This document shows, one piece after another, positions 1-64,000 of a stretch of DNA of 64,000 bases. The stretch lies in assembly GCA_946811185.2 (NCBI GenBank), contig OX328097.1, positions 60,231,063 to 60,295,062 on the forward strand. Direction: 5' to 3'. The notes beneath the pieces are model-generated. The model ran no database searches and was not told where the DNA came from. It saw only the letters and a list, made by a program, of their open reading frames with translations. Origin of the DNA: Hippopus hippopus. Its lineage: Eukaryota; Mollusca; Bivalvia; Cardiida; Cardiidae. How positions within the stretch are numbered: position 1 is the first letter of the stretch; each line of letters begins with the position of its first letter. The translations under genes and the position numbers were made by a program.

Positions 1-81
1 AAATGTTTTCAGTTTGGCTTAGTACAGAATTCTGGCATTTGGTAAAGAATTAAACATTACATCAAACATTATAGGACTCAC

Positions 82-3000
82 TCAGATTGGGTATCATTGT
101 TATAAGGAGATAAACTGTTGCAGCAACATTCAGAATGAATCCTAGGAAACCAGCTGATATTCCCTCTGATATTGGATATGATATTTCACAGTTGATTTCT
201 AGAAACAGGGGACCAGTCGATCCAATACACATTCCACCCAAAATGGCTGCCACATAAATCATAGCTGTGAGAAAAATGTACAAAAAAGATGATAGAATAT
301 CTATGTTTAATAAGGAATACTTAACCTTTATACTTAACCTTTCACTGATTCAATGTTTAATAACCTGATATTTTGTTTGTTTTCATAGTAAAGCACAATC
401 CTAGTATACAGAACTTGAGACCAGAGTGTTGCTGGTTTGAATCCCCAACTAGGCCCATTTCTTTCTGAGGTATGGTGATTGTCATTGCCACAGGATTCAT
501 TCCTCTCTCACCGCTGATCATTGTTTTGATGATGGTTCTATGGGAAAGCAGCTAGTTGCTTGCAAAGAATATTGTGCAAAGCCATGGTAAAAGAAACTTC
601 CAAAAAGCATGAAAAGGTGCACTGGCTGGTGCTATAAAACAAATAATGTTGAAAATGATGTTAACCTTTTAAACACACAATCCCAATTTTTACTGATCCT
701 AAGGAAGAAGGGTTTTGAAAACATTATTGAAAATGGAGAAAATGATGGTAACCAGCATTTTCTCCTTTTCCTACACCATTTTCTTTCCTATCGAGGGCAA
801 ATTTTGTCTTTTTGGCCACCTTTAATATGTCGTCTGCAAATATTTTCAATTTGGACTGGTCCAAAATTTTGTAGTTTGGTGAGGAGTTAAACAACATACA
901 AACAAACAAACCCTCCCCTTTATGGATGTATTTACAAATTGAATATTAAGCCATTAACCACAGACATCAAACCTACCAAAATTTACAAGTCATAGAAAGT
1001 GCATCTTGAAGGAAAGGAAAAAGGACAGTTTAATAGCAGAACAGAAAACATGAAGGGAAAAGGAACAATGGCTTGATTCAAGCAACTGCTCCATTGATAC
1101 TACTGTTTTCAGATGATGTCAACAGCAGGAGCAATAAAAGGTTGTACAGTATTTATAACTTTTACCACACAATCCTAACATGTAATGACACTGAGGGAGT
1201 AGCCTTTTAATAACATTACAGGAAAAGGATAAAATGCTGGTAACCAGCATTTTTTCCTTTTCCCTTAATGTCTTCTACCCTTTGAATGACAAATTGCATG
1301 TTTAATGTCTTATTTTTGTTGCCTGCAAATGCTTTCAAGTTGGACAAGTCTGCAATTTTGTTGTTTGGTAAAGGGTGAAAGTAAGTTAAATAGAGAAGAA
1401 ACCTTTCAACAAAAAGAACTTGCCGTTTTGCTGACTTATGAAATAGACAGGTATGCTGATTTACCTTTAGATTTGGGTAATACACCATTACACATGCAGG
1501 CAAACCAGACAAAGAAAATCAAAGCACATGTGTCCAAAATTAGTAACAACAGCTTTTGTCTATGTGTGTAAACATCTGAAATTCTTTGAAAAAAATTACT
1601 CTTTAGAATTCATGTTATGTTGGTTTTTCATCAACTTTAATTGACTTTGAGTAAGCTTTGGGTGACTGCATTGACTCTTACACACATAATGTGAAATACT
1701 GTTGAACGTGGCAATTAAAAAACCAAAAGAAACTAACAGACTGTTTTACTCCAGAGTTCTTGCCATAAAATTAGCATCTCATCAACACAGAAACAGCTGA
1801 AGTTTTTTTCAGCAGTAAGGTAAACATTTTACTTGATAACAAAAATTTAGACTTTCCCAAAGTCAAAGCATTTACAGACAAATACTGTTCAAACAAAGGA
1901 TTTGTCCGTAAAACATCAGACATGTAATTGGAATTAAAGTTACCAGCCTTTTTGCCTTTTTCCACAATGGTTTTAAAAGCTGTATTTTTAAGGGTTGTTA
2001 AAACTCAAGATTGTTTGACGACTTAATTCGAGTTAAGAATTTTGCAGTATCCATCTCGGCAGTATTTGGACTCTTTCATTTTTAGAGCAGTTTAACAAAC
2101 AAGAGGGCCATGATGGCCGCTCCACTGGCTTTTTAACCCTCTACCACACAAATTGAAATGTTAATGACCCTGAAAGAGAAGGCTTTCAAAAACGTGAGAA
2201 AAGCACATGTTGTCAGCCAATATTTTCTCCTTTTCCCACAATGTTTCCTAACCTATCAAAGACAGAAATAGTCATTTAAGCTACATTCAATTTGTCTTTT
2301 TGCAATGGCTTTAAACTCGGTGCAGTAAAAAAAAATTGTCATTTCTTAAAGAGTAAAATTAACGTATCATGCGCTTAATTGGCACTGACAGAGACATACA
2401 GCATAAAAAGTCTGTATGGTAATAAACTTACTTTGAAAACATAACCTCCACCCCACCCACCAAACAAAAATAGTCATATCTTTTTAAATGCAAAGATAAT
2501 GTCAGTGAAGACAAGCAGGTTTATTCATTAGCATGAAAGGTAAAGTTCTGAAAAAATTTGAGTGATAGAAACCTTACTTTAAATTAACATTCCATTCATG
2601 TGAGCATAACTATTAGCATCAAAATAAATCACTCTCCCTTAAAACAGAACATTTCCTCTCCAAAAACTTGAAAACCAACCTCCAATAATGTATAAGTGCA
2701 GTTTGATAATCAAGGGAGGTAAATAGTAACAAAAAATTCATCTTGTATAACAGGAGTTATTTCCCTTGATTACTATTTTAAATTACAGTCACTATATAAG
2801 CCCATGTTAAATTTGTGATCTACGGGCCAGAGCCAATTTTGACCCCATGGCTGTAATATGAAGGAATTTGATCGAGGTCCATTAGATAAAGCTACATGCC
2901 AAATTTGGTAGCCCTGGGCCTTATGGTTTCAGACAAGAATATTTTCAAAGATGTTCAATATTTTTCAGTTTTGTTGCCATGGCAACCAGAGTTTTTGAAG

Positions 3001-6000
3001 GAATCAAATTCTTTCAAGAAATCTAAAGAGGACCATGGCAGGATCATTTCTGTGAAGTTTCATCAAATTTGGATGGGTAGTTTCAGAGAAGAATAAGTTT
3101 GAAAAAAAAGTTAACGCATGCACGGACGGACGCACGACGGACACTGGGCCATGACATAAGCCTGCTGGCCTTTGGCCAGTGGAGCTAAAAACCTTGTTAA
3201 ATGATTTTTACAGTAAGAAAAGAATAGTGATGAATTGTTCTAAGTAACAATGTTTGCCAGAATGTTTTCAAAAAGCCATGATTTGAAGATGTGTCAGAAC
3301 ATGTCTATTTGAAACATTGATATGAGCAATACTCTGAGAAATGGAGGTTTAATGTATATCTGTGATGCATTATACACAGCAAGTCATTACATAATTTTGG
3401 ATCCATACAGTCTATTTTGTCTAACATCAGACTGAATTGTGGTAGAATGGTCCTTGGACATGCAGCCTGTGTGGACTGCTTAGGCTGTTATGAGTCGATT
3501 CTTTTTGCAGATACTTTTAACCCCTTTTCAAAGAGCATGGCTCATATATATATATATTCACTAGCCATTCTAAATTGCATTCCTATGCTAATTTAAGTTT
3601 AGAAAGATCACAATTTCTGATTGGCTGTATCACATATTTTAGCCGATCAGAGACTGTGTTACTTTTGAATTCAGAAAATACTCAAGAATTAGACATAAAA
3701 TTTAGACCAGATGATAAATACTGGCCCTGAATCACACATTGTGTTTATCTGCTTTCACATGCAATCCCACAAAAGCCCAATCAGATTGCAACTCTGTATA
3801 GGCCAGTTTTGACATGAGCTGAGTTCCTGTGAGATCAAAGAAATGGTTACCTGCCTACTATAAGAGCCGCAACAATTCCTGCTACACTACCATAAAAGCC
3901 AATCCAACCCACTTCCTCCTGCAGAAACGTTAGATCATGATCTTGTATCACAAGTTATGACAACTATGAGGCTGTCAAAAAACTTTTTCTTTTCTTTTCC
4001 AGAAAACAAAATTTGAGACTTGTTTCAATAAGAAGCCTATGCAAATACTAAATTGAATGTAATTCAAGTCACAGGAATTTTTTTCATGGGGATGTCTCTG
4101 GGCAAGACACTTCATGAGGAGCTATTTCCCCTATGGCCACATTTTCCCCAAAAGTGTTTGGCTGCAATATGAAACAAGTCATCGGTGGGCATAACTGGAT
4201 TAGTGCTGTAACTGTTGTGATATAACTGTCAAAAAGTATGGACCATGTTTCCACTAACTATAATAAGTTGTTTTTTTTTCAACATTATTTCAGGTATATT
4301 GTGGTGGCTGTTGCACCTATCCATGCTTTCCTGGAATTTCTTTTAACCAGTGCTTGCACACTATTCTTTCCAAGCTTTCATACATCCATCATTAAAAAAA
4401 ATAATGAGTGATGAGAGAGGAATGAATCCCGTTGCAATTACTATCACCAACCCTCAGAAAGAAATTTGCCAAGCTGGGGATTTGAGAAGGTGACCACGTG
4501 GCTTCAACTCCTGCATGTTGGCAATGACTAAAGCAAGATTAACTGATAAATATAATGGTTTTTCAAATGGCATTGCATTACAAATTTGATGAATTCTGCA
4601 AACATTAGATACCTGTGTAAAATGTAGATCTTCAATGATTGGGTACAAAACAGACCCCCATGTGCCATATGTACCCATGGGTATAGCATAGAGGCACCCA
4701 ATATACCACATGGCCGGAGTTCTGTTAATAATGAAGATAGCAGTCACCGTTACAATCAATGTTTATCTGTTTACTGCACAATGCCAACTTTTAGCGATCC
4801 TGAGAAAGAAGGCTTTTGAAAATATTGTGGGAAAAGGAGAAAATGCTGGTAACCAGCATTTTCTCCTTTTCCCACAATGTTTTCTACCCTATAAAAGACA
4901 AATTTGATATTTTGGGTAACATTTGTTGTCTGCAAATGCCTTAAATTTGGACAAGACTAGAATTTTGTCATCTGGGAAAGAAATATTAAGTGCTTAATTT
5001 GATAAGACACTCTTTACTTTGTATACCAATCATATAGCCCCTTTTTAACTAAAAATTCTTGTCTTAACAACCCTTAAGAAGAAAGCTTTTGAAAGGATTG
5101 TGGGAAAAGAAGAAAATTATGGTGACCAGCATTTTCCCTGTTTACTGCAATGTTTTCAAGCCATTTAGATAAATTCCAAAATTTTAGCCACATTTGAATT
5201 ATCTACAGAATTTCCATTGAATTTGGACAAGTTAAAAATTTTGTAGGTCTCTGAATGGCTCAGTGGAAACGTGTAGGACTCGTACCCTGGAGGTCTGGAG
5301 TTAGAGCCTCTATAGAAGCACTGTGCCTTTCATGGGTCTGTCCTATTGCAAGACTCTTAAGAGCCCTTGTCTAGTATCATTGAAACCAGGGACATACATG
5401 AATATGTTAGCTGTCGCAGTGATTGAGATAGTGTTGAAAGTGGCATAAACACCATTCAAAAAATAAATCTATATTTTGCAGTGATGATACGCAGATGAAA
5501 GAAAATTAGATTTTAGAAAATATTTCAAAGGTATAGATGATACAACAACATCAGTATCATAAAAAACTTGGATTGTTGTACACAGGCCGATGAATAACCC
5601 CATCTAGTTGCCTTGAAACTGGGTCAGGAAAAATGATCAAATGGCCATAACTTTATAGTGGACTGATCATGTAGAAAATTGTAGATGCAGAAGTTCCCAT
5701 GGTAAGAAGGCGTCCATCAACGGTTTAGTCAAACTGGTTATAAGACTTTAGGTGGGTTAGATGCCACAAAGTTGAGCTAGAAATGGACAGTCAGGTTAAC
5801 AATCTGATTCCAGCACTGATCCCATTTACCTCATGGGGATGAATGATAATGAGCTCTCTGCAACCGGTTTATTTTTTCAACTCTTTACCACACAATCCCG
5901 AGTTTTAACAACCCTAAGAAAGAAGCCTCTAGAAAATATGGTGGGAAAAGATAAAAAAGCTGTTAACCATCATTTTCTATTTTTCCCACAATGTTTTCTA

Positions 6001-9000
6001 CCCTTTCAAAGGGGAATTTCTAGTTTTGAGTAAACTATTTTGTTGTCTGCAAAAAGTTTCTATTCAGGCAAGTCTAAAACTTTGTCATTTCACAAAGGGT
6101 TAATCAAAAACAGATAGGAAATATCGACATTAATGCTTACTTTATTAGTTTTACAAGCCCTTGTTGAAAGCTGTACCTTGCTAAAGATGCAGTTTGGCTT
6201 GGAGCTGTTGTGGGTTTAGCTGGCAAATGTATCAGAGTGGTGACAAATAGGGTCATAGAAACTCCAAAAACTGAGAAAAAATAGTATGTAATGCATTTAC
6301 ACAATTTGGTTAAAGGTGTCCAACAGTCCGTATTCACCAATCATTCTTAAGAATATTCTCCGTCTTATTCTTCAGAATTTTCTTAAGTTGAAAGTAACAC
6401 AACTTCTGATTGGCTAAACCGAATGGTTTAGCCAATCAGAAGTCGTGTTGCTTTTAAATGTTGAAAATCTTGGAGAATAAGACAAAATATTCTTAAGAAT
6501 GGTTGATGAAAATGGACCCAGGACAAGTCATTCCAACTCTTTACCACACATCAAAATTTTAAACATTTCCATATTCAAATCTTTGGCAGGTGTCATATGA
6601 AGTGGCTCAAATGATGAGATTTGTATTTCAAATGGTGGCAAAAGGAGAAAATGCTGGTTATAAGACTTTTTAGTAATATTGTAGCACATTATTCTTCAAT
6701 GCATGGGGGAAAAAGAGAATTTACTTTTCTCATATTGCCAAGGTTTTTGACAAATATGTGTATGTTGGTATGTTGAATTTGAAATCATTGATTATCAAAA
6801 GGTGTATAAAAATGTTCTTGAAATTGTCTGCTCCTAATTTGTTTAACTCTTTACCACACAACAATAGTTTAGACTAGTCCAAATTGAGAGCATTTGCAGA
6901 TGACAAAACAAATGTGAAACAAAAATTTAAAATTCGAAGGGTAGAAGACATTGTGGGAAAAGGAGAAAATGCTGGTAACCAGCATTTTCTCCTTTTCTCA
7001 CCATATTTTCAAAAGTCTCTTCTTAAGGGTCATTGAAAGTAGGGATTGTGTGGTAAAGGGTTAACTTTTTACCAAACCACAAAATTTGAGACTTGTCCCA
7101 AGCAATTGCAGACAACAAATTAAATCGTTGTCTGCGCATGTCATATTCTTTGAAGATTCGACCTGTCTGCTATGACGTATCACCCATTCCCGTATACCTG
7201 GGAAAAGTAGTGCTTATACTGAAGCTATTAGCCTATTACCCAAGCATGTAGGGGCTGTTTAATAAATGGCCGATGCATAGGTTACATGCTAGCCGATCAT
7301 AGCTGAATGAATTGCACCAGGTAGCATTTTATTGAGTAAACCTGTATTTCATTTTGAAATTCAAAGTAATGGTTGTTGTTTTGAAAAGTAGTACGGTTCT
7401 GTACCCAGAATGCCCAAATTAGATAGATATGTATTTGTAGAATGCCATCTAGTGGGAGACTTCCTTTTGAAAATTGATAAATTACCGTGGGAAAAAGTAG
7501 AAAATGCTGGTCAACAGTTTTTTTCCCCCATTTTCCAATGTTTTCAAAAGGCATCTTTTCTAGGGTTGCTATATGTTGGGATTGTGTTGTAAAAGATTAA
7601 GGCAGAAATAAGTTACATATCCCTTACTGACATAATGAAGATTGGCCATTTCTTTCTTTATTGTGGGTAAATCTGCAAATAGAAAAAAGTAGATTAATAT
7701 TTTCTGAAAATTTTCTTTTAAATTAACTCTATACCACAAAATCCAAGTTTTAATGACCCTGAGGAAGGAGGCTTTTGAAAACATCGTAAGAAAAGGAGAA
7801 AATGCTGGTAAATCTGCAAATAGAAAAAAGTAGATTAATATCTTCTGAAAACTTTCTTTTAAATTCAATCTATACCACAAAATCCAAGTTTTAATGACCC
7901 TGAGGAAGGAGGGTTTTGAAAACATCGTAAGAAAAGGAGAAAATGCTGGTAAACAGCATTTTCTCCTTATACCACAATGTTTTCAACCCTTTCAACAAAA
8001 GTCTCATCATTTAAAACATGTTTAGTTTCTCCACTACAAATGCATTGAATATGGAGGAGTCTGAAATTTTGTCATGGGGTAAAGTGTAAAAAATTTCAAA
8101 ACTGGTTAAAAATGTAAAAAAAATGAAAAATTAAAGCAGCATGCAATTACATTGAAAATAAATTTGCTTACTGCTGTTTTTCCTATTGTGTGAACAAGCA
8201 ATGGTTGTTTGTTTTTTTTTTAATCTGGTTTTGAACAGTTTTTAATGTGCTTATGTGAATACTTTAAAATACCAGACATTTGGTTACCAGCATTTTCTCC
8301 ATTTCCCACAATGTTTACAAAAGCTGTTTTCCTCAGGAATTGTGTTCACAGGATTGTTTGGTAAAGAGTTAGGTTGCAAGCATTCATTTGTTGTTGATTT
8401 TCTGTGTTGGTTCCCCCCCCCCCCCAAAAAAAAAAAATCAAGTGGTCAGAGCACTGGATTTGTTACAGGAAAATCTATGGTCATTATCAGGAAGTGTCTT
8501 TTGCCAAGACACTTAAACTCTACCAAATGACAAAATTTTAGAATAGTCCAAATTGAAAGCATTTCCAGATTTTCAGACAACAAAATAAATATGACCCATA
8601 AATTCAAATTTGTTTTAGGAAAGGTAGAAAACATTGTAGGAAAAAGAGAAAATGCTGGTTTACAGCATTTTCTCCTTTTCCCACAATGTTTTCCAAAGCT
8701 TTATATCTCAGGGTTGTTTAAAGATGGAATCATTAAGTAAAGAGTTAGAGCCCCAGCCTATTGATGGTAAAACCAAAGAAAACAAGAAATGAGCTGTCTA
8801 CTTGCTATAACTGAAATATTGTTGAAAGCAGTGCAAAAATTTAACTTAAAAATACATTTATATCAGAGAGTTTATTCAAAAATATATAAATATGTGTTAT
8901 TAGGTTGCTCGCTCAACATTTTTTAAAAATATTTTTAATGACCCATTTAAACCGTCACCAAGCAATCCAATGTTTTTATAATTCTGATGAGGAAGGCATT

Positions 9001-12000
9001 TGAAAACACTGCAGGAAATAAAGAAAATGGTCGTTACTTTTTCTGTAACCTGATCATATTTGATTTGCCATCTGTTCAATGCATTCAGTTGGGAAAAGTC
9101 TAAAATTTGTTGTCTGGCAAGAAGTTAACATAGCATAAGACCACTTGACATACAAGAGTGGCTATCACCTTACCTGTCTCATTTAATAGTACCTTTGTTC
9201 CATTCCTGAAATAACAAGTCAGATATATCTGGTAGGACACAATGTAATGAGATGCCTTAGTGTTATACATGTATAGGTCATATCTATATATCGGGGAGGA
9301 CAAATAGCTGTAGATTTAGAGGACATCAGTCTTAGTGAACAAAGATTAACAGTTTCTATACAATTTCAACAAAATGAAAGTAAAAATGTACTTCAAATAC
9401 CTATATCTGCACTGTCTCCCTCAATATCCTTAAATTTTGTAATAATGGTGATAAATTAACAGTACAACAAGAGTCTGTACTTGCAGACAATTTGTAAGAA
9501 CATTCTTGGTTAAAATATTTCTAAATTTGAAAGTAACACTACCTCTGATTGGCTTAACCAAATGGTTTAACCAATCAGAAGTTATGTTACTTTCTAAATC
9601 TAGCATTAGACTTGGACTGAATTTAAGAATGGTTGGTGGTGAATACAGATCCAGGTCCTTTATCTTAACACCAAAATACCTAGAGCTAATCACCTACATT
9701 TAATTCCAAGAAAAAGCACTTGATTTTTTAAGAGCTTTTTCTTATATAACTGAATACTTCATGAGAGAACCACTATATTTTTCTTACTTACATTGCAGGC
9801 ATGGATACCATATATGGGCCTGAAAAAAAACATTTATAAGTTAGTTGATACACTCTACTTCTCAACAATAGTTATAGGATCACAATTCATACTCCCCTCC
9901 CAATTTTGCCCCTTTAACTCTTTTCAACACAATCCCGGCTTTTTTACAATGACCCCAAGAAAGAAAGGTTAAGGTAAACATTGTGGGAAAAGGAGAAAAT
10001 GCTGGTTATCACTATTTTCTTGTTTTCCCACAATGTTTTCTACCCTTTGAAAGACAAATATCATGTTTTGAGTAACATTTAGTCTGTCATCTGCAAACAC
10101 TTTTAAGCTTTCAATTTTGGTGTCTATGACTTTTTTGTTTGGCAATGGATTAGCCCTTTATATTGATGGTAATTGGCAATTTCTTCTTGTGCAACATGCT
10201 GCATATTAACATGTGTTTATCTCATATACATTATAAATTGTTACATGAATTTTTTGGGATTAATGTACTAAAAAAAATTAAATATGTCAGATGATAATAA
10301 ATGAAGATAATAATAACAATAAAACAAATTAAAAGGAATGTTGCTATTGCACAAATGGTAGCTAACTTGCAAGATACAGCTGTTTCTTTGATTGTTTCAC
10401 CTATTACAATTCAGACTTATTTCTTGTCTGCCTTATATTCAAGTTATCATGAATTTGCTGCGCAAAGAGAGAAAAAAAAACAACAGTGTACCAAAAAGGA
10501 ATGATGCTCCTGCACCAATGGCAGCAGACATACAGGACACAGCTGTTGCTGTGGTTCTTTCACTAACATGGAACCAGGTCTCTGATACTACTGGAGGAAG
10601 TGCCATGGTGATGCTGGTACCCATTCCATTGAAAACTTGTCCAATTGTAATAAGTCTGTAAACAGCAAACCTGTAAACTTCATGAAGGGTTAATATGGTG
10701 CATTGCTCACTTGAAATTAGGTGTTAGTATCAAAGTTAGATCTAACATTGTTTGCACTGAAAAATGATCATGCTAATGTTACTGACACAGAGAAAGTTTT
10801 TTTTCAGGACTATTTTTACTTTGGTCATTAGAATCATATCAGTGCTTTATAGCCACTGACCTCTGAGAATTTATGTTCAATCTCGAAAAAAGTCAAGAAA
10901 GAAAGAGATTGTAGATATTAACAGGTGCATGACACATTGTAAGTCGCTACAATAATAGCCACCATAATACAAAACTACGTTTCTTGGAATCAAAGGGATC
11001 TTATGTACAAACACATATTCCTTTCTCATATTCTGAGACAGTGGTACATTTGGAAATTGTAAGAACAATAGCATGAAAATGATTGATGTCACGGTGGAAG
11101 CCCGTTCAGTGAGATGGTTATTAGTTTGAAAGATTTAGGTGCTAGTACATATGCAGTATTATATGAGCCATGCTCTGACAAAAGGGCATTTCTGTGATGC
11201 GCATTATACCAAGCAAGTCACTACATAGCCTACCTGTAACTGTGGATCCATAAAATCCATTTAGTCTAACATTCAGCTGAATCCCAAGGTAGAATGGTCC
11301 TTGGACATGCAGAAAATTTAAAAATAGCAAAATGCTTCGACCTTTGTCAGCCTGCGCAGACTGACATGACTGGAGACTTTTTGCAGATACATTTAGCCCA
11401 CTTTTCATAGAGCATGGCTCATGTTGATTTTTGGATTTTAATATGCTTGTAGGTTTCCACATACGTGTATGACTGACATGGTAAAATACAAGTACATGTA
11501 GTTTATAAGTTATTTATGTACCTACATGGTTGCTGCTGGCTGTATCTGTGTTATAATTCTACTGGTGGCTGATACAGTGAGGCAGAGAGTACAACATGAC
11601 ATGGCCCATCTCAGTCCAGAAATAAAGAAAAAATTGTTAACAGATGACTGTTCAAATATGACTCCACAATCCTGTCATAGATGACTGTTCAAATATGACT
11701 CCACAATCCTGTCACAGATGACTGTTCAAATATGACTCCACAATCCTGTCATAGAGTACTTCTTCACTCTTTGCCAAACAATCCAGAGTTTTGACAACTT
11801 TGAGGAAGAAGTCTTAAGAAAAACACTATGGAAAATGTTGGTAACCAGCATTTCTTCCTTTTCCAACAATGTTTTCTACCCATTTGCAGAACTTATGATT
11901 ATAAGTACCGAATGAATTTGTTGGCTGGAGATGTTTTGAATTTGGAAGATTTTAAATTTTTTGTTTGGGAAAGGATTCCAACATAATTTGAAGGAGAGCT

Positions 12001-13596
12001 ATTACTTTCTATTGCTATGTTTTCAAAATATGCTTTACTTTTTTGTGTAATAATGTGTTCAGTCCCTTTCCTTCCTTTCCTTTGTTTAACTCTTTACCAC
12101 ACAATCCCGACTTTTAACGACCCTGGGGAAGACAGCTTTTGAAAACGTTGTGGGAAAAGAAGAAAATGCTGGTAATCAGCATTTTCTCCTTTTCCCACAA
12201 TGTTTTCCAACATTCCAAAAATTAATTTCAGTTTTTTAGTCACATTTATCTTTTTGTCTGCAAATGCTTTGAATTTAGATAAGTCTAAAAAATTTTTGTT
12301 CGGTAAAGAGGTAATATGAGGACAATTCTGAACGGAAACAGAATATACAGTGGTTGGTGTTGCAATTAAAGTGCCTTTGGGGGAGTTTTCTTCCTGATGA
12401 CAAAACTGGTAAATTGACTGAGTTTAACCCTTAAAGCGCTGAAAAAACTCAATTGATATTTTCATGCTGGGATAAGGCCCAGAAAATTGCAATTTTGTGG
12501 CTGTCTTTTGTCTGTACTGTTTCAGCAAAGCAGACAGTGTAGATCAATCTGATGTTTATCTACACAGGCCGCAAAGGCAACTACAGCAGTGAAAGGCGCT
12601 TTAACCCTTTACCACACAATGATCCATATTGAAACTGTCCTCTGCAAATGCTTTCAATTCGGACAGGTCTAAAATTTGTCGTGTGGTAAAGGGTTAAGGG
12701 TTAATGGCTGAAATCTTAGAATGCTATGGGGATTATTGCATCCTCTTGCCATCGTTACATAGATCAAGATCAGTCTGCACACTACATACTGCCAGACTTA
12801 CAAGGTTCCTTGTACCATATAATTGGCTGACTTTATTAGATGTTGCTCATTTGTCATCAGCATCATGAAGTATTTCTAGAACCATTTAACACTTTAATAC
12901 ACAATCCCGACTTCCAGCGATCCTGAGAAAGAAGCCTTTTGAAATCATGGTGGGAAAATGAGAAAATGCTGATAACTAGCATTTTCTCCTAAAACAAATT
13001 TCAATTTTAGAGTCACATTTATTTTGTTGTCTGCAAATGTGTTCAGTTTGGAGTAGTCTAAAAATTTGTCCTTTGGTGAAGAGTTAACTCTTTACCAAAC
13101 AACAAAATTATACACTGTTCCAATTTGAAAGCATTTGCAGACAACAAAATTAATGTAGAACCAATGATGGGATTCGTATCGGAAAGAGTAGAAAACTTTG
13201 TGGGAAAAGGAGAAAATGCTGGTCATCAGCATTTTTTCCTTTTCCCACAATGTTTTCAAAAGCTTATTCTTCACTGTCGTTTAAACTGGGTATTGTGCGG
13301 TAAAGAATTAAGAATCATAATGTATTACCTTTAACATCAATCATGTATACACCACCAATGGTCCCTAGGAATGCAGCAATATTTCCAGCATTAGTGATCC
13401 AAAACAGTGTGTTATCTGACCAATCATACACTAGTTTCACCGAGTCTGCTATTGGTCCCCATGTTGCCCACAGAAAGTTGTTAATAATGTTTGCCAGTGA
13501 TGCAAGCAGTATTATGTACCATCGAATCTTATATAGTCTCAGTATAGACTTGTACTCAACTAAATTTTCTTTAGAAATTGACTTTTTGGCTTTCAT
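82..13596 (-). CDS. SLC49A4: SLC49A4 (DIRC2)-like major facilitator transporter, 3' end outside window
   Basis: Multi-exon gene on the minus strand. Exons read: 13596-13329 (ATG start), 11616-11526, 10655-10492, 9819-9792, 9205-9174, 7672-7628, 6270-6141, 4721-4613, 3918-3851, a weak candidate 1740-1682, then 264-82; phases agree across junctions. The family is a lysosomal/plasma-membrane MFS carrier; human SLC49A4 is reported as a lysosomal exporter. Seen: TM1 with LWATWGPIADS (human NTWGPIQNSA), a GLR turn after TM2, GQVFNGMG, the TM4 loop WFHVSERTTATAVS (human WFSADERATATAIA), NGT after the next helix, LYAIPMGTYGTWGSVLYP in TM7, GWIGFYGSVAG in TM8 and EISYPISEGISAGF near the C-terminus (human ETVYPVPEGITCGV). 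The segment for TM9 is incomplete: an exon of about 16 codons between 3851 and 1740 was not found. The last exon(s) lie left of position 62. Family assignment is from recalled human protein similarity. Confidence 0.85.
661..890 (+). mobile_element. TTAA palindromic MITE copy
   Basis: TTAA at both ends; slightly decayed central palindrome (AAATGATGGTAACCAGCATTTT). Confidence 0.7.
2106..3187. mobile_element. Dispersed bivalve-type repeat with GGCCA ends, MITE nested inside
   Basis: Begins AGAGGGCCATGATGGCCGC and ends GGACACTGGGCCATGAC...GGCCAGTGGAGCTAAAA; the left CCGCTCCACTGGCTTTTTA and right GGCCAGTGGAGCTAAAA ends are inverted relative to each other. A TTAA MITE sits at about 2142-2360. The interior has no coding frame. 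Confidence 0.45.
6337..6525. mobile_element. Inverted-CCAAT MITE
   Basis: Ends ATTCACCAATCATTCTTAAGAA and TTCTTAAGAATGGTTGATGAA; centre CTTCTGATTGGCTAAACC facing GGTTTAGCCAATCAGAAG. Similar copies: 9497-9645, 40215-40395 and 44787-44955. Each carries two facing CCAAT boxes. Confidence 0.7.
6843..7064 (-). mobile_element. TTAA palindromic MITE copy
   Basis: TTAA at both ends, ACTCTTTACC and GGTAAAGGG termini, intact central palindrome; minus orientation, located in an SLC49A4-like intron. Confidence 0.8.
7667..7948. repeat. 141-bp tandem duplication overlapping an exon acceptor
   Basis: Two copies (about 7667-7807 and 7808-7948) of TAAATCTGCAAATAGAAAAA, AGTAGATTAATAT and the following MITE left end, with few differences. 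The first copy contains the 5' edge of the SLC49A4-like exon at 7672-7628. Confidence 0.75.
10310..10407 (-). pseudogene. Decayed copy of SLC49A4-like exon 3
   Basis: Minus-strand translation contains TAVSCKLATICAIATFLL, a clear match to TAVSCMSAAIGAGASFLF of the intact exon 3 that lies just upstream in the gene. The donor is lost (no GT at the corresponding position), and the first half of the exon is not recognisable, so it looks like a dead tandem exon copy in intron 3. Confidence 0.55.
10492..10655 (-). CDS. SLC49A4: SLC49A4-like exon 3 (TM3-TM4)
   Basis: Acceptor CTGTTTACAG, donor TTTTTG then GTACAC. It encodes LITIGQVFNGMGTSITMALP, then the cytosolic WFHVSERTTATAV loop and the next helix ending FLFG. 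This is the most conserved block of the gene. Decayed partial copies of it lie at 10310-10407 and near 11000-11113. Confidence 0.85.
10990..11125 (-). pseudogene. Possible second decayed copy of exon 3
   Basis: Minus-strand frame reads HLTERASTVTSIIFMLLFLQ, resembling the HVSERTTATAV loop and following helix of exon 3. There is no AG acceptor in a usable place and the downstream part is not similar. It lies in intron 2, on the other side of the intact exon from the better copy at 10310-10407. The match is short. Confidence 0.35.
11145..11425. mobile_element. MITE with GAGCCATGCTCT ends
   Basis: ATGAGCCATGCTCTGACAAA at the left and TAGAGCATGGCTCAT at the right are inverted; the body includes GGTCCTTGGACATGCAG and GCAGACTGACATG. 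Relatives: 3410-3555, 29665-29915 and 62765-62990. Confidence 0.6.
11526..11616 (-). CDS. SLC49A4: SLC49A4-like exon 2 with a TG instead of AG acceptor
   Basis: Reads GLRWAMSCCTLCLTVSATS and onward, aligning with human [20 protein letters not shown]. Frame and phase require it to start at 11616, joined to the phase-1 G of exon 1. The bases just upstream on the minus strand are a good pyrimidine tract ending CTG, not CAG. The donor is AT followed by GTAGGT. The only nearby AG (after ACTGAG) would shift the frame. Confidence 0.65.
11640..11755. repeat. 37-bp tandem repeat, three units
   Basis: Unit ATGACTGTTCAAATATGACT, CCACAATCCTGTCATAG; begins 24 bp upstream (in transcript sense) of SLC49A4-like exon 2. 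Confidence 0.85.
12886..13087 (+). mobile_element. TTAA palindromic MITE copy, abutting the next copy
   Basis: Its right-hand TTAA (13084-13087) is also the left TTAA of the following, oppositely oriented copy. Confidence 0.7.
13084..13311 (-). mobile_element. TTAA palindromic MITE copy
   Basis: TTAA both ends; right end only 17 bp from the donor of SLC49A4-like exon 1. Confidence 0.75.
13329..13596 (-). CDS. SLC49A4: SLC49A4-like exon 1 (start, TM1-TM2)
   Basis: Encodes the N-terminus, MKAKKSISKENLVEY, a short basic cytosolic segment, then TM1 (about residues 26-43) and TM2 (about 70-85). It ends GAT GTT AAA G before GTAATA, phase 1. The start is the first ATG in the frame. The WGPI signature after TM1 is typical of SLC49 carriers. 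Confidence 0.85.
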
Positions 13597-15566
13597 TTTT
13601 GTATGTCAATCTGTTCTAATTTAACTTGGCATCACTAAGATCTACAGTTTGAATGCATTTTGTAAACTGGTGAACACACTCATCCCTTTACCACACAATC
13701 CTAAGCTTAACTACCCCAAAAATGCTGTGGAAAAAGGAGAAAATGCTGCTTACCAGCATTTTCTCCTTTTTCCAGGGCATTTTCTACCCTATCAAAAACA
13801 GAAGTCATCATTTGAGCTATATCTTATTTTGTCATCTGCAAATGCCTTCAATTTGGTCTTGTCGTTTGGTAAAGATTTAAAAAGTTACAACTGGCTACAT
13901 CGATCAGTCTTTCAACAATCTTTTTGGCTGCAGATCACCTTTTATAACTCTGTAGAAACAGTATACAGTTCACTTAATATTCAATTTCTCCTTTTGACAC
14001 AATTATTTCACATGTACATGTATTCAAATTTAATGTGACTCATAATTAAATATCCCACTGTTATGGTTGTTTCTTATCTCTATTAACCCATTTCCACACA
14101 ATCCTGATTTTTAATGTCCCTGAGAAAGAAGCTGTGTGAAGACATTGTGGGAAAAGTAGAAAATGCTGGTAACCAGCATTTTCTCCTTTTCCCACAATGT
14201 TTTTTACCCTATCAAAGACCAATTCCATCATTTGAGCCACATTTATATTGTCGTCTGTTAATACTTTCAATTCTGGCAAGTCTACATTTTTGTTATGTGA
14301 TAAAGACTTAGACACATCACCACCAGCAGATGATTCTTTGTGCTGATGTGGACAACTTCCGAAATCAGTTTGGCAAAACAAGAAATTGCTCATAATCAGG
14401 CAATTGCTCACAGTAAGCAATTTCTGGTTTTGATGGTACATTATCACACAAATTCATGAATAAAACTTTAATTCATGTTGATTATCTTTTCTTGAGTCGT
14501 CTGCTAAAATTTTGTTTCGAAGGATTACTTGTTACTATTTGAAAGTTAATTGTTTTATAACAAAGTATTATCTGAGCAAACCTTTACCAAACAATCCTGA
14601 GTTTTAACAATTTATAGAATGAGGTTTTTGAAAAACTATGGTGGGAAACAGAGAAACTTAATGCTTGTAACAAGCATGTCATCCTTTTTCCATAATGTTT
14701 TCAATCCTTTAGAGACAAATTCTGTCATTTTAGCTATATTTGGCATATGCAATTTGTCTTCTGCAACTACATGTACTTTCCAATTTGGATAGGTCTAAAT
14801 TTTTTGTTGTGAAGTAAAGGGACCTATGGCCTTTTATCAGCTCGTATCATTCTCTTTATTATCTCACATTAAGGAAAATGTAGAACAATTATACCCTAGT
14901 ATTACTTTTGACTATGATACCTTTTGAAATGGCTTTTGAAAACACAGTAGAAAAGAGGAAAATGCTGGAATCATAAAATCATACATCTCTCTCTGGAAAA
15001 CAAAATTTTACACTTATCTATATTCAACTTTTTTCCAGAGTAAATGAGTTTTAATGACACCAGGGAAAAAGGCTTTGAAAACATTGAGGGAAAAGCAGAA
15101 AATGCTAGTAAACCACTTTTTCTATTATCAAAATGTTTTCTACCCTTTCAAAGATATATTCTAACATTTGACTCACATTCAATTTGTCGCCTGCAAATGC
15201 TGTTAATTTTAACTTTAAAACTTTGTCATTTGGTCAACAGCTAAAGCATTTACATACAGCAAATTACACAAATATGTACCTCAAATGATAGTTCTTGTTT
15301 TTGAAAGAATAGAAAACATTGCTTGAAAGGGAGGAAGTGCTGGCTATTTTTTTACAAGCTTTCTATTTCAGAGTCACTAAAGCCCAAAATAATTTGGTTA
15401 AGGGTTGGAATAAATGCTCCCTATTATTACTTCCCTTGGGCGGTCTCTGAATACAGGTTTAACGGTCGTTTGTAATTTTTTAATGCCATCATAGCATCCC
15501 AAATGGTCAAACAAAGACAACAAAATATCGTAGATGGATAAATATTGTAATATGGCTTGAATTGTC

Positions 15567-15848
15567 ACATACATATGGCCTGCAACACGCGAAAAGGGGC
15601 ATTCGGACATTTGCGTAAAGTGTCGTCTCGGATCAGCCTGCGCAGTCCGCGCAGGCTAATCCGAGGCAGCACTTTACGACTACATTGGATTTCATCCTAC
15701 AGTAGACTTGCGCAAAACAGAAAATAACCTAAAAACGGAAAGTGTCGTCTCGGATCAGCCTGCGCGGACTGTGTAGGCTGATCCGGGACGACACTTTACG
15801 AAAATGTCTGAATGCCCCTTTTCGCTTATTGCAGGCCATATGACTCTT
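15567..15848. mobile_element. GC-rich palindromic MITE
   Basis: Terminal inverted repeat CATATGGCCTGCAA at both ends, then CGAAAAGGGGCATTC and AAGTGTCGTC on both arms, with two inner hairpins of GGATCAGCCTGCGC type. Markedly more GC-rich than the surroundings. Confidence 0.75.
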
Positions 15849-16531
15849 TACCACATGACAAAATTTTGGACTTGTCAAAATCCAAAGCAGTTTCAATCTA
15901 CAAATGAACTGCAGTACAAATGGTAGAATTTGTTTTTGAAACGATAGAAAGCATTGTGGAAAAAGGAGTAGATGCTGGTTACAAGCATTTTCAACTTTTT
16001 TTCACAATGTTTTCAAAAGGCTGTTTTCTCAGGGTTGTATAAAGTTGGGATTGTTTGGTGAAAGGTTAAAAGAGAAGACTTAAAGTAAACCAATGGAGGA
16101 AAATGTAGCCTGGTGACACAGTATCACAGATCTAGCTATCAAATATAATCAAGTGTTTAACAAAGCACTTTGTGATTACATTGTCATACAAGTTATCTAT
16201 AGTACTGGGCAACTAGGTCATGAAAGAAGCCATCTTTTGAGGCTATATAGGCTTGGCCATTTTTTTTTTCTTATTCTGTTATTGCAAAGTCTCCTGTGAC
16301 AAAAAGATCAAAATCCAACAAAGGTCATCATAAAACAGATGACAGGAATGAAAGAAACTTCTGATGCAATACTTATCATCCATGGAGGAAGGTGGTAAGT
16401 TTTGCATCAGAAAAAATGAAAGGAATGAAAGAAACTTCTAATGCAAAACACATCACCCTACTCCATGGAATCAGCCCAATATATAGAAGATAACTTAACC
16501 CTTATCCTGCTAAATGAGTCATATAAAACCT

Positions 16532-16760
16532 TTAACTCTTTACCAAACGACAAAATTTTAGACTGGTCCAAATTGAAAGTGTTTGCAGACGACAAATTAA
16601 AGGTGGTCCAAATGACAAAATTTGTTCCTGATAGGGTAGAAAACATTGTGGGAAAAGGAGAAAATGCTGGTTACCAGCATTTTCTCCTTTTCCCACAATG
16701 TTTTCAAAAGCCTTCTGTCTCGGGGTCGTTAACAGTCGGGATTGTGTGGTAAAGGGTTAA
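16532..16760 (-). mobile_element. TTAA palindromic MITE copy (near-consensus)
   Basis: TTAA both ends, full left and right segments, perfect palindrome over GGGAAAAGGAGAAAATGCTG and its complement. Confidence 0.85.
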
Positions 16761-17027
16761 GGTGATACTAAAAACTCAAATAAGGTTGTTTGAAACTTAT
16801 GTTTTGTAGAAAATTATCTCCTTATTGGACAGTGAAGATCAAAGATCAGACTGCACGTTCTGTGCAGTCTGATCTTGATCTACACTGTCCACAAAAGGTC
16901 AATGAGTCGTACTTAGCAGCCTAAGGGTTAAACATGCTACAATCAGTTCTGGTTATCAGTCCCAAGAATGGTGCTCTGATTCACAGAGACATTATGTCTA
17001 GTGTTACAGGACTTATTGGTTGAGTCT

Positions 17028-20000
17028 CTAATTTTCCTTTGAAATTCTTGATAGTCCCTCTTTAAGAAATATTTGGTATGCTTCACTGCTAGATAGCTCT
17101 CTGAAAATAGAATATACTTGACTGAAAGATTGTGAAATACATGTCTGTGAAAGATGAATTTTTATTTTCTTTATCAAAAAATTCAAAAGTTTTAATTCTT
17201 TACTAGGCTACAAAATTTTAGAAGTTTTTGTAGTGAAAGCATTTGCAAATAACAAATTAAATGATGGAATATGCCTTTTAAAGGATGGAAAAGCTGTGGG
17301 AAAAGTGAGAAGATGCTGGTGACCAGTGTTTTCTCCTTTTCCAACAATTTTTAAAAGCCTTCCTTGCTAGGGTGTTTAAAACATGGGACTGTTTGGCAAA
17401 GGTCTAAGTGCTTTTTTTTTTGACTGTGCAGATCCAAGATCAAATGACTAATGCATTTAAGGTGAGGTGTATGATCATTTGAACACATGACATGATGACA
17501 GTGATGCCAATACTAGATAAAGGACAACAGTGCCATTTGGCAAAAGTTTTCAGCACAGAATTCAGATAACCATTTTTGCAAAGTTGTCTTTTAAAGGGTA
17601 AAAAACATTGTGGAAAAAGCAGAAATTGCTGGTTACTGGCATTTTTCTTTTTTCCCACAATGTTTTCAAAAGTCTCCTTTCTCAGGTCGTTAAAAATTCA
17701 GAACTGTTTAGTAAAGGGTTAATAGTATGACATATAGACCACGTTTGAATACTTAAATTGTGGCAAAAAAAGGACATAATGCTCATAATAAGTAATATCT
17801 CTTTTAGCTACGACTGTTTTATTTGTATTCTTGTGCGAATTTTCGGTTCATATTGATTATAAAAGAGCTTTTTTCAAATTTATCTGCTGCAAAGTTTCAC
17901 AAGGTTATTGATTATAATGGTTACCTGTGTTGATCATTTACTAATGTCCGGAAAAAAGTGTTGGCCACCACTTTGTGGACAACAGAGCAATCTGGCTTAG
18001 TCAGCATCATGGTGACTGGAGGTTCGAAGTGCTTCAACAGACGTAAAGCTACTTTAGAGAGCACTGGTTCAGAAAATGTTTTCTGCGTCAAAACCTAAAA
18101 TTCAATGTAGTCTTTATAGTGTTATAGAATAAATGCACACGTATGATAATCAATTTGAAAGAATTACTGGTCATCATAGTGAACAAGGAAGAAAATAATT
18201 ATAAATATATTATACAACAAAATATTTTATGATATTAAAATTCTTGGTTTGAGTTCCCCTCACAGAATCACTTTTTTTAGTACATTCTTTACATGCCAAG
18301 AAAATTATTCAGTCATATACAGCCACAGCTTTTGTTACATCATCATATCAAATACCATTATAACAATTTTTTTCAAAATCAAAGCTGCTTTACATAATCA
18401 CATGACAAATCTTCAGACTAGATTAAAAATGCTGCCCAAATAATGGCTTTTCTCCTTGAAAGGGTATACAACATTGTAAGATAGGAGAAAATGTTGTTTT
18501 AAAAAGCTGTCTTCCTCAGGATTGTTTGGTACAGGGTTGAAGCCATGGACATATTCCTAATTTATTATATACCGGTAAATTTTTTGGCTCAAATATATGT
18601 GTCGCAATCGGACAGAATAACACACAAGACGGAAAGAAAAAAAATCTGTATCTACACACTGTCAAATACGGTTCCAAATATGGTTTGATGATGCATCTTG
18701 CGCACAGGCTAAGCATGCATTGATTTCCGATTTGATTAGTCAAAATGTTACACTGTAATATTAATCTGCCATTCATAAAAACAGAGTTACTACCTTCCAC
18801 ACTATTAATGTCTAATTTTGTTTACCGTTTTCGAATAAAATGTCATGAATTACAAAATGTTGTAGTTGAAAGTTGTAGGTATATAATAAAAGGAATATCA
18901 TTGTAGTAACTTTCCTGGTGCTTGTATTTACTTCTCACTGCGTAAGAAAATTTAGACATCGCGCTCAACCTTCAGTCTCATATATTTTCTCACATTGCTT
19001 GAATTAAATACAAGCACCAGGACAGTTACTACAACATAATATTCCATATTTATATATGTAATCGGTTACCTGATATTCAGCACTTCATCATTAACATATT
19101 CACACACAAAATACCTGAAGATCTTTATAAAAGCACCAGTTGCTTATGAAACTGTCAAGAAGAATATTCATAACGGGCGCACTTTGTAGGACATTTTCCC
19201 TTAAAGTGCGCCCAGAACCTCAGCAACTCTGGTCATCAAGAGCACCCCATAGAATGATTGTGTGAATCAGTTTGTCTTGTTGTTCTGCCAGCTTCATTGC
19301 TTCTGACAAATTGTAATAAGGAACCTGTGTAAGGGTACAAAATTGATAAAAAAATAAGATTCATAAAGGTACTTCTTTTTGGCTGCTTGCTATACCAAAC
19401 ATTTTGAGACCTGACACTGACAATATGACAAAGTTGCACAAAGCAAAAAAAAAAAGAAGGAAATTAATTTCATTCATAAATGATGTGGAACACATTGTGG
19501 GAAAATGATCAACATTGCTTCTGAAATAAGCAGTGACTTTTTTCCCAAAATGTTTTTAGAAAGCTGCTTTAATGCAGGGATATTGAGTCATAAATAAGTT
19601 GAACTAAAAATGTCTTTCTTTATCTATTGCTCAGATTCTCTGTTACCTGTTTAAAGGGATACATTTCATGTTCCATAAGCCTGTATGCTTCATCCATTGG
19701 AATTTCTTCAGACCAGATCATGTCGTGCTTGTCATCTTGTAACTTCTTGGCCCTGTTTGCTTCAACACTGGAGACAGAAGGTGAAGTCATTTGAAGAGAC
19801 ATCTCCGGAATGTAACCTATGTCAGCTTGGAGCCCTCTTGTGTCATCAATCCATTCCAAATCTTGGATATGAAAAATAATATATGAATGGATAACAAAAG
19901 AACCCTGATGGTACTATATTACACTCTTGCATACCTAGGATAAATTTCGGTGTCTTTTCAGACCAGATATCATTGTGCTGGTCATTTGGAAAGCTTGGTA

Positions 20001-22666
20001 AATTCTATGTTTTATTTGCTGTCCTAGTGGGGATAAATAAGGGTTATATGCAGATACAACACTCAAATTTAGCCCATATCAGCTTGAGAAATATTAGTTA
20101 ATAGGATTTAGGACTGAAACAACATTTTCGGTCAAGAAAAAATTTGGTCTATATCTTTGAACTACAGCTTTATAGATTTTATTTAGTTTCTTACCAACAT
20201 TAAGCCTTCTTTTTGTAGGAACATACATCTTGAAATACTGGATGTGTTGTAAGTCATGTGATATTACCAGATTGCCTGTAAATTGTGCTGGGGTAAACCA
20301 AAGTGGAACATTGGAACGTTTGTTCAACTGGAACTCAGCATGAAGTCTGTTGCATGAAAATAAAAAAGTAAGTCCATCACAGTGATATATTCAGCAAACA
20401 ATCTAGACTAACTTCTGTATTGGCAGAGAATCCTGTAAAACCGGACTGCTAGTCTCACATTGAACCCTTGCAAGACAATCCTGCGTTTTTACCATCCTGA
20501 CAAAGAAGGACTTTGAACTCTTTTACCAAACTCCAAAGTTTTAGGCTTGTTGAAATTCAAAGCAATATGGAGACAGAAATATTTTTTTATTGCTAAAAAG
20601 ATGGATTAGTCTTTGAAAAGGTAGAAAACTTTTTGGGAAAATGAGAAAATGCTGGTTACCAGCATTTTCTTCTTTTCTCACAATATTAGGGTCATTAAAA
20701 CTAAGGACTGTGCAATAAAGAATTAAACATTGTGGAAACATTACAACATGCTGCTAACCTGTATTTTCTCCTTTTCTCTCTTGTTAAAATATTTTATACA
20801 CAAACACCATCCATTGTGCCCAACTTGATATAATTGATACCACAAAAAAAAATAGTTTTCTTGCAAATTCATCCATGGTTACATATGGTACAAAAAGACT
20901 TAAGACTATCGTTTTTACAAAAATACTCCAAGTTTGAAAGTATTAAACCTACCTGAAAACAATTTCAAAATACTTTTCATTCTTAGCCCTCACAATGGCT
21001 ACCCCTCCACTTGGAAGAAATCTTGTAACAATAAAAACATTTCTATGAAACATGGAAAACAGGGTTTGAATTGTTGAATACTTTTCATCAATGGTTGGCG
21101 GAAAATGTCGGTGACTGGACAGGGGCTTGGAGTCTGTACCTTCATCCATTTTTCTCACTTTCACAATCTCATATATTTGTCCCAAAGTATTGTTCAAGGT
21201 CAAAGGTGGTAGGAAAACACTGAAGTTATTGACAGGAACATGCAACCATTTTTTGTTTACCTTCTTCCACGATTTTAAACCATTTAATGGGTCGTTAGGG
21301 TTGGATTTCTACAATAGAGGAAACAAACCTTTATGACAAGTCCTGCTTCATTAAGTATTGTGGCATGAAACATTAGACTGAGTAAAATCTTGGCATGTTC
21401 TATCATTTGCTTGCTTATTTACAAATATACCTTTTTAAGACCCTCAGCCAGACAGTTTTCAACAATGTGAAGAGGAAAGGAGCATTGCTTCCCAACCATT
21501 TTTTCTGTCATTTCAATAAAAAGAAATCTTTTTTGCCACATGCATCTTTTTTATGTCATTAGTAGTGGCAGATCCATATCTACAAATAATCAGCATTATA
21601 TTTGGTTTCAAAGAGTGTCTTTTCAATGGAAATCTATGACCCAATCCATGCACTGGTAACTCAAGAGGGCTCTTAAGAACCTTAGAAAAGACTTAACTAT
21701 TCATATAAAATCTCAAAAGTGAAATGGAGCTATGTTGCACTGGTATTGTAAGGGAAATCATGTGAATGAATAAAAATGCAAACAAAATAAACCTTAGAAT
21801 GTTTGGTTATTTCATTTTGGAGGGTTGGTAATTTGATTCTTGAAAATTGGGCTTCCACGGTCACAAACTGGTCCCTCTCATAGCTTTGTGCACCAACATC
21901 TCCCTGGAATAATTTGGACAAATAATGATGAACAATTAAGATAGGTACTTTTGGGAGTCGTCTTTTTAATTTGAAAATGTATAGTTTGGGATGATGAAAA
22001 GGAGGAAGTTTATATTTTACCCAATTTCATACCATGGTGAACCATGCTTTAGCATACATGGCCATTTTCCTAGCACAGGTGTTCACAAAACAATTCTTAT
22101 CGTTGTGGTGGAAAGTTATTCATACCCAAATCTCTTCTGGCTTTTTTTGACTTTTTAACAAACAGCAGGATAATCAACATGGGAAGCATTTGCAGTCAGC
22201 GTGTTAAATGAAGCTTAAACGATGAGATTTGTCTTTAGAAGAGTAGGAAACATTGCAGAAAACGAGAAAATACTGGTTACAAGGATTTTCTCCTGTTACC
22301 AAAATGTTTTTAAAAGTCTTTCTCCTTAAGTTGGTTAAGCCATAGGCATGTTTGGTGAAAGGTTATGACTGTGTAAAGTAAAGCGCTACCAGTAATTTTT
22401 TTATCAGTGTAAATGTTACTTACAGACAAAATTCTACTCTCGGCAAGTCCATCTTCCATAGGTATTGAAGGTATCACATCTTCCCACATATATTCAGACC
22501 AGTCCTTTGTAGACCGATACATAGTTTCCCACATATATGTAATATGTAACCATGGGTAACACACTGCCATCAAGGAGCCTACCATCAAACATGTCCAGAA
22601 CACACATCTGTTGTTAGTATTTGTCTGTGATTCTTTGGTTTCCTTAATTATTTTATCCTTAGCCAT
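17028..22666 (-). CDS. SELENON: Selenoprotein N paralogue C: Sec motif retained, no EF-hand
   Basis: Eight exons, minus strand: 22666-22424, 21903-21793, 21308-20953, 20346-20195, 19861-19647, 19324-19115, 18094-17925, 17100-17028; all GT/AG with consistent phases, 510 codons counting TAG. SELENON is an ER membrane glycoprotein that links calcium sensing to SERCA redox regulation. Seen: one membrane segment (about residues 20-42), the lumenal block ending [16 protein letters not shown] then LHAEFQL and [15 protein letters not shown] (human FWFSPAQFTGHIILS), [10 protein letters not shown] (human DIGYIPQMEL), and the redox exon [21 protein letters not shown], identical around Sec to human. The end reads [13 protein letters not shown]. 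Exon 1 continues as [20 protein letters not shown] with no DxDxDG loop, unlike paralogue A. Residues near [15 protein letters not shown] are more diverged than in A. The TGA must be decoded as Sec for a full product. Confidence 0.88.
18901..19034. mobile_element. Small MITE with 29-bp inverted ends
   Basis: Starts TTGTAGTAACTTTCCTGGTG and ends CACCAGGACAGTTACTACAA; the arms pair apart from one or two mismatches. Lies between SELENON-C exons 6 and 7, 80 bp from the redox exon donor. Confidence 0.65.
19115..19324 (-). CDS. SELENON: SELENON-C redox exon with in-frame TGA (Sec)
   Basis: Exon of 210 nt, phase 0 on both sides, the same length as the matching exon of paralogue A. The frame reads [19 protein letters not shown], then [13 protein letters not shown] at 19222-19220, then [21 protein letters not shown] is the selenium redox centre, resembling the GCUG end of thioredoxin reductase. 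Coding-grade conservation continues on both sides of the TGA and the exon has no other stop, which argues for selenocysteine rather than a pseudogene. Confidence 0.9.
19175..19213 (-). promoter_or_regulatory. Selenocysteine redefinition element-like stem, paralogue C
   Basis: It starts six bases after the TGA. The arms GGGCGCACTTT and AAAGTGCGCCC pair perfectly over 11 bp, with a possible inner AGG/CCT pairing. SELENON is known to carry such a redefinition stem (SRE) that promotes UGA decoding; the position and strength match that element. Confidence 0.75.
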
Positions 22667-25621
22667 TTTGTCATACTTGCGTTCAAATGTATCTTTTTTA
22701 CAATATTAAATCTAGCATAATGTGGTAACAACAATGCATCTTCCATTGCCAGCTGCACATTGTTCTTTGCCAACTTCTATTTATTGTTCACTGGATAGTC
22801 ATCCAAAATTGTTCAAACTAAAGTATCAATACTTTGCTTTTATTGGAATGATTTACTTTTAACAAGCATTCTCATTAGTTGAGGCACTTGATCTGAACTT
22901 ATTACTTGGAAGCCAAGAATGACTGAAAAAAACAGTCTATTTCAATGATTATCCTCAAATATTTTCCTAACAGATGCTCCATTTAATTTGCTCATTACAG
23001 CCAGTAGATAGAGCTTCTGTTCAGAGTTCTATTTGATCATTTTTTAAGTAGTGAAGGTTTCTTGTTTTCTTCAATACATCCTAGAAGACAGCTATAACAA
23101 TGAAGGAACTTTTTTTTCAAAAGAGTTTGAATAGGGGTTAGGTATTGAACCTTTCAGAGCATTTGCAGGTTTAAAACTGCTAGTGTTGAGAAACTAGTAG
23201 CTTCATATGAAAGAAGATAAACTATATTACAAATAAAAACTGCGAGGCATATGCATAAAGGAATGGGTTAAACAATTGTAAAACAATGTACACAAGACTA
23301 GGTGACAATGAAATCAACCGGTGTGTAGACCCAAACAATGAACAAAAACAAGTTTTTACTTTTTATCCTGCTCTAACGAGTCTTTACCTTTTCAGTTTTA
23401 ACTTACCAAACAATTCCATATTATAAGGACACTGTGGAGGCTTTTGAAAACATTATGGGAAAAGTAGAAAATGCAGGTATTCAGTATTTTCTCCTTTTCT
23501 CACAGTGTTTTCTTAAAGGATCATTTCCTTCGTTTGAGACACAAATAATATATTGTCTACAATTGGTTCCATTTGTGACATGTCTAAAACTTTGTCATTT
23601 GTTTAAGAATTTGACCTTAACCCCTAAAGCGCCTTTCACTGCTATGGTGGCCTTTCAGGCCAGTGTAGATCAAGATCAGGCTGCACAAAACATGCAGCCT
23701 GATCTTTGATCTACACTGTCTGCTTGCCTGATACTCTGTAGACAAAAGCAACCTTGAAATTGCGATTATTTGGGTTGCATTTCTAGAGTAAAAATTTCGT
23801 GTGGGTTTATTCGGTGCACTGAGGGTTAAGAACATAATCAGATAATTCAAATGGACTAGGTCACTACTTTAACTCTTTACCAATCGACAAAATTCTAGAC
23901 TTGTCCAAATTGAAAGCACTTGCAGAGGACAAAATAAATGGGACTTAAAAATTGAAATTTGTTTTGGGAAGGGTAGAAAACATTGTGGGAAAAGGAGAAA
24001 ATGCTGGTTACCAGCATTTTCTCCTTTTCCCACAATGTTTTTAAAAGGCTTCTTTCTCAGGGTCGTGAAAACCCGGGATTGTTTGAGAAAGGGTTAAGTG
24101 AAGTTATATTTTGTGATTTCAAGTCTATTATGAGTTTGATAATCTTGCAGAATATTATTAGACAATGTAGATCTAAGATCAGACTGCACACTCTGATGTG
24201 TGGCTTTCAATCATGTTTTTATTCTCTTATTCATGATTTACAATTATCTATAGGAAGCTCCAATAAATTTTAATTTTCTATTTTTGAAAGATCTGAATTT
24301 ATTGAACATGGCCACAGCATATATTGTTTTAATTATCTTTCATTTAATTGTTCCTAAGCTTCAGAAAATCAGAAGCTCATTTCCCAAAATCATTACCTGG
24401 GGTACTGGAGGACTTACTCCTCCCTTAAACATTAATTAAAATGGAAAACAGTAAAAACATAAGAAATCCAATGTTCTGTCTTTTATTTCTACCTACTGTA
24501 TTATAACATATGAAAAATAAATACAACCAAATATCTAAACTTTTAATTATGAAGATAAAGCATGAAACAGCGTTTAAAGGCACCTTTGGAGTTATTATAA
24601 AAAACAGAGAAATTTCTCTTTAAAAAATAAATAAATTTTAGACTCTCCTAAATTTGTAACATCTGCAAAAGACAAATTCAAAATTGTTACAAATGAGCTT
24701 AAGTTCTATGGTAGGGTAGAAAGCATCTTGGGAAAAGGAGAAAATGCTGGTTACCCTAACCCACATTGCTTAAATTTCTACCCTTTCAAGGACAAATTCT
24801 ATCATTAAAGTAAGAGTTGAACGAAAACTACCATATTTAGTGTGTGGCAAAAAGAGCAATTGTTTGCTATAAACCATTTCTTTAACTCTTTAACATAATA
24901 AATTTGCAGACTTGTCCAAATTGAAATCATTGCAGATGACAAATGAAAGATGACTAAAATGACATATTTTTTCTTTTATAGGACAGAAAACAATGTGGCA
25001 AAAGGAGAAAATGCTGGAAACCAGTATTTTCTCTTTTTCCCACAATGTTTTCATAAAGTCTTCTTTCTCATGGTTGTTAAATCTGCAGATGACAAAATAC
25101 GACATATTCAAAATTGTTACAAATAAGCATAAGTTCTATAGGAGGGTAGAAAACAGTGTAGGAAAAGGAGAAAATGCTGGTAATCCTAACCTACATTGCT
25201 TTCTACCTATTCAAGGACCAATCCTATCGCCTGAGCCACATTTAAGTAAGAGTTAAGCAAAAACATTTAGTGTTTGGCAAAAAGAGTCATTATTTATAAT
25301 GAACAATTTCTCTACTAGGAGCATACAGGTTTGTTAATCTTTTACCACACAATCCCAAGTTTTAATAACCAGTAAAAAGAAGGCTATTTAAAACAGTGTG
25401 GGAAAAGAAGAAAATGCTGGTAACTAGCAATATTCTTCTTTTCCCACAAATGTTTTCTACCCTTTCTGTTACAAATACTATCATTTGGGTCAAATTTCAT
25501 TCTTCCTCTGCAAATGCTTTGAATTTGTACCAGTCTAAAATTCTGTCATTTGTGAAAGGAATAAATGTCATCAGCCAGCCATTCATGAGCCAATATTGAA
25601 ACTACACAGGAAAAAAGGAAT
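22667..25621. other. Intergenic, SELENON-C 5' to SELENON-B 3'
   Basis: No exon seen; in particular no SCUG-coding exon. It contains a TGTAGATC hairpin at 23650-23720, MITE copies at 23400-23600, 23869-24097, 24890-25080 and 25340-25560, and a diverged direct duplication (24640-24790 compared with 25080-25260). Confidence 0.65.
23869..24097 (-). mobile_element. TTAA palindromic MITE copy
   Basis: TTAA both ends and intact palindrome, in the SELENON-C/B intergenic interval. Confidence 0.8.
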
Positions 25622-28600
25622 TCAAGGAAAATGTTCGAATTTCACGGGTCTATTTCCTTCTAAAACTTGTGGATTATATGGGTCAAAGTTCATATTCTGC
25701 ACTTTTCTTCTCTTCTTCCTGACTTTCAACTTTTTGTTAATAATCTCATATGCTTCATCATAAGATATCTTTTCCGTCCAATTGATCTGGCGTGTGTTCG
25801 AAGCCTGATGTGGGAGTTTTTTGTATCTGTTGATAGGGGACACTGGCACAGAAGGAGAGGTGGCCTCTAATGACATCTCTAGTATGTGCTCTTCACTGAT
25901 TTGGTAGAACTGGTGTTCAACCCATTCAAGATCTGAAAATAAGATACAGTGAAAACTTGATTATTCAAACATAATATGTAGTAGTCAACTCTTGGCCATG
26001 CAATCCTGAGTTTTGACGACCCTAAGTAAGAAGCCTTTTGAAAACATTGTGGGAAAAGGAGCATTTTCTAAAATCTGGCTACAATGATGGACATGTCTTT
26101 GAAAAGTTTGAAAACCTTGTGGGGTAAGAAGAAAATGCTGATCACCATAATGTTCTTTGTTTCCCAGCATTTTTGCTAAAGGTTATGTGTTTACGAAACA
26201 ATTCAGTTCTAAAACCACTGAAGAAGAGGGTTTTGGAAATATTGTGGGATAAGAGAGAATGCTGCTAACTGGCATTTTGTCCTTTTCACATGTTTTTTTC
26301 TTTCCTTTCAATTACAAATTACGTTTTTAATTGTTTGATTGAAAATTAAACGCAACAACATAAATATTGCAATACCAATTCTGTTATGGTCAAGATATCT
26401 CAAAAAACAAAACAAGTCAGACAATAAAGATCCAAGACCAGCATGATTTGTACACTTCAGTCTTGATCTACCCTATTCATGAAAGTGACTTAACTCTTTA
26501 CCAAATGTTACAATTTTAAACTTGTTCAAATTGAAAGCCTTTGCAGACAACAAATACAGTGTAACTCAAAACATGAAATTTGTCTTTGATAGAGTTGAGG
26601 ACCTTGTGGGAATGTTTTCATAGGACTTCTTCCTAAGGATCATTTAAAGATGGCATTGTGTGGTAAAGGGCTAACTGGGGCTTTGCACTCATTATATCCC
26701 AATTAAAACAATCTTGCAGAAACAACTGTTAAAACATCATAGTAAATCAATTTTTTTTAAATACGGAAAATTAACAGGGTTTAAAGTCTAATTTGTCACC
26801 TAGGGAAAAGTGGAAAAAGAAGAAATTGTTTGCACATTTTTGGCATCTGGTATTGAGTAAATTTGTCTTCTCACAAACCTTTCAATATCAAAGAGTCTAC
26901 AGATTTCTCATTTTGTAAAGATATTAAAGAGCAATCCAACACAGTAAGTGATTACAAACCATCCCCAAAGTGTGCTTCTCTGTCAGTTGGAATAAACATT
27001 CTAAATGATAGAATACGGTCCATATCCGTGGAGACAATCAGGCTGCCTTTGAAAGGTATTGGTGTCATCCATAACTGAATATTTGGGGGTTCACTTAGCT
27101 GGAATTCAGCAGCAATTCTAGAATAGAGAAATTTGAAATATTCTTCACTGGCATACCTGTATTTAACCCTTTACCACACAATACCAAATTTTAACAAACC
27201 TGGTTTGAAATATTCTTTACTGGCATACCTGTATTTAACCCTTTACCACACAATGCCAAACTTTAACAAACCTGGTGGCAAAGAGTTTTGAAAACATTGT
27301 GGGAAAAGGTGAAAATGCTGGATACCAGCATTTTCTCCTATTCCTACAATGTTTTCTACCCTTTCATGCAAAAATACTATCATTTGAGCAAAATTTTATT
27401 TGTCATCTGCATATGCTTTTAATTTATACTGCATATGCCTTCAATTTATACTGGTATAAATTTTCATCTGGGTTAATCCGCTACCACACAATCCAAAGTT
27501 TGAGAAACCATAAGTTCCTCGAGAAAGAAAGCTTTTGGAAACGTTGTAGCAATACATGTACAGCGAAATACTGGTAACCCTGACACACAAAACTCCAATC
27601 ATTCGAGCCACAGTAGCAACACTGTTCTGATAAAAATGAATGAATAAATATTGTTTTATTGCAGATCCACACTAGGATCATTTAGTGTGCATAACCAAAT
27701 AAAAGATGATAATTAGAATTGTGTGAACTTAACCTTTTACCAAACAGCAGAAGTTATGACTCGTCCATACTGTAGAGACTTGCAGACAAAAAATGACTAC
27801 AGCTCAAATAATTGGCTTTGTTCTTGAAATGGCAGAAATCATTTTAGGATTCATTTGAGCCACATTTAATGTTTGGTCTGCAAATGCTGTCAATTTCGGC
27901 AAGAGAAAAATCGGATTGTTTGGTAAAGAGTTATTTAATCACATTTATTCCACCAATTATGACATAACCAGACAAAGATATCTTATTTTGTCAAAAATAT
28001 CTTACCTGAAAACAATTTCTATGTAAGCTTCATTCTTTGCTCTTATCACAGCATAGCCACCTTGAGGAGAATTTCTCTTGACAATGAACGCATTTTTATG
28101 AAACATTGAAAGCATTTTCTGGATTGGTCCATATTGATCTTTCACCAGTGGAGGGTAATAAAACTTGCCCGATACAATTTTTTGTTTTTGTCCAGTTTTG
28201 GGGTCTGTTGCAACAGCATCTCTAAGTTCACGTGGAAGTATTTGGTAAATTTTACCTACTCCAGTAATAGAGTGTGGAGGGAAAAATGTCCTGAAGTGTC
28301 TTACAGCAAAGTTGTACCACTCTTTGTTCGGTTTTTGCCATACTTCAATTCCATGGAATATGTCATTCAGTCCATAAAGCTGAAAATGAATTGGCCAGAC
28401 CATTACTTTATATTCTTTTTTCTTTACTAGGTAACAAAATTTTAGACTTGTCCATATTTAATGCATTTGCTGAAGACAAAGAAACCTTGGCCCAAATGAT
28501 GGGATTTAACCACGAATGGATAAACATTATGGGATTAGGAGAAAATGCATTTTCTCCTTTTTCCACAATGTTTTCAAAAGCCGTTTTCCTGAGGGTCAAT

Positions 28601-31339
28601 AAAACATGGGATTGGATGGTACAGGGTTAAACCCTAAATGTAACTGAGGGAAACAAATCGTCTTAAAGTACCTTTTGCATAAAAGGACCAACTTTTCTTG
28701 GGCCCTTCGGTGGCTCCATAACACAGGTTTGCTGGTATAGCAATCCTAAAACCACAACATACAATTAGTACTTTTCACAGCTCACACTCAGAAAGCTTTT
28801 GAAAACCATGTGGCATAAGAAACAAATGCTTGTAATGAGTAATTTCTCTATTTGTCAAAATGTTTTTACATAAATTTCTGTATCAAACTGCAATTTATTT
28901 TTACTATCCATATTTTGCTGCAGCAAATTTATTTCATGCTTCAGGAAATTAAATTTGCAATGTGCCAGGATCAACAATGTTCTATGTCATATCTTCCATA
29001 GAAAATAAAAACTCAATGATCTCCACCCATGTGCGTGAAATTTACACCATAACTATGAAATTAGTTAGATCTGCAATAAACTATTGTAGGTATCTCAACC
29101 CTTTACCAGACATTGCTGTGTTCTAACGGCTCTACTAAAGAAGGCTTTTGAAAAACAGTGTAGAAACTATGTATTCTCCCATTTCAAAGACAAGAATAAC
29201 TTTTAATATCAAATTTTAATTGTTGTTGCAAATGCCTCCAAGTTGATAAAGTCTATAATTTTATTGCTTGGCAAAGGGTAAACTCTTTACCACACAATCC
29301 CAACTTTTAACGACCCTGAGGAAGAAGCCTTTTGAAAACATTGTGAGAAAAGGAGAAAATGCTGGTAAGCAGCACTTTCTCCTTTTCCCACAATGTTTTC
29401 TGCTCTATCAAGGAAAAATTGTGTCATTTTTGCCACCTTTGTCATCTGCAATTGCTTTCAATTTGGACAAGTCAATAATTTTGTTGCTTGGTAAAGGGTG
29501 AAAAAAGAAAAGAAAAACATACCACAAGATCTTCTTGTTTTTGTTTTTCTGACTTGACCGAATGATAGAGGTTGCGCTGTCTAAACTTTCCTTGTAAAGT
29601 CACAATTTCATCAATGTCCAAGATGTTGAGGTAGTAGTCCCAGTTCTGAAAGTAAATATATAATGGTATATTTGGCCATGCTCTGGGAAAAGATTTTGTA
29701 ATGAATCTCCATCATGCATTATACCAAGCAAATTATTATCAAGTAAGTATGGATCCATAAAATACATTTGTTTAACAAGCAACTGAATTATGAGGTAGAC
29801 TGGTCTTCTGACATGCAGAAAATTGACAAATAGCAAAAGGTTTTGACACAGGTCAGCCTGCATGGCCTGCATAGGCTGATCTGGGTCAATACTTTTTTGT
29901 AGATGCATGGCTCATTTCAATGTTGCCCAATAATTTTGACTAAAGCAATAATGATATATGACCTCACTGTGACCTAGATCTTTTGAACTGATCATAAAAG
30001 ATCATTTTATTCTTTATGGTGAATATCAGTAACAGGCATGCACTTGTTTTAAACAGTGTCAATGTAATGTTGAGACAACGTTGAGTTTGTTGAAGGTGAC
30101 AGTGACCTTGACCCTTGACCCATTGAAGTCAAAATCAATAGGATCATTTGCAACTGGTAAATATCTAGTTTAAACTAAGTAAAAAGTACTTATGTCACAC
30201 CAGTATTCGCTTGTTTTCTAGACAAGGTTCAGAGTCTTGATTGTCACCATATTAATGTAATCTTTGATCTATAAATGACCCTAAAGTCAACACTTCATGG
30301 TGGATACTTGTTCTAAATTTGGAAGACCATATATTGTCCTTACATGGTTCAGTACATTGAAGGTTCCTATGACCTTGACATTGAAATATAAAGGGTTCAA
30401 GGGGATTTGGAAACATTAAACAATCTTTCACAGCAACAACAATTGATAGATGGTCGTAAATGCAAGAAAATTTCTTACTCTGCTCATCTATTTTAAAAAA
30501 ATTCTCTATCCAAAATGTGCAGATTTCATTTCATTACTTCTTTATACAAGCTAGTAGCAGACCAATTAGAAATCATTATTGAAAACAAAAACAATAATCA
30601 GCATTAATTTTAACACATATTTTCAAAAGCCAGGTACTACTGGAAAATAAATCTTTTTGCAGGAATATGTTAACTCCTTACCAGATGACAAAATTTTAGA
30701 CTTGTCCCAACTTGAAGCATATGCAGGTGGTAAATGGGGCTACAAATGATGAAATTCGCTTTGAAATGTAGAAACATTGGATAGTTTGGTTAACTCTTTA
30801 CCAGATGACAAAATTTTAGCCTTGTCCAAACTGAAGAATCTACAATTTCAATGTGGCTTAAATAGTGCAGTTTTTCTTAGATAGGGTAGAAAACATTGTG
30901 GGAAAAGGAAAAAATGGTGGTTACCAGCATTTTCGCTTTTTCCTCCAATGTTTTCAAAAGGCTTCTTTCCCAGCATTATGTGGTAAAGGGTTAAGTGTTA
31001 CAGGATGAACAGAACATAGAAAATAATTTATGGACCTACCTTGGGAAGATGAGTCAAATGCAGAAACATTTTATGAAATTCCTGTATTGATATACGGTCA
31101 TCCCAATCTTTGTCGCATTCCAGGAACATTTGGAAACCCTCTTTACCAACAGTTTTGAAGACCTCCAATGGATATTTTGGTGTTTTACGAATTGAAGTTT
31201 TCTTTAAGTTTCTAAACTGAAAATATCCCACTGACAGTGATATAGTAATAACAAAGCTAGCACAAACAAAAAATACATTTTTGCAAGAGCAGATAGTTTT
31301 TAGTCTATTCCAGCAATGGTCAATCATTATAATATACAT
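25622..31339 (-). CDS. Selenoprotein N paralogue B: no Sec/redox domain, basic C-terminal tail
   Basis: Six exons read on the minus strand: 31339-31040, 29645-29523, 28731-28672 (20 codons, less certain), 28379-28006, 27117-26960, 25932-25622; phases agree and the total is 442 codons with TGA. Seen: basic start with TICSC, a membrane segment (about residues 22-42), an EF-hand-like loop DKDWDDRISIQEF in which loop glycine 6 is Asp, VGKEGFQMF before it, the lumenal block NKEWYNFAVRHFRTFFPP, SMFHKNAFIVKR and RAKNEAYIEIVFR, then AAEFQL, WMTPIPFKGSLIVS and LEMSLEATSPSVPVSP (human MELEATGPSVPSV). Where A and C continue to the SCUG exon, B runs on into KVRKKRRKVQ and stops at HFP-TGA. No SCUG exon was seen between 25621 and 22667. 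Donors after the fifth exon (GTTTGT) are weak. The TGA here is followed by no conserved frame, so I read it as a true stop. Confidence 0.8.
27130..27275. repeat. 71-bp tandem duplication
   Basis: TTTGAAATATTCTTCACTGG through CCCTTTACCACACAAT and AACAAACCTGG occurs twice, starting 13 bp from SELENON-B exon 5. Confidence 0.8.
30790..30994 (-). mobile_element. TTAA palindromic MITE copy
   Basis: TTAA both ends; shortened by internal loss; lies just downstream of SELENON-B exon 1 in its first intron. Confidence 0.7.
31040..31339 (-). CDS. SELENON-B exon 1: membrane anchor and EF-hand-like loop
   Basis: 100 codons to AAG before GTAGGT. ATG choice is between 31339 and a second ATG four codons later. 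The loop has Asp at 1, 3 and 5, Ser at 9 and Glu at 12, so calcium binding is possible, but Asp replaces the usual Gly at 6. The CSC-K motif before the membrane segment is shared with paralogue A (RCSCRK), supporting common origin. Confidence 0.75.
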
Positions 31340-32484
31340 GAATATATCCTAATAGTCTAGTTCCAAAATGCCTGTTTTTCCCTGATCCTGTACTTGTATT
31401 TTCTTCAGACATATTTATTGCCCAAGGACATTTTCAGAGCAACACTTTTCTACTGAAGAAGAAAAAGTGCAGAAAATCACAGGCAGTTTTTACAACAATT
31501 ACACACAGAGCTTTTTTTCTTCTGGGTTAATTCTCTGCTCACATAAACACACTACCATCAAACAATTTTAAAAGCCATTGTCTTTCAAGGGGAAGGTTTT
31601 CATATACTTTGACAATAACTATTGCTGCCCTTGTATTCCACTTGTTTTTTGGGTAATACTTGCAAGTTTATCTAAGTGCATACAAGATGATCTACAGATT
31701 ACAATTTCAAACAAGGAATATAGGTGTAGATCTACATTGAAATATCAGATTGAAATTTAGAAGAAAAACTTGGTTTTCTCTTAGCTTTTATGCAATTCAT
31801 ATTCATTTTATAATCTTTGCAAGTGGAGGGTAGTTTTCTAGGTTTTTAACCCTTTACCAAACAATCTGTTGTGTTAACAACTCTGAGAAAGAATGCTTTT
31901 GAAAACATTGTGGGAAAAGGAGAAAATGCTGGTTACCTGCATTTTCTCCTTTTCCCACAACGTTTTCAAACTTTTCAATGACAGGTCCAATCATCTTCAT
32001 CACAATGAATTTGTCATCTGCATATACTTTGAATTTGGACAAGTCTATAATTTTTATTATGTGGAAAAGAGTAAAGGATAAATCAGAACTTTTAAGAGCA
32101 AAGCAATTTCTCAACAGAAAAGAAGCTTAACTCCTTACCAAACAATAAAATCTTAGGCTAGTTCAAATTTAAAGCACTTACAGACAACACAGTAAATGTG
32201 ACTGAAAAATTGAAATTTGTTTTGGGAAGGGTAGAAACATTGTGGGACAAGGAGAAAATGCTGGTTACCAGCATTTTCTCCTTTTCCCATATTGTTTTCA
32301 AAGGCTTCTGTCTGAGGTTTGTTTTAAGTCGGGATTGTGTGGTAAAGGGTTAACAGTAGTGATAGAACTTGCTTTTAGTCATTTGTTTTTTTTTTCACTC
32401 ATGACCTCTTCAAATATGTTTGAAGCACACAATAATGAAAACATTCTTGTGAAATATGGATACTCAAAGACACTGATTGATTGA

Positions 32485-32702
32485 ATGGTGTTGTACGCCG
32501 CTTTCAACATTATTGTAGTCATATCACAGTGACAGATCACATATTCATGTATGTCCTGGGCTCTATCAGTACTAGGATAGGGCTCTGAAGTGTCTTGCCC
32601 AAGGACACTCCCACGAAAAAACCCAGTGGATCCAGCGAGGATTGAACCCGGGGCCTCCAGGTCACGAGTCCTACACTTTAACACTGAGCCACACAGGACC
32701 CT
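32485..32702 (-). mobile_element. tRNA-derived SINE copy
   Basis: Minus strand begins GGGTCCTGTGTGGCTCAGTG with a B-box-like CGGGTTCAATCC, and ends AATGTTGAAAGCGGCGTACA, the same 3' end as the family at 45190-45482. A plus-strand relative lies at 5241-5465 (TGGCTCAGTGGAAACGTGTA). Confidence 0.65.
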
Positions 32703-33702
32703 TCAACAACACTAACAGATTGATAAAAGAATACATGCAAAAACCTTGTGGCTACAGGATCATATGCTCATAGCAAAAGAGGAAAAAGTAATTTCTTCCT
32801 TTACAATAACGTTTACATGAGTGGCCTGCTGCAAGACTCAAAAAGTGGTAATGGGTTCGACGGTTTAATCCTTTACCAAACAATCCTCAGTTTTAATGAC
32901 CCTGTTGAAAAGGGTTTTTAAAACCATTGTGGGTAAAAAAGAAAATGCTGGTAACAAGCATTTTTTCTTTTTCCCTCAATGTTTTCTATCCCTTCAGAGA
33001 CAAATTCCATAATGTGAGACCCATTAATCGTCTGAACATGTTTTCAAGCCTAAACTTTTATCATTTGGTAAATTTAAAATAAAGGAAATCAGTCAAACAG
33101 AAAGATCAATCTTTTGTTTGATTTTCTGAATAAAAGATAGCCCTCACCTTTACCTAATATTGCTCCAGGGTTTTTGTGTTCTTCCATTCCCTCAACTTTC
33201 TACTAATCGTCATAAGAATCCCTATGATATTCAGTTATTGTTTGGTGCCTTGTAGACAGTGTAGACTATGATCAGACTGCACAGAATATTCATTTGAATC
33301 TTCGATCATAACAAGCAATTTCCCTTTCTGCAAGAATGCTTCCAGTCTGATCTATGTTCTTACCTAGCAATTTCTCCTTCTGCCAGAATTTTTTCATGTC
33401 TTAGTGTATTTACCCTGGGGGTGCTAAGTGTGACTCTAGGATCTTTTGTGGACAGTATAGATCAAAATCAGACTGCACAGAATGTGCAGTCTGATCTTGG
33501 ATCTACACTGTCCAATAAAATTATATTTCTCAAAAAATTAACTTTGAAATAGCAAAATTATTGGTTTAACTATGGGCTTGAAAGTTTCATTTCACTTACT
33601 CAAAGCATGTTAAGGGTTAAACTCTGCCAGCAACTAACACTGGGACTGACCATAACAGATTGTCATCCTCACAATAATTTCCATACTTCTAAATGGTATG
33701 AT

Positions 33703-33928
33703 TTAACTCTACCAAACGACAAATTTTTGGACTGGACCAAATTCAAAGCATCTGCAGACAACAAATTAAATCTTGGTAATATGATGATTTCTGACTTTGA
33801 TAGGGTAGAAAATATTGTGGGAAAAGGAGAAAATGCTGGTCACCAGCATTTTCTCCTCTTCTCACAATATTTCTATAGGCTTCTTTCTCAGGGTCGTTAA
33901 AAGTCGGGATTGTGTGGTAAAGAGTTAA
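33703..33928 (-). mobile_element. TTAA palindromic MITE copy
   Basis: TTAA both ends, CTCTACC and GGTAAAGAG termini, intact centre. Confidence 0.8.
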
Positions 33929-35158
33929 ACTTAAATGCATTTAAACACCCCATTTCATTTGTTGTTTGAAAGTGCTTTCAATTCAGGTGAGACTAAAATT
34001 TTTTGCCTCTAGCAAAGGATTAAGTAGTCTCATTAACTCTTTCCTAGACAACAAAGATTTGCACACTCCGAAATTAAAAACATTTGCAGATGACAAATAA
34101 AATATGGTGTAAATAATGTGATTTAATTTTGCCTTTAATTGATAGAAAGCATTGTGGGAAACGAAAAACATGCTGGTTACCACCATTTTCTCTTTTTCCC
34201 ATAATTCTAAAAGTCTTCTTTGGGAGACTTGTTAAAAATCAGGATTGTGTGGCAAAGGGCTGACCATGTATTTGTTAATCTTTGCACTTTATGACACAAA
34301 ATAAAACCTGAACAAAAGTCTGAAGCAAATTTTTATTACAAAAACAGCAAACAAAATATAGCCTCTTTGCAACTACAGAGAAAAAACAGATTACATACAC
34401 ACAAAACAACACTGTGAAAAAAAGTAAAAAAAAAAACATGACATATGGCCTGCATCAAAAATTGTGTATCTCTGATCATATAATAAAGAAAAATTATTAG
34501 CACATAAAGGTATTGCATTCAAAAATTGAAAATGTTCGAAAGGTGTGATATAGGGTATAAGTGCGATGATCTCATAAGAATACTGAACAGTGAGAAAACA
34601 AGGTAAGATCCTTGCAATCTGATCATGATCTCCATGGTTCAAAAATATACGGTGGGTTGTTTTTGTATATTTGAATGTTTAACCCTATGCCAAACAATCC
34701 AGTGTTTTAACAACCTTGAGGAAGAGGGCTTCTGAAAAACATTGTGGGAAAAGGAGGAAATGCTGGTTACCAGCATTTTCTCCTTTTCCCACTATGTTTT
34801 CTATCCTATCGAAGACAAATCCCACCATTTGAATCCCATTAAATTGGACATCTGCAAATCATTCAAGATTGGACAAGTGTAAAATTTTCTCCTCTGTAAA
34901 AGAGTTGAGATACAAACTACTGTTATTATTATGCTTTAAAAAGCCCATTTTTGACACATGATACATCTTCCAAACAAACCTTCATCTTGAAACATTTGTA
35001 ACAGAATGAGGCAGAGCGCATTTTTCTTTAGCCTCAATGGTATTACTATTGTTTGTGTATTCATCTAAAAAGCATATTGAACCATGTTTCATAAGAATGT
35101 TTGCAAAGTCGCCTTCTGCAAAATTTGTGTTGCGAGATCATGGATGTCGGTGGTCAGT

Positions 35159-35388
35159 TTAACTCTTTAACACATGGCAAAATTTTAGACTGGTCCAAAT
35201 TGAAACACTTTGCAGACAACAAAATAAATGTGACTTTGGAATTTGAAATTTGTATCAAAGAGGGTAGAAAACATTGTGGGAAAAGGAGAAAATGCTGGTT
35301 ACCAGCATTTTCTCCTTTTCCCATGATGTTTTCAAAAGGCTTTTTCTTCGAGGTTGTTAAAACTCATTATTGTGGGGTAAAGGGTTAA
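35159..35388 (-). mobile_element. TTAA palindromic MITE copy
   Basis: TTAA both ends and intact centre. Confidence 0.8.
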
Positions 35389-35607
35389 GAAGTCATTTGA
35401 TAATAAACAACATCATAAAATTAACGAGCTTTCTATTATGATAATTGATTACTTCATTTTCATTTTTAATTCATGAAGTGCACCACATAAAACAACTACA
35501 TGAACAAACGTAAAATAATGCTATTGGTTACTGATATTCTGTGGAATGTAAAACCTACATCAAAACTAAATATAACGGAGTATTCTTCTGAAGTATGGAT
35601 TTTGCAC

Positions 35608-35608
<1 letters not shown>

Positions 35609-35640
<32 letters not shown>
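35609..35640. repeat. (GA)n microsatellite
   Basis: About 15 GA units. Confidence 0.95.
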
Positions 35641-35643
<3 letters not shown>

Positions 35644-36659
35644 ACCAAATAAGAACGTCTTTCATCATTAAAAGCACATCTTACAAAATATTTGTATACA
35701 TGTACTTGATTCAATATGAATTTTTCTCTTTCTTCATTAGAAATTGAGAAAACACTTCACTAAAATAATTTTAATTTGTAATTCAAAGCATTTGCAGATG
35801 ACAAATTGAATATGGCTTATGTGTTGTTATTTGTAATTGGAAGGGTAGAAAACAGTGTGAATAAAGGAGGAAACAGGTTAATTTGTTACCAAATGATAAA
35901 ATGTTAGATCTGCCCAAATGGAAAGCATTTGCAGAGGACAAGTAAAATGGTTTTCTCCTTTTCCTAGAATGTTTTCAAAAGCCCTTTTGATTGGGGTCAT
36001 TAAAACAAAGGTTTGTTTGGTAAAGGGAAAAGCAAATACACAATAACTGATAAGCTGGATGAAATATTACTTTAAAAAGCATTTAAGCTGGTATTACATA
36101 CCACTGTACATTTAATGTAAAATACTTTGCTCCCAAGCCAAATCACCTAAATAAACAGTCAAGTAAATCATTTCAATAAAATGAGATAAAAAACAGAAAA
36201 GATGGAGACTTGTATCAACCAACATGTTATCCGACATCATCAAGTGTGCACACTTTTTGATGATGTCATCATTTATTGCTTTGTAAGCCTGCATCTCTGC
36301 TTTAGTTTTTTTATCATCATTTTATAAATGAAAGTACTTGAGCTACAATCACACTCTTATGTAATAGTCTAGAAGTATGTATAAAAAACCAAACTTTTAT
36401 AACAGAGACAGAAAAACACATGATTAACCCTTTATAGAATTTTAGATTTTTCCGTATTAAAAAGAAATTGCAGACGATAATTGAAACAAGGCTCAAATAA
36501 TGAGGTTTGTCTCTGGAAGTGAAGAAAACAATTTCGGAAAAGGGGAAAATGCTGGTTACCACCATTTTTTTTCCTTTTCTCGTTATCTTTTCAAAACCTT
36601 TCTCTTTCAGGGTCATTTAAAACGGGAACTGTGTTGTATAGGATTAAAAAATAATGTGG

Positions 36660-36887
36660 TTAACCCTTTACCAAACAATCCCTGGTTTTAACAACCCTAA
36701 AAAAGAAGCCTTTTGAAAACATCGTGGGAAAAGGAGAAAATGCTGGTAACCAGCATTTTCTCCTTTTCCCACAATGTTTTCTACCCTCCCAGAAAAAATT
36801 TCAATTTTTGAGTCACGTAAATTTTGTCGTCTGCAAATGCTTTCAACTTGGACCAGTCTAAAATTTTGTCGTTTGGTAAAGAGTTAA
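36660..36887 (+). mobile_element. TTAA palindromic MITE copy (near-consensus)
   Basis: TTAA both ends, perfect centre; its right TTAA is followed at once by CCCTTTACCAG of a decayed neighbour. Confidence 0.85.
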
Positions 36888-37280
36888 CCCTTTACCAGAG
36901 AATCCAATACCAAGGAAAAACTTGTGAAAACATGGTGGAAAAATGAGAAATAACTGAAGACCAAAGTTTTCTATTGCTTAGTAAAGAATTGACACTTTAC
37001 AGCATGAAACATTTTAGACTCGTTCAAATTGAAGGCATCTGCAGACCTCATATTTAACATGTTTCAAATAATGAAATTTGTTCTTGAAAGTGTGATTAAC
37101 ATTGTGGGAAAAGGAGAAAATGCTGCTCACCAGCATTTTCTTCTTTTCCCACAATAGTCTTTGAATTAGGGTTGTTAAAACTTGGGATTGTGTGGTAAAG
37201 GGTTAAGTGTTATGGTAATAGTACACAGATGAAATGAAATGGTGAGTACTTATGATAAATGAATATGTAATCACTCTCCA

Positions 37281-37505
37281 TTAACTCTTTACCAGACGAC
37301 AAAATTTTAGACTTCCAAATTGAAAGCATTAGCAGATGACAAAATCAAAGCGAGTCAAAAATTGAAATTTGTCTTTGGAAGGGAAGAAAACACTGTGGGA
37401 AAAGGAGAAAATGCTGGTTACCAGCATTTTCTCCTTTTCCCACAATGTTTTTAAAAGGCTTCTTTCACAGTCGTGAAAACCAGGGATTGTTTGATAAAGA
37501 GTTAA
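37281..37505 (-). mobile_element. TTAA palindromic MITE copy
   Basis: TTAA both ends and intact centre. Confidence 0.8.
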
Positions 37506-37954
37506 AACTGATATGTCAACAAATTTTTAGACTTTCAGATATTCCCTCCAGAAAAAATATGGAAGACTTGCATGATGAAAATTGCTTACAAAAAATCCTG
37601 CAGACATATAGTGTTGAACCAGAGCACTGAAAATGACAAATATTGCATAGATAATAACTGTCTTCTTTTTCTTATATTCCAAATTTGATTTTACAAATAG
37701 GACAGAAATTTCTTCTCTAACTTTAGAGTTGACACACAGAAAGAACTTACAGGTAGTTGCTTTCTGTAGCACATGAAGATCCAAGATCACGCTGCATGAC
37801 TAATGCAGTCTGATCTTTGATCTACACTAACACTTTTTTAGATTTTTCTAGTGAAAAGGAAATAAACATTTATAAAACTGAGGTGTTTTCTTTGACTTGA
37901 AAATATCTTTTCCTTTTATGTAGGTATTCAAAGAGTGACAACAGATTCTGTTTT

Positions 37955-37987
<33 letters not shown>
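37955..37987. repeat. (TTG)n microsatellite
   Basis: About 11 TTG units. Confidence 0.95.
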
Positions 37988-38535
37988 TGAAAAAGTGGAA
38001 GGAACATGAAACCAAAAAAAAAAAAACCAAAAGATTTAAATAATTCCAGGTAATCAAATTGAGTCATGCTATGGGAAAAAGAGGTTAAATGCATTTGCAA
38101 AATGTATTGACTCAGTCCAGCCTGCACAGTCTGCGCTGGCAGGTATGATTCGAAGCTGTTTGATATTGGTCAATTTTTTGCATATCAAAGGACCCTTATC
38201 TCATGATCCAATGAGTTGTTAGACTTAATGGTTTCAATAGATCCCTAATTGTGTGAAAGCTGCTTGGTACAGTAGATCACAGGGCTGCATTAAACCCCCT
38301 TTTGCCAGAGTACAAATTCTAAATTCTAAAAGCATTATTTCTGCACTAAATCCTATGTAGTGGGTACTCATTAGGGTTGTCTCCATGAGAAAATTCCTAT
38401 CAGTGCCAATGACATAGGTTTCAGAGAATAGCTGCAGAGATTTTCATTTCTGAACATCTCCCCATTGTTCCTCCTGAAAGCCTTCAAAAGACCTTGATAC
38501 AATGTATATGGTGTTTAGTCATGATGTTTGTTGAG

Positions 38536-38620
38536 TTACAACTCTGCTAGTATCCCTGCTTCTGCCTTTTGTATACCTTCCTTCAGAAAACTGACGTAAC
38601 TGTCTGCATGAGATGCAAAT
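38536..38620 (-). CDS. SELENON: SELENON-A terminal exon
   Basis: Acceptor TTCTAATTATTTCAG, then [20 protein letters not shown] and AGILAEL-TAA, matching the human C-terminal YMQFLKEGLRRG. The last exon of paralogue C (17100-17028, [17 protein letters not shown]) is homologous. The roughly 20 residues that human has between NANYF and this segment are absent here. Confidence 0.85.
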
Positions 38621-41600
38621 CTGAAATAATTAGAAAATTCCACTTTAGTTCCATCATTCTTAAACCTTACCTCCCACCGCTGACTGCTGGGAAAGCAGCC
38701 AGTGGCTTGGAAAAAAATTGTGTGGAGTACTGGTACAGGAGACACCAGGAAAGCATGGATAGGTGCGCTGGCCGCCACAATATAACAAAAATAATGTTGA
38801 AAACGGCATTAAACACCATACAATCAATCAATCGATCAATCAGTCAATCTTAAATCTTTAAATTATACCCTACACCAGAAGATAAAATTTTAGACACATC
38901 CTTACTGAAGGCATTGGCAGACAACAAAAAATCAAATAAAGCTCAAAAAATGGGGTTTATCTGGTCCTTGAATGGGTAGAAACAATGCAGTAAAAGGAGA
39001 AAATACTGGTTTCCATCATTTTTTTTCCCTTTCCCTCATTATTTTCAAAAGCTTTCTTTTTCAGGGTTTTTAAAGCACTTGAATGTTCAATAAAGTGTTT
39101 TGTGGGCTACAATGTAACAGCTGTTTTAATTAATTATGTGAATTCCTTATTAATTATGTGAATTCTTTCATTATTATTGTAAAAATCTATTTTCAATCAA
39201 ATAATAACAGAAGCCTAGGACTAAGAATAACTTTTATAACTTTAGAAAGTTCAAAGTTACTTAATTATAGACTTGGAAGGAATGAGTGTCTTTCCTTATA
39301 ATAATGGTGTACTACATATACATGTGTTAAACAAAATGTTACTCAACATTTAGGTAATAAACATCAAATATATCACTGATGCACTAGTAAACACTTTTGT
39401 TTTTTATTGAATTACATATCTTTAAGTAAAAGCATGACTTCTACTTCTATTTGGAACGGTGTAATTCCTCAAAAACAACAAACAAATTCTATATCATGCA
39501 TGTATTAGAGAAGATCCATTCTTTTTCTTTAACTCTTTACCAAAAGACATAATTTTAGACTAGTCCAAATTGGAAGCATTTGCAGACGACAAAATTAATG
39601 TGACTCAAAAATTGAAATTTGTTTTGGGAAGGGAAGAAAACATTGTGGGAAAAGGAGAAAATGCTGGTTACCAGCATTTTCTCCTTTTCCTACAATGTTT
39701 TCAGAAGGCTTCTTTCTCAGGATCGTGAAAACCAGGGATTGTTTGGGAAAGGGTTCACTCTTTATCAGATTACAATCTTCTACATTTAGTCCATGTCAAA
39801 AGCTGCTTACAAGCATCATCTACTTTTCATACAACATTTTCAAAAGCTTTCTTCCTCAGATCGTAAAGCACAAAATCTTTCGGTAAAGATTGAAGAGAAC
39901 TGCTTATTAGCTTATACTACTGAAGATAAAAACAACAGCAGAAAAAAAACATAGTCACACCACTATTTTCATCTTGTGTCTTTTTCTACATAACCAGTAC
40001 TGGTATTTGAATGACTAGTGTTTAATGTTCACATTTTAACCAAACCTTACCCAAGTGCATTGAAAACCTTGACAAGTGCTGTAAACAGTATCAAACCCTG
40101 TTCTCCTTTGCGTGCAAACAAACACTTCATGAGTACTTATTTTTCAAAATAAAACAAATTCTTTTGAATGAGACATCATAAATAAAGTGTCATAAACTTA
40201 GTTTAGAGATCTGCCACCATTCTTAAGAACGTTCTCAGTCATATTCTCCTGAATTTTTGAAATAAAGTAACTAAACTTCTGATTGGCTAAACCATTTGAT
40301 TTAGCCAATCAAAAGTTTTGTTACTTTCAAATGTTGAAATCTTAGAGAATAAAACAAAGAATGCTCTTAAGAAAGGTTGGTGAAAATGGACCCAGGCTAG
40401 CTAGGAACCTTGTAAGTAAATAGAAGCTTTTGAAAAAATTGTGGAAAAGAAAAAAAAAATGCTCATAACCAGCATTTTCTCCTTTTCCTGTTTTTTTTTT
40501 TTTTTACCATCTGAACAACAAATCTCATTATCTTAGCCACATTTGTCATCTCCTACAGGTTTTTATTCAGACAAGTCTAGAAATTTGTCATTTAGTATAG
40601 AGTTGAACAAAGGGTTAAGGTTAAATACACAGACAGCATTAGTAGGAAATGAATCAAAACACTTCAACCACAAACCACAAAGACAGGACTTTATTTTCCC
40701 ACAGGAATAAAATCCGCAAAATTTAAACTTAATTCATTTTGCACAAAATTGCACCCTATCCTGTGCTAGGAAACATCACCACGACAAAATACGACAAAAA
40801 AAAAATTTACGTGGGTCCATGATCTTCTCTCACGTAATCATTAGCGTTAATCTTATGAATTACAGTTCCATTTGGGTGGGTGATCATCATCATTACTGGA
40901 AACTTGTAATGATCCAGTAAGTGCTTAGCAAGAAAGAATGTCTCGGGCTGGGTGAATTTTTTCTTCATTTCCTGCAGCAGGGTCAAGGTCACAGATAATT
41001 TTAAGGTTAAAGCACATGAAATAGTCAAATCTGAAAGCATGCTCACTCAAAGCAAGACATAGATCATAATGTTGTCACTATTTTGCCACTGAAATAAACT
41101 AAGACTCTATAGAACTTAAAAAAAAAATATTTGGTTAAAGAGACTATTGTTTATTTCCAGTTAGACTTCCTTTCCAAAAGTATCCTCCCTGTAGTTACAT
41201 GAACTAGTAAACGTACTAACTCATACTGTAATTTAGGCATACAAATGTACATTCCCAAAATAGGCTAGTATAGTATTTTCTAATTACAACTAATCACCAT
41301 TAGCCAATCAAATGCTAGATACATGAAATTCAGAATGTCTTTTCTTCTAATTTCACGCAATAAGCAATGAATAAGGTACAATAGCTACAACAGTATGACA
41401 TAAGACTGAAGTTTCGAGGTAGTAAGGACAGGCAACAAATTCCATGCTATCTCAATAATCATACAGTTTCACAACCTTTATGCCTTGCCGAAATGTGATG
41501 TCTTTTAGACAAAAAGGAAAGTAATGTGTACAATGGCATATTGCTAGCTAAGGTTTAACATATCAATTTCTTTGCTAAATGTGGTTCAACTTTCACGTAA

Positions 41601-44600
41601 TCTTTATACAAAATTCAGTTATAAACCTGAGGGAGGAAGTTGTTGCCTCACAATCAACAAGTCAGCAAAACGAAACAGATGGAAGGTGTCCAATATCCCA
41701 AGCTTTCTTCAAGTAACCTACATTTTTTCACAGGCACAAGTCTACTACTAAGAAAATGATCAGTGGATCTGACAGACATACCACAAGATAAAGATTTACT
41801 ATTGTTACATGCATAATATGACATTTCAAAATGTTAGCTATGGTAACATATAGTAAAGTAGACATTGTAATATTTGGCATACTCAGCTGATGTAGACCCT
41901 GTAATACTTGGCATATTCAGTTGATGTAGACATTGTAATATTTGGCATATTCAGTTGATGCAGACATTGTAATATTTGGCATATTCAGCTGATGTAGACA
42001 CTGTAATACTTGGCATACTCAGCTGAAGAGTTATTGCATGCTGCTTGTAAATAAAGGTATGACTTAAGGTAAAATGATTTACATGAGTAGCTTGTGATAT
42101 TGAACAAACCCACCATGGCTGATTTCATCTTACTGATATAATATACATGTAAATTATTGCTTCCTTTTGTCAACACTATCTGCATAGTCAGGAAATATAT
42201 TTGAAAAAATTGCTCTTTCTACAACATCATTTAGCCAAAGAAATTAATTTCATTCTTTCTTTTCTAACTATAGCGTCAAGGTCATATTAGTCAAAAACTT
42301 TCACGTCATGTTTATCCCAGTTTTGACAAATCAGGTGACACAATTGCATGGATGTTTTCAGTGATCTGCAGCAAATTCGTTTAACCCTTTACCACACGAT
42401 CCCAACTTTAAATGACCCTAAGGAAGAAGACTTTTGAAAACATTGTGGGTAAAGGAGAAAATGCTGGAAACCAGCATTTTCTCCTTTTCCTACAATGTTT
42501 TCTAACCTTCCAGGTATAATTTTCATTTTTTCAGTCACATTTGTTTTGTCATCTGCAAATGCTTTGAATTTGGACAAGTCAAAAATTTGATCGTTTGGTA
42601 AATGGTTAGGAAGCAAAATGTCTATGCAAAAATATGTCCAACCGTTATTAACAAAAAGAGGCAAGGAACATAGAAAGCTACACATGCATAAGGTTTTGAA
42701 ATAAAATGATTACATTGATCCTTCATTTGTACCATCCAAGTAATCATTGGCGTTTATTTTATGTATCACAGAACCATTTGAATGAGTGACCATCATCATG
42801 ACGGGGAATTTATAATGAGCAAGTAAATGGCTAGCAACTTTTGAATAGTCGGGCTGGGTCGAGTCCTTTTTCAAGGCCTACAATAATTTGAAATACAAGT
42901 ATCATTTATAAATACATGTAAATAATAAATAAGAATGTATAAAAGAAATATAAATGAAAAATTCATTCTAGTTTTTTTTACAAGTAGAGGCTTCAGTCAC
43001 CAATGAGTTTGAAAAAAATTGGTTAAAAAAAGGCTTAAATTGATCATTGTCAGCAATCTCACATTTTCCCACAATGTTCTAACAAGTTAAAACAATATCT
43101 CCTTTTGTCACAATATTTCTACCATGAAAAACATTACATATCCATATTTAGTTGAGCAAGAACTTCTGACAAGGCTTCACTCTATACCACACAATCCAGA
43201 GTTTTAATGACGCCGATGAAGAAGCCTTTTGAAAACATTGTGGGAAAAGGAGAAAATGCTGTTACCAGCATTTTCTCCTTTTCCCTCAATGTTTTCTACA
43301 CTATCAAAGAGAAATTCCATCAATTATGCCATATTTAAATTGTCGTCTGCAAATGCTTTCAATATGGACAAGTCTACATTTTTGTTGTGTGATAAAGAGT
43401 TAACCCTTTACCTAACCACAATATTTTCGACTTGTCTAAAGCAAAAGCATTTGCAGACGACATATTAAAAATGGCTCTAATGATAGATTTGTTTAACCCT
43501 TTACCACACGACCAATTTTAGACCTGTCCGAATTGAAAGCATTTGCAGAGGACAGTTTCAATGCGGATCTTATGAAATGATTTTTCTTTGATAGGGTAGA
43601 AAACATTGTGGGAAAAGGAGAAAATGCTGGTTACCAGCATTTTCTCCTTTTCCCACAATGTTTTCAAAAGCCTTCTCTATCAGGGGTGTCGAAAGTCGTC
43701 ATTGTGTGGTAAAGGGTTAAAAGAGCAGACAACATTCTGAGAATTGAAGAAAATGCTTGTTACATGCATTCTCTCCTTTACCCGTAATGTTTACAAGTTT
43801 TATTCTTCAGGGTTATTAAAACTTAGGATTGTGTGGTATAGGGTTAAGCCGTACTTTCCATCCAAACAAGCTCAAATTTCAAAGAAATGGAACCAATAAT
43901 GGAGACTTTGCTCCATAAACAAGAATGAACCGTAGATCAGCTCCTTCAGCTACACTGTTGCTTGGATTTTCTTCCTTTTCATCTGGTTTCAACATATTCG
44001 TTAGGCAAAGACTGATGCATGTTTCAAAAGAATCACATCAAAAATGTGGACTTCATCACGTAAAAAATAAATGACCAGTAAAGCTAAAACAATAAATAAT
44101 AGTTTAACCCTTTCCCAAACAATCCCTGGTTTTTACGGGTCAGGAATAGAAGCCTTTTGAAAACATTGTGGGAAAAGGAGAAAATGCTGGTAACCAGCAT
44201 TTTCTCCTTTTCCCACAATGTTTTCTACCCTATCATATAGAAAAATCATCTTTTTAGCAAATGTTAATTTGTCATCTGCAAAATGCTTTCAATTTGGTCT
44301 GGTCCAAAATTTGCCGTTTGGGAAAGGGTTAACACTTAACCAAATGATTTCCTACTAAGGAAGCAGGCTACAAAACAGCACTTTCTCCTTTTCCCACAAT
44401 GTTTTCAACGTTTCAGACACAAATTCAACCAATTTAGCCACATTTAATTTACTTTCTGCAAATGCTTCTCATTTGAAAAAGTCCAAATTCTGCAATCTAG
44501 CACGGAGTAAAATGGGTTGTCCTACCTCCAGATCCGCCACAAGACACCAGCTGCTAACAAATCTCTCCTCAAGGAGAGACAAAACGGGCGCACTCTCGAG

Positions 44601-47600
44601 AGATGACTCTCTCAAAGTGCGCCCTGAACCTCAGCAGCTCTGGTCGTCTAAAGCGCCCCACAACAATATAGTGTGGACAAGTTTGTTTTCCTTCTCAGCC
44701 CTCTCTAGAGATTCTGTTAAATTGTAGTATTTAACCTGTAATGAAAAATAAAAAGATTATAATATTCTAACCTGTCAGTTTTCACCAACTAATGTTAAGA
44801 AAATTCTTAGTATTATTCTCAAGTAGTTTCTAAATTTGAAGTAAAACAACTCCTGATTGGCTAAGCTATAGGGTTTAGCCTATCAGAAGTTTTGTTACTT
44901 TCTAAATCTACGATTAAACTGGTAATGAAATTAAGAATGACATGTGAATACAGATCCTGTATTTACCCTTTATCACAAAATCCCAATTTTATCCCAATTT
45001 TAACAATCTGTAGAGAAGAGGTTTTTGAAAACATGGTGGGAAAAAGAGAAAATGCTGGTAACTAGCATTTTCTCCTTTTCCCAAAAATGTTTTCTATTCT
45101 TATAAAGACAATTCCCATCATTTGAGCAACACTGCATTAGTCGCCTACAAGCCTCAAACTTTGTTGTCTAGTAAAGAGTTAAGTTGTTGTTTTGTTGTTT
45201 AAAGCCGCTTTGAACATTATTTCAGTTATATCGCGGATGCCAGTGCACCTATCCATGCTTTCCTGGAGTCTCTTTTACCACTACTCTGCACAATTTTCTT
45301 TCCAATCCACTGGCTGATTTCCCACATAACCATCATTGAGACAATGGTCAGTGGTGAGAGAGGAATGAATCCTGTCGCAATGACTCTCATCAATCCTCGG
45401 AAAGAAATTGACCAAGCCAGGGATCGAACCCAAAACCCCCTGTTCTAAAGTCCTACACACTACCAACTGAACTACAGGGACACGGCCAGTAAAGAGAAAA
45501 TGTGTTTGCTTAAGGCAGGTGCTTGCTTAGTACAGGTACATTTTTACAAGCATGTCTTCGATAGAGATTTTTGTTTTATAATGGCTTAATACAAATTGGT
45601 TGCATAACAGAGGTGGCCACTAGGTTTACCTTATAGAAATAATAGAAATCTGGTAATTCAAATATCCAAAGCTTGAAACTTGATCACATGCCGTACTTTT
45701 CAGCATCTTAACTGGATCTAGTGTTTGCTACTGTTTAACTTTATGCATAACAAGCATGAAAGGGTTATAAAAGTAATACATGTACCTTCTTAAATGGGTA
45801 CATTTTAACTTCAAGATCAGCTAAAGCTTTTTCCATAGAAATTTCCTTTGTCCACTCTATTTTGTCAAGGTCAAACTGCTTCTCTGGGATTTTGTCTTCA
45901 ACATTGAAATCTTTCACGGCTACTGACGGTGCGGTGGTATGGAGAGACATTTCAGGCATGTAGCCAATATCCACTTCCATACCTCTGGCTCCTTGCAGCC
46001 ATTCCATGTCTAGAAGCAGAAACAGGAAAAATATCAATAAACACTTTACCATACACTCCTTTGTTTTAACAACACCATGAAAAAAAACTTTTGAAAACAT
46101 TGTGGGAAAAGGAGAAAATGCTGGTAACCAGCATTTTCTCCTTTTCTCACAATGTTTTCTAACCTCTTAAAGACAAATCCAATCATGTGAGCCACATTAA
46201 ATTCATCGCCTGTAAATGCTTTGAATTTTGACAAGTCTGAATCTTTGTTGTGTGATAGATAGTTACCACCCTAGGGTAGGAGGCTTTTGAAAACATTTAG
46301 AATAATTGTGAAATTCTGGTAACTAGCATTTTTTTTTCCTTTTCTCACATGGTTTTCTGCTCTTAGACAAATATTTTCAAATCAGCAATCCTGAAAGTGT
46401 GGTCTGGAAATAGACCTAATTTCAATTTGGATGGGCACTTAACAAGAATTTATACTGTCTGGTGAAGAGTTAAGGCAGCAGATACTTTGAAACACCTTCG
46501 TGAGTGATAGATAATCAATATCAGTTAACCCTCTACCACACAATTCTGACCTTTATCAACCCTGGGGAAGAAGACTTTTGAAACCATTGTGGGAAAAGGG
46601 GAAAATGCTGGTATCTATCGTTTTCTCCTTCTCCCACGTTGTTTTCTAACTGCTCAAAAAAAATTTAAATTTTTGAGTCACAATTTTTTTTGTCGTCTGC
46701 AAGAGCTTCCAATTTGGACAAGTCTAAAATTTTGTTGTTTGATAAAGAGTTAAAATTTGTCAGAATTTCTTCCTTTGTCAAAATGTTTTAACCCTTGACC
46801 AATTGACGGAATTCTAAATTTGCCCAAACTGAAAACACTTGCAGACAACAAATTAACAGTTACTGTGGTTGAAATTATGGAATCTGCCTGTACAAGGGCT
46901 AAAAAATATTCTGGGAAAAGGAGAAAATGCTGGTTACAAGCATTTTCTCTTTTTCCCACAATGTTTTCAAAAGCCTTTTTTACTTGGGGATTGTTTGGTA
47001 AAAATTTATTACTTGTTCTGCTGTATGACAAAACACAAAAACAAAAAAAAAAAACAAAAAAAAAAAAACAAAAAAAAAAAAAGGTCGCCTGAAGTCAGTA
47101 ATGAAATAATAAAACACTTTTTCTGTACTTACCTACATTAAGTTTTTTATCTGCTGGAACATACATATTAAAATGTAGGATTTCTGTCTGATCTTTCGAT
47201 ATCACAAGGTGCCCCATAAATTGTCCAGGAGTAAACCAGAATGGGTTGTTTGGGGGGTTGTTTAGTTGGAATTCAGCATGAATCCTGTAAAAACAAATAA
47301 TGTTCTTAGCATTTTGCAGATGACAAATTAAATGTGGCTTAAATAGTGGGATTTGTCTTTAAAAGGATGCAAAACATTGTGGGATAAGGAGAAAATGCTG
47401 ATTGCTAGCATAACCACCATTTTCAAATCTGTTCTCCAAAGGCACTATCCTCAGGGCTTGTAAAAACAAAGTATCGTTTGGTAAGGATACAAGTGTTATA
47501 TAGTGTTTTGGCAGAGAATATAAACATGCTTGGCAGTTTTTCTTTCTTAAGTCTTTGACAAACATTCCTGACTTTCAAGACCCATAGAAAGAAGATCTAC

Positions 47601-50600
47601 GCCAACAACATGGGTATAGGAGAAATGCTAGTAACCAGCATTTTCTCATTTTCTCACATTATTTTCAACCCTTTCAAAGACGGCTTTCATCATCTCAGCA
47701 AAATCCAATGTATCATTTGCATATCCTTTCCATTTTGGTCAGTCAAAAATTTTGTCATCTCGAAAAGAGATAATTTTCCTTTTACTCTGACTAAACATTT
47801 ACTTTACTTATATTTAGAAGAAAAAGAGTTACCTCTGATTGCTATGGATGGTTTCTAAATCTTGCACTGACATTAAAAAAATCCTATTAAGCTAAAACAT
47901 GAAAGACAAACCTAAATACAATGTCAAGGTATTTCTCATTCTTGGCTCGAATAATACCAACTGCTCCACGAGGACGGAATCTGTTCATTAGGAAAGAGTG
48001 TGGATGAAACATGGTCAACATTCGGTGAATGGCAACATTGTCATCATCAACATGTGGTGGAAAGTATCTATTACTTGACAGATCTCCACCAATGAAATTA
48101 AACATATCAAGGCGTTCCTCTGTGATGTAGTAAACTTCTCCAACAGCATTGTACACAGATCCTGGTGGCAAAAAGGGACTGAAATGTCGGACAGCAAAAT
48201 TCATCCATTCTTTACGAGGTTCCCGCCAATTTTTCAATCCTTCCAGAGGATCCAGTTCACCATATCCCTGTAAAAATATGGTGATGTGTTCTGTTTAAAA
48301 CAAAAATCCCAAATTGGCCAAGATGGCTGTAAAAACCTTTAACTCTCTACCACACAATCCCGAGTTTTAACGACCCCTTACAGAAAAGGCTTATGAAAAC
48401 ATTGTGGGAAAAGGAGAAAATGCTGGTTACCATCATTTTCTCCTTTTCCCATAATGTTTTCTACACTGTCAAAGCCAGAAATCATCAACTGAGCTACATT
48501 TAATTAGTTGTCTGCAATTGCTTTCAATTTGGTTGAGTCCAAAATTTTATTGTTTGGTAATGAGATAACTCTTTACCAAACGACAAAATTTAAGACTGGT
48601 CCAAATTCAAAGCCTGTGCAGACGACAAATTAAACATGGTTAAAATGCTGGGATTTGTCTTTGAAGGGATAGAAAACATTGTGGGAAAAGGTGAAAATGC
48701 TGGTTACCAGCATTTTCTCCTTTTCCCAAAATGTTTTCAAAAGCTGTCTTTATCAGGGTCGTTAAAACTCGGGACTGTTTGGTAAACAGTTAACCAAAAA
48801 AGTCAGCATTTAACACTAAATGTTGTCACATCAAAAATGAAGACCCTGGACAAAAGCTATCTAGAGATATTTCAACCAAACTCATCATTTGATCAAACCC
48901 AATATAGATTCACATAAGTGTGACATCTGCCAATATCTAAAAAGTCCTCTGCTGTAAGATGCAAAAAGTCTACAGCAATCTGTTTCCAAAATAGTTATAA
49001 ATAGAATTCACTTACGAGAAGGGTAGACTCAAAGTCCAAATCTTTGGTCATAGATGAAAGCAGTAGGGGTTTGAACTTGGCTTCTAAGGTAACCATGTAA
49101 TCATGTTCTTCTATTGGCTGTTCATAGACCTCAACTTCAAAAGTGATCTGTAACAATAATGGTAAATGTAGTGATAGTTACTTGGTCCGGTTGGTTATTT
49201 AGTGTTCAATGCTGTTTAAACATTGCTTCAGTTATGTCACAGTGGCTGCTGCACCTATCCACTCTTTCCTTGACTTTCTTTTCTACAGCAAAATCAGTTG
49301 CATCAGGTAACAATTTGTTTCATTTTTCATAACATTTTCCATACCATTAGGAAAGAATATGTTCCCACCCTTCAAATAAGTGTCTCTAACCTTTTACCAC
49401 AGAATTCAGAGTTCCTGAGAAAACAGGCTTTTGAGAGCATTGTGGGAAAAATAGAAAATACCGGTTACCAGCATTTCTTCCTCTTCCCAAAAATGTTTTC
49501 TACTCTTTCAAAGACAATTTTTAGTTTCTGAGTCACTTTTCTTTTATCATCTGCAAATGCTTTCAATTTGGACTGGAAAGCAATGTTTTCAGAGGCGTGT
49601 CTACAGCGAAGACTTCCACATTTAATCAATGAATCCTTGTATATCCCTTTCCCAAACAACAAATTTCAGACTCTGCCAAATAAAAAGGATCTACAGATGA
49701 TCTCTGATACAGATAGGGTAGAAAACATCGTGGGAAAAGGAGAAAATGTTGTTTTCTCCTTTTCCCACAATGTTTTCAAAAGCCTTTGTCTTTAGAGTTA
49801 AAACTCTAGGCTGTGTGGTATAGGGATGTGGTGTTACATCCAAAGACACTAAACTAGAGCTGTCACTGAATGTGACTTAATACCCCCGCCAGCGCTTTGA
49901 CAGAAAAAAGTGTCAAGTTCAAGGGGAGATAATTCCTCAATCAGGAGGAGTTGACACTTGAAAACTGCGTCTTGCAAGTTTCAATACAATTGAAGGAAAA
50001 CTGTAGGAGGAGTTTGCGACACAAAATTACTAGTATTTTGTACACAGACTGACACACGGACGGACACACTGAAAGACAGGCTGATTCCAGTATACCCCCG
50101 AAAACATTCGTTTTGCAGGGGTATAAACATAGACACCAAATCACATGGATCTCATCAGGTAAAACCGACAGAATACGAAGTCTGAAATTTTCTCGTTTGT
50201 TCACCCCTAACCAAACAATGCTATGTTTTCATGACGCTGAGGCAGATTGCTTTTAAAAACATTGTGGGAGGAGTAGAAAATGCTGGTAACCAGCATTTTC
50301 TTCTTTTCCCATAGTATTTTCTATCCTTTCATAGACAATCTCCATTTTTTGTGACACATTTCATTTATCATTGGCAAATTCTTTCAATTTGCAAAAGTCT
50401 AAATATTTTTCATTTGCTAGAGAGTGAGCAACCAGTTTTATTGGTCATACAAAGATAACAATATTAGCGCTACAATGCTACTTACATTAGAACTTTTTCC
50501 AACAAAGCGATGATAAAGTGCCTCATACTCCACTATCGACAAATATCCATCCCCATCTCTATCATGGGCTGTAAACATCTGCACGCCTTCAAATCCAAGG

Positions 50601-50794
50601 GCCTGATACACCTCTTGCGGTATTTCTTGTTCTCTTGTATGCACATACACATACCCAGCTAAAATCCCTGCTAAACCAACTATAACTGCGCTTGTCCAAA
50701 ACAAAATCTTTCTGCAGCTGCATCTTTTTTTCGGGGGATCTTTTGATTCTTTCCCCAGGTCTTCAGCACTCTCTTTCCGTTCAGTGTCTGTCAT
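38536..50794 (-). CDS. SELENON: Selenoprotein N paralogue A: full-length, EF-hand plus Sec motif, alternative exon pair
   Basis: Exons, minus strand: 50794-50486, 49147-49016, 48267-47912, 47284-47133, 46009-45786, 44735-44526, then either 42877-42714 or 40971-40811, then 38620-38536. Phases agree; 544 or 543 codons with TAA, near the human isoform lacking exon 3. Seen: basic KKRCSCRK and TM (about residues 30-51), canonical EF-hand loop [12 protein letters not shown] (78-89), [11 protein letters not shown] (human LTIEARFQPLL), [14 protein letters not shown] (human FATRHFQPFLPPPG), [96 protein letters not shown] and NANDY, and [14 protein letters not shown] at the end. The start at 50794 was preferred over an upstream in-frame ATG at 50854 because the cytosolic tail then has the usual short length. 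The anchor places the conserved part in the ER lumen. This is the ancestral-looking member of the cluster. Confidence 0.92.
40215..40395. mobile_element. Inverted-CCAAT MITE copy
   Basis: Same outer CATTCTTAAGAA termini and central TTCTGATTGGCTAAACC / TTTAGCCAATCAAAAG inverted pair, in the intron before the last SELENON-A exon. Confidence 0.65.
40811..40971 (-). CDS. SELENON: SELENON-A alternative exon 7b
   Basis: Acceptor CCTGCTGCAG, donor CCCAC then GTAAAT; 161 nt (also remainder 2). It encodes [39 protein letters not shown] and [14 protein letters not shown]. Entry phase 0 and exit phase 2 are the same as 7a, and both fit the last exon, which starts with the third base of a codon at 38620. 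Confidence 0.8.
41858..42028. repeat. 34-bp tandem repeat, five units
   Basis: Unit GTAGACATTGTAATATTTGG, CATATTCAGCTGAT. It lies in the interval between SELENON-A exons 7a and 7b. Confidence 0.8.
42714..42877 (-). CDS. SELENON: SELENON-A alternative exon 7a
   Basis: Acceptor ATTATTGTAG, donor AAT then GTAATC; 164 nt (remainder 2 on division by 3). It encodes [19 protein letters not shown], then [20 protein letters not shown] and [15 protein letters not shown]. It aligns over its whole length with exon 7b at 40971-40811. If the donor is not used, the frame ends at the TAA overlapping the splice site. Confidence 0.8.
43493..43720 (-). mobile_element. TTAA palindromic MITE copy (near-consensus)
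   Basis: TTAA both ends, perfect centre, in the intron before SELENON-A exon 7a. Confidence 0.85.
44104..44332 (+). mobile_element. TTAA palindromic MITE copy (near-consensus)
   Basis: TTAA both ends, perfect centre, 194 bp downstream of the SELENON-A redox exon. Confidence 0.85.
44526..44735 (-). CDS. SELENON: SELENON-A redox exon with in-frame TGA (Sec)
   Basis: 210 nt, phase 0 both sides. Reads [19 protein letters not shown], then [13 protein letters not shown] at 44633-44631, [20 protein letters not shown], and [10 protein letters not shown] before [26 protein letters not shown] in human is nearly the same. No other stop interrupts the frame. Confidence 0.93.
44586..44624 (-). promoter_or_regulatory. 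Selenocysteine redefinition element-like stem, paralogue A
   Basis: It begins six bases after the TGA. GGGCGCACT pairs with AGTGCGCCC; the helix continues through GAGAGA/TCTCTC with one bulged G and a GTCA loop, about 17 bp in all. The outer arms are identical to paralogue C although the inner stem differs, consistent with selection on pairing. Confidence 0.78.
45190..45482 (-). mobile_element. tRNA-derived SINE, second family
   Basis: On the minus strand: tRNA-like head with TAGTTCAGTTGGTAGTGT and GGGTTCGATCCCTGG, body with GGATTCATTCCTCTCTCACC, and an end close to AATGTTCAAAGCGGCTTTAA. Partial relatives: 4265-4500 (minus), 405-660 (plus), 38680-38850 (plus) and 49195-49285 (minus). Confidence 0.7.
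46525..46753 (+). mobile_element. TTAA palindromic MITE copy
   Basis: TTAA both ends; centre decayed on the right arm. Confidence 0.7.
47036..47082. repeat. A-rich tract
   Basis: Runs of A interrupted by single C, next to the acceptor side of the intron after SELENON-A exon 4. Confidence 0.9.
49872..50128. repeat. Dispersed repeat with CCCC(C)GC ends
   Basis: Runs from TACCCCCGCCAGCGCTTTGA to the hairpin TATACCCCCG...GCAGGGGTATA, with a run of ACGGACGGACACAC-like bases. Related in style to the element in the minisatellite (52166-52430). No coding frame. Confidence 0.5.
50486..50794 (-). CDS. SELENON: SELENON-A exon 1: TM anchor and canonical EF-hand
   Basis: 103 codons, donor GTAAGT. After the anchor, LGFEGVQMF leads into [14 protein letters not shown], a textbook EF-hand loop (Asp 1, 3, 5; Gly 6; Ser 9; Glu 12). 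Human SELENON has SLDTDGDMYISPEEF in the same place. Confidence 0.88.
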
Positions 50795-50954
50795 TATGTT
50801 CAGTTCATCACAATGCCATGTCACCAATCCTGTGGATTTAGTTCTCATAGTCAAATAAATGTATATATTTCCAACCCTTATCCTGCTAAATAAATGAAAG
50901 GAAACTTTTAAGCCAATAGTAAAAACCGAAATTTTGCTATTTCAAAGGTGATTT

Positions 50955-51078
50955 TTGGGGGTAAACATGTCCTTATCGGACAGTGTAGATCAAAGATCAG
51001 ACTGCACATTCTGTGCAGTCTGATCTTGATCTACACTGTCCGCAAAAGATCAGTGAGTCGCACTTAGCAGCCTAAGAT
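50955..51078. repeat. TGTAGATC hairpin element
   Basis: GGACAGTGTAGATCAAAGATC, AGACTGCACA, TTCT, TGTGCAGTCT, GATCTTGATCTACACTGTCC forms an almost perfect hairpin of about 35 bp. Further copies near 16825, 23650, 33420, 37770, 52540, 55845, 59045, 62430 and 63490 at varying decay. Confidence 0.75.
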
Positions 51079-51230
51079 TTAATCCATTACATTGTTTGAT
51101 CTATCCATAATACATGTGAATACAGTAAATCTTACCCCTGGCTTGTTTAGCACCTCCGATGCTATTTTCATGACTGGATCTCCCACTCACTAAAATAACA
51201 TTGGAGCTACCCAATGAGTCTAGGGTTACT

Positions 51231-52475
51231 TAAGCTTAATCCTTACAGCCCTGAACAAAACCCTGGGGACATTTTCTAGCTTAATCCTTACAGCACTGAA
51301 TAAACCCAGGAGACATTTTCTACCTTGACCTATACAGCACTGAATAAACCCTGGGAAGACTTTCAAGCTTAACCCATAGAGGGCTGAATAAACCCTGGGA
51401 TCATTTTCTAGCTTAACCCATAGAGGGCTGAATAGACTCTGGGAACACTTTCTTGCGTAACCCATAGAGTGCTGAATAAACCCTGGGAACATTTTCTAGC
51501 TTAACCCATAGAGGGCTGAATAAATCCTGGGACTTTTCATGCTTAACCATTTGAGCACTGAATAAACCCTGGTAACATTTTCAAGCTAAGCCCTCAGAGT
51601 GCTGAATAAACCCTGAGAACTTTTTCTAGCTTAACCCATAGAGTGCTGAAAAAAAAAACCTGGAATCATTTTCTAGCTTAACCCATAGAGCACTGAATAA
51701 ACTCTGAAAACATATTCTAGCTTAACCCATATAGAGTGCTGAATAAACCCTGGGAACATTTTCCAGCTTAACCCATAGGGTGCTGAATAAACCCTGGGAA
51801 TATTTTCTATCTTAACCCATAGAGCACTGAATAAACTCTTGGAACATATTCTAGCATAACTCATAGAGTGCTGAATAAACCCTGGGAACATTTTCAAGAT
51901 TAACTATTAGAGCACTGAATAAACCCTCGTAACATTTTCAAGCTAAGCCCTTAGAGCCCTGAATAAACCCTGGGATCATTTTCTAGCTTAACCACTAGAA
52001 AGCTGAAAAATAAAAAACCCTGGGGACATTTTCTAGTTTAACCAATACAGCGCTGAATAAACTCTGGGAACATTTTCTAGCATAACCCATAGAGTGCTGA
52101 ATAAACCCTGGGAACATTTTCGAGCTTAACCCATAGAGCACTTAATAAACCCTGGGAACATTTTATCCCCCGTCGAAGGCATAGTGATATAGTTCTAGCG
52201 TTGTCCGTCTGTCCGTCCTTCCGTCTGTCTGTCCGTCCGGGAGAATATCTCCAATACCATTGGACGGAATTTCGTGAAACTTTATACATGTGTACAATAA
52301 CCCATTCCTCCGAGACAGTTTTTTTTTTTTTTTGATTCGATGAAAAATGGCCAACTGGGAGCGATTTTAAGTTACGCGGTCAAGTAAATTTTTCGGCAGG
52401 GGATAACATTTCAACGAAATTGCTCGTCTAGCTTAACCCATAGAGCGCTGATTAAACCCTGGGAACATTTTCAAT
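51231..52475. repeat. 44-bp minisatellite, about 21 units, interrupted
   Basis: Unit: GCTGAATAAACCCTGGGAAC, ATTTTCTAGC, TTAACCCATAGAG. Units diverge by several bases. At 52166-52430 a non-homologous 265-bp repeat (TCCCCCGTCGAAGGCATAGT at one end, TTTCGGCAGGGGATAAC near the other, with a CCGTCTGTC run) interrupts the array, which resumes for one unit. Confidence 0.85.
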
Positions 52476-53658
52476 CTAGAAACAAGACCCATATATTTCC
52501 AATTTTAAGGTCCCTCTTTTCCAGAATGTCTCAGCAAAGTGGACAATGTAGATCAAAGATCTGACTAAAAATTTTGTGCAGTCTGATCTTTGATTTACAC
52601 TGGCGTTTACCCTGATTTGGAGGCTTGCTCCCATGTTATTATTCTATTGTCTCCACTAGCCCTACAAAGGAACCCTTCTCTTCATGCTTGTGGAAGATAT
52701 CCTATCATACCGGCCTCCCAACAAACAGACGACATAATTTCAACCTTGTCCAAATCGAAAGGGTTACTGATGACAATTTCATAGTGGCTCAAATGACACA
52801 ATTTTTTTATACGGTAGAAAACTTTGTGGGAAAAAGAGAAAATGCTGGTTACCAGCATATTCTCCTTTTCCTAAAATATTTTCAAAAGGCTTCTTCCTCA
52901 GGGTTGTTAAAAGTTGGCATCGTGTGGTAAAGGGTTAAGCATCAATACTTTGTTGTCTGCTAATAATAAGGTCCTTGATCAATAGGGTTATGATTTTCAC
53001 AAATACACCAAAACACTAATAAAATGTAACCCTTACCTGCCTGCAATTCTATTTAAAATATAAAAAAAATCATGGACGTATTGGCAAGGAAATCAAAACT
53101 AGGCTTGACATTTACTTTGCATATTCCGGAAGTCAATTTAGTCACAGAAAAGTTTTTTTGTCACAATCTATCTGCTTTCTTTTTTTCATCAAGTTGGAAA
53201 AAAAAGGAAACTAAAATGTATCGTATGAATTTTACACAGAAATCTTTTCTCCTCTTTCAAAGACAGAAATCATCTTTGAGCCACATTGAATTTGTTGTTT
53301 TCAAATTGCTTCTAATTTTGACAAGTCTAAAATCTTGTTATTTGGTAATGGGTTAATATATTTCAAGAGATTTCAGAAAGTATTTCAGAAAACCTTTTTG
53401 ACCTATATTGTTTGCTTTTTCAATATACATGTGGCCCTTCTTCATTTATATTGTCTGTGTTTTATTCCTTTTTCCAATACCCTTCTTTGTGTGCCATCTA
53501 GTGCATACTGGGACAGTCAAAAAAAGGTCTTTTTAGATGTCCCAATATTTAGGAGACAAAATGTAATTATTTTTTCAGGTGTCTCAAAACTTGTGGTCAG
53601 AAAAGACAAGTTGTCATACTGTTTGTCTTTGACCACTAACCAGTCAAATATTGCTACA

Positions 53659-53880
53659 GTATAGCCGTATTCGACCAGTAATTACGATTTTTCATGTTGC
53701 ACTCTTTTGTATTCGACTGGTAAATTTCATGATTTACGTAAACTTTCATGAAGCACAAACCTTATGCTCTCAAACCGTCTTAATGTTTGTGCAGCACGAA
53801 ATGGGCACCTTACAGGTAGGCGGAGCTTAATATTCATTTTCGTCCTTCACGAAAGTTGACCAGTCGAATACGGCTATTGT
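53659..53880. mobile_element. MITE with ATAGCCGTATTCGAC ends
   Basis: Left end ATAGCCGTATTCGACCAGT and right end GACCAGTCGAATACGGCTAT are inverted copies; about 220 bp, no coding frame. Confidence 0.65.
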
Positions 53881-54350
53881 CATTGATTTCAATAAAATTA
53901 TGATCACATGCAGGTCTGTCTATTTTTTGACAAATTGGAATTCCAGTGGTCAAATTGTGCAGTAACAGTTTAAAACTTTGTATGCTTTCATTGTTCTCCT
54001 TATTGATTGACTTAATGTTTTCACACATTTTCGTCTGCATCCCTGGGATGTACTAAGCATTGGTATTTTACATTTATAGATACTTCTACAATTTACTTTA
54101 CCTGTTAAAGTGAGGTGACCGATGATTTGATTCCTACTCTGAAAAGGACCAAATTCGCTGCTCAGCCCATTCTCAAATTTGATTGGTTCACAATCTTCAA
54201 TTGATAAACCTCAGAATTAGATCTATAATATCTTCATTTCTATTCATAACCAACAAACCTGATTGACCATGAAACACACACATGTCAACTATTTGTCAAC
54301 TCCGTATGCACATGTATACCAGTGGATACAAGTTTATCACACCCTTTTAC

Positions 54351-55387
54351 AGGGTTTTCCCTTGGCAACAAAAATAGGGGGTCATTGTGACCCCCTAGTA
54401 AAAAATAATGGGGGTCATTTTGGAATTTGTGGGGGTCACAACAAAATGTAATTAGCTTAGACAAAAGCTACTATTTATGAAACAATATGTGTTTTTTTGT
54501 GTACCCTATATATGTACTATTACATGGTGATAGATACATAATAACAAGAGAGATTCTCTATATTGAGGGAGCTTACAGTCTGTATAGCACATTTTTCATA
54601 AAGAGTATCTGGAGTATGCCTAATTTACACCTGTTCTTAACAAGCAAATATGCTCTAACTGCAGACAAGCTGTCATATCTCTAAGTAATTTTTATCTTTC
54701 AAGGGTATCATTATGACTGCTACTGTTTTGATGATGCACAAGGGTTGAATTTTGAAGTTTGTGCAGCCTCTCTCTGAGGTAAAGGGTTATCTTGTTTTAT
54801 TTTTATTACAGGAATCGACCGTTTAATTGGTGGAATTAGCTTGTTGCTGGTCAGACTGACAAGGCTGTTTTATTTTTCTTGATAGAGAATATCGATTTCG
54901 GCCGAAAATTTTCACCAATTAAACAGCAGATTCCTGTGTATCGACACACAGGCCACATTCATGCCTGTTTTCAACAAATAACAAGATCATATGTATCTCT
55001 TTAGCTAATTTACAGTAAACCCTTGAGACCTTGAAATGTGTTTCTGGGTGTTCTTACCAGGCGTATTATCGTCTGATATTTGTTTATGGACTCTTTTTCC
55101 TTGCAGACAGCAATAATGATGTTGATTTTGACAGAGCCATATTGTTTTCATTAGAGATCGACTGGTTACGTTTAGACCTGTTTAGAGACCGACAGTATTC
55201 TTGAAAAATCGGTACACGGTCCAGTATTTCATCTCATATTCTCTTCGTACTCCAGATTTTTCATCAACTTGCAATATAACACCTTATCCTATTTGTGCGT
55301 CAACAATGACACACTGATGAAAATTTGCGGGTCATTTTCCTTAAAAAAGCGTCAAAACGCACAAAATCGTGTGTCAGGGAAAACCCT
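54351..55387. mobile_element. hAT-like non-autonomous element, 8-bp target duplication
   Basis: Perfect 12-bp termini AGGGTTTTCCCT and AGGGAAAACCCT, flanked by CCTTTTAC (54343-54350) and GCTTTTAC (55388-55395), an 8-bp duplication with one mismatch. Eight-base duplications are typical of the hAT superfamily. An inner foldback (CAGGAATCGACCGTTTAATTGG and its complement, 54810-54941) is nested inside. No transposase frame. Confidence 0.7.
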
Positions 55388-56947
55388 GCTTTTACCTTCA
55401 TATTTGATCTTTTTTCAAATTGGTTACTTTTAATTTTCTGTCTGGTGATTTTTTTTGGTCTTGAATCTGGAGTCTCCTAACAAAAACGGGAGGGTCAGAA
55501 AGCATGCTTACGTGCTGAAATGAAATTGGGGGAAACAAATGCTTGTAAAGAGATGGTATCGAGTGGACTGAAACATTTTTTTTTAGGAGTAGATATTCAT
55601 GTTTCCAATTCTTTGGAACAAAAAAAAAAATACTGATCTTGCTTTGCATTTTTAGTCCAGCCCTAATCTTTGGGTCAGGAAAAATAATTATTTCATGTTT
55701 TTTATTTGTGTCCCAATACTTTGGATATCCCAAAACTTAAGCACAACGCTGCCCAACTCTTTGCTCTATACTGTCTGCGTTTTATGCCGTCCAGCAATTT
55801 TCCCCTTGGAAATTACCATCGACAATTCATTTTTTATTTCAGTCATTGGTAGAAGGTGTAAATCCAAAATCAAACTGCACGCACTGTGCAGTCTGATCTT
55901 AATCGACGCTGTACATCGCCAGTGCTTCCTGGCGGTGAACGGGATAAGTTTACTTCCGTGATACAGAGCTACGTTTTATGACAATTTTTTTTTTTGGAGA
56001 TAAACAATAAAACTTACTGTTAGATTTAACTTGTGATCATCAAGTATTAGTAGATTATGAGATATTTTAATATCCGTCAATAGATAGCGAGAACACAGAT
56101 TTCTTGGAGAGACAACATCAGACTGACAGATATTTTACACAAGTTTGTTTACGCGTGCCTATCTACCAAAAATGTCAAAGATCAAATTACTTTCACTTTA
56201 CAAACTAACCGAATACACGAATTTGTTATTATTTCTCATTTTTCATTTTTTCTTCGATGGAATAACATACAAGGAGACAAATCTGTATCGTTAATTCAAA
56301 TACTTAGTGCTTTTGTAGAACAACATTTTTATTTCCAAAGTATTCAAAGTTTATAAAAAAAAAGTGCACAAACTACGAAACTAATTGATATATACTTGCT
56401 GTAAAGCATCTAAACATATTTTCGTAAAAAAAAAAACCCTTGGTGTGACCAGATTCAGTATCTAGGTGATGTTGCCACGTACCATTCCCTAGATTAATTT
56501 AAAACTACAGGCTTCTCAAGAGTTTAAAGCGAAAAAAACCGCTGATCGACAAACCGTTGGTAGAAACTTCATCGCTAGTCTTTCCTTAATCCAAGCCCGA
56601 GGATAACTTGGTCTTGTCTCATTCGTGATACACATGTACGTAGGAATAGGGTATAGATGTTACGTATGCTACGTTTAAAAAAAAAAACAACATTATTTGT
56701 TATCTCATAAAATGATATAATTGTTTACCAGCAACATCAGCAGTGTCGTCCAAGGCTCTGTGCTTATTTATTATTGGATTCTTTCTTATTTGAGAGTGTC
56801 TGGTTTCGATTCATAGTGGAATCACTGTTAACGTGAAATTTTCTTTCGCAAGGCATTTTTGGGTTCTAGCTTAATGCTGATGAAACACTCGAAACACCAG
56901 CAAAAGTGTACCGTTACCTTATGTAACAGTGAGAAAATAGTGTTCAA

Positions 56948-58001
56948 CAGTCCTACTAAATACCACAAAGACACCAAAATGCACAAAGACACACAAAGAC
57001 ACCACAAAGACGCACAAAGACACAGAAAACGAAAAACAATATTAGTGTTTTGAGTTGCTTGCATTATGCTAGGATAAAAATGCACAAAATCACGCAAGCA
57101 TACATGTGTGTCCGAGCATCCGTCGGGTCATTTCCTGCGAACTTTATTTTCCTGTTAATCGTTTAATCCCTGGTAATTTAAAAGCATTGTCATGTGTTGT
57201 CTTTTGTTGTCTTCGTGTGAGGCTTAACGATCTAGTCAACAGCTAGGGACATATTGGGATAATAAGTTACCAAACCAAACCGCTTTTCCTGGACAGGTAT
57301 AGACCTCCAAATCGGGTAATCAGTACACTAAGTGCACATTTTTTTGACCAGTAACTGACAACTTCTTCTTTACTTTTTTTAAGTTTATTCTTTATTACTC
57401 CCATTTACAGATGATGCAAACTGGGGAAATGTCCAAGAAAAATACAATAACCAGAGAAAAGTCCGGTACTTAACCTTTTACCACATATTCCCGAGTTTTA
57501 ATGATTCTAAGGAAGAAAGCCTTTGAAAACAATAAGGAAAAAAAGAGAAAATACTGATTACCAGTATTTTCTACTCTCTTCACAACATTTTCTACCATTC
57601 AGACACTAATTTCATAACTTGAGCCATTCCTGATTTGTCGTCCGCAACTTTGACTTTCGGGGAGTTTGATATTTTGTCGTTTGGTAAATAGCTAACAAGC
57701 TCAGCAGTGCAGAATAAAAAAAAAAGGGGGGGAAAAGAAAAAGGTGAATGACAAATTGTCAACTTTGCCTCTAAATATGTAAAAGTGAACTTTATAGCAG
57801 AACGACAAGAAAGATCTCCCGTTTGACCCGGCGGATGCTCGAACCCACGTGTGTGTTTGCGTGAATTAGTGCATTTTTTAACTCAGCATAATGCAAACAA
57901 CTCAAAACACTGATTTTTTTTTTTTTTCGTTTTCTATGTCTTTGTGCGTCTATGTGGTGTCTTAGTGGTATTTAGTGTCTTTGTGGTATTTAGTAGGACC
58001 C
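56948..58001. mobile_element. Foldback element with long inverted arms and nested MITE
   Basis: Arms of about 175 bp (56948-57125 and 57825-58001) are inverted copies, starting GTCCTACTAAATACCACAAA and ending TTTGTGGTATTTAGTAGGAC. Flanked by GTGTTCAA on both sides (56940-56947 and 58002-58009), an 8-bp target duplication. A decayed TTAA MITE (about 57472-57693) is inserted in the middle. Confidence 0.7.
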
Positions 58002-58199
58002 GTGTTCAAAAGCTGCATAAGATGCCTTATTTAGAGTAAAATGTCAACAGAATTCTGTACTTCGTCAATCCGTAGTTTTATTTCAGTTGTTTTTCGCTTA
58101 ATTATTTTAACTAGTTCCAACCTTTCTGATTTCGGTAATACTGAAACAAAAGTTACGGTAGGTTTTTTTTTTTTGTAAAGTTGTAAACGCAAAAACCTA

Positions 58200-58371
58200 C
58201 CCTCGAATCAGTTACGAACTTGTTGAGTAAATCGCGAATTTTAAGTGTCTTAAGGCAACCTTTAAAGAAGTCCTTCTCTTGACCGTTCAGAAAGTCCTCC
58301 TTTGCATGTATGACGTCATCATCTGAATGAAAGTGGCCATTAGAAATTGCCCTTTTCAACTTTGGAAATAC
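58200..58371 (-). pseudogene. Mariner-family transposase C-terminal remnant
   Basis: Minus frame reads VFPKLKRAISNGHFHSDDDV then KEDFLNGQEKDFFKGCLKTL. This fits the C-terminal end of Tc1/mariner transposases (LFPKLK...F-SDDEV...FF..GI..L..R). The catalytic region is absent upstream, so it is a fragment. Confidence 0.6.
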
Positions 58372-58444
58372 TGTACTTTATTGCAAGTTTAATCGAGGGA
58401 GATCGGACACGTATATAAGGCGGGTGCTCATTCAATACAAAGCT

Positions 58445-58755
58445 AGACCAGCCCGCATAGCTCAATAGGTAGAGCGTAGGACTCGTGAACGTAATGTTTC
58501 GAGTCACTTGAGGGTGTGGGTTCGATCCCCACGGCTGGCCACCCTAAAATTACTAATAGTCTTTCGGATGAGACGTTAAACCGAGGTCCCGTGTGACGGT
58601 GCTATACACCGAGCACGTAAAAGAACCAGGCGTAACTTGAGATGGGTTTCGTCCTGTATCTGCACTATCCCCCGTAACCATACTAACAGCCTCCAGGGGG
58701 CGTCGCCCATATGGGCAACCGGTGGCGACGATAAATAAACGCAAATTCAATCAAT
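58445..58755 (+). mobile_element. tRNA-derived SINE with 12-bp target duplication
   Basis: Head has a tRNA-like A box (TAGCTCAATAGGTAGAGC) and B box (GGGTTCGATCCCC) closed by CCAGCC/GGCTGG, then a core with TCGGATGAGACGTTAAACCG and a tail of TCAA repeats. CAATACAAAGCT occurs at 58433-58444 and 58756-58767. The anticodon arm region is too long for a functional tRNA. Confidence 0.82.
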
Positions 58756-59871
58756 CAATACAAAGCTGCAGTCGTGGCAGCCATGGCAATGAGACATGTG
58801 AACAGGGATATAATGTCCTAGTAAAGTTTTCCGATGGGCTTGAGATTAATATTTTTACCTGCCTAACAAGCGATGCATAATAGGTGCCATTCATTGTCCA
58901 TTTTGCAGAGGAAGGTAATGCCCAAATAATGTTCCTCGCAACACATTGGCTGTCTACAAGAAAATATTCTTTGTTTAAAGTCTAGTTTTATTAGGCTATA
59001 ACTTCGGCACAAAAGCCGATAAAGTGGAAGGGCTATGGCGGACAGCATAGATCAAGATCAGACTGCAAAAAAAGTACTGGGTGATCTTGGATATATACAA
59101 TCCATAAAGTCTATCAGATGAAAAATTTTCTAAGTTTCAGTGGAATATTTTAAAGCCCTTCGAAGAGATCGAGCTTAGCGCCGAAACATATAGTGATACG
59201 CATGCAGATTTTAGATCACCGAATTGAAGAAAGGTAACTCCTATGGGAATACCGATATTTGGTGGGATTTTTAGAATCTTTACAGTAAACAAAACTATTG
59301 AGAGTACCCTCCCCTTTGCGTCATTGGCAGCCAACGGACTACTTTTTGATAATCTTAACGCACCTAACCTGTAAAGTAGTTCTTAGATCTTTAATTTTCA
59401 TTAATGTTTTCAGGTTCAAGTTATGGAATTCTCAACTGTTAAATTTGTAAGAAATATGTAAAACAAATGAATGCCTTGATATATTAAATTCTAAACCTCT
59501 TTTTGACCACTTGTCATTTTCGCGGAATTATTGTCATTCAAAGTTCATAGGTCACCATTAATTGTAACCATTGAAGCGTGTACATGGAACGCACGACGAA
59601 ATTGCCACAATCAATTGGATTACAATAGTTCAATCAAAGTTCGAAACATGTAGCTTGTATCTGAATATTGTTCATAAATTGGATATATCTTTCTTGGAAA
59701 TATCGCCCTATCTTAGGCGAAATGTGAAGTTAAAATGTAGTGTCTAAATTTACGTAAAGGTGGGTTTTGTTTTCAACTTTACGCATGTGGATTTACAAAG
59801 TTTTTGACATATTCGCAAACTGGAAAAAAATAGTATCGAGATTAATGTTGAAAAGACTCTAAGGCAGCAAG

Positions 59872-62800
59872 ATGGCTACAGAGCCGACGTTTATGGATTG
59901 TCCGTTAGTAACATGGGTAAGTTTAAATAATGTTTTTATCTTATTGTAAAACTTTCAACCCTGTCATTATTTCAAGAACGGATTTTAGACAGGTTGGTAC
60001 AATGCCCAAATGAATATTCTCAAACTGATACCTGTATATTGCAGTTGAAGTGTTTTTATACTGGAGAGATGTTGGAAGGAGGGAAGGGGGGCAACTTACA
60101 TCTTTAAATCTTTACCAAACAAAAAAACATGGACTGGTCTAAATTGAAAGCATCTACAGACGACAAAATAAATCTGACTAAAAAAGTGAAATTTCTAGTG
60201 GAAAAGGTAGAAAATATTGTGGGAAAAGGAGAAAATGCTGGTTACCAGCATTTTCTCCTTTTTCCACAATGTTTTCAAAAGGCTTCTTTCACAGGCCCGT
60301 AAAAGCATGGTTTTGTTTGGTAAAGGGTTAACTCTTTACCAGATTACTTTATTTTTAGCTCGGCTGTTTTTAGAGAAAATCTTGAGGTATTGTTATAGCA
60401 ATAGCCCTGGTGTTGTCGTCGTGCAAAAAACTGATATTTCAAAAAGTTTGATATTTTGTAATATCTCTGTTATTACTGCAGATATCTCCTTCAAACTTGG
60501 GACAGCTTGTTCCCTATCATAAGGGGAAGGCCGTACACCAAGGGAAGGTAACCATCAAAGTATTTTTTTACACAGTTATGCCCCCTTTTTTTTAAAAAAA
60601 AAGTTTAATTGAAAATCAAGCAACTGCAGCTGAGCAATGGCACCCACATTCGCATTCGGTCAATCTGCAACCGGGACACAGTCAGTACTCAGTATGGCCA
60701 TCATTAGCACGAATACAAGTTTGAACTCTTCTGAGCATTGACCAGATCAAGCTGTCCGGCTATTGTTGTGGAATATCCTGCCATTCCTGACTCAAAAGTT
60801 GCTCAAGGTGTCTGAGGTCTCACATTGCCATCATTGACACACCTACCGATAATGTCCCACGCATGCTCAATCGGATTGAGATCTGGAGATCTTGCTGGCT
60901 ACTCAAATTGCCCAGAACAGTCCAAGCTTGTATTCGTGCTAATGATGGCCATACCGTGTACTGACTGTCGCAGATTGAATGAATTTTAGAGATTTTAAAA
61001 CATCTGGGTAGTATACCACTTTTTTGCATGTGGATTTAGACAGTGGTTTACTTCAAAAGCCTGTAAGTGAGAAACATTATCTGATAAAAGTACGGAATTG
61101 CTTGGACTGGTTTGTAACTCAATTCTCATTACATTTATACGATGAAATTGTCTATATGTGTAATAATAAAATTCTGGTGCAGCGGTAATTTATTGTTGCT
61201 TAACTTTTTGTGAGGAGTATAGATTTGATATGTAGCCTAGAACATTTTGATTGTGAAAATGAAACAGAGAAAAAGTATTGGTTAACTCTTTACCATCATT
61301 AAAATTTAAGACTCTTCCAAAGCGAAAGCATTTGCAGACGACATGTTGCTAAAATGACTGGATTTTTCCATGAAAAGTTAGAAAAAGTTGGAAAAGAAGA
61401 AAATGCTGGTTACCAGCATTTTCTTCTTTTCCCACAATGTTTTCAAAAAGCTTTTACTCCAAGGGTTGTTAAAACTCGGGATTGTGTGGTAAAGGGTTAA
61501 CCCTTTACCAAACAATCCCAAGGTTTTATGGCCCTCAGGAAGTCATAGCTATTGAAAACATTAAATTAGAAAGGAAGCAAATGGTGGTAGAAAGCTTTGT
61601 CTCCTTTTCCCAAAATGTTTTCCACCATCTCAAAGACAAACCCTACCATTTTGACCACACATTTAATTTGTTGTCTGCAAATTATTTCAATTTTGACCAG
61701 ACTGAAATTTTTCTGGATGGTAAAGAGACAATAAAAAAATTAACCTAAAACCAAATAACAAATTTTTAGATTACTGTCCAAGTTGAAACCAATTGTAGAC
61801 AACAAAATATGAGACATATAATTTATGTTAGAAAACAGTGTGTGAAAAAGACAAAATAAATGTGGCTTAGATGTTGGAATTTGTCTTTAAAATGGTAAAA
61901 AACATAGTGGGAAAAGGAATATGCTGGTTGCCAGTATTTTCTCCTATTCCCATTGCATTTTCAAAAGCTTTCTTTCTGAATGTCCTTAAAAGTCGGGTTT
62001 GTGTCGTAAAGAATAAAGGGTCTATTATTGCCATAGATGTCTCAGGTTACAATGCAACAGAGAGCATGACAGATGCTGAACTATGGAAAACTCATGAAGA
62101 GTTGGCATGAATAATTATATGCCTTGTACATCTCCATTATTGGTTACTGGTTAACTCTTAACCCTTTATTCTTAAATACCACATGACAAAATATTGGACT
62201 TGTCCCAATTGAAAGCATTTGAGATGGCAAATTAAATATTGCACAAACTATGAAATCTGTCTTTGAAAGGTTGGAAAATGTGGTGGGAAAAGGAGAAAAT
62301 GCTGGCTACCAGCATTTTCTCCTTTTCCCACAGTGTTTTTATAAAGTTATTTTTCGTGTAGGTCGTTAAACTCGGGATCTTGTGGTAAAGGGCTAACCCC
62401 TAAAATGCATTTAGGTTGCCTTTCAGTCAATGTAGATCAATATCAAATTGCACTTAATAAGCAGACTGATCTTTGATTGATACTGTTTGCTTTGTTGACA
62501 CATGGTGGACAATTTTAGCAACCTAAAATTGCAACCATTTGTATTTTATTTCTAGACTGAAAATGTTTGTTGAGTTTATTTGCCCTCCAACTGTTAACCT
62601 TATGACAAAACTTCAGTCTTGTCAGTATTGAAAATTTTGTGGACAACACTTGAATATTGATTAAATCACAGGATTTCTCTTTGATACTGTGGAAAAACAA
62701 TTGATTTTTTCTCCCAGTGCATTGCACTTGAAAACTGCATATCAAAAGCATGCAAATTGTATTTGGGCCATGCTCTGTGAAAAGGGGGTTTAATACATCT

Positions 62801-63205
62801 GCAAAAAGTATCAATCTATGTCATCCTGTGCATTCAGGGTAGGCTGACATGGGTCAATTTTACTACATTGTATTTGTAAGTTTCTGCATGTCCAAGGACA
62901 ATTCTAGTTCATGATTGCGTCACTTGTTCGACAAACTGGATTTTATGGATCCACAATTTTATGATGACTTGTTTTGTATAATGCATCAATGGGGATGAAT
63001 TAAACCTCCTTAGCCAGAGTGCAGGTGATTTTCGTATTTCCTTAATTGGTTGAAGTCTTTTCCAAATAATCCTGTGTTTTGACAACCCTGAGGAAATGAT
63101 TGCTGATCTTTTGCAGATTGATACATTCCGGAAGCCAGGGTCTGGCAAGCTGACCTATAGTGACCTGTATGATGGAGTATTTCTGAGTGATGTAATGCAA
63201 GATAT
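59872..63205 (+). CDS. CCDC88 (girdin/Daple)-like gene, first two exons; continues beyond window
   Basis: Exon 1, 59872-59916: ATG then MATEPTFMDCPLVTW, donor GTAAGT. Exon 2, 63117-63205: acceptor TTTTGCAG, IDTFRKPGSGKLTYSDLYDG then VFLSDVMQD, donor GTAAGT. Human girdin begins with FMTSPLVTWVKTFG and continues to a DGVFLNQVM motif, so PLVTW and DGVFL match the start of the N-terminal HOOK domain. Proteins of this family bind dynein/microtubules through HOOK and signal through G proteins at the C-terminus. The start codon is followed by only 15 codons before a 3.2 kb intron filled with MITEs. Only 45 residues are visible, so paralogue (CCDC88A/B/C) cannot be told. It is divergent to the SELENON cluster. 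Confidence 0.72.
60648..60980. mobile_element. Foldback repeat with CAGTCAGTAC ends
   Basis: Left CAGTCAGTACTCAGTATGGC and right GCCATACCGTGTACTGACTG are inverted, as are ATTAGCACGAATACAAG and its complement. The interior (CAATCGGATTGAGATCTGGA) has no frame. In intron 1 of the CCDC88-like gene. Confidence 0.6.
61282..61500 (-). mobile_element. TTAA palindromic MITE copy, abutting the next copy
   Basis: TTAA both ends; the right TTAA (61497-61500) also starts the next, decayed copy in opposite orientation. In intron 1 of the CCDC88-like gene. Confidence 0.8.
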
Positions 63206-63703
63206 GTAAGTAGATTGCCATTTTTTTTTTTTGACTTGTAATAGTGCGAAGAAAATCAAGTGCAAAAAAAAACAGACCAAGATTATATTACAATTTTACA
63301 GCTCTGTTTGTCCAAAACATCCAAGGCTAGGCAGTAACTTTTAGGGTAGGGTTCTCAAAGCCACTACATTGCCAGTTTAGGGACAACATACTCAGCATTG
63401 GGCTGTTTCCCTTCCAAACTTTTGATGTTGTTGGGTTCATAAGGCACTGTTAGTGTTACAGATCAGCCTAATACCATAATAAATTATGAAATATAGAAAA
63501 ATGTAGATCCAGTCAGACTGCACGTTCTTTGCAGCCTGATCTTGGTCCATCAGACTACACTTTTTGTGCTCCAGTCATGATGGTTCTATTTTCAATAAGT
63601 TACAGTGTGTCCCCTTTGCTTCTGATAACTTCGCTCTCTACTGGATGACAAAATTTCATACCGTAATTGTCCTAACTGAAAGCATAAATTTGCAGGATTC
63701 AAA

Positions 63704-63932
63704 TTAACCCTTTACCACACATTCCCGAATTTTAACGACCCTGGAAAAGAAGGCCTTTGAAAACATTGTGGGAAAAGAAGAAAATGCTGGTAACCAGCAT
63801 TTTCTCCATTTCCCACAATGTTTTCTACCCTATCAAAGTCAGAAATCATCGTTTGAGCTACATTCAAATTGTCGTCTGCAGATGCTTTCAATTTGGCTGA
63901 GTCTTAAATTTTGTTGTTGGATAAAGTGTTAA
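63704..63932 (+). mobile_element. TTAA palindromic MITE copy
   Basis: TTAA both ends, intact centre, in the intron after exon 2 of the CCDC88-like gene. Confidence 0.8.
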
Positions 63933-64000
63933 ATATGTTACAAATTATTAGATTTTTCTTTGAAAGGATAAAAATCATTTTGGGGAAAAAGAAAATGGGG

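Follow-up and report, generated by a model that had tools for sequence, protein, structure and literature searches.

Selenoprotein N in described systems

Selenoprotein N, a protein of the endoplasmic reticulum, as a rule couples a calcium sensor with a redox centre based on selenium. Vertebrates carry both modules on one gene, SELENON (SEPN1), which encodes a membrane anchor, one EF-hand, a lumenal core and a thioredoxin-fold domain with the SCUG motif, and whose UGA codon is accompanied by a stem-loop and a SECIS element. Mutations in SELENON lead to human myopathies, and an alternative exon named for the human gene is the Alu-derived exon 3 (PMC12839072). The coupling of sensor to selenocysteine in SELENON matters for those myopathies. 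In PMC7474598 a human EF-hand mutant that does not bind Ca2+, D80A, is described as almost exclusively monomeric, and the authors think that the UGA-terminated SEPN1, a short form arising as a by-product of failed recoding, joins an oligomer with the full-length form.

A survey of six invertebrate genomes lists one SelN for each of five, the remaining genome having none (PMC3473315), which makes an expanded, modular SELENON family unusual. No SELENON cluster in molluscs was found in the literature searched, most subscription journals lying outside its scope. Bacterial SELENON-like selenoproteins from Poribacteria, Planctomycetota and one uncultured bacterium combine a lumenal-type core with a Sec redox domain, and the CU motif stands at the expected place in seven of the eight loci, L008 being the one without it. 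In the tblastn search that found these eight loci the animal anchor and EF-hand region had no match; no match begins before query residue 183, which lies beyond both of these parts, and in this the bacterial loci are like the gene called C below.

Organization of the Hippopus hippopus cluster

In contrast to the single vertebrate gene, the minus strand of the window, by which we mean the whole 64-kb stretch of DNA analysed, holds three SELENON genes that have diverged from one another: A (50794-38536), B (31327-25622) and C (22666-17028). Two of them each miss one module, and exon 7 of A is duplicated; the original prediction had given no strand. The outer coordinates are the ends of the coding regions, with 50794 belonging to the ATG chosen for A and 17028 being the last base of the stop codon of C; all features given below are on the minus strand. 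The tandem triplication put forward in the original prediction is borne out by the exon structure and profile matches of three head-to-tail copies, and every exon length it gave is exact: with AG/GT boundaries, A and C each have a lumenal exon of 356 nt and B one of 374 nt, the exon that follows is 152, 158 and 152 nt in A, B and C, and the redox exon is 210 nt in both A and C. The three genes share the same exon phases, their internal differences in length are all divisible by three, and they have 36-44% of their amino acids in common.

The window was searched in six frames with eight SELENON exon profiles, which include A and C among their rows and are biased towards them. With the exon 1 profile the E values were 1.5e-24 for A, 2.7e-10 for B and 0.012 for C, the last covering the anchor part only. 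The profiles of exons 2, 6 and 8 matched A and C but not B, whereas those of exons 3, 4 and 5 matched every gene (E 7e-32, 2e-17 and 1.2e-5 for B); the exon 7 profile matched A twice and C once. In the B region the six-frame search with the profiles of exons 2, 6, 7 and 8 gave chance-level matches only (best E 2.1). The profiles and the EF-hand loops show, very nearly with certainty, that A has both modules, C the redox module without an EF-hand, and B an EF-hand without the redox module; the module split was correctly predicted.

When the 1.07 Gb genome was queried with full-length A, all 18 matches fell inside the cluster, as did 17 of 19 with full-length C, the remaining two having E values of 0.2 and 5; neither query found a further convincing SELENON copy outside the cluster. 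In this bivalve, probably a heterodont, one ancestral SELENON gene would have become a tandem array of three.

Gene A

The sequence shows A to be a selenoprotein N gene of the standard type, in which each of the vertebrate elements listed above has its match. Exon 1 (50486..50794), identified by its profile and EF-hand loop, encodes an N-terminal membrane anchor with the positive side first (KD19 1.93, flank charges +5/-2) and a canonical EF-hand, which scores 15.9 bits with PF00036 (E 0.0094), the cut-off being 25.4. Exon profiles place exon 2 at 49016..49147, the lumenal exon 3 at 47912..48267 (356 nt), exon 4 at 47133..47284 (152 nt), exon 5 at 45786..46009, the redox exon 6 at 44526..44735 (210 nt), and exon 8 with the stop codon at 38536..38620. 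The SCUG motif uses the in-frame TGA at 44631-44633, directly 3' of which lies a selenocysteine redefinition stem-loop (44586..44624) whose fold is 3.85 sd under shuffled sequences. The SECIS element (36217..36281) matches Rfam SECIS_1 with 31.8 bits (E 0.0015), below the gathering score of 35. As in vertebrates, the Ca2+-loaded oligomer of A would rest, and its Ca2+-free monomer would reduce SERCA-type targets.

A second exon 7 in A is new relative to the original prediction. Exon 7a (42714..42877, 164 nt) encodes part of the thioredoxin fold and exon 7b (40811..40971, 161 nt) is its duplicate; both were located by exon profile, run from phase 0 to 2 and are 62% identical. Inclusion of both shifts the frame and leads to a stop within three codons, and because the reading frame breaks in this way the two are predicted to be mutually exclusive duplicated exons. 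Both look constrained. The duplication would give A a choice of two versions for part of its thioredoxin fold, and as such it offers a natural swap for that part. The oyster AOX gene (PMC5589949) is a similar case of a duplicated exon yielding two transcripts in a bivalve redox gene; it is, however, another gene, and alternative splicing in A is predicted only.

Gene C

The exons of C, all placed by profile, are exon 1 with an anchor and without an EF-hand (22424..22666), exon 2 (21793..21903), exon 3 (20953..21308, 356 nt), exon 4 (20195..20346, 152 nt), exon 5 (19647..19861), the redox exon 6 (19115..19324, 210 nt), exon 7 (17925..18094), and exon 8 with the stop codon (17028..17100). The gene retains the SCUG redox motif with its UGA, read from the in-frame TGA at 19220-19222, and a selenocysteine redefinition stem-loop directly 3' of it (19175..19213) whose fold is 4.47 sd under shuffles. 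Located by SECIS scan, a SECIS-like element (16125..16199) lies 829 nt past the stop, with an ATGA/GA core and an apical part that resembles that of A by eye; it had no Rfam match at E values up to 10, and the SECIS scan also gave seven sites on the plus strand, which carries no SELENON gene.

No EF-hand loop or Pfam EF-hand match is present in C, and the conserved G91, G94, F98, D106 and E113 are missing. Over the whole protein it keeps 66 of 80 aligned near-invariant positions, and its exon 3 gives a profile E value of 6e-37, with C itself among the profile rows. No orthologues of C were found among the best 120 of 155 hits in the protein collection, the best hits being general SELENONs. The retained catalytic elements and the missing loop suggest that C is probably a calcium-blind selenoreductase, which would always be in an active, monomer-like state.

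Gene B

Gene B consists of four exons placed by profile. Its first exon (31040..31327) encodes a hydrophobic anchor and the EF-hand loop DKDWDDRISIQE, in which positions 1, 3, 5, 9 and 12 are kept and Gly6 is replaced by Asp; the match to PF00036 (10.3 bits, E 0.56) is below the Pfam cut-off. Exon 2 is missing, and the second exon of B (28006..28379, 374 nt) is the homologue of exon 3, with a profile E of 7e-32. It is followed by the exon 4 homologue (26960..27117, 158 nt) and by a last exon homologous to exon 5 (25622..25932), which runs on beyond where the ancestral donor lay and stops at a TGA. An ATTAAA lies at 25366, 256 nt past this stop. B ends directly before the thioredoxin-fold domain, with neither the UGA nor the stem-loop, and no convincing SECIS was found 3' of it; the SECIS-like folds there are weak (-13.5), lie near the first exon of C and fail a stricter scan. 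Relics of exons 2, 6, 7 and 8 in B were considered and rejected on the chance-level profile matches given above; MAFFT put the B tail on the start of exon 6, a placement for which the exon profile gives no support.

B keeps 46 of 74 aligned near-invariant positions, and the 28 lost include the lumenal-core residues M345, V347, D348, I349 and G350. The flank charges of its membrane segment are +2 on the N side and +6 on the C side, so that the C minus N difference is +4, compared with -8 to 0 across the 26 relatives whose N-terminal anchor is clear. This reversal suggests that B may be inverted in the membrane, or may have a cleaved signal.

The closest described counterpart of B is the human short form (PMC7474598), with which it shares anchor, EF-hand and lumenal part, both being without the redox centre. 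Whereas the human form is produced by failed recoding, B is a gene of its own in which the truncation is fixed and the exon 2 segment is missing as well. B would be catalytically inert, a fixed counterpart of the human form, and would most likely tune A by hetero-oligomerising with it; we tentatively suggest that it is a partner or decoy of A. A search for B orthologues among 879 candidates from the protein collection returned only P0001 from Mytilus and P0002 from a rotifer. The Mytilus sequence closely matches P0125, the SELENON of M. galloprovincialis, minus the redox-exon stretch, and because gene models often omit the UGA exon it was not counted as a B orthologue; it may still be a true second Mytilus locus.

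Phylogeny and constraint

The search of the protein collection with A covered the best 120 of 388 hits. In one tree the genes group with Mactra antiquata (Venerida) in a 10-row clade (support 99/99), and the assignment to a heterodont bivalve rests on this grouping. The clade of A, B and C is itself weak (82/80 in one tree, 64/26 in another), which makes duplication before the split from Mactra possible. B and C are placed as sisters (97/94) on long branches, and the AU test rejected both A with B (p 0.041) and A with C (p 0.037). Branch lengths are 1.71-1.84 for B, 0.82-1.32 for C and 0.40-0.46 for A; by this measure of their sequences B and C are fast-evolving. Since B and C are sisters, their losses look complementary.

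Two sequences from Mytilus, P0030 of M. edulis and P0125 of M. galloprovincialis, share 46% identity and belong to separate groups within one 9-row clade, the group of P0030 being weak (85/64). These sequences suggest that Mytilus may have more than one SELENON copy, but both keep the EF-hand, and a module split of the A/B/C type was not seen there.

Interpretation of the cluster

The explanation that best accounts for these observations, to which we assign a probability of about 0.5, is that A would act as a regular selenoprotein N, C as a calcium-blind reductase and B as an inert partner or decoy. It competes with the view that module loss is degeneration rather than division of labour, B and perhaps also C being in decay or recently dead. 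Such a history would fit the long branches of both genes relative to A and the state of B, which is without exons 2, 6, 7 and 8 and the exon 5 donor and has lost 28 of the 74 conserved positions; we nevertheless hold it to be unlikely, as the 376 codons of B contain no stop or frame-breaking indel, the same is true of C apart from its Sec codon, both genes have AG/GT splice sites, and C keeps its recoding stem-loop and SECIS-like element. The intact frames argue against simple decay, and the stop-count simulation, in which a single branch carries all of the third-position divergence between A and B, gives an upper bound and is blind to very recent death. The originally suggested subfunctionalisation is reasonable, given that B and C come out as sisters, that their losses complement each other and that their exons are free of stops. 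B might alternatively be no separate gene and instead supply alternative 5' exons to C, generating a chimeric SELENON with EF-hand and redox centre. The phases are conserved, and the combinations B1-C2..8 and B1-B3-B4-C5..8 both translate with one internal stop, the Sec UGA; the stop of B with the ATTAAA 256 nt beyond it, the first exon of C with its own ATG and anchor, and the in-frame retention in B of exons 3-5, needless for a mere alternative 5' end, make this a rather improbable arrangement. An assembly artefact is negligible as an explanation and nothing was found in its favour: the cluster is within a single long contig, the 1.07 Gb assembly having 34 contigs in all, and the error that the original prediction had allowed for is rejected on the divergence of copies only 36-44% identical in amino acids.

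The original prediction envisaged, as a possibility, hetero-oligomers of B and C in which Ca2+ sensing and selenocysteine chemistry would reside in separate polypeptides. The sister grouping (97/94; AU p 0.041 and 0.037) with complementary losses would fit such a pair; the AU margin is thin, however, shared long branches could themselves create the grouping, and B is in doubt as to topology and has lost many residues of the core as well as exon 2. The human short form lends the idea partial help. By analogy with the almost exclusively monomeric human D80A, Ca2+ would not be expected to make C oligomerise, and since it would not do so by the known route, pairing with B would need another interface. 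The same analogy makes pairing of A with B appear more plausible than pairing of B with C, and we consider a B-C pair improbable. More elaborate still, and a long shot in our estimation, is a calcium-redox switch split between the sisters, in which after a second duplication the sensor would have stayed with B and the selenocysteine catalyst with C, the two would work as a hetero-oligomer bridged by A, the Ca2+ state of B would gate the reductase of C, and the alternative exon 7 of A would set the choice of substrate. The cluster is a natural experiment on why sensor and redox centre are usually coupled, and its sensor-only version without selenocysteine, its redox-only version and its complete version are ready constructs for asking whether EF-hand oligomerisation restrains the reductase.

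Structure and RNA family searches

Among solved structures a single-sequence search gave a weak calmodulin match only, and a profile search returned EF-hand proteins, with no SELENON among the matches listed (60 of 324). The best Foldseek E value was 1.7e-3, none reaching 1e-3, and the lumenal core was barely covered by the fold search. Rfam matches in the UTRs were mostly microRNA models on a palindromic repeat and were disregarded.

Organization of the gene cluster

Six-frame translation of the window with fitted splice sites places three SELENON genes head to tail, minus strand throughout: copy A at 50794-38536, copy B at 31327-25622 and copy C at 22666-17028. This recovers the tandem triplication of the original prediction together with its exact exon lengths for A, B and C (356/374/356 and 152/158/152 nt, with a redox exon of 210 nt in A and C). 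Exon phases are identical across the copies, and every internal exon length difference is a multiple of three. Exon profiles, which included A and C among the rows used to build them, matched all eight exons in A (exon 7 twice), all eight in C, where exon 1 matched through its anchor part alone (E 0.012), and exons 1, 3, 4 and 5 in B. Against the 1,068,471,763-base genome, all 18 matches to full-length A fell inside the cluster, as did 17 of the 19 to full-length C, the other two being weak (E 0.2 and 5); both queries matched the exons of B. An assembly error is ruled out, as the copies share only 36-44% amino-acid identity. One survey reports a single SelN in five of six invertebrate genomes and none in the sixth (PMC3473315), and none of our best literature matches describes a molluscan SELENON family that is split or arranged in tandem.

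Across 15000-53000 a palindromic repeat (AAAACATTGTGGGAAAAGGAGAAAATGCTGGTTACCAGCATTTTCTCC...) occurs dozens of times, one 96-nt stretch, for example, being present in 35 copies at 60% identity or more; the repeat looks like a MITE filling the introns. Close upstream of the first exon of A, a 44-nt unit is arrayed in about 21 copies (51233-52164).

Domain content of the three copies

Judged from its sequence, copy A is an ordinary SELENON. Its anchor is flanked by lysine/arginine, the EF-hand loop is present, and 79 of 81 near-invariant family positions are kept. A stem-loop starting 6 nt past the UGA folds 3.85 standard deviations below shuffles, and a SECIS element lies 2.26 kb downstream of the stop (Rfam SECIS_1, 31.8 bits, E 0.0015), just below the curated 35 bits and therefore missing from the gathering-level search.

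Copies B and C divide the modules as had been proposed. B retains the EF-hand ligand positions (DKDWDDRISIQE) and lacks exon 2 and exons 6-8, the thioredoxin domain. At the ancestral donor site, where A reads AAGAAG|GT, B has AAGAAGAG (matched by eye); the last exon of B continues past this site for about 30 new residues up to a TGA stop, with ATTAAA 256 nt downstream of the stop. The MxVDIG motif is lost, and 46 of 74 near-invariant positions are kept. The membrane segment of B carries a net charge of +2 on its N-side and +6 on its C-side, a difference (C minus N) of +4. Of 28 relatives examined, 26 have a clear anchor at the N-terminus (in the other two the best segment was not such an anchor), and in these 26 the difference lies between -8 and 0. 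B could thus be inverted in the membrane, or what looks like its anchor could act as a signal peptide and be cleaved off.

The first exon of C contains the anchor and lacks an EF-hand; the near-invariant G91, G94, F98, D106 and E113 are lost. The redox exon is retained with its TGA in frame, and the stem-loop that comes after it folds 4.47 standard deviations below shuffles. A SECIS-like fold 829 nt past the stop has an apical core like that of A, judged by eye; Rfam does not recognize it. A pattern-and-fold scan of the whole window gave four minus-strand sites, two of them those of A and C, and seven on the plus strand, which carries no SELENON gene, so that the scan by itself is no proof of a SECIS in C.

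Reading-frame integrity and history of the copies

Both divergent genes have intact frames, with AG/GT splice sites and no frame-breaking indel; B contains no stop, and in C the Sec codon is the only internal one. When A was mutated neutrally until the observed third-position divergence (2000 runs per case, codon pairs containing a stop or Sec codon removed before counting), stops averaged 24 for A to B (359 codons) and 32 for A to C (487 codons), and no run was stop-free in either case; these counts are upper bounds, since one branch carried all the change, and are blind to very recent death of B or C.

A tree of 41 rows places A, B and C within a 10-member clade that includes the bivalve Mactra (99/99) and unites the three at 82/80. 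Exons 3-5 (26 rows) leave that group without support (64/26) and place B and C as sisters (97/94), narrowly rejecting A+B and A+C (AU p 0.041 and 0.037). The two longest end branches there are B and C, whose grouping could therefore reflect attraction. Should the tree be correct, a B/C ancestor with both modules would have duplicated, each daughter then losing the module kept by the other.

Possible division of regulation and catalysis

In human cells, Ca2+-loaded SEPN1 is reported to be an oligomer, becoming mostly monomeric when Ca2+ is depleted or the EF-hand carries the mutation D80A, with redox trapping enhanced under depletion (PMC7474598). The same report describes a UGA-terminated short SEPN1, whose association with the full-length protein is its authors' belief (PMC7474598). 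By analogy, A would be regulated as the human protein; C, which resembles D80A, would be unregulated and active; and B, which resembles the short form, may associate with A and hold it. That a redox part can occur on its own, with no sensor, is suggested by bacterial relatives in which the matched region covers the core plus a Sec redox domain but not the EF-hand region; the CU motif is in place in seven of eight such loci (L001-L008). The original prediction tentatively envisaged a B-C hetero-oligomer with sensor and catalyst in separate subunits. Such a complex would have to assemble through something other than the Ca2+-dependent interface, and we consider it improbable.

Additional observations

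The bacterial loci belong to Poribacteria, Planctomycetota and one uncultured bacterium, and some encode an extra C-terminal part. A separate SELENON duplication may exist in Mytilus: M. edulis "SEPN1" (P0030) and M. galloprovincialis "selenoprotein N" (P0125) share 46% identity, fall in different tree groups and both possess the EF-hand. Public gene models of bivalve SELENON (P0001, P0123, P0124 and P0125) omit or truncate the Sec stretch, presumably owing to its UGA codon; such gaps hide the redox exon and could imitate a loss of the B type.

Elsewhere in the window, a hydrophobic open frame of 102 aa (4454-4762, minus strand), unmatched in Pfam at E up to 10, may be a membrane-protein exon, and a tRNA-like sequence with a long insert (58451-58540, plus strand; Rfam 36.3 bits) could be an intron-bearing tRNA or a SINE.
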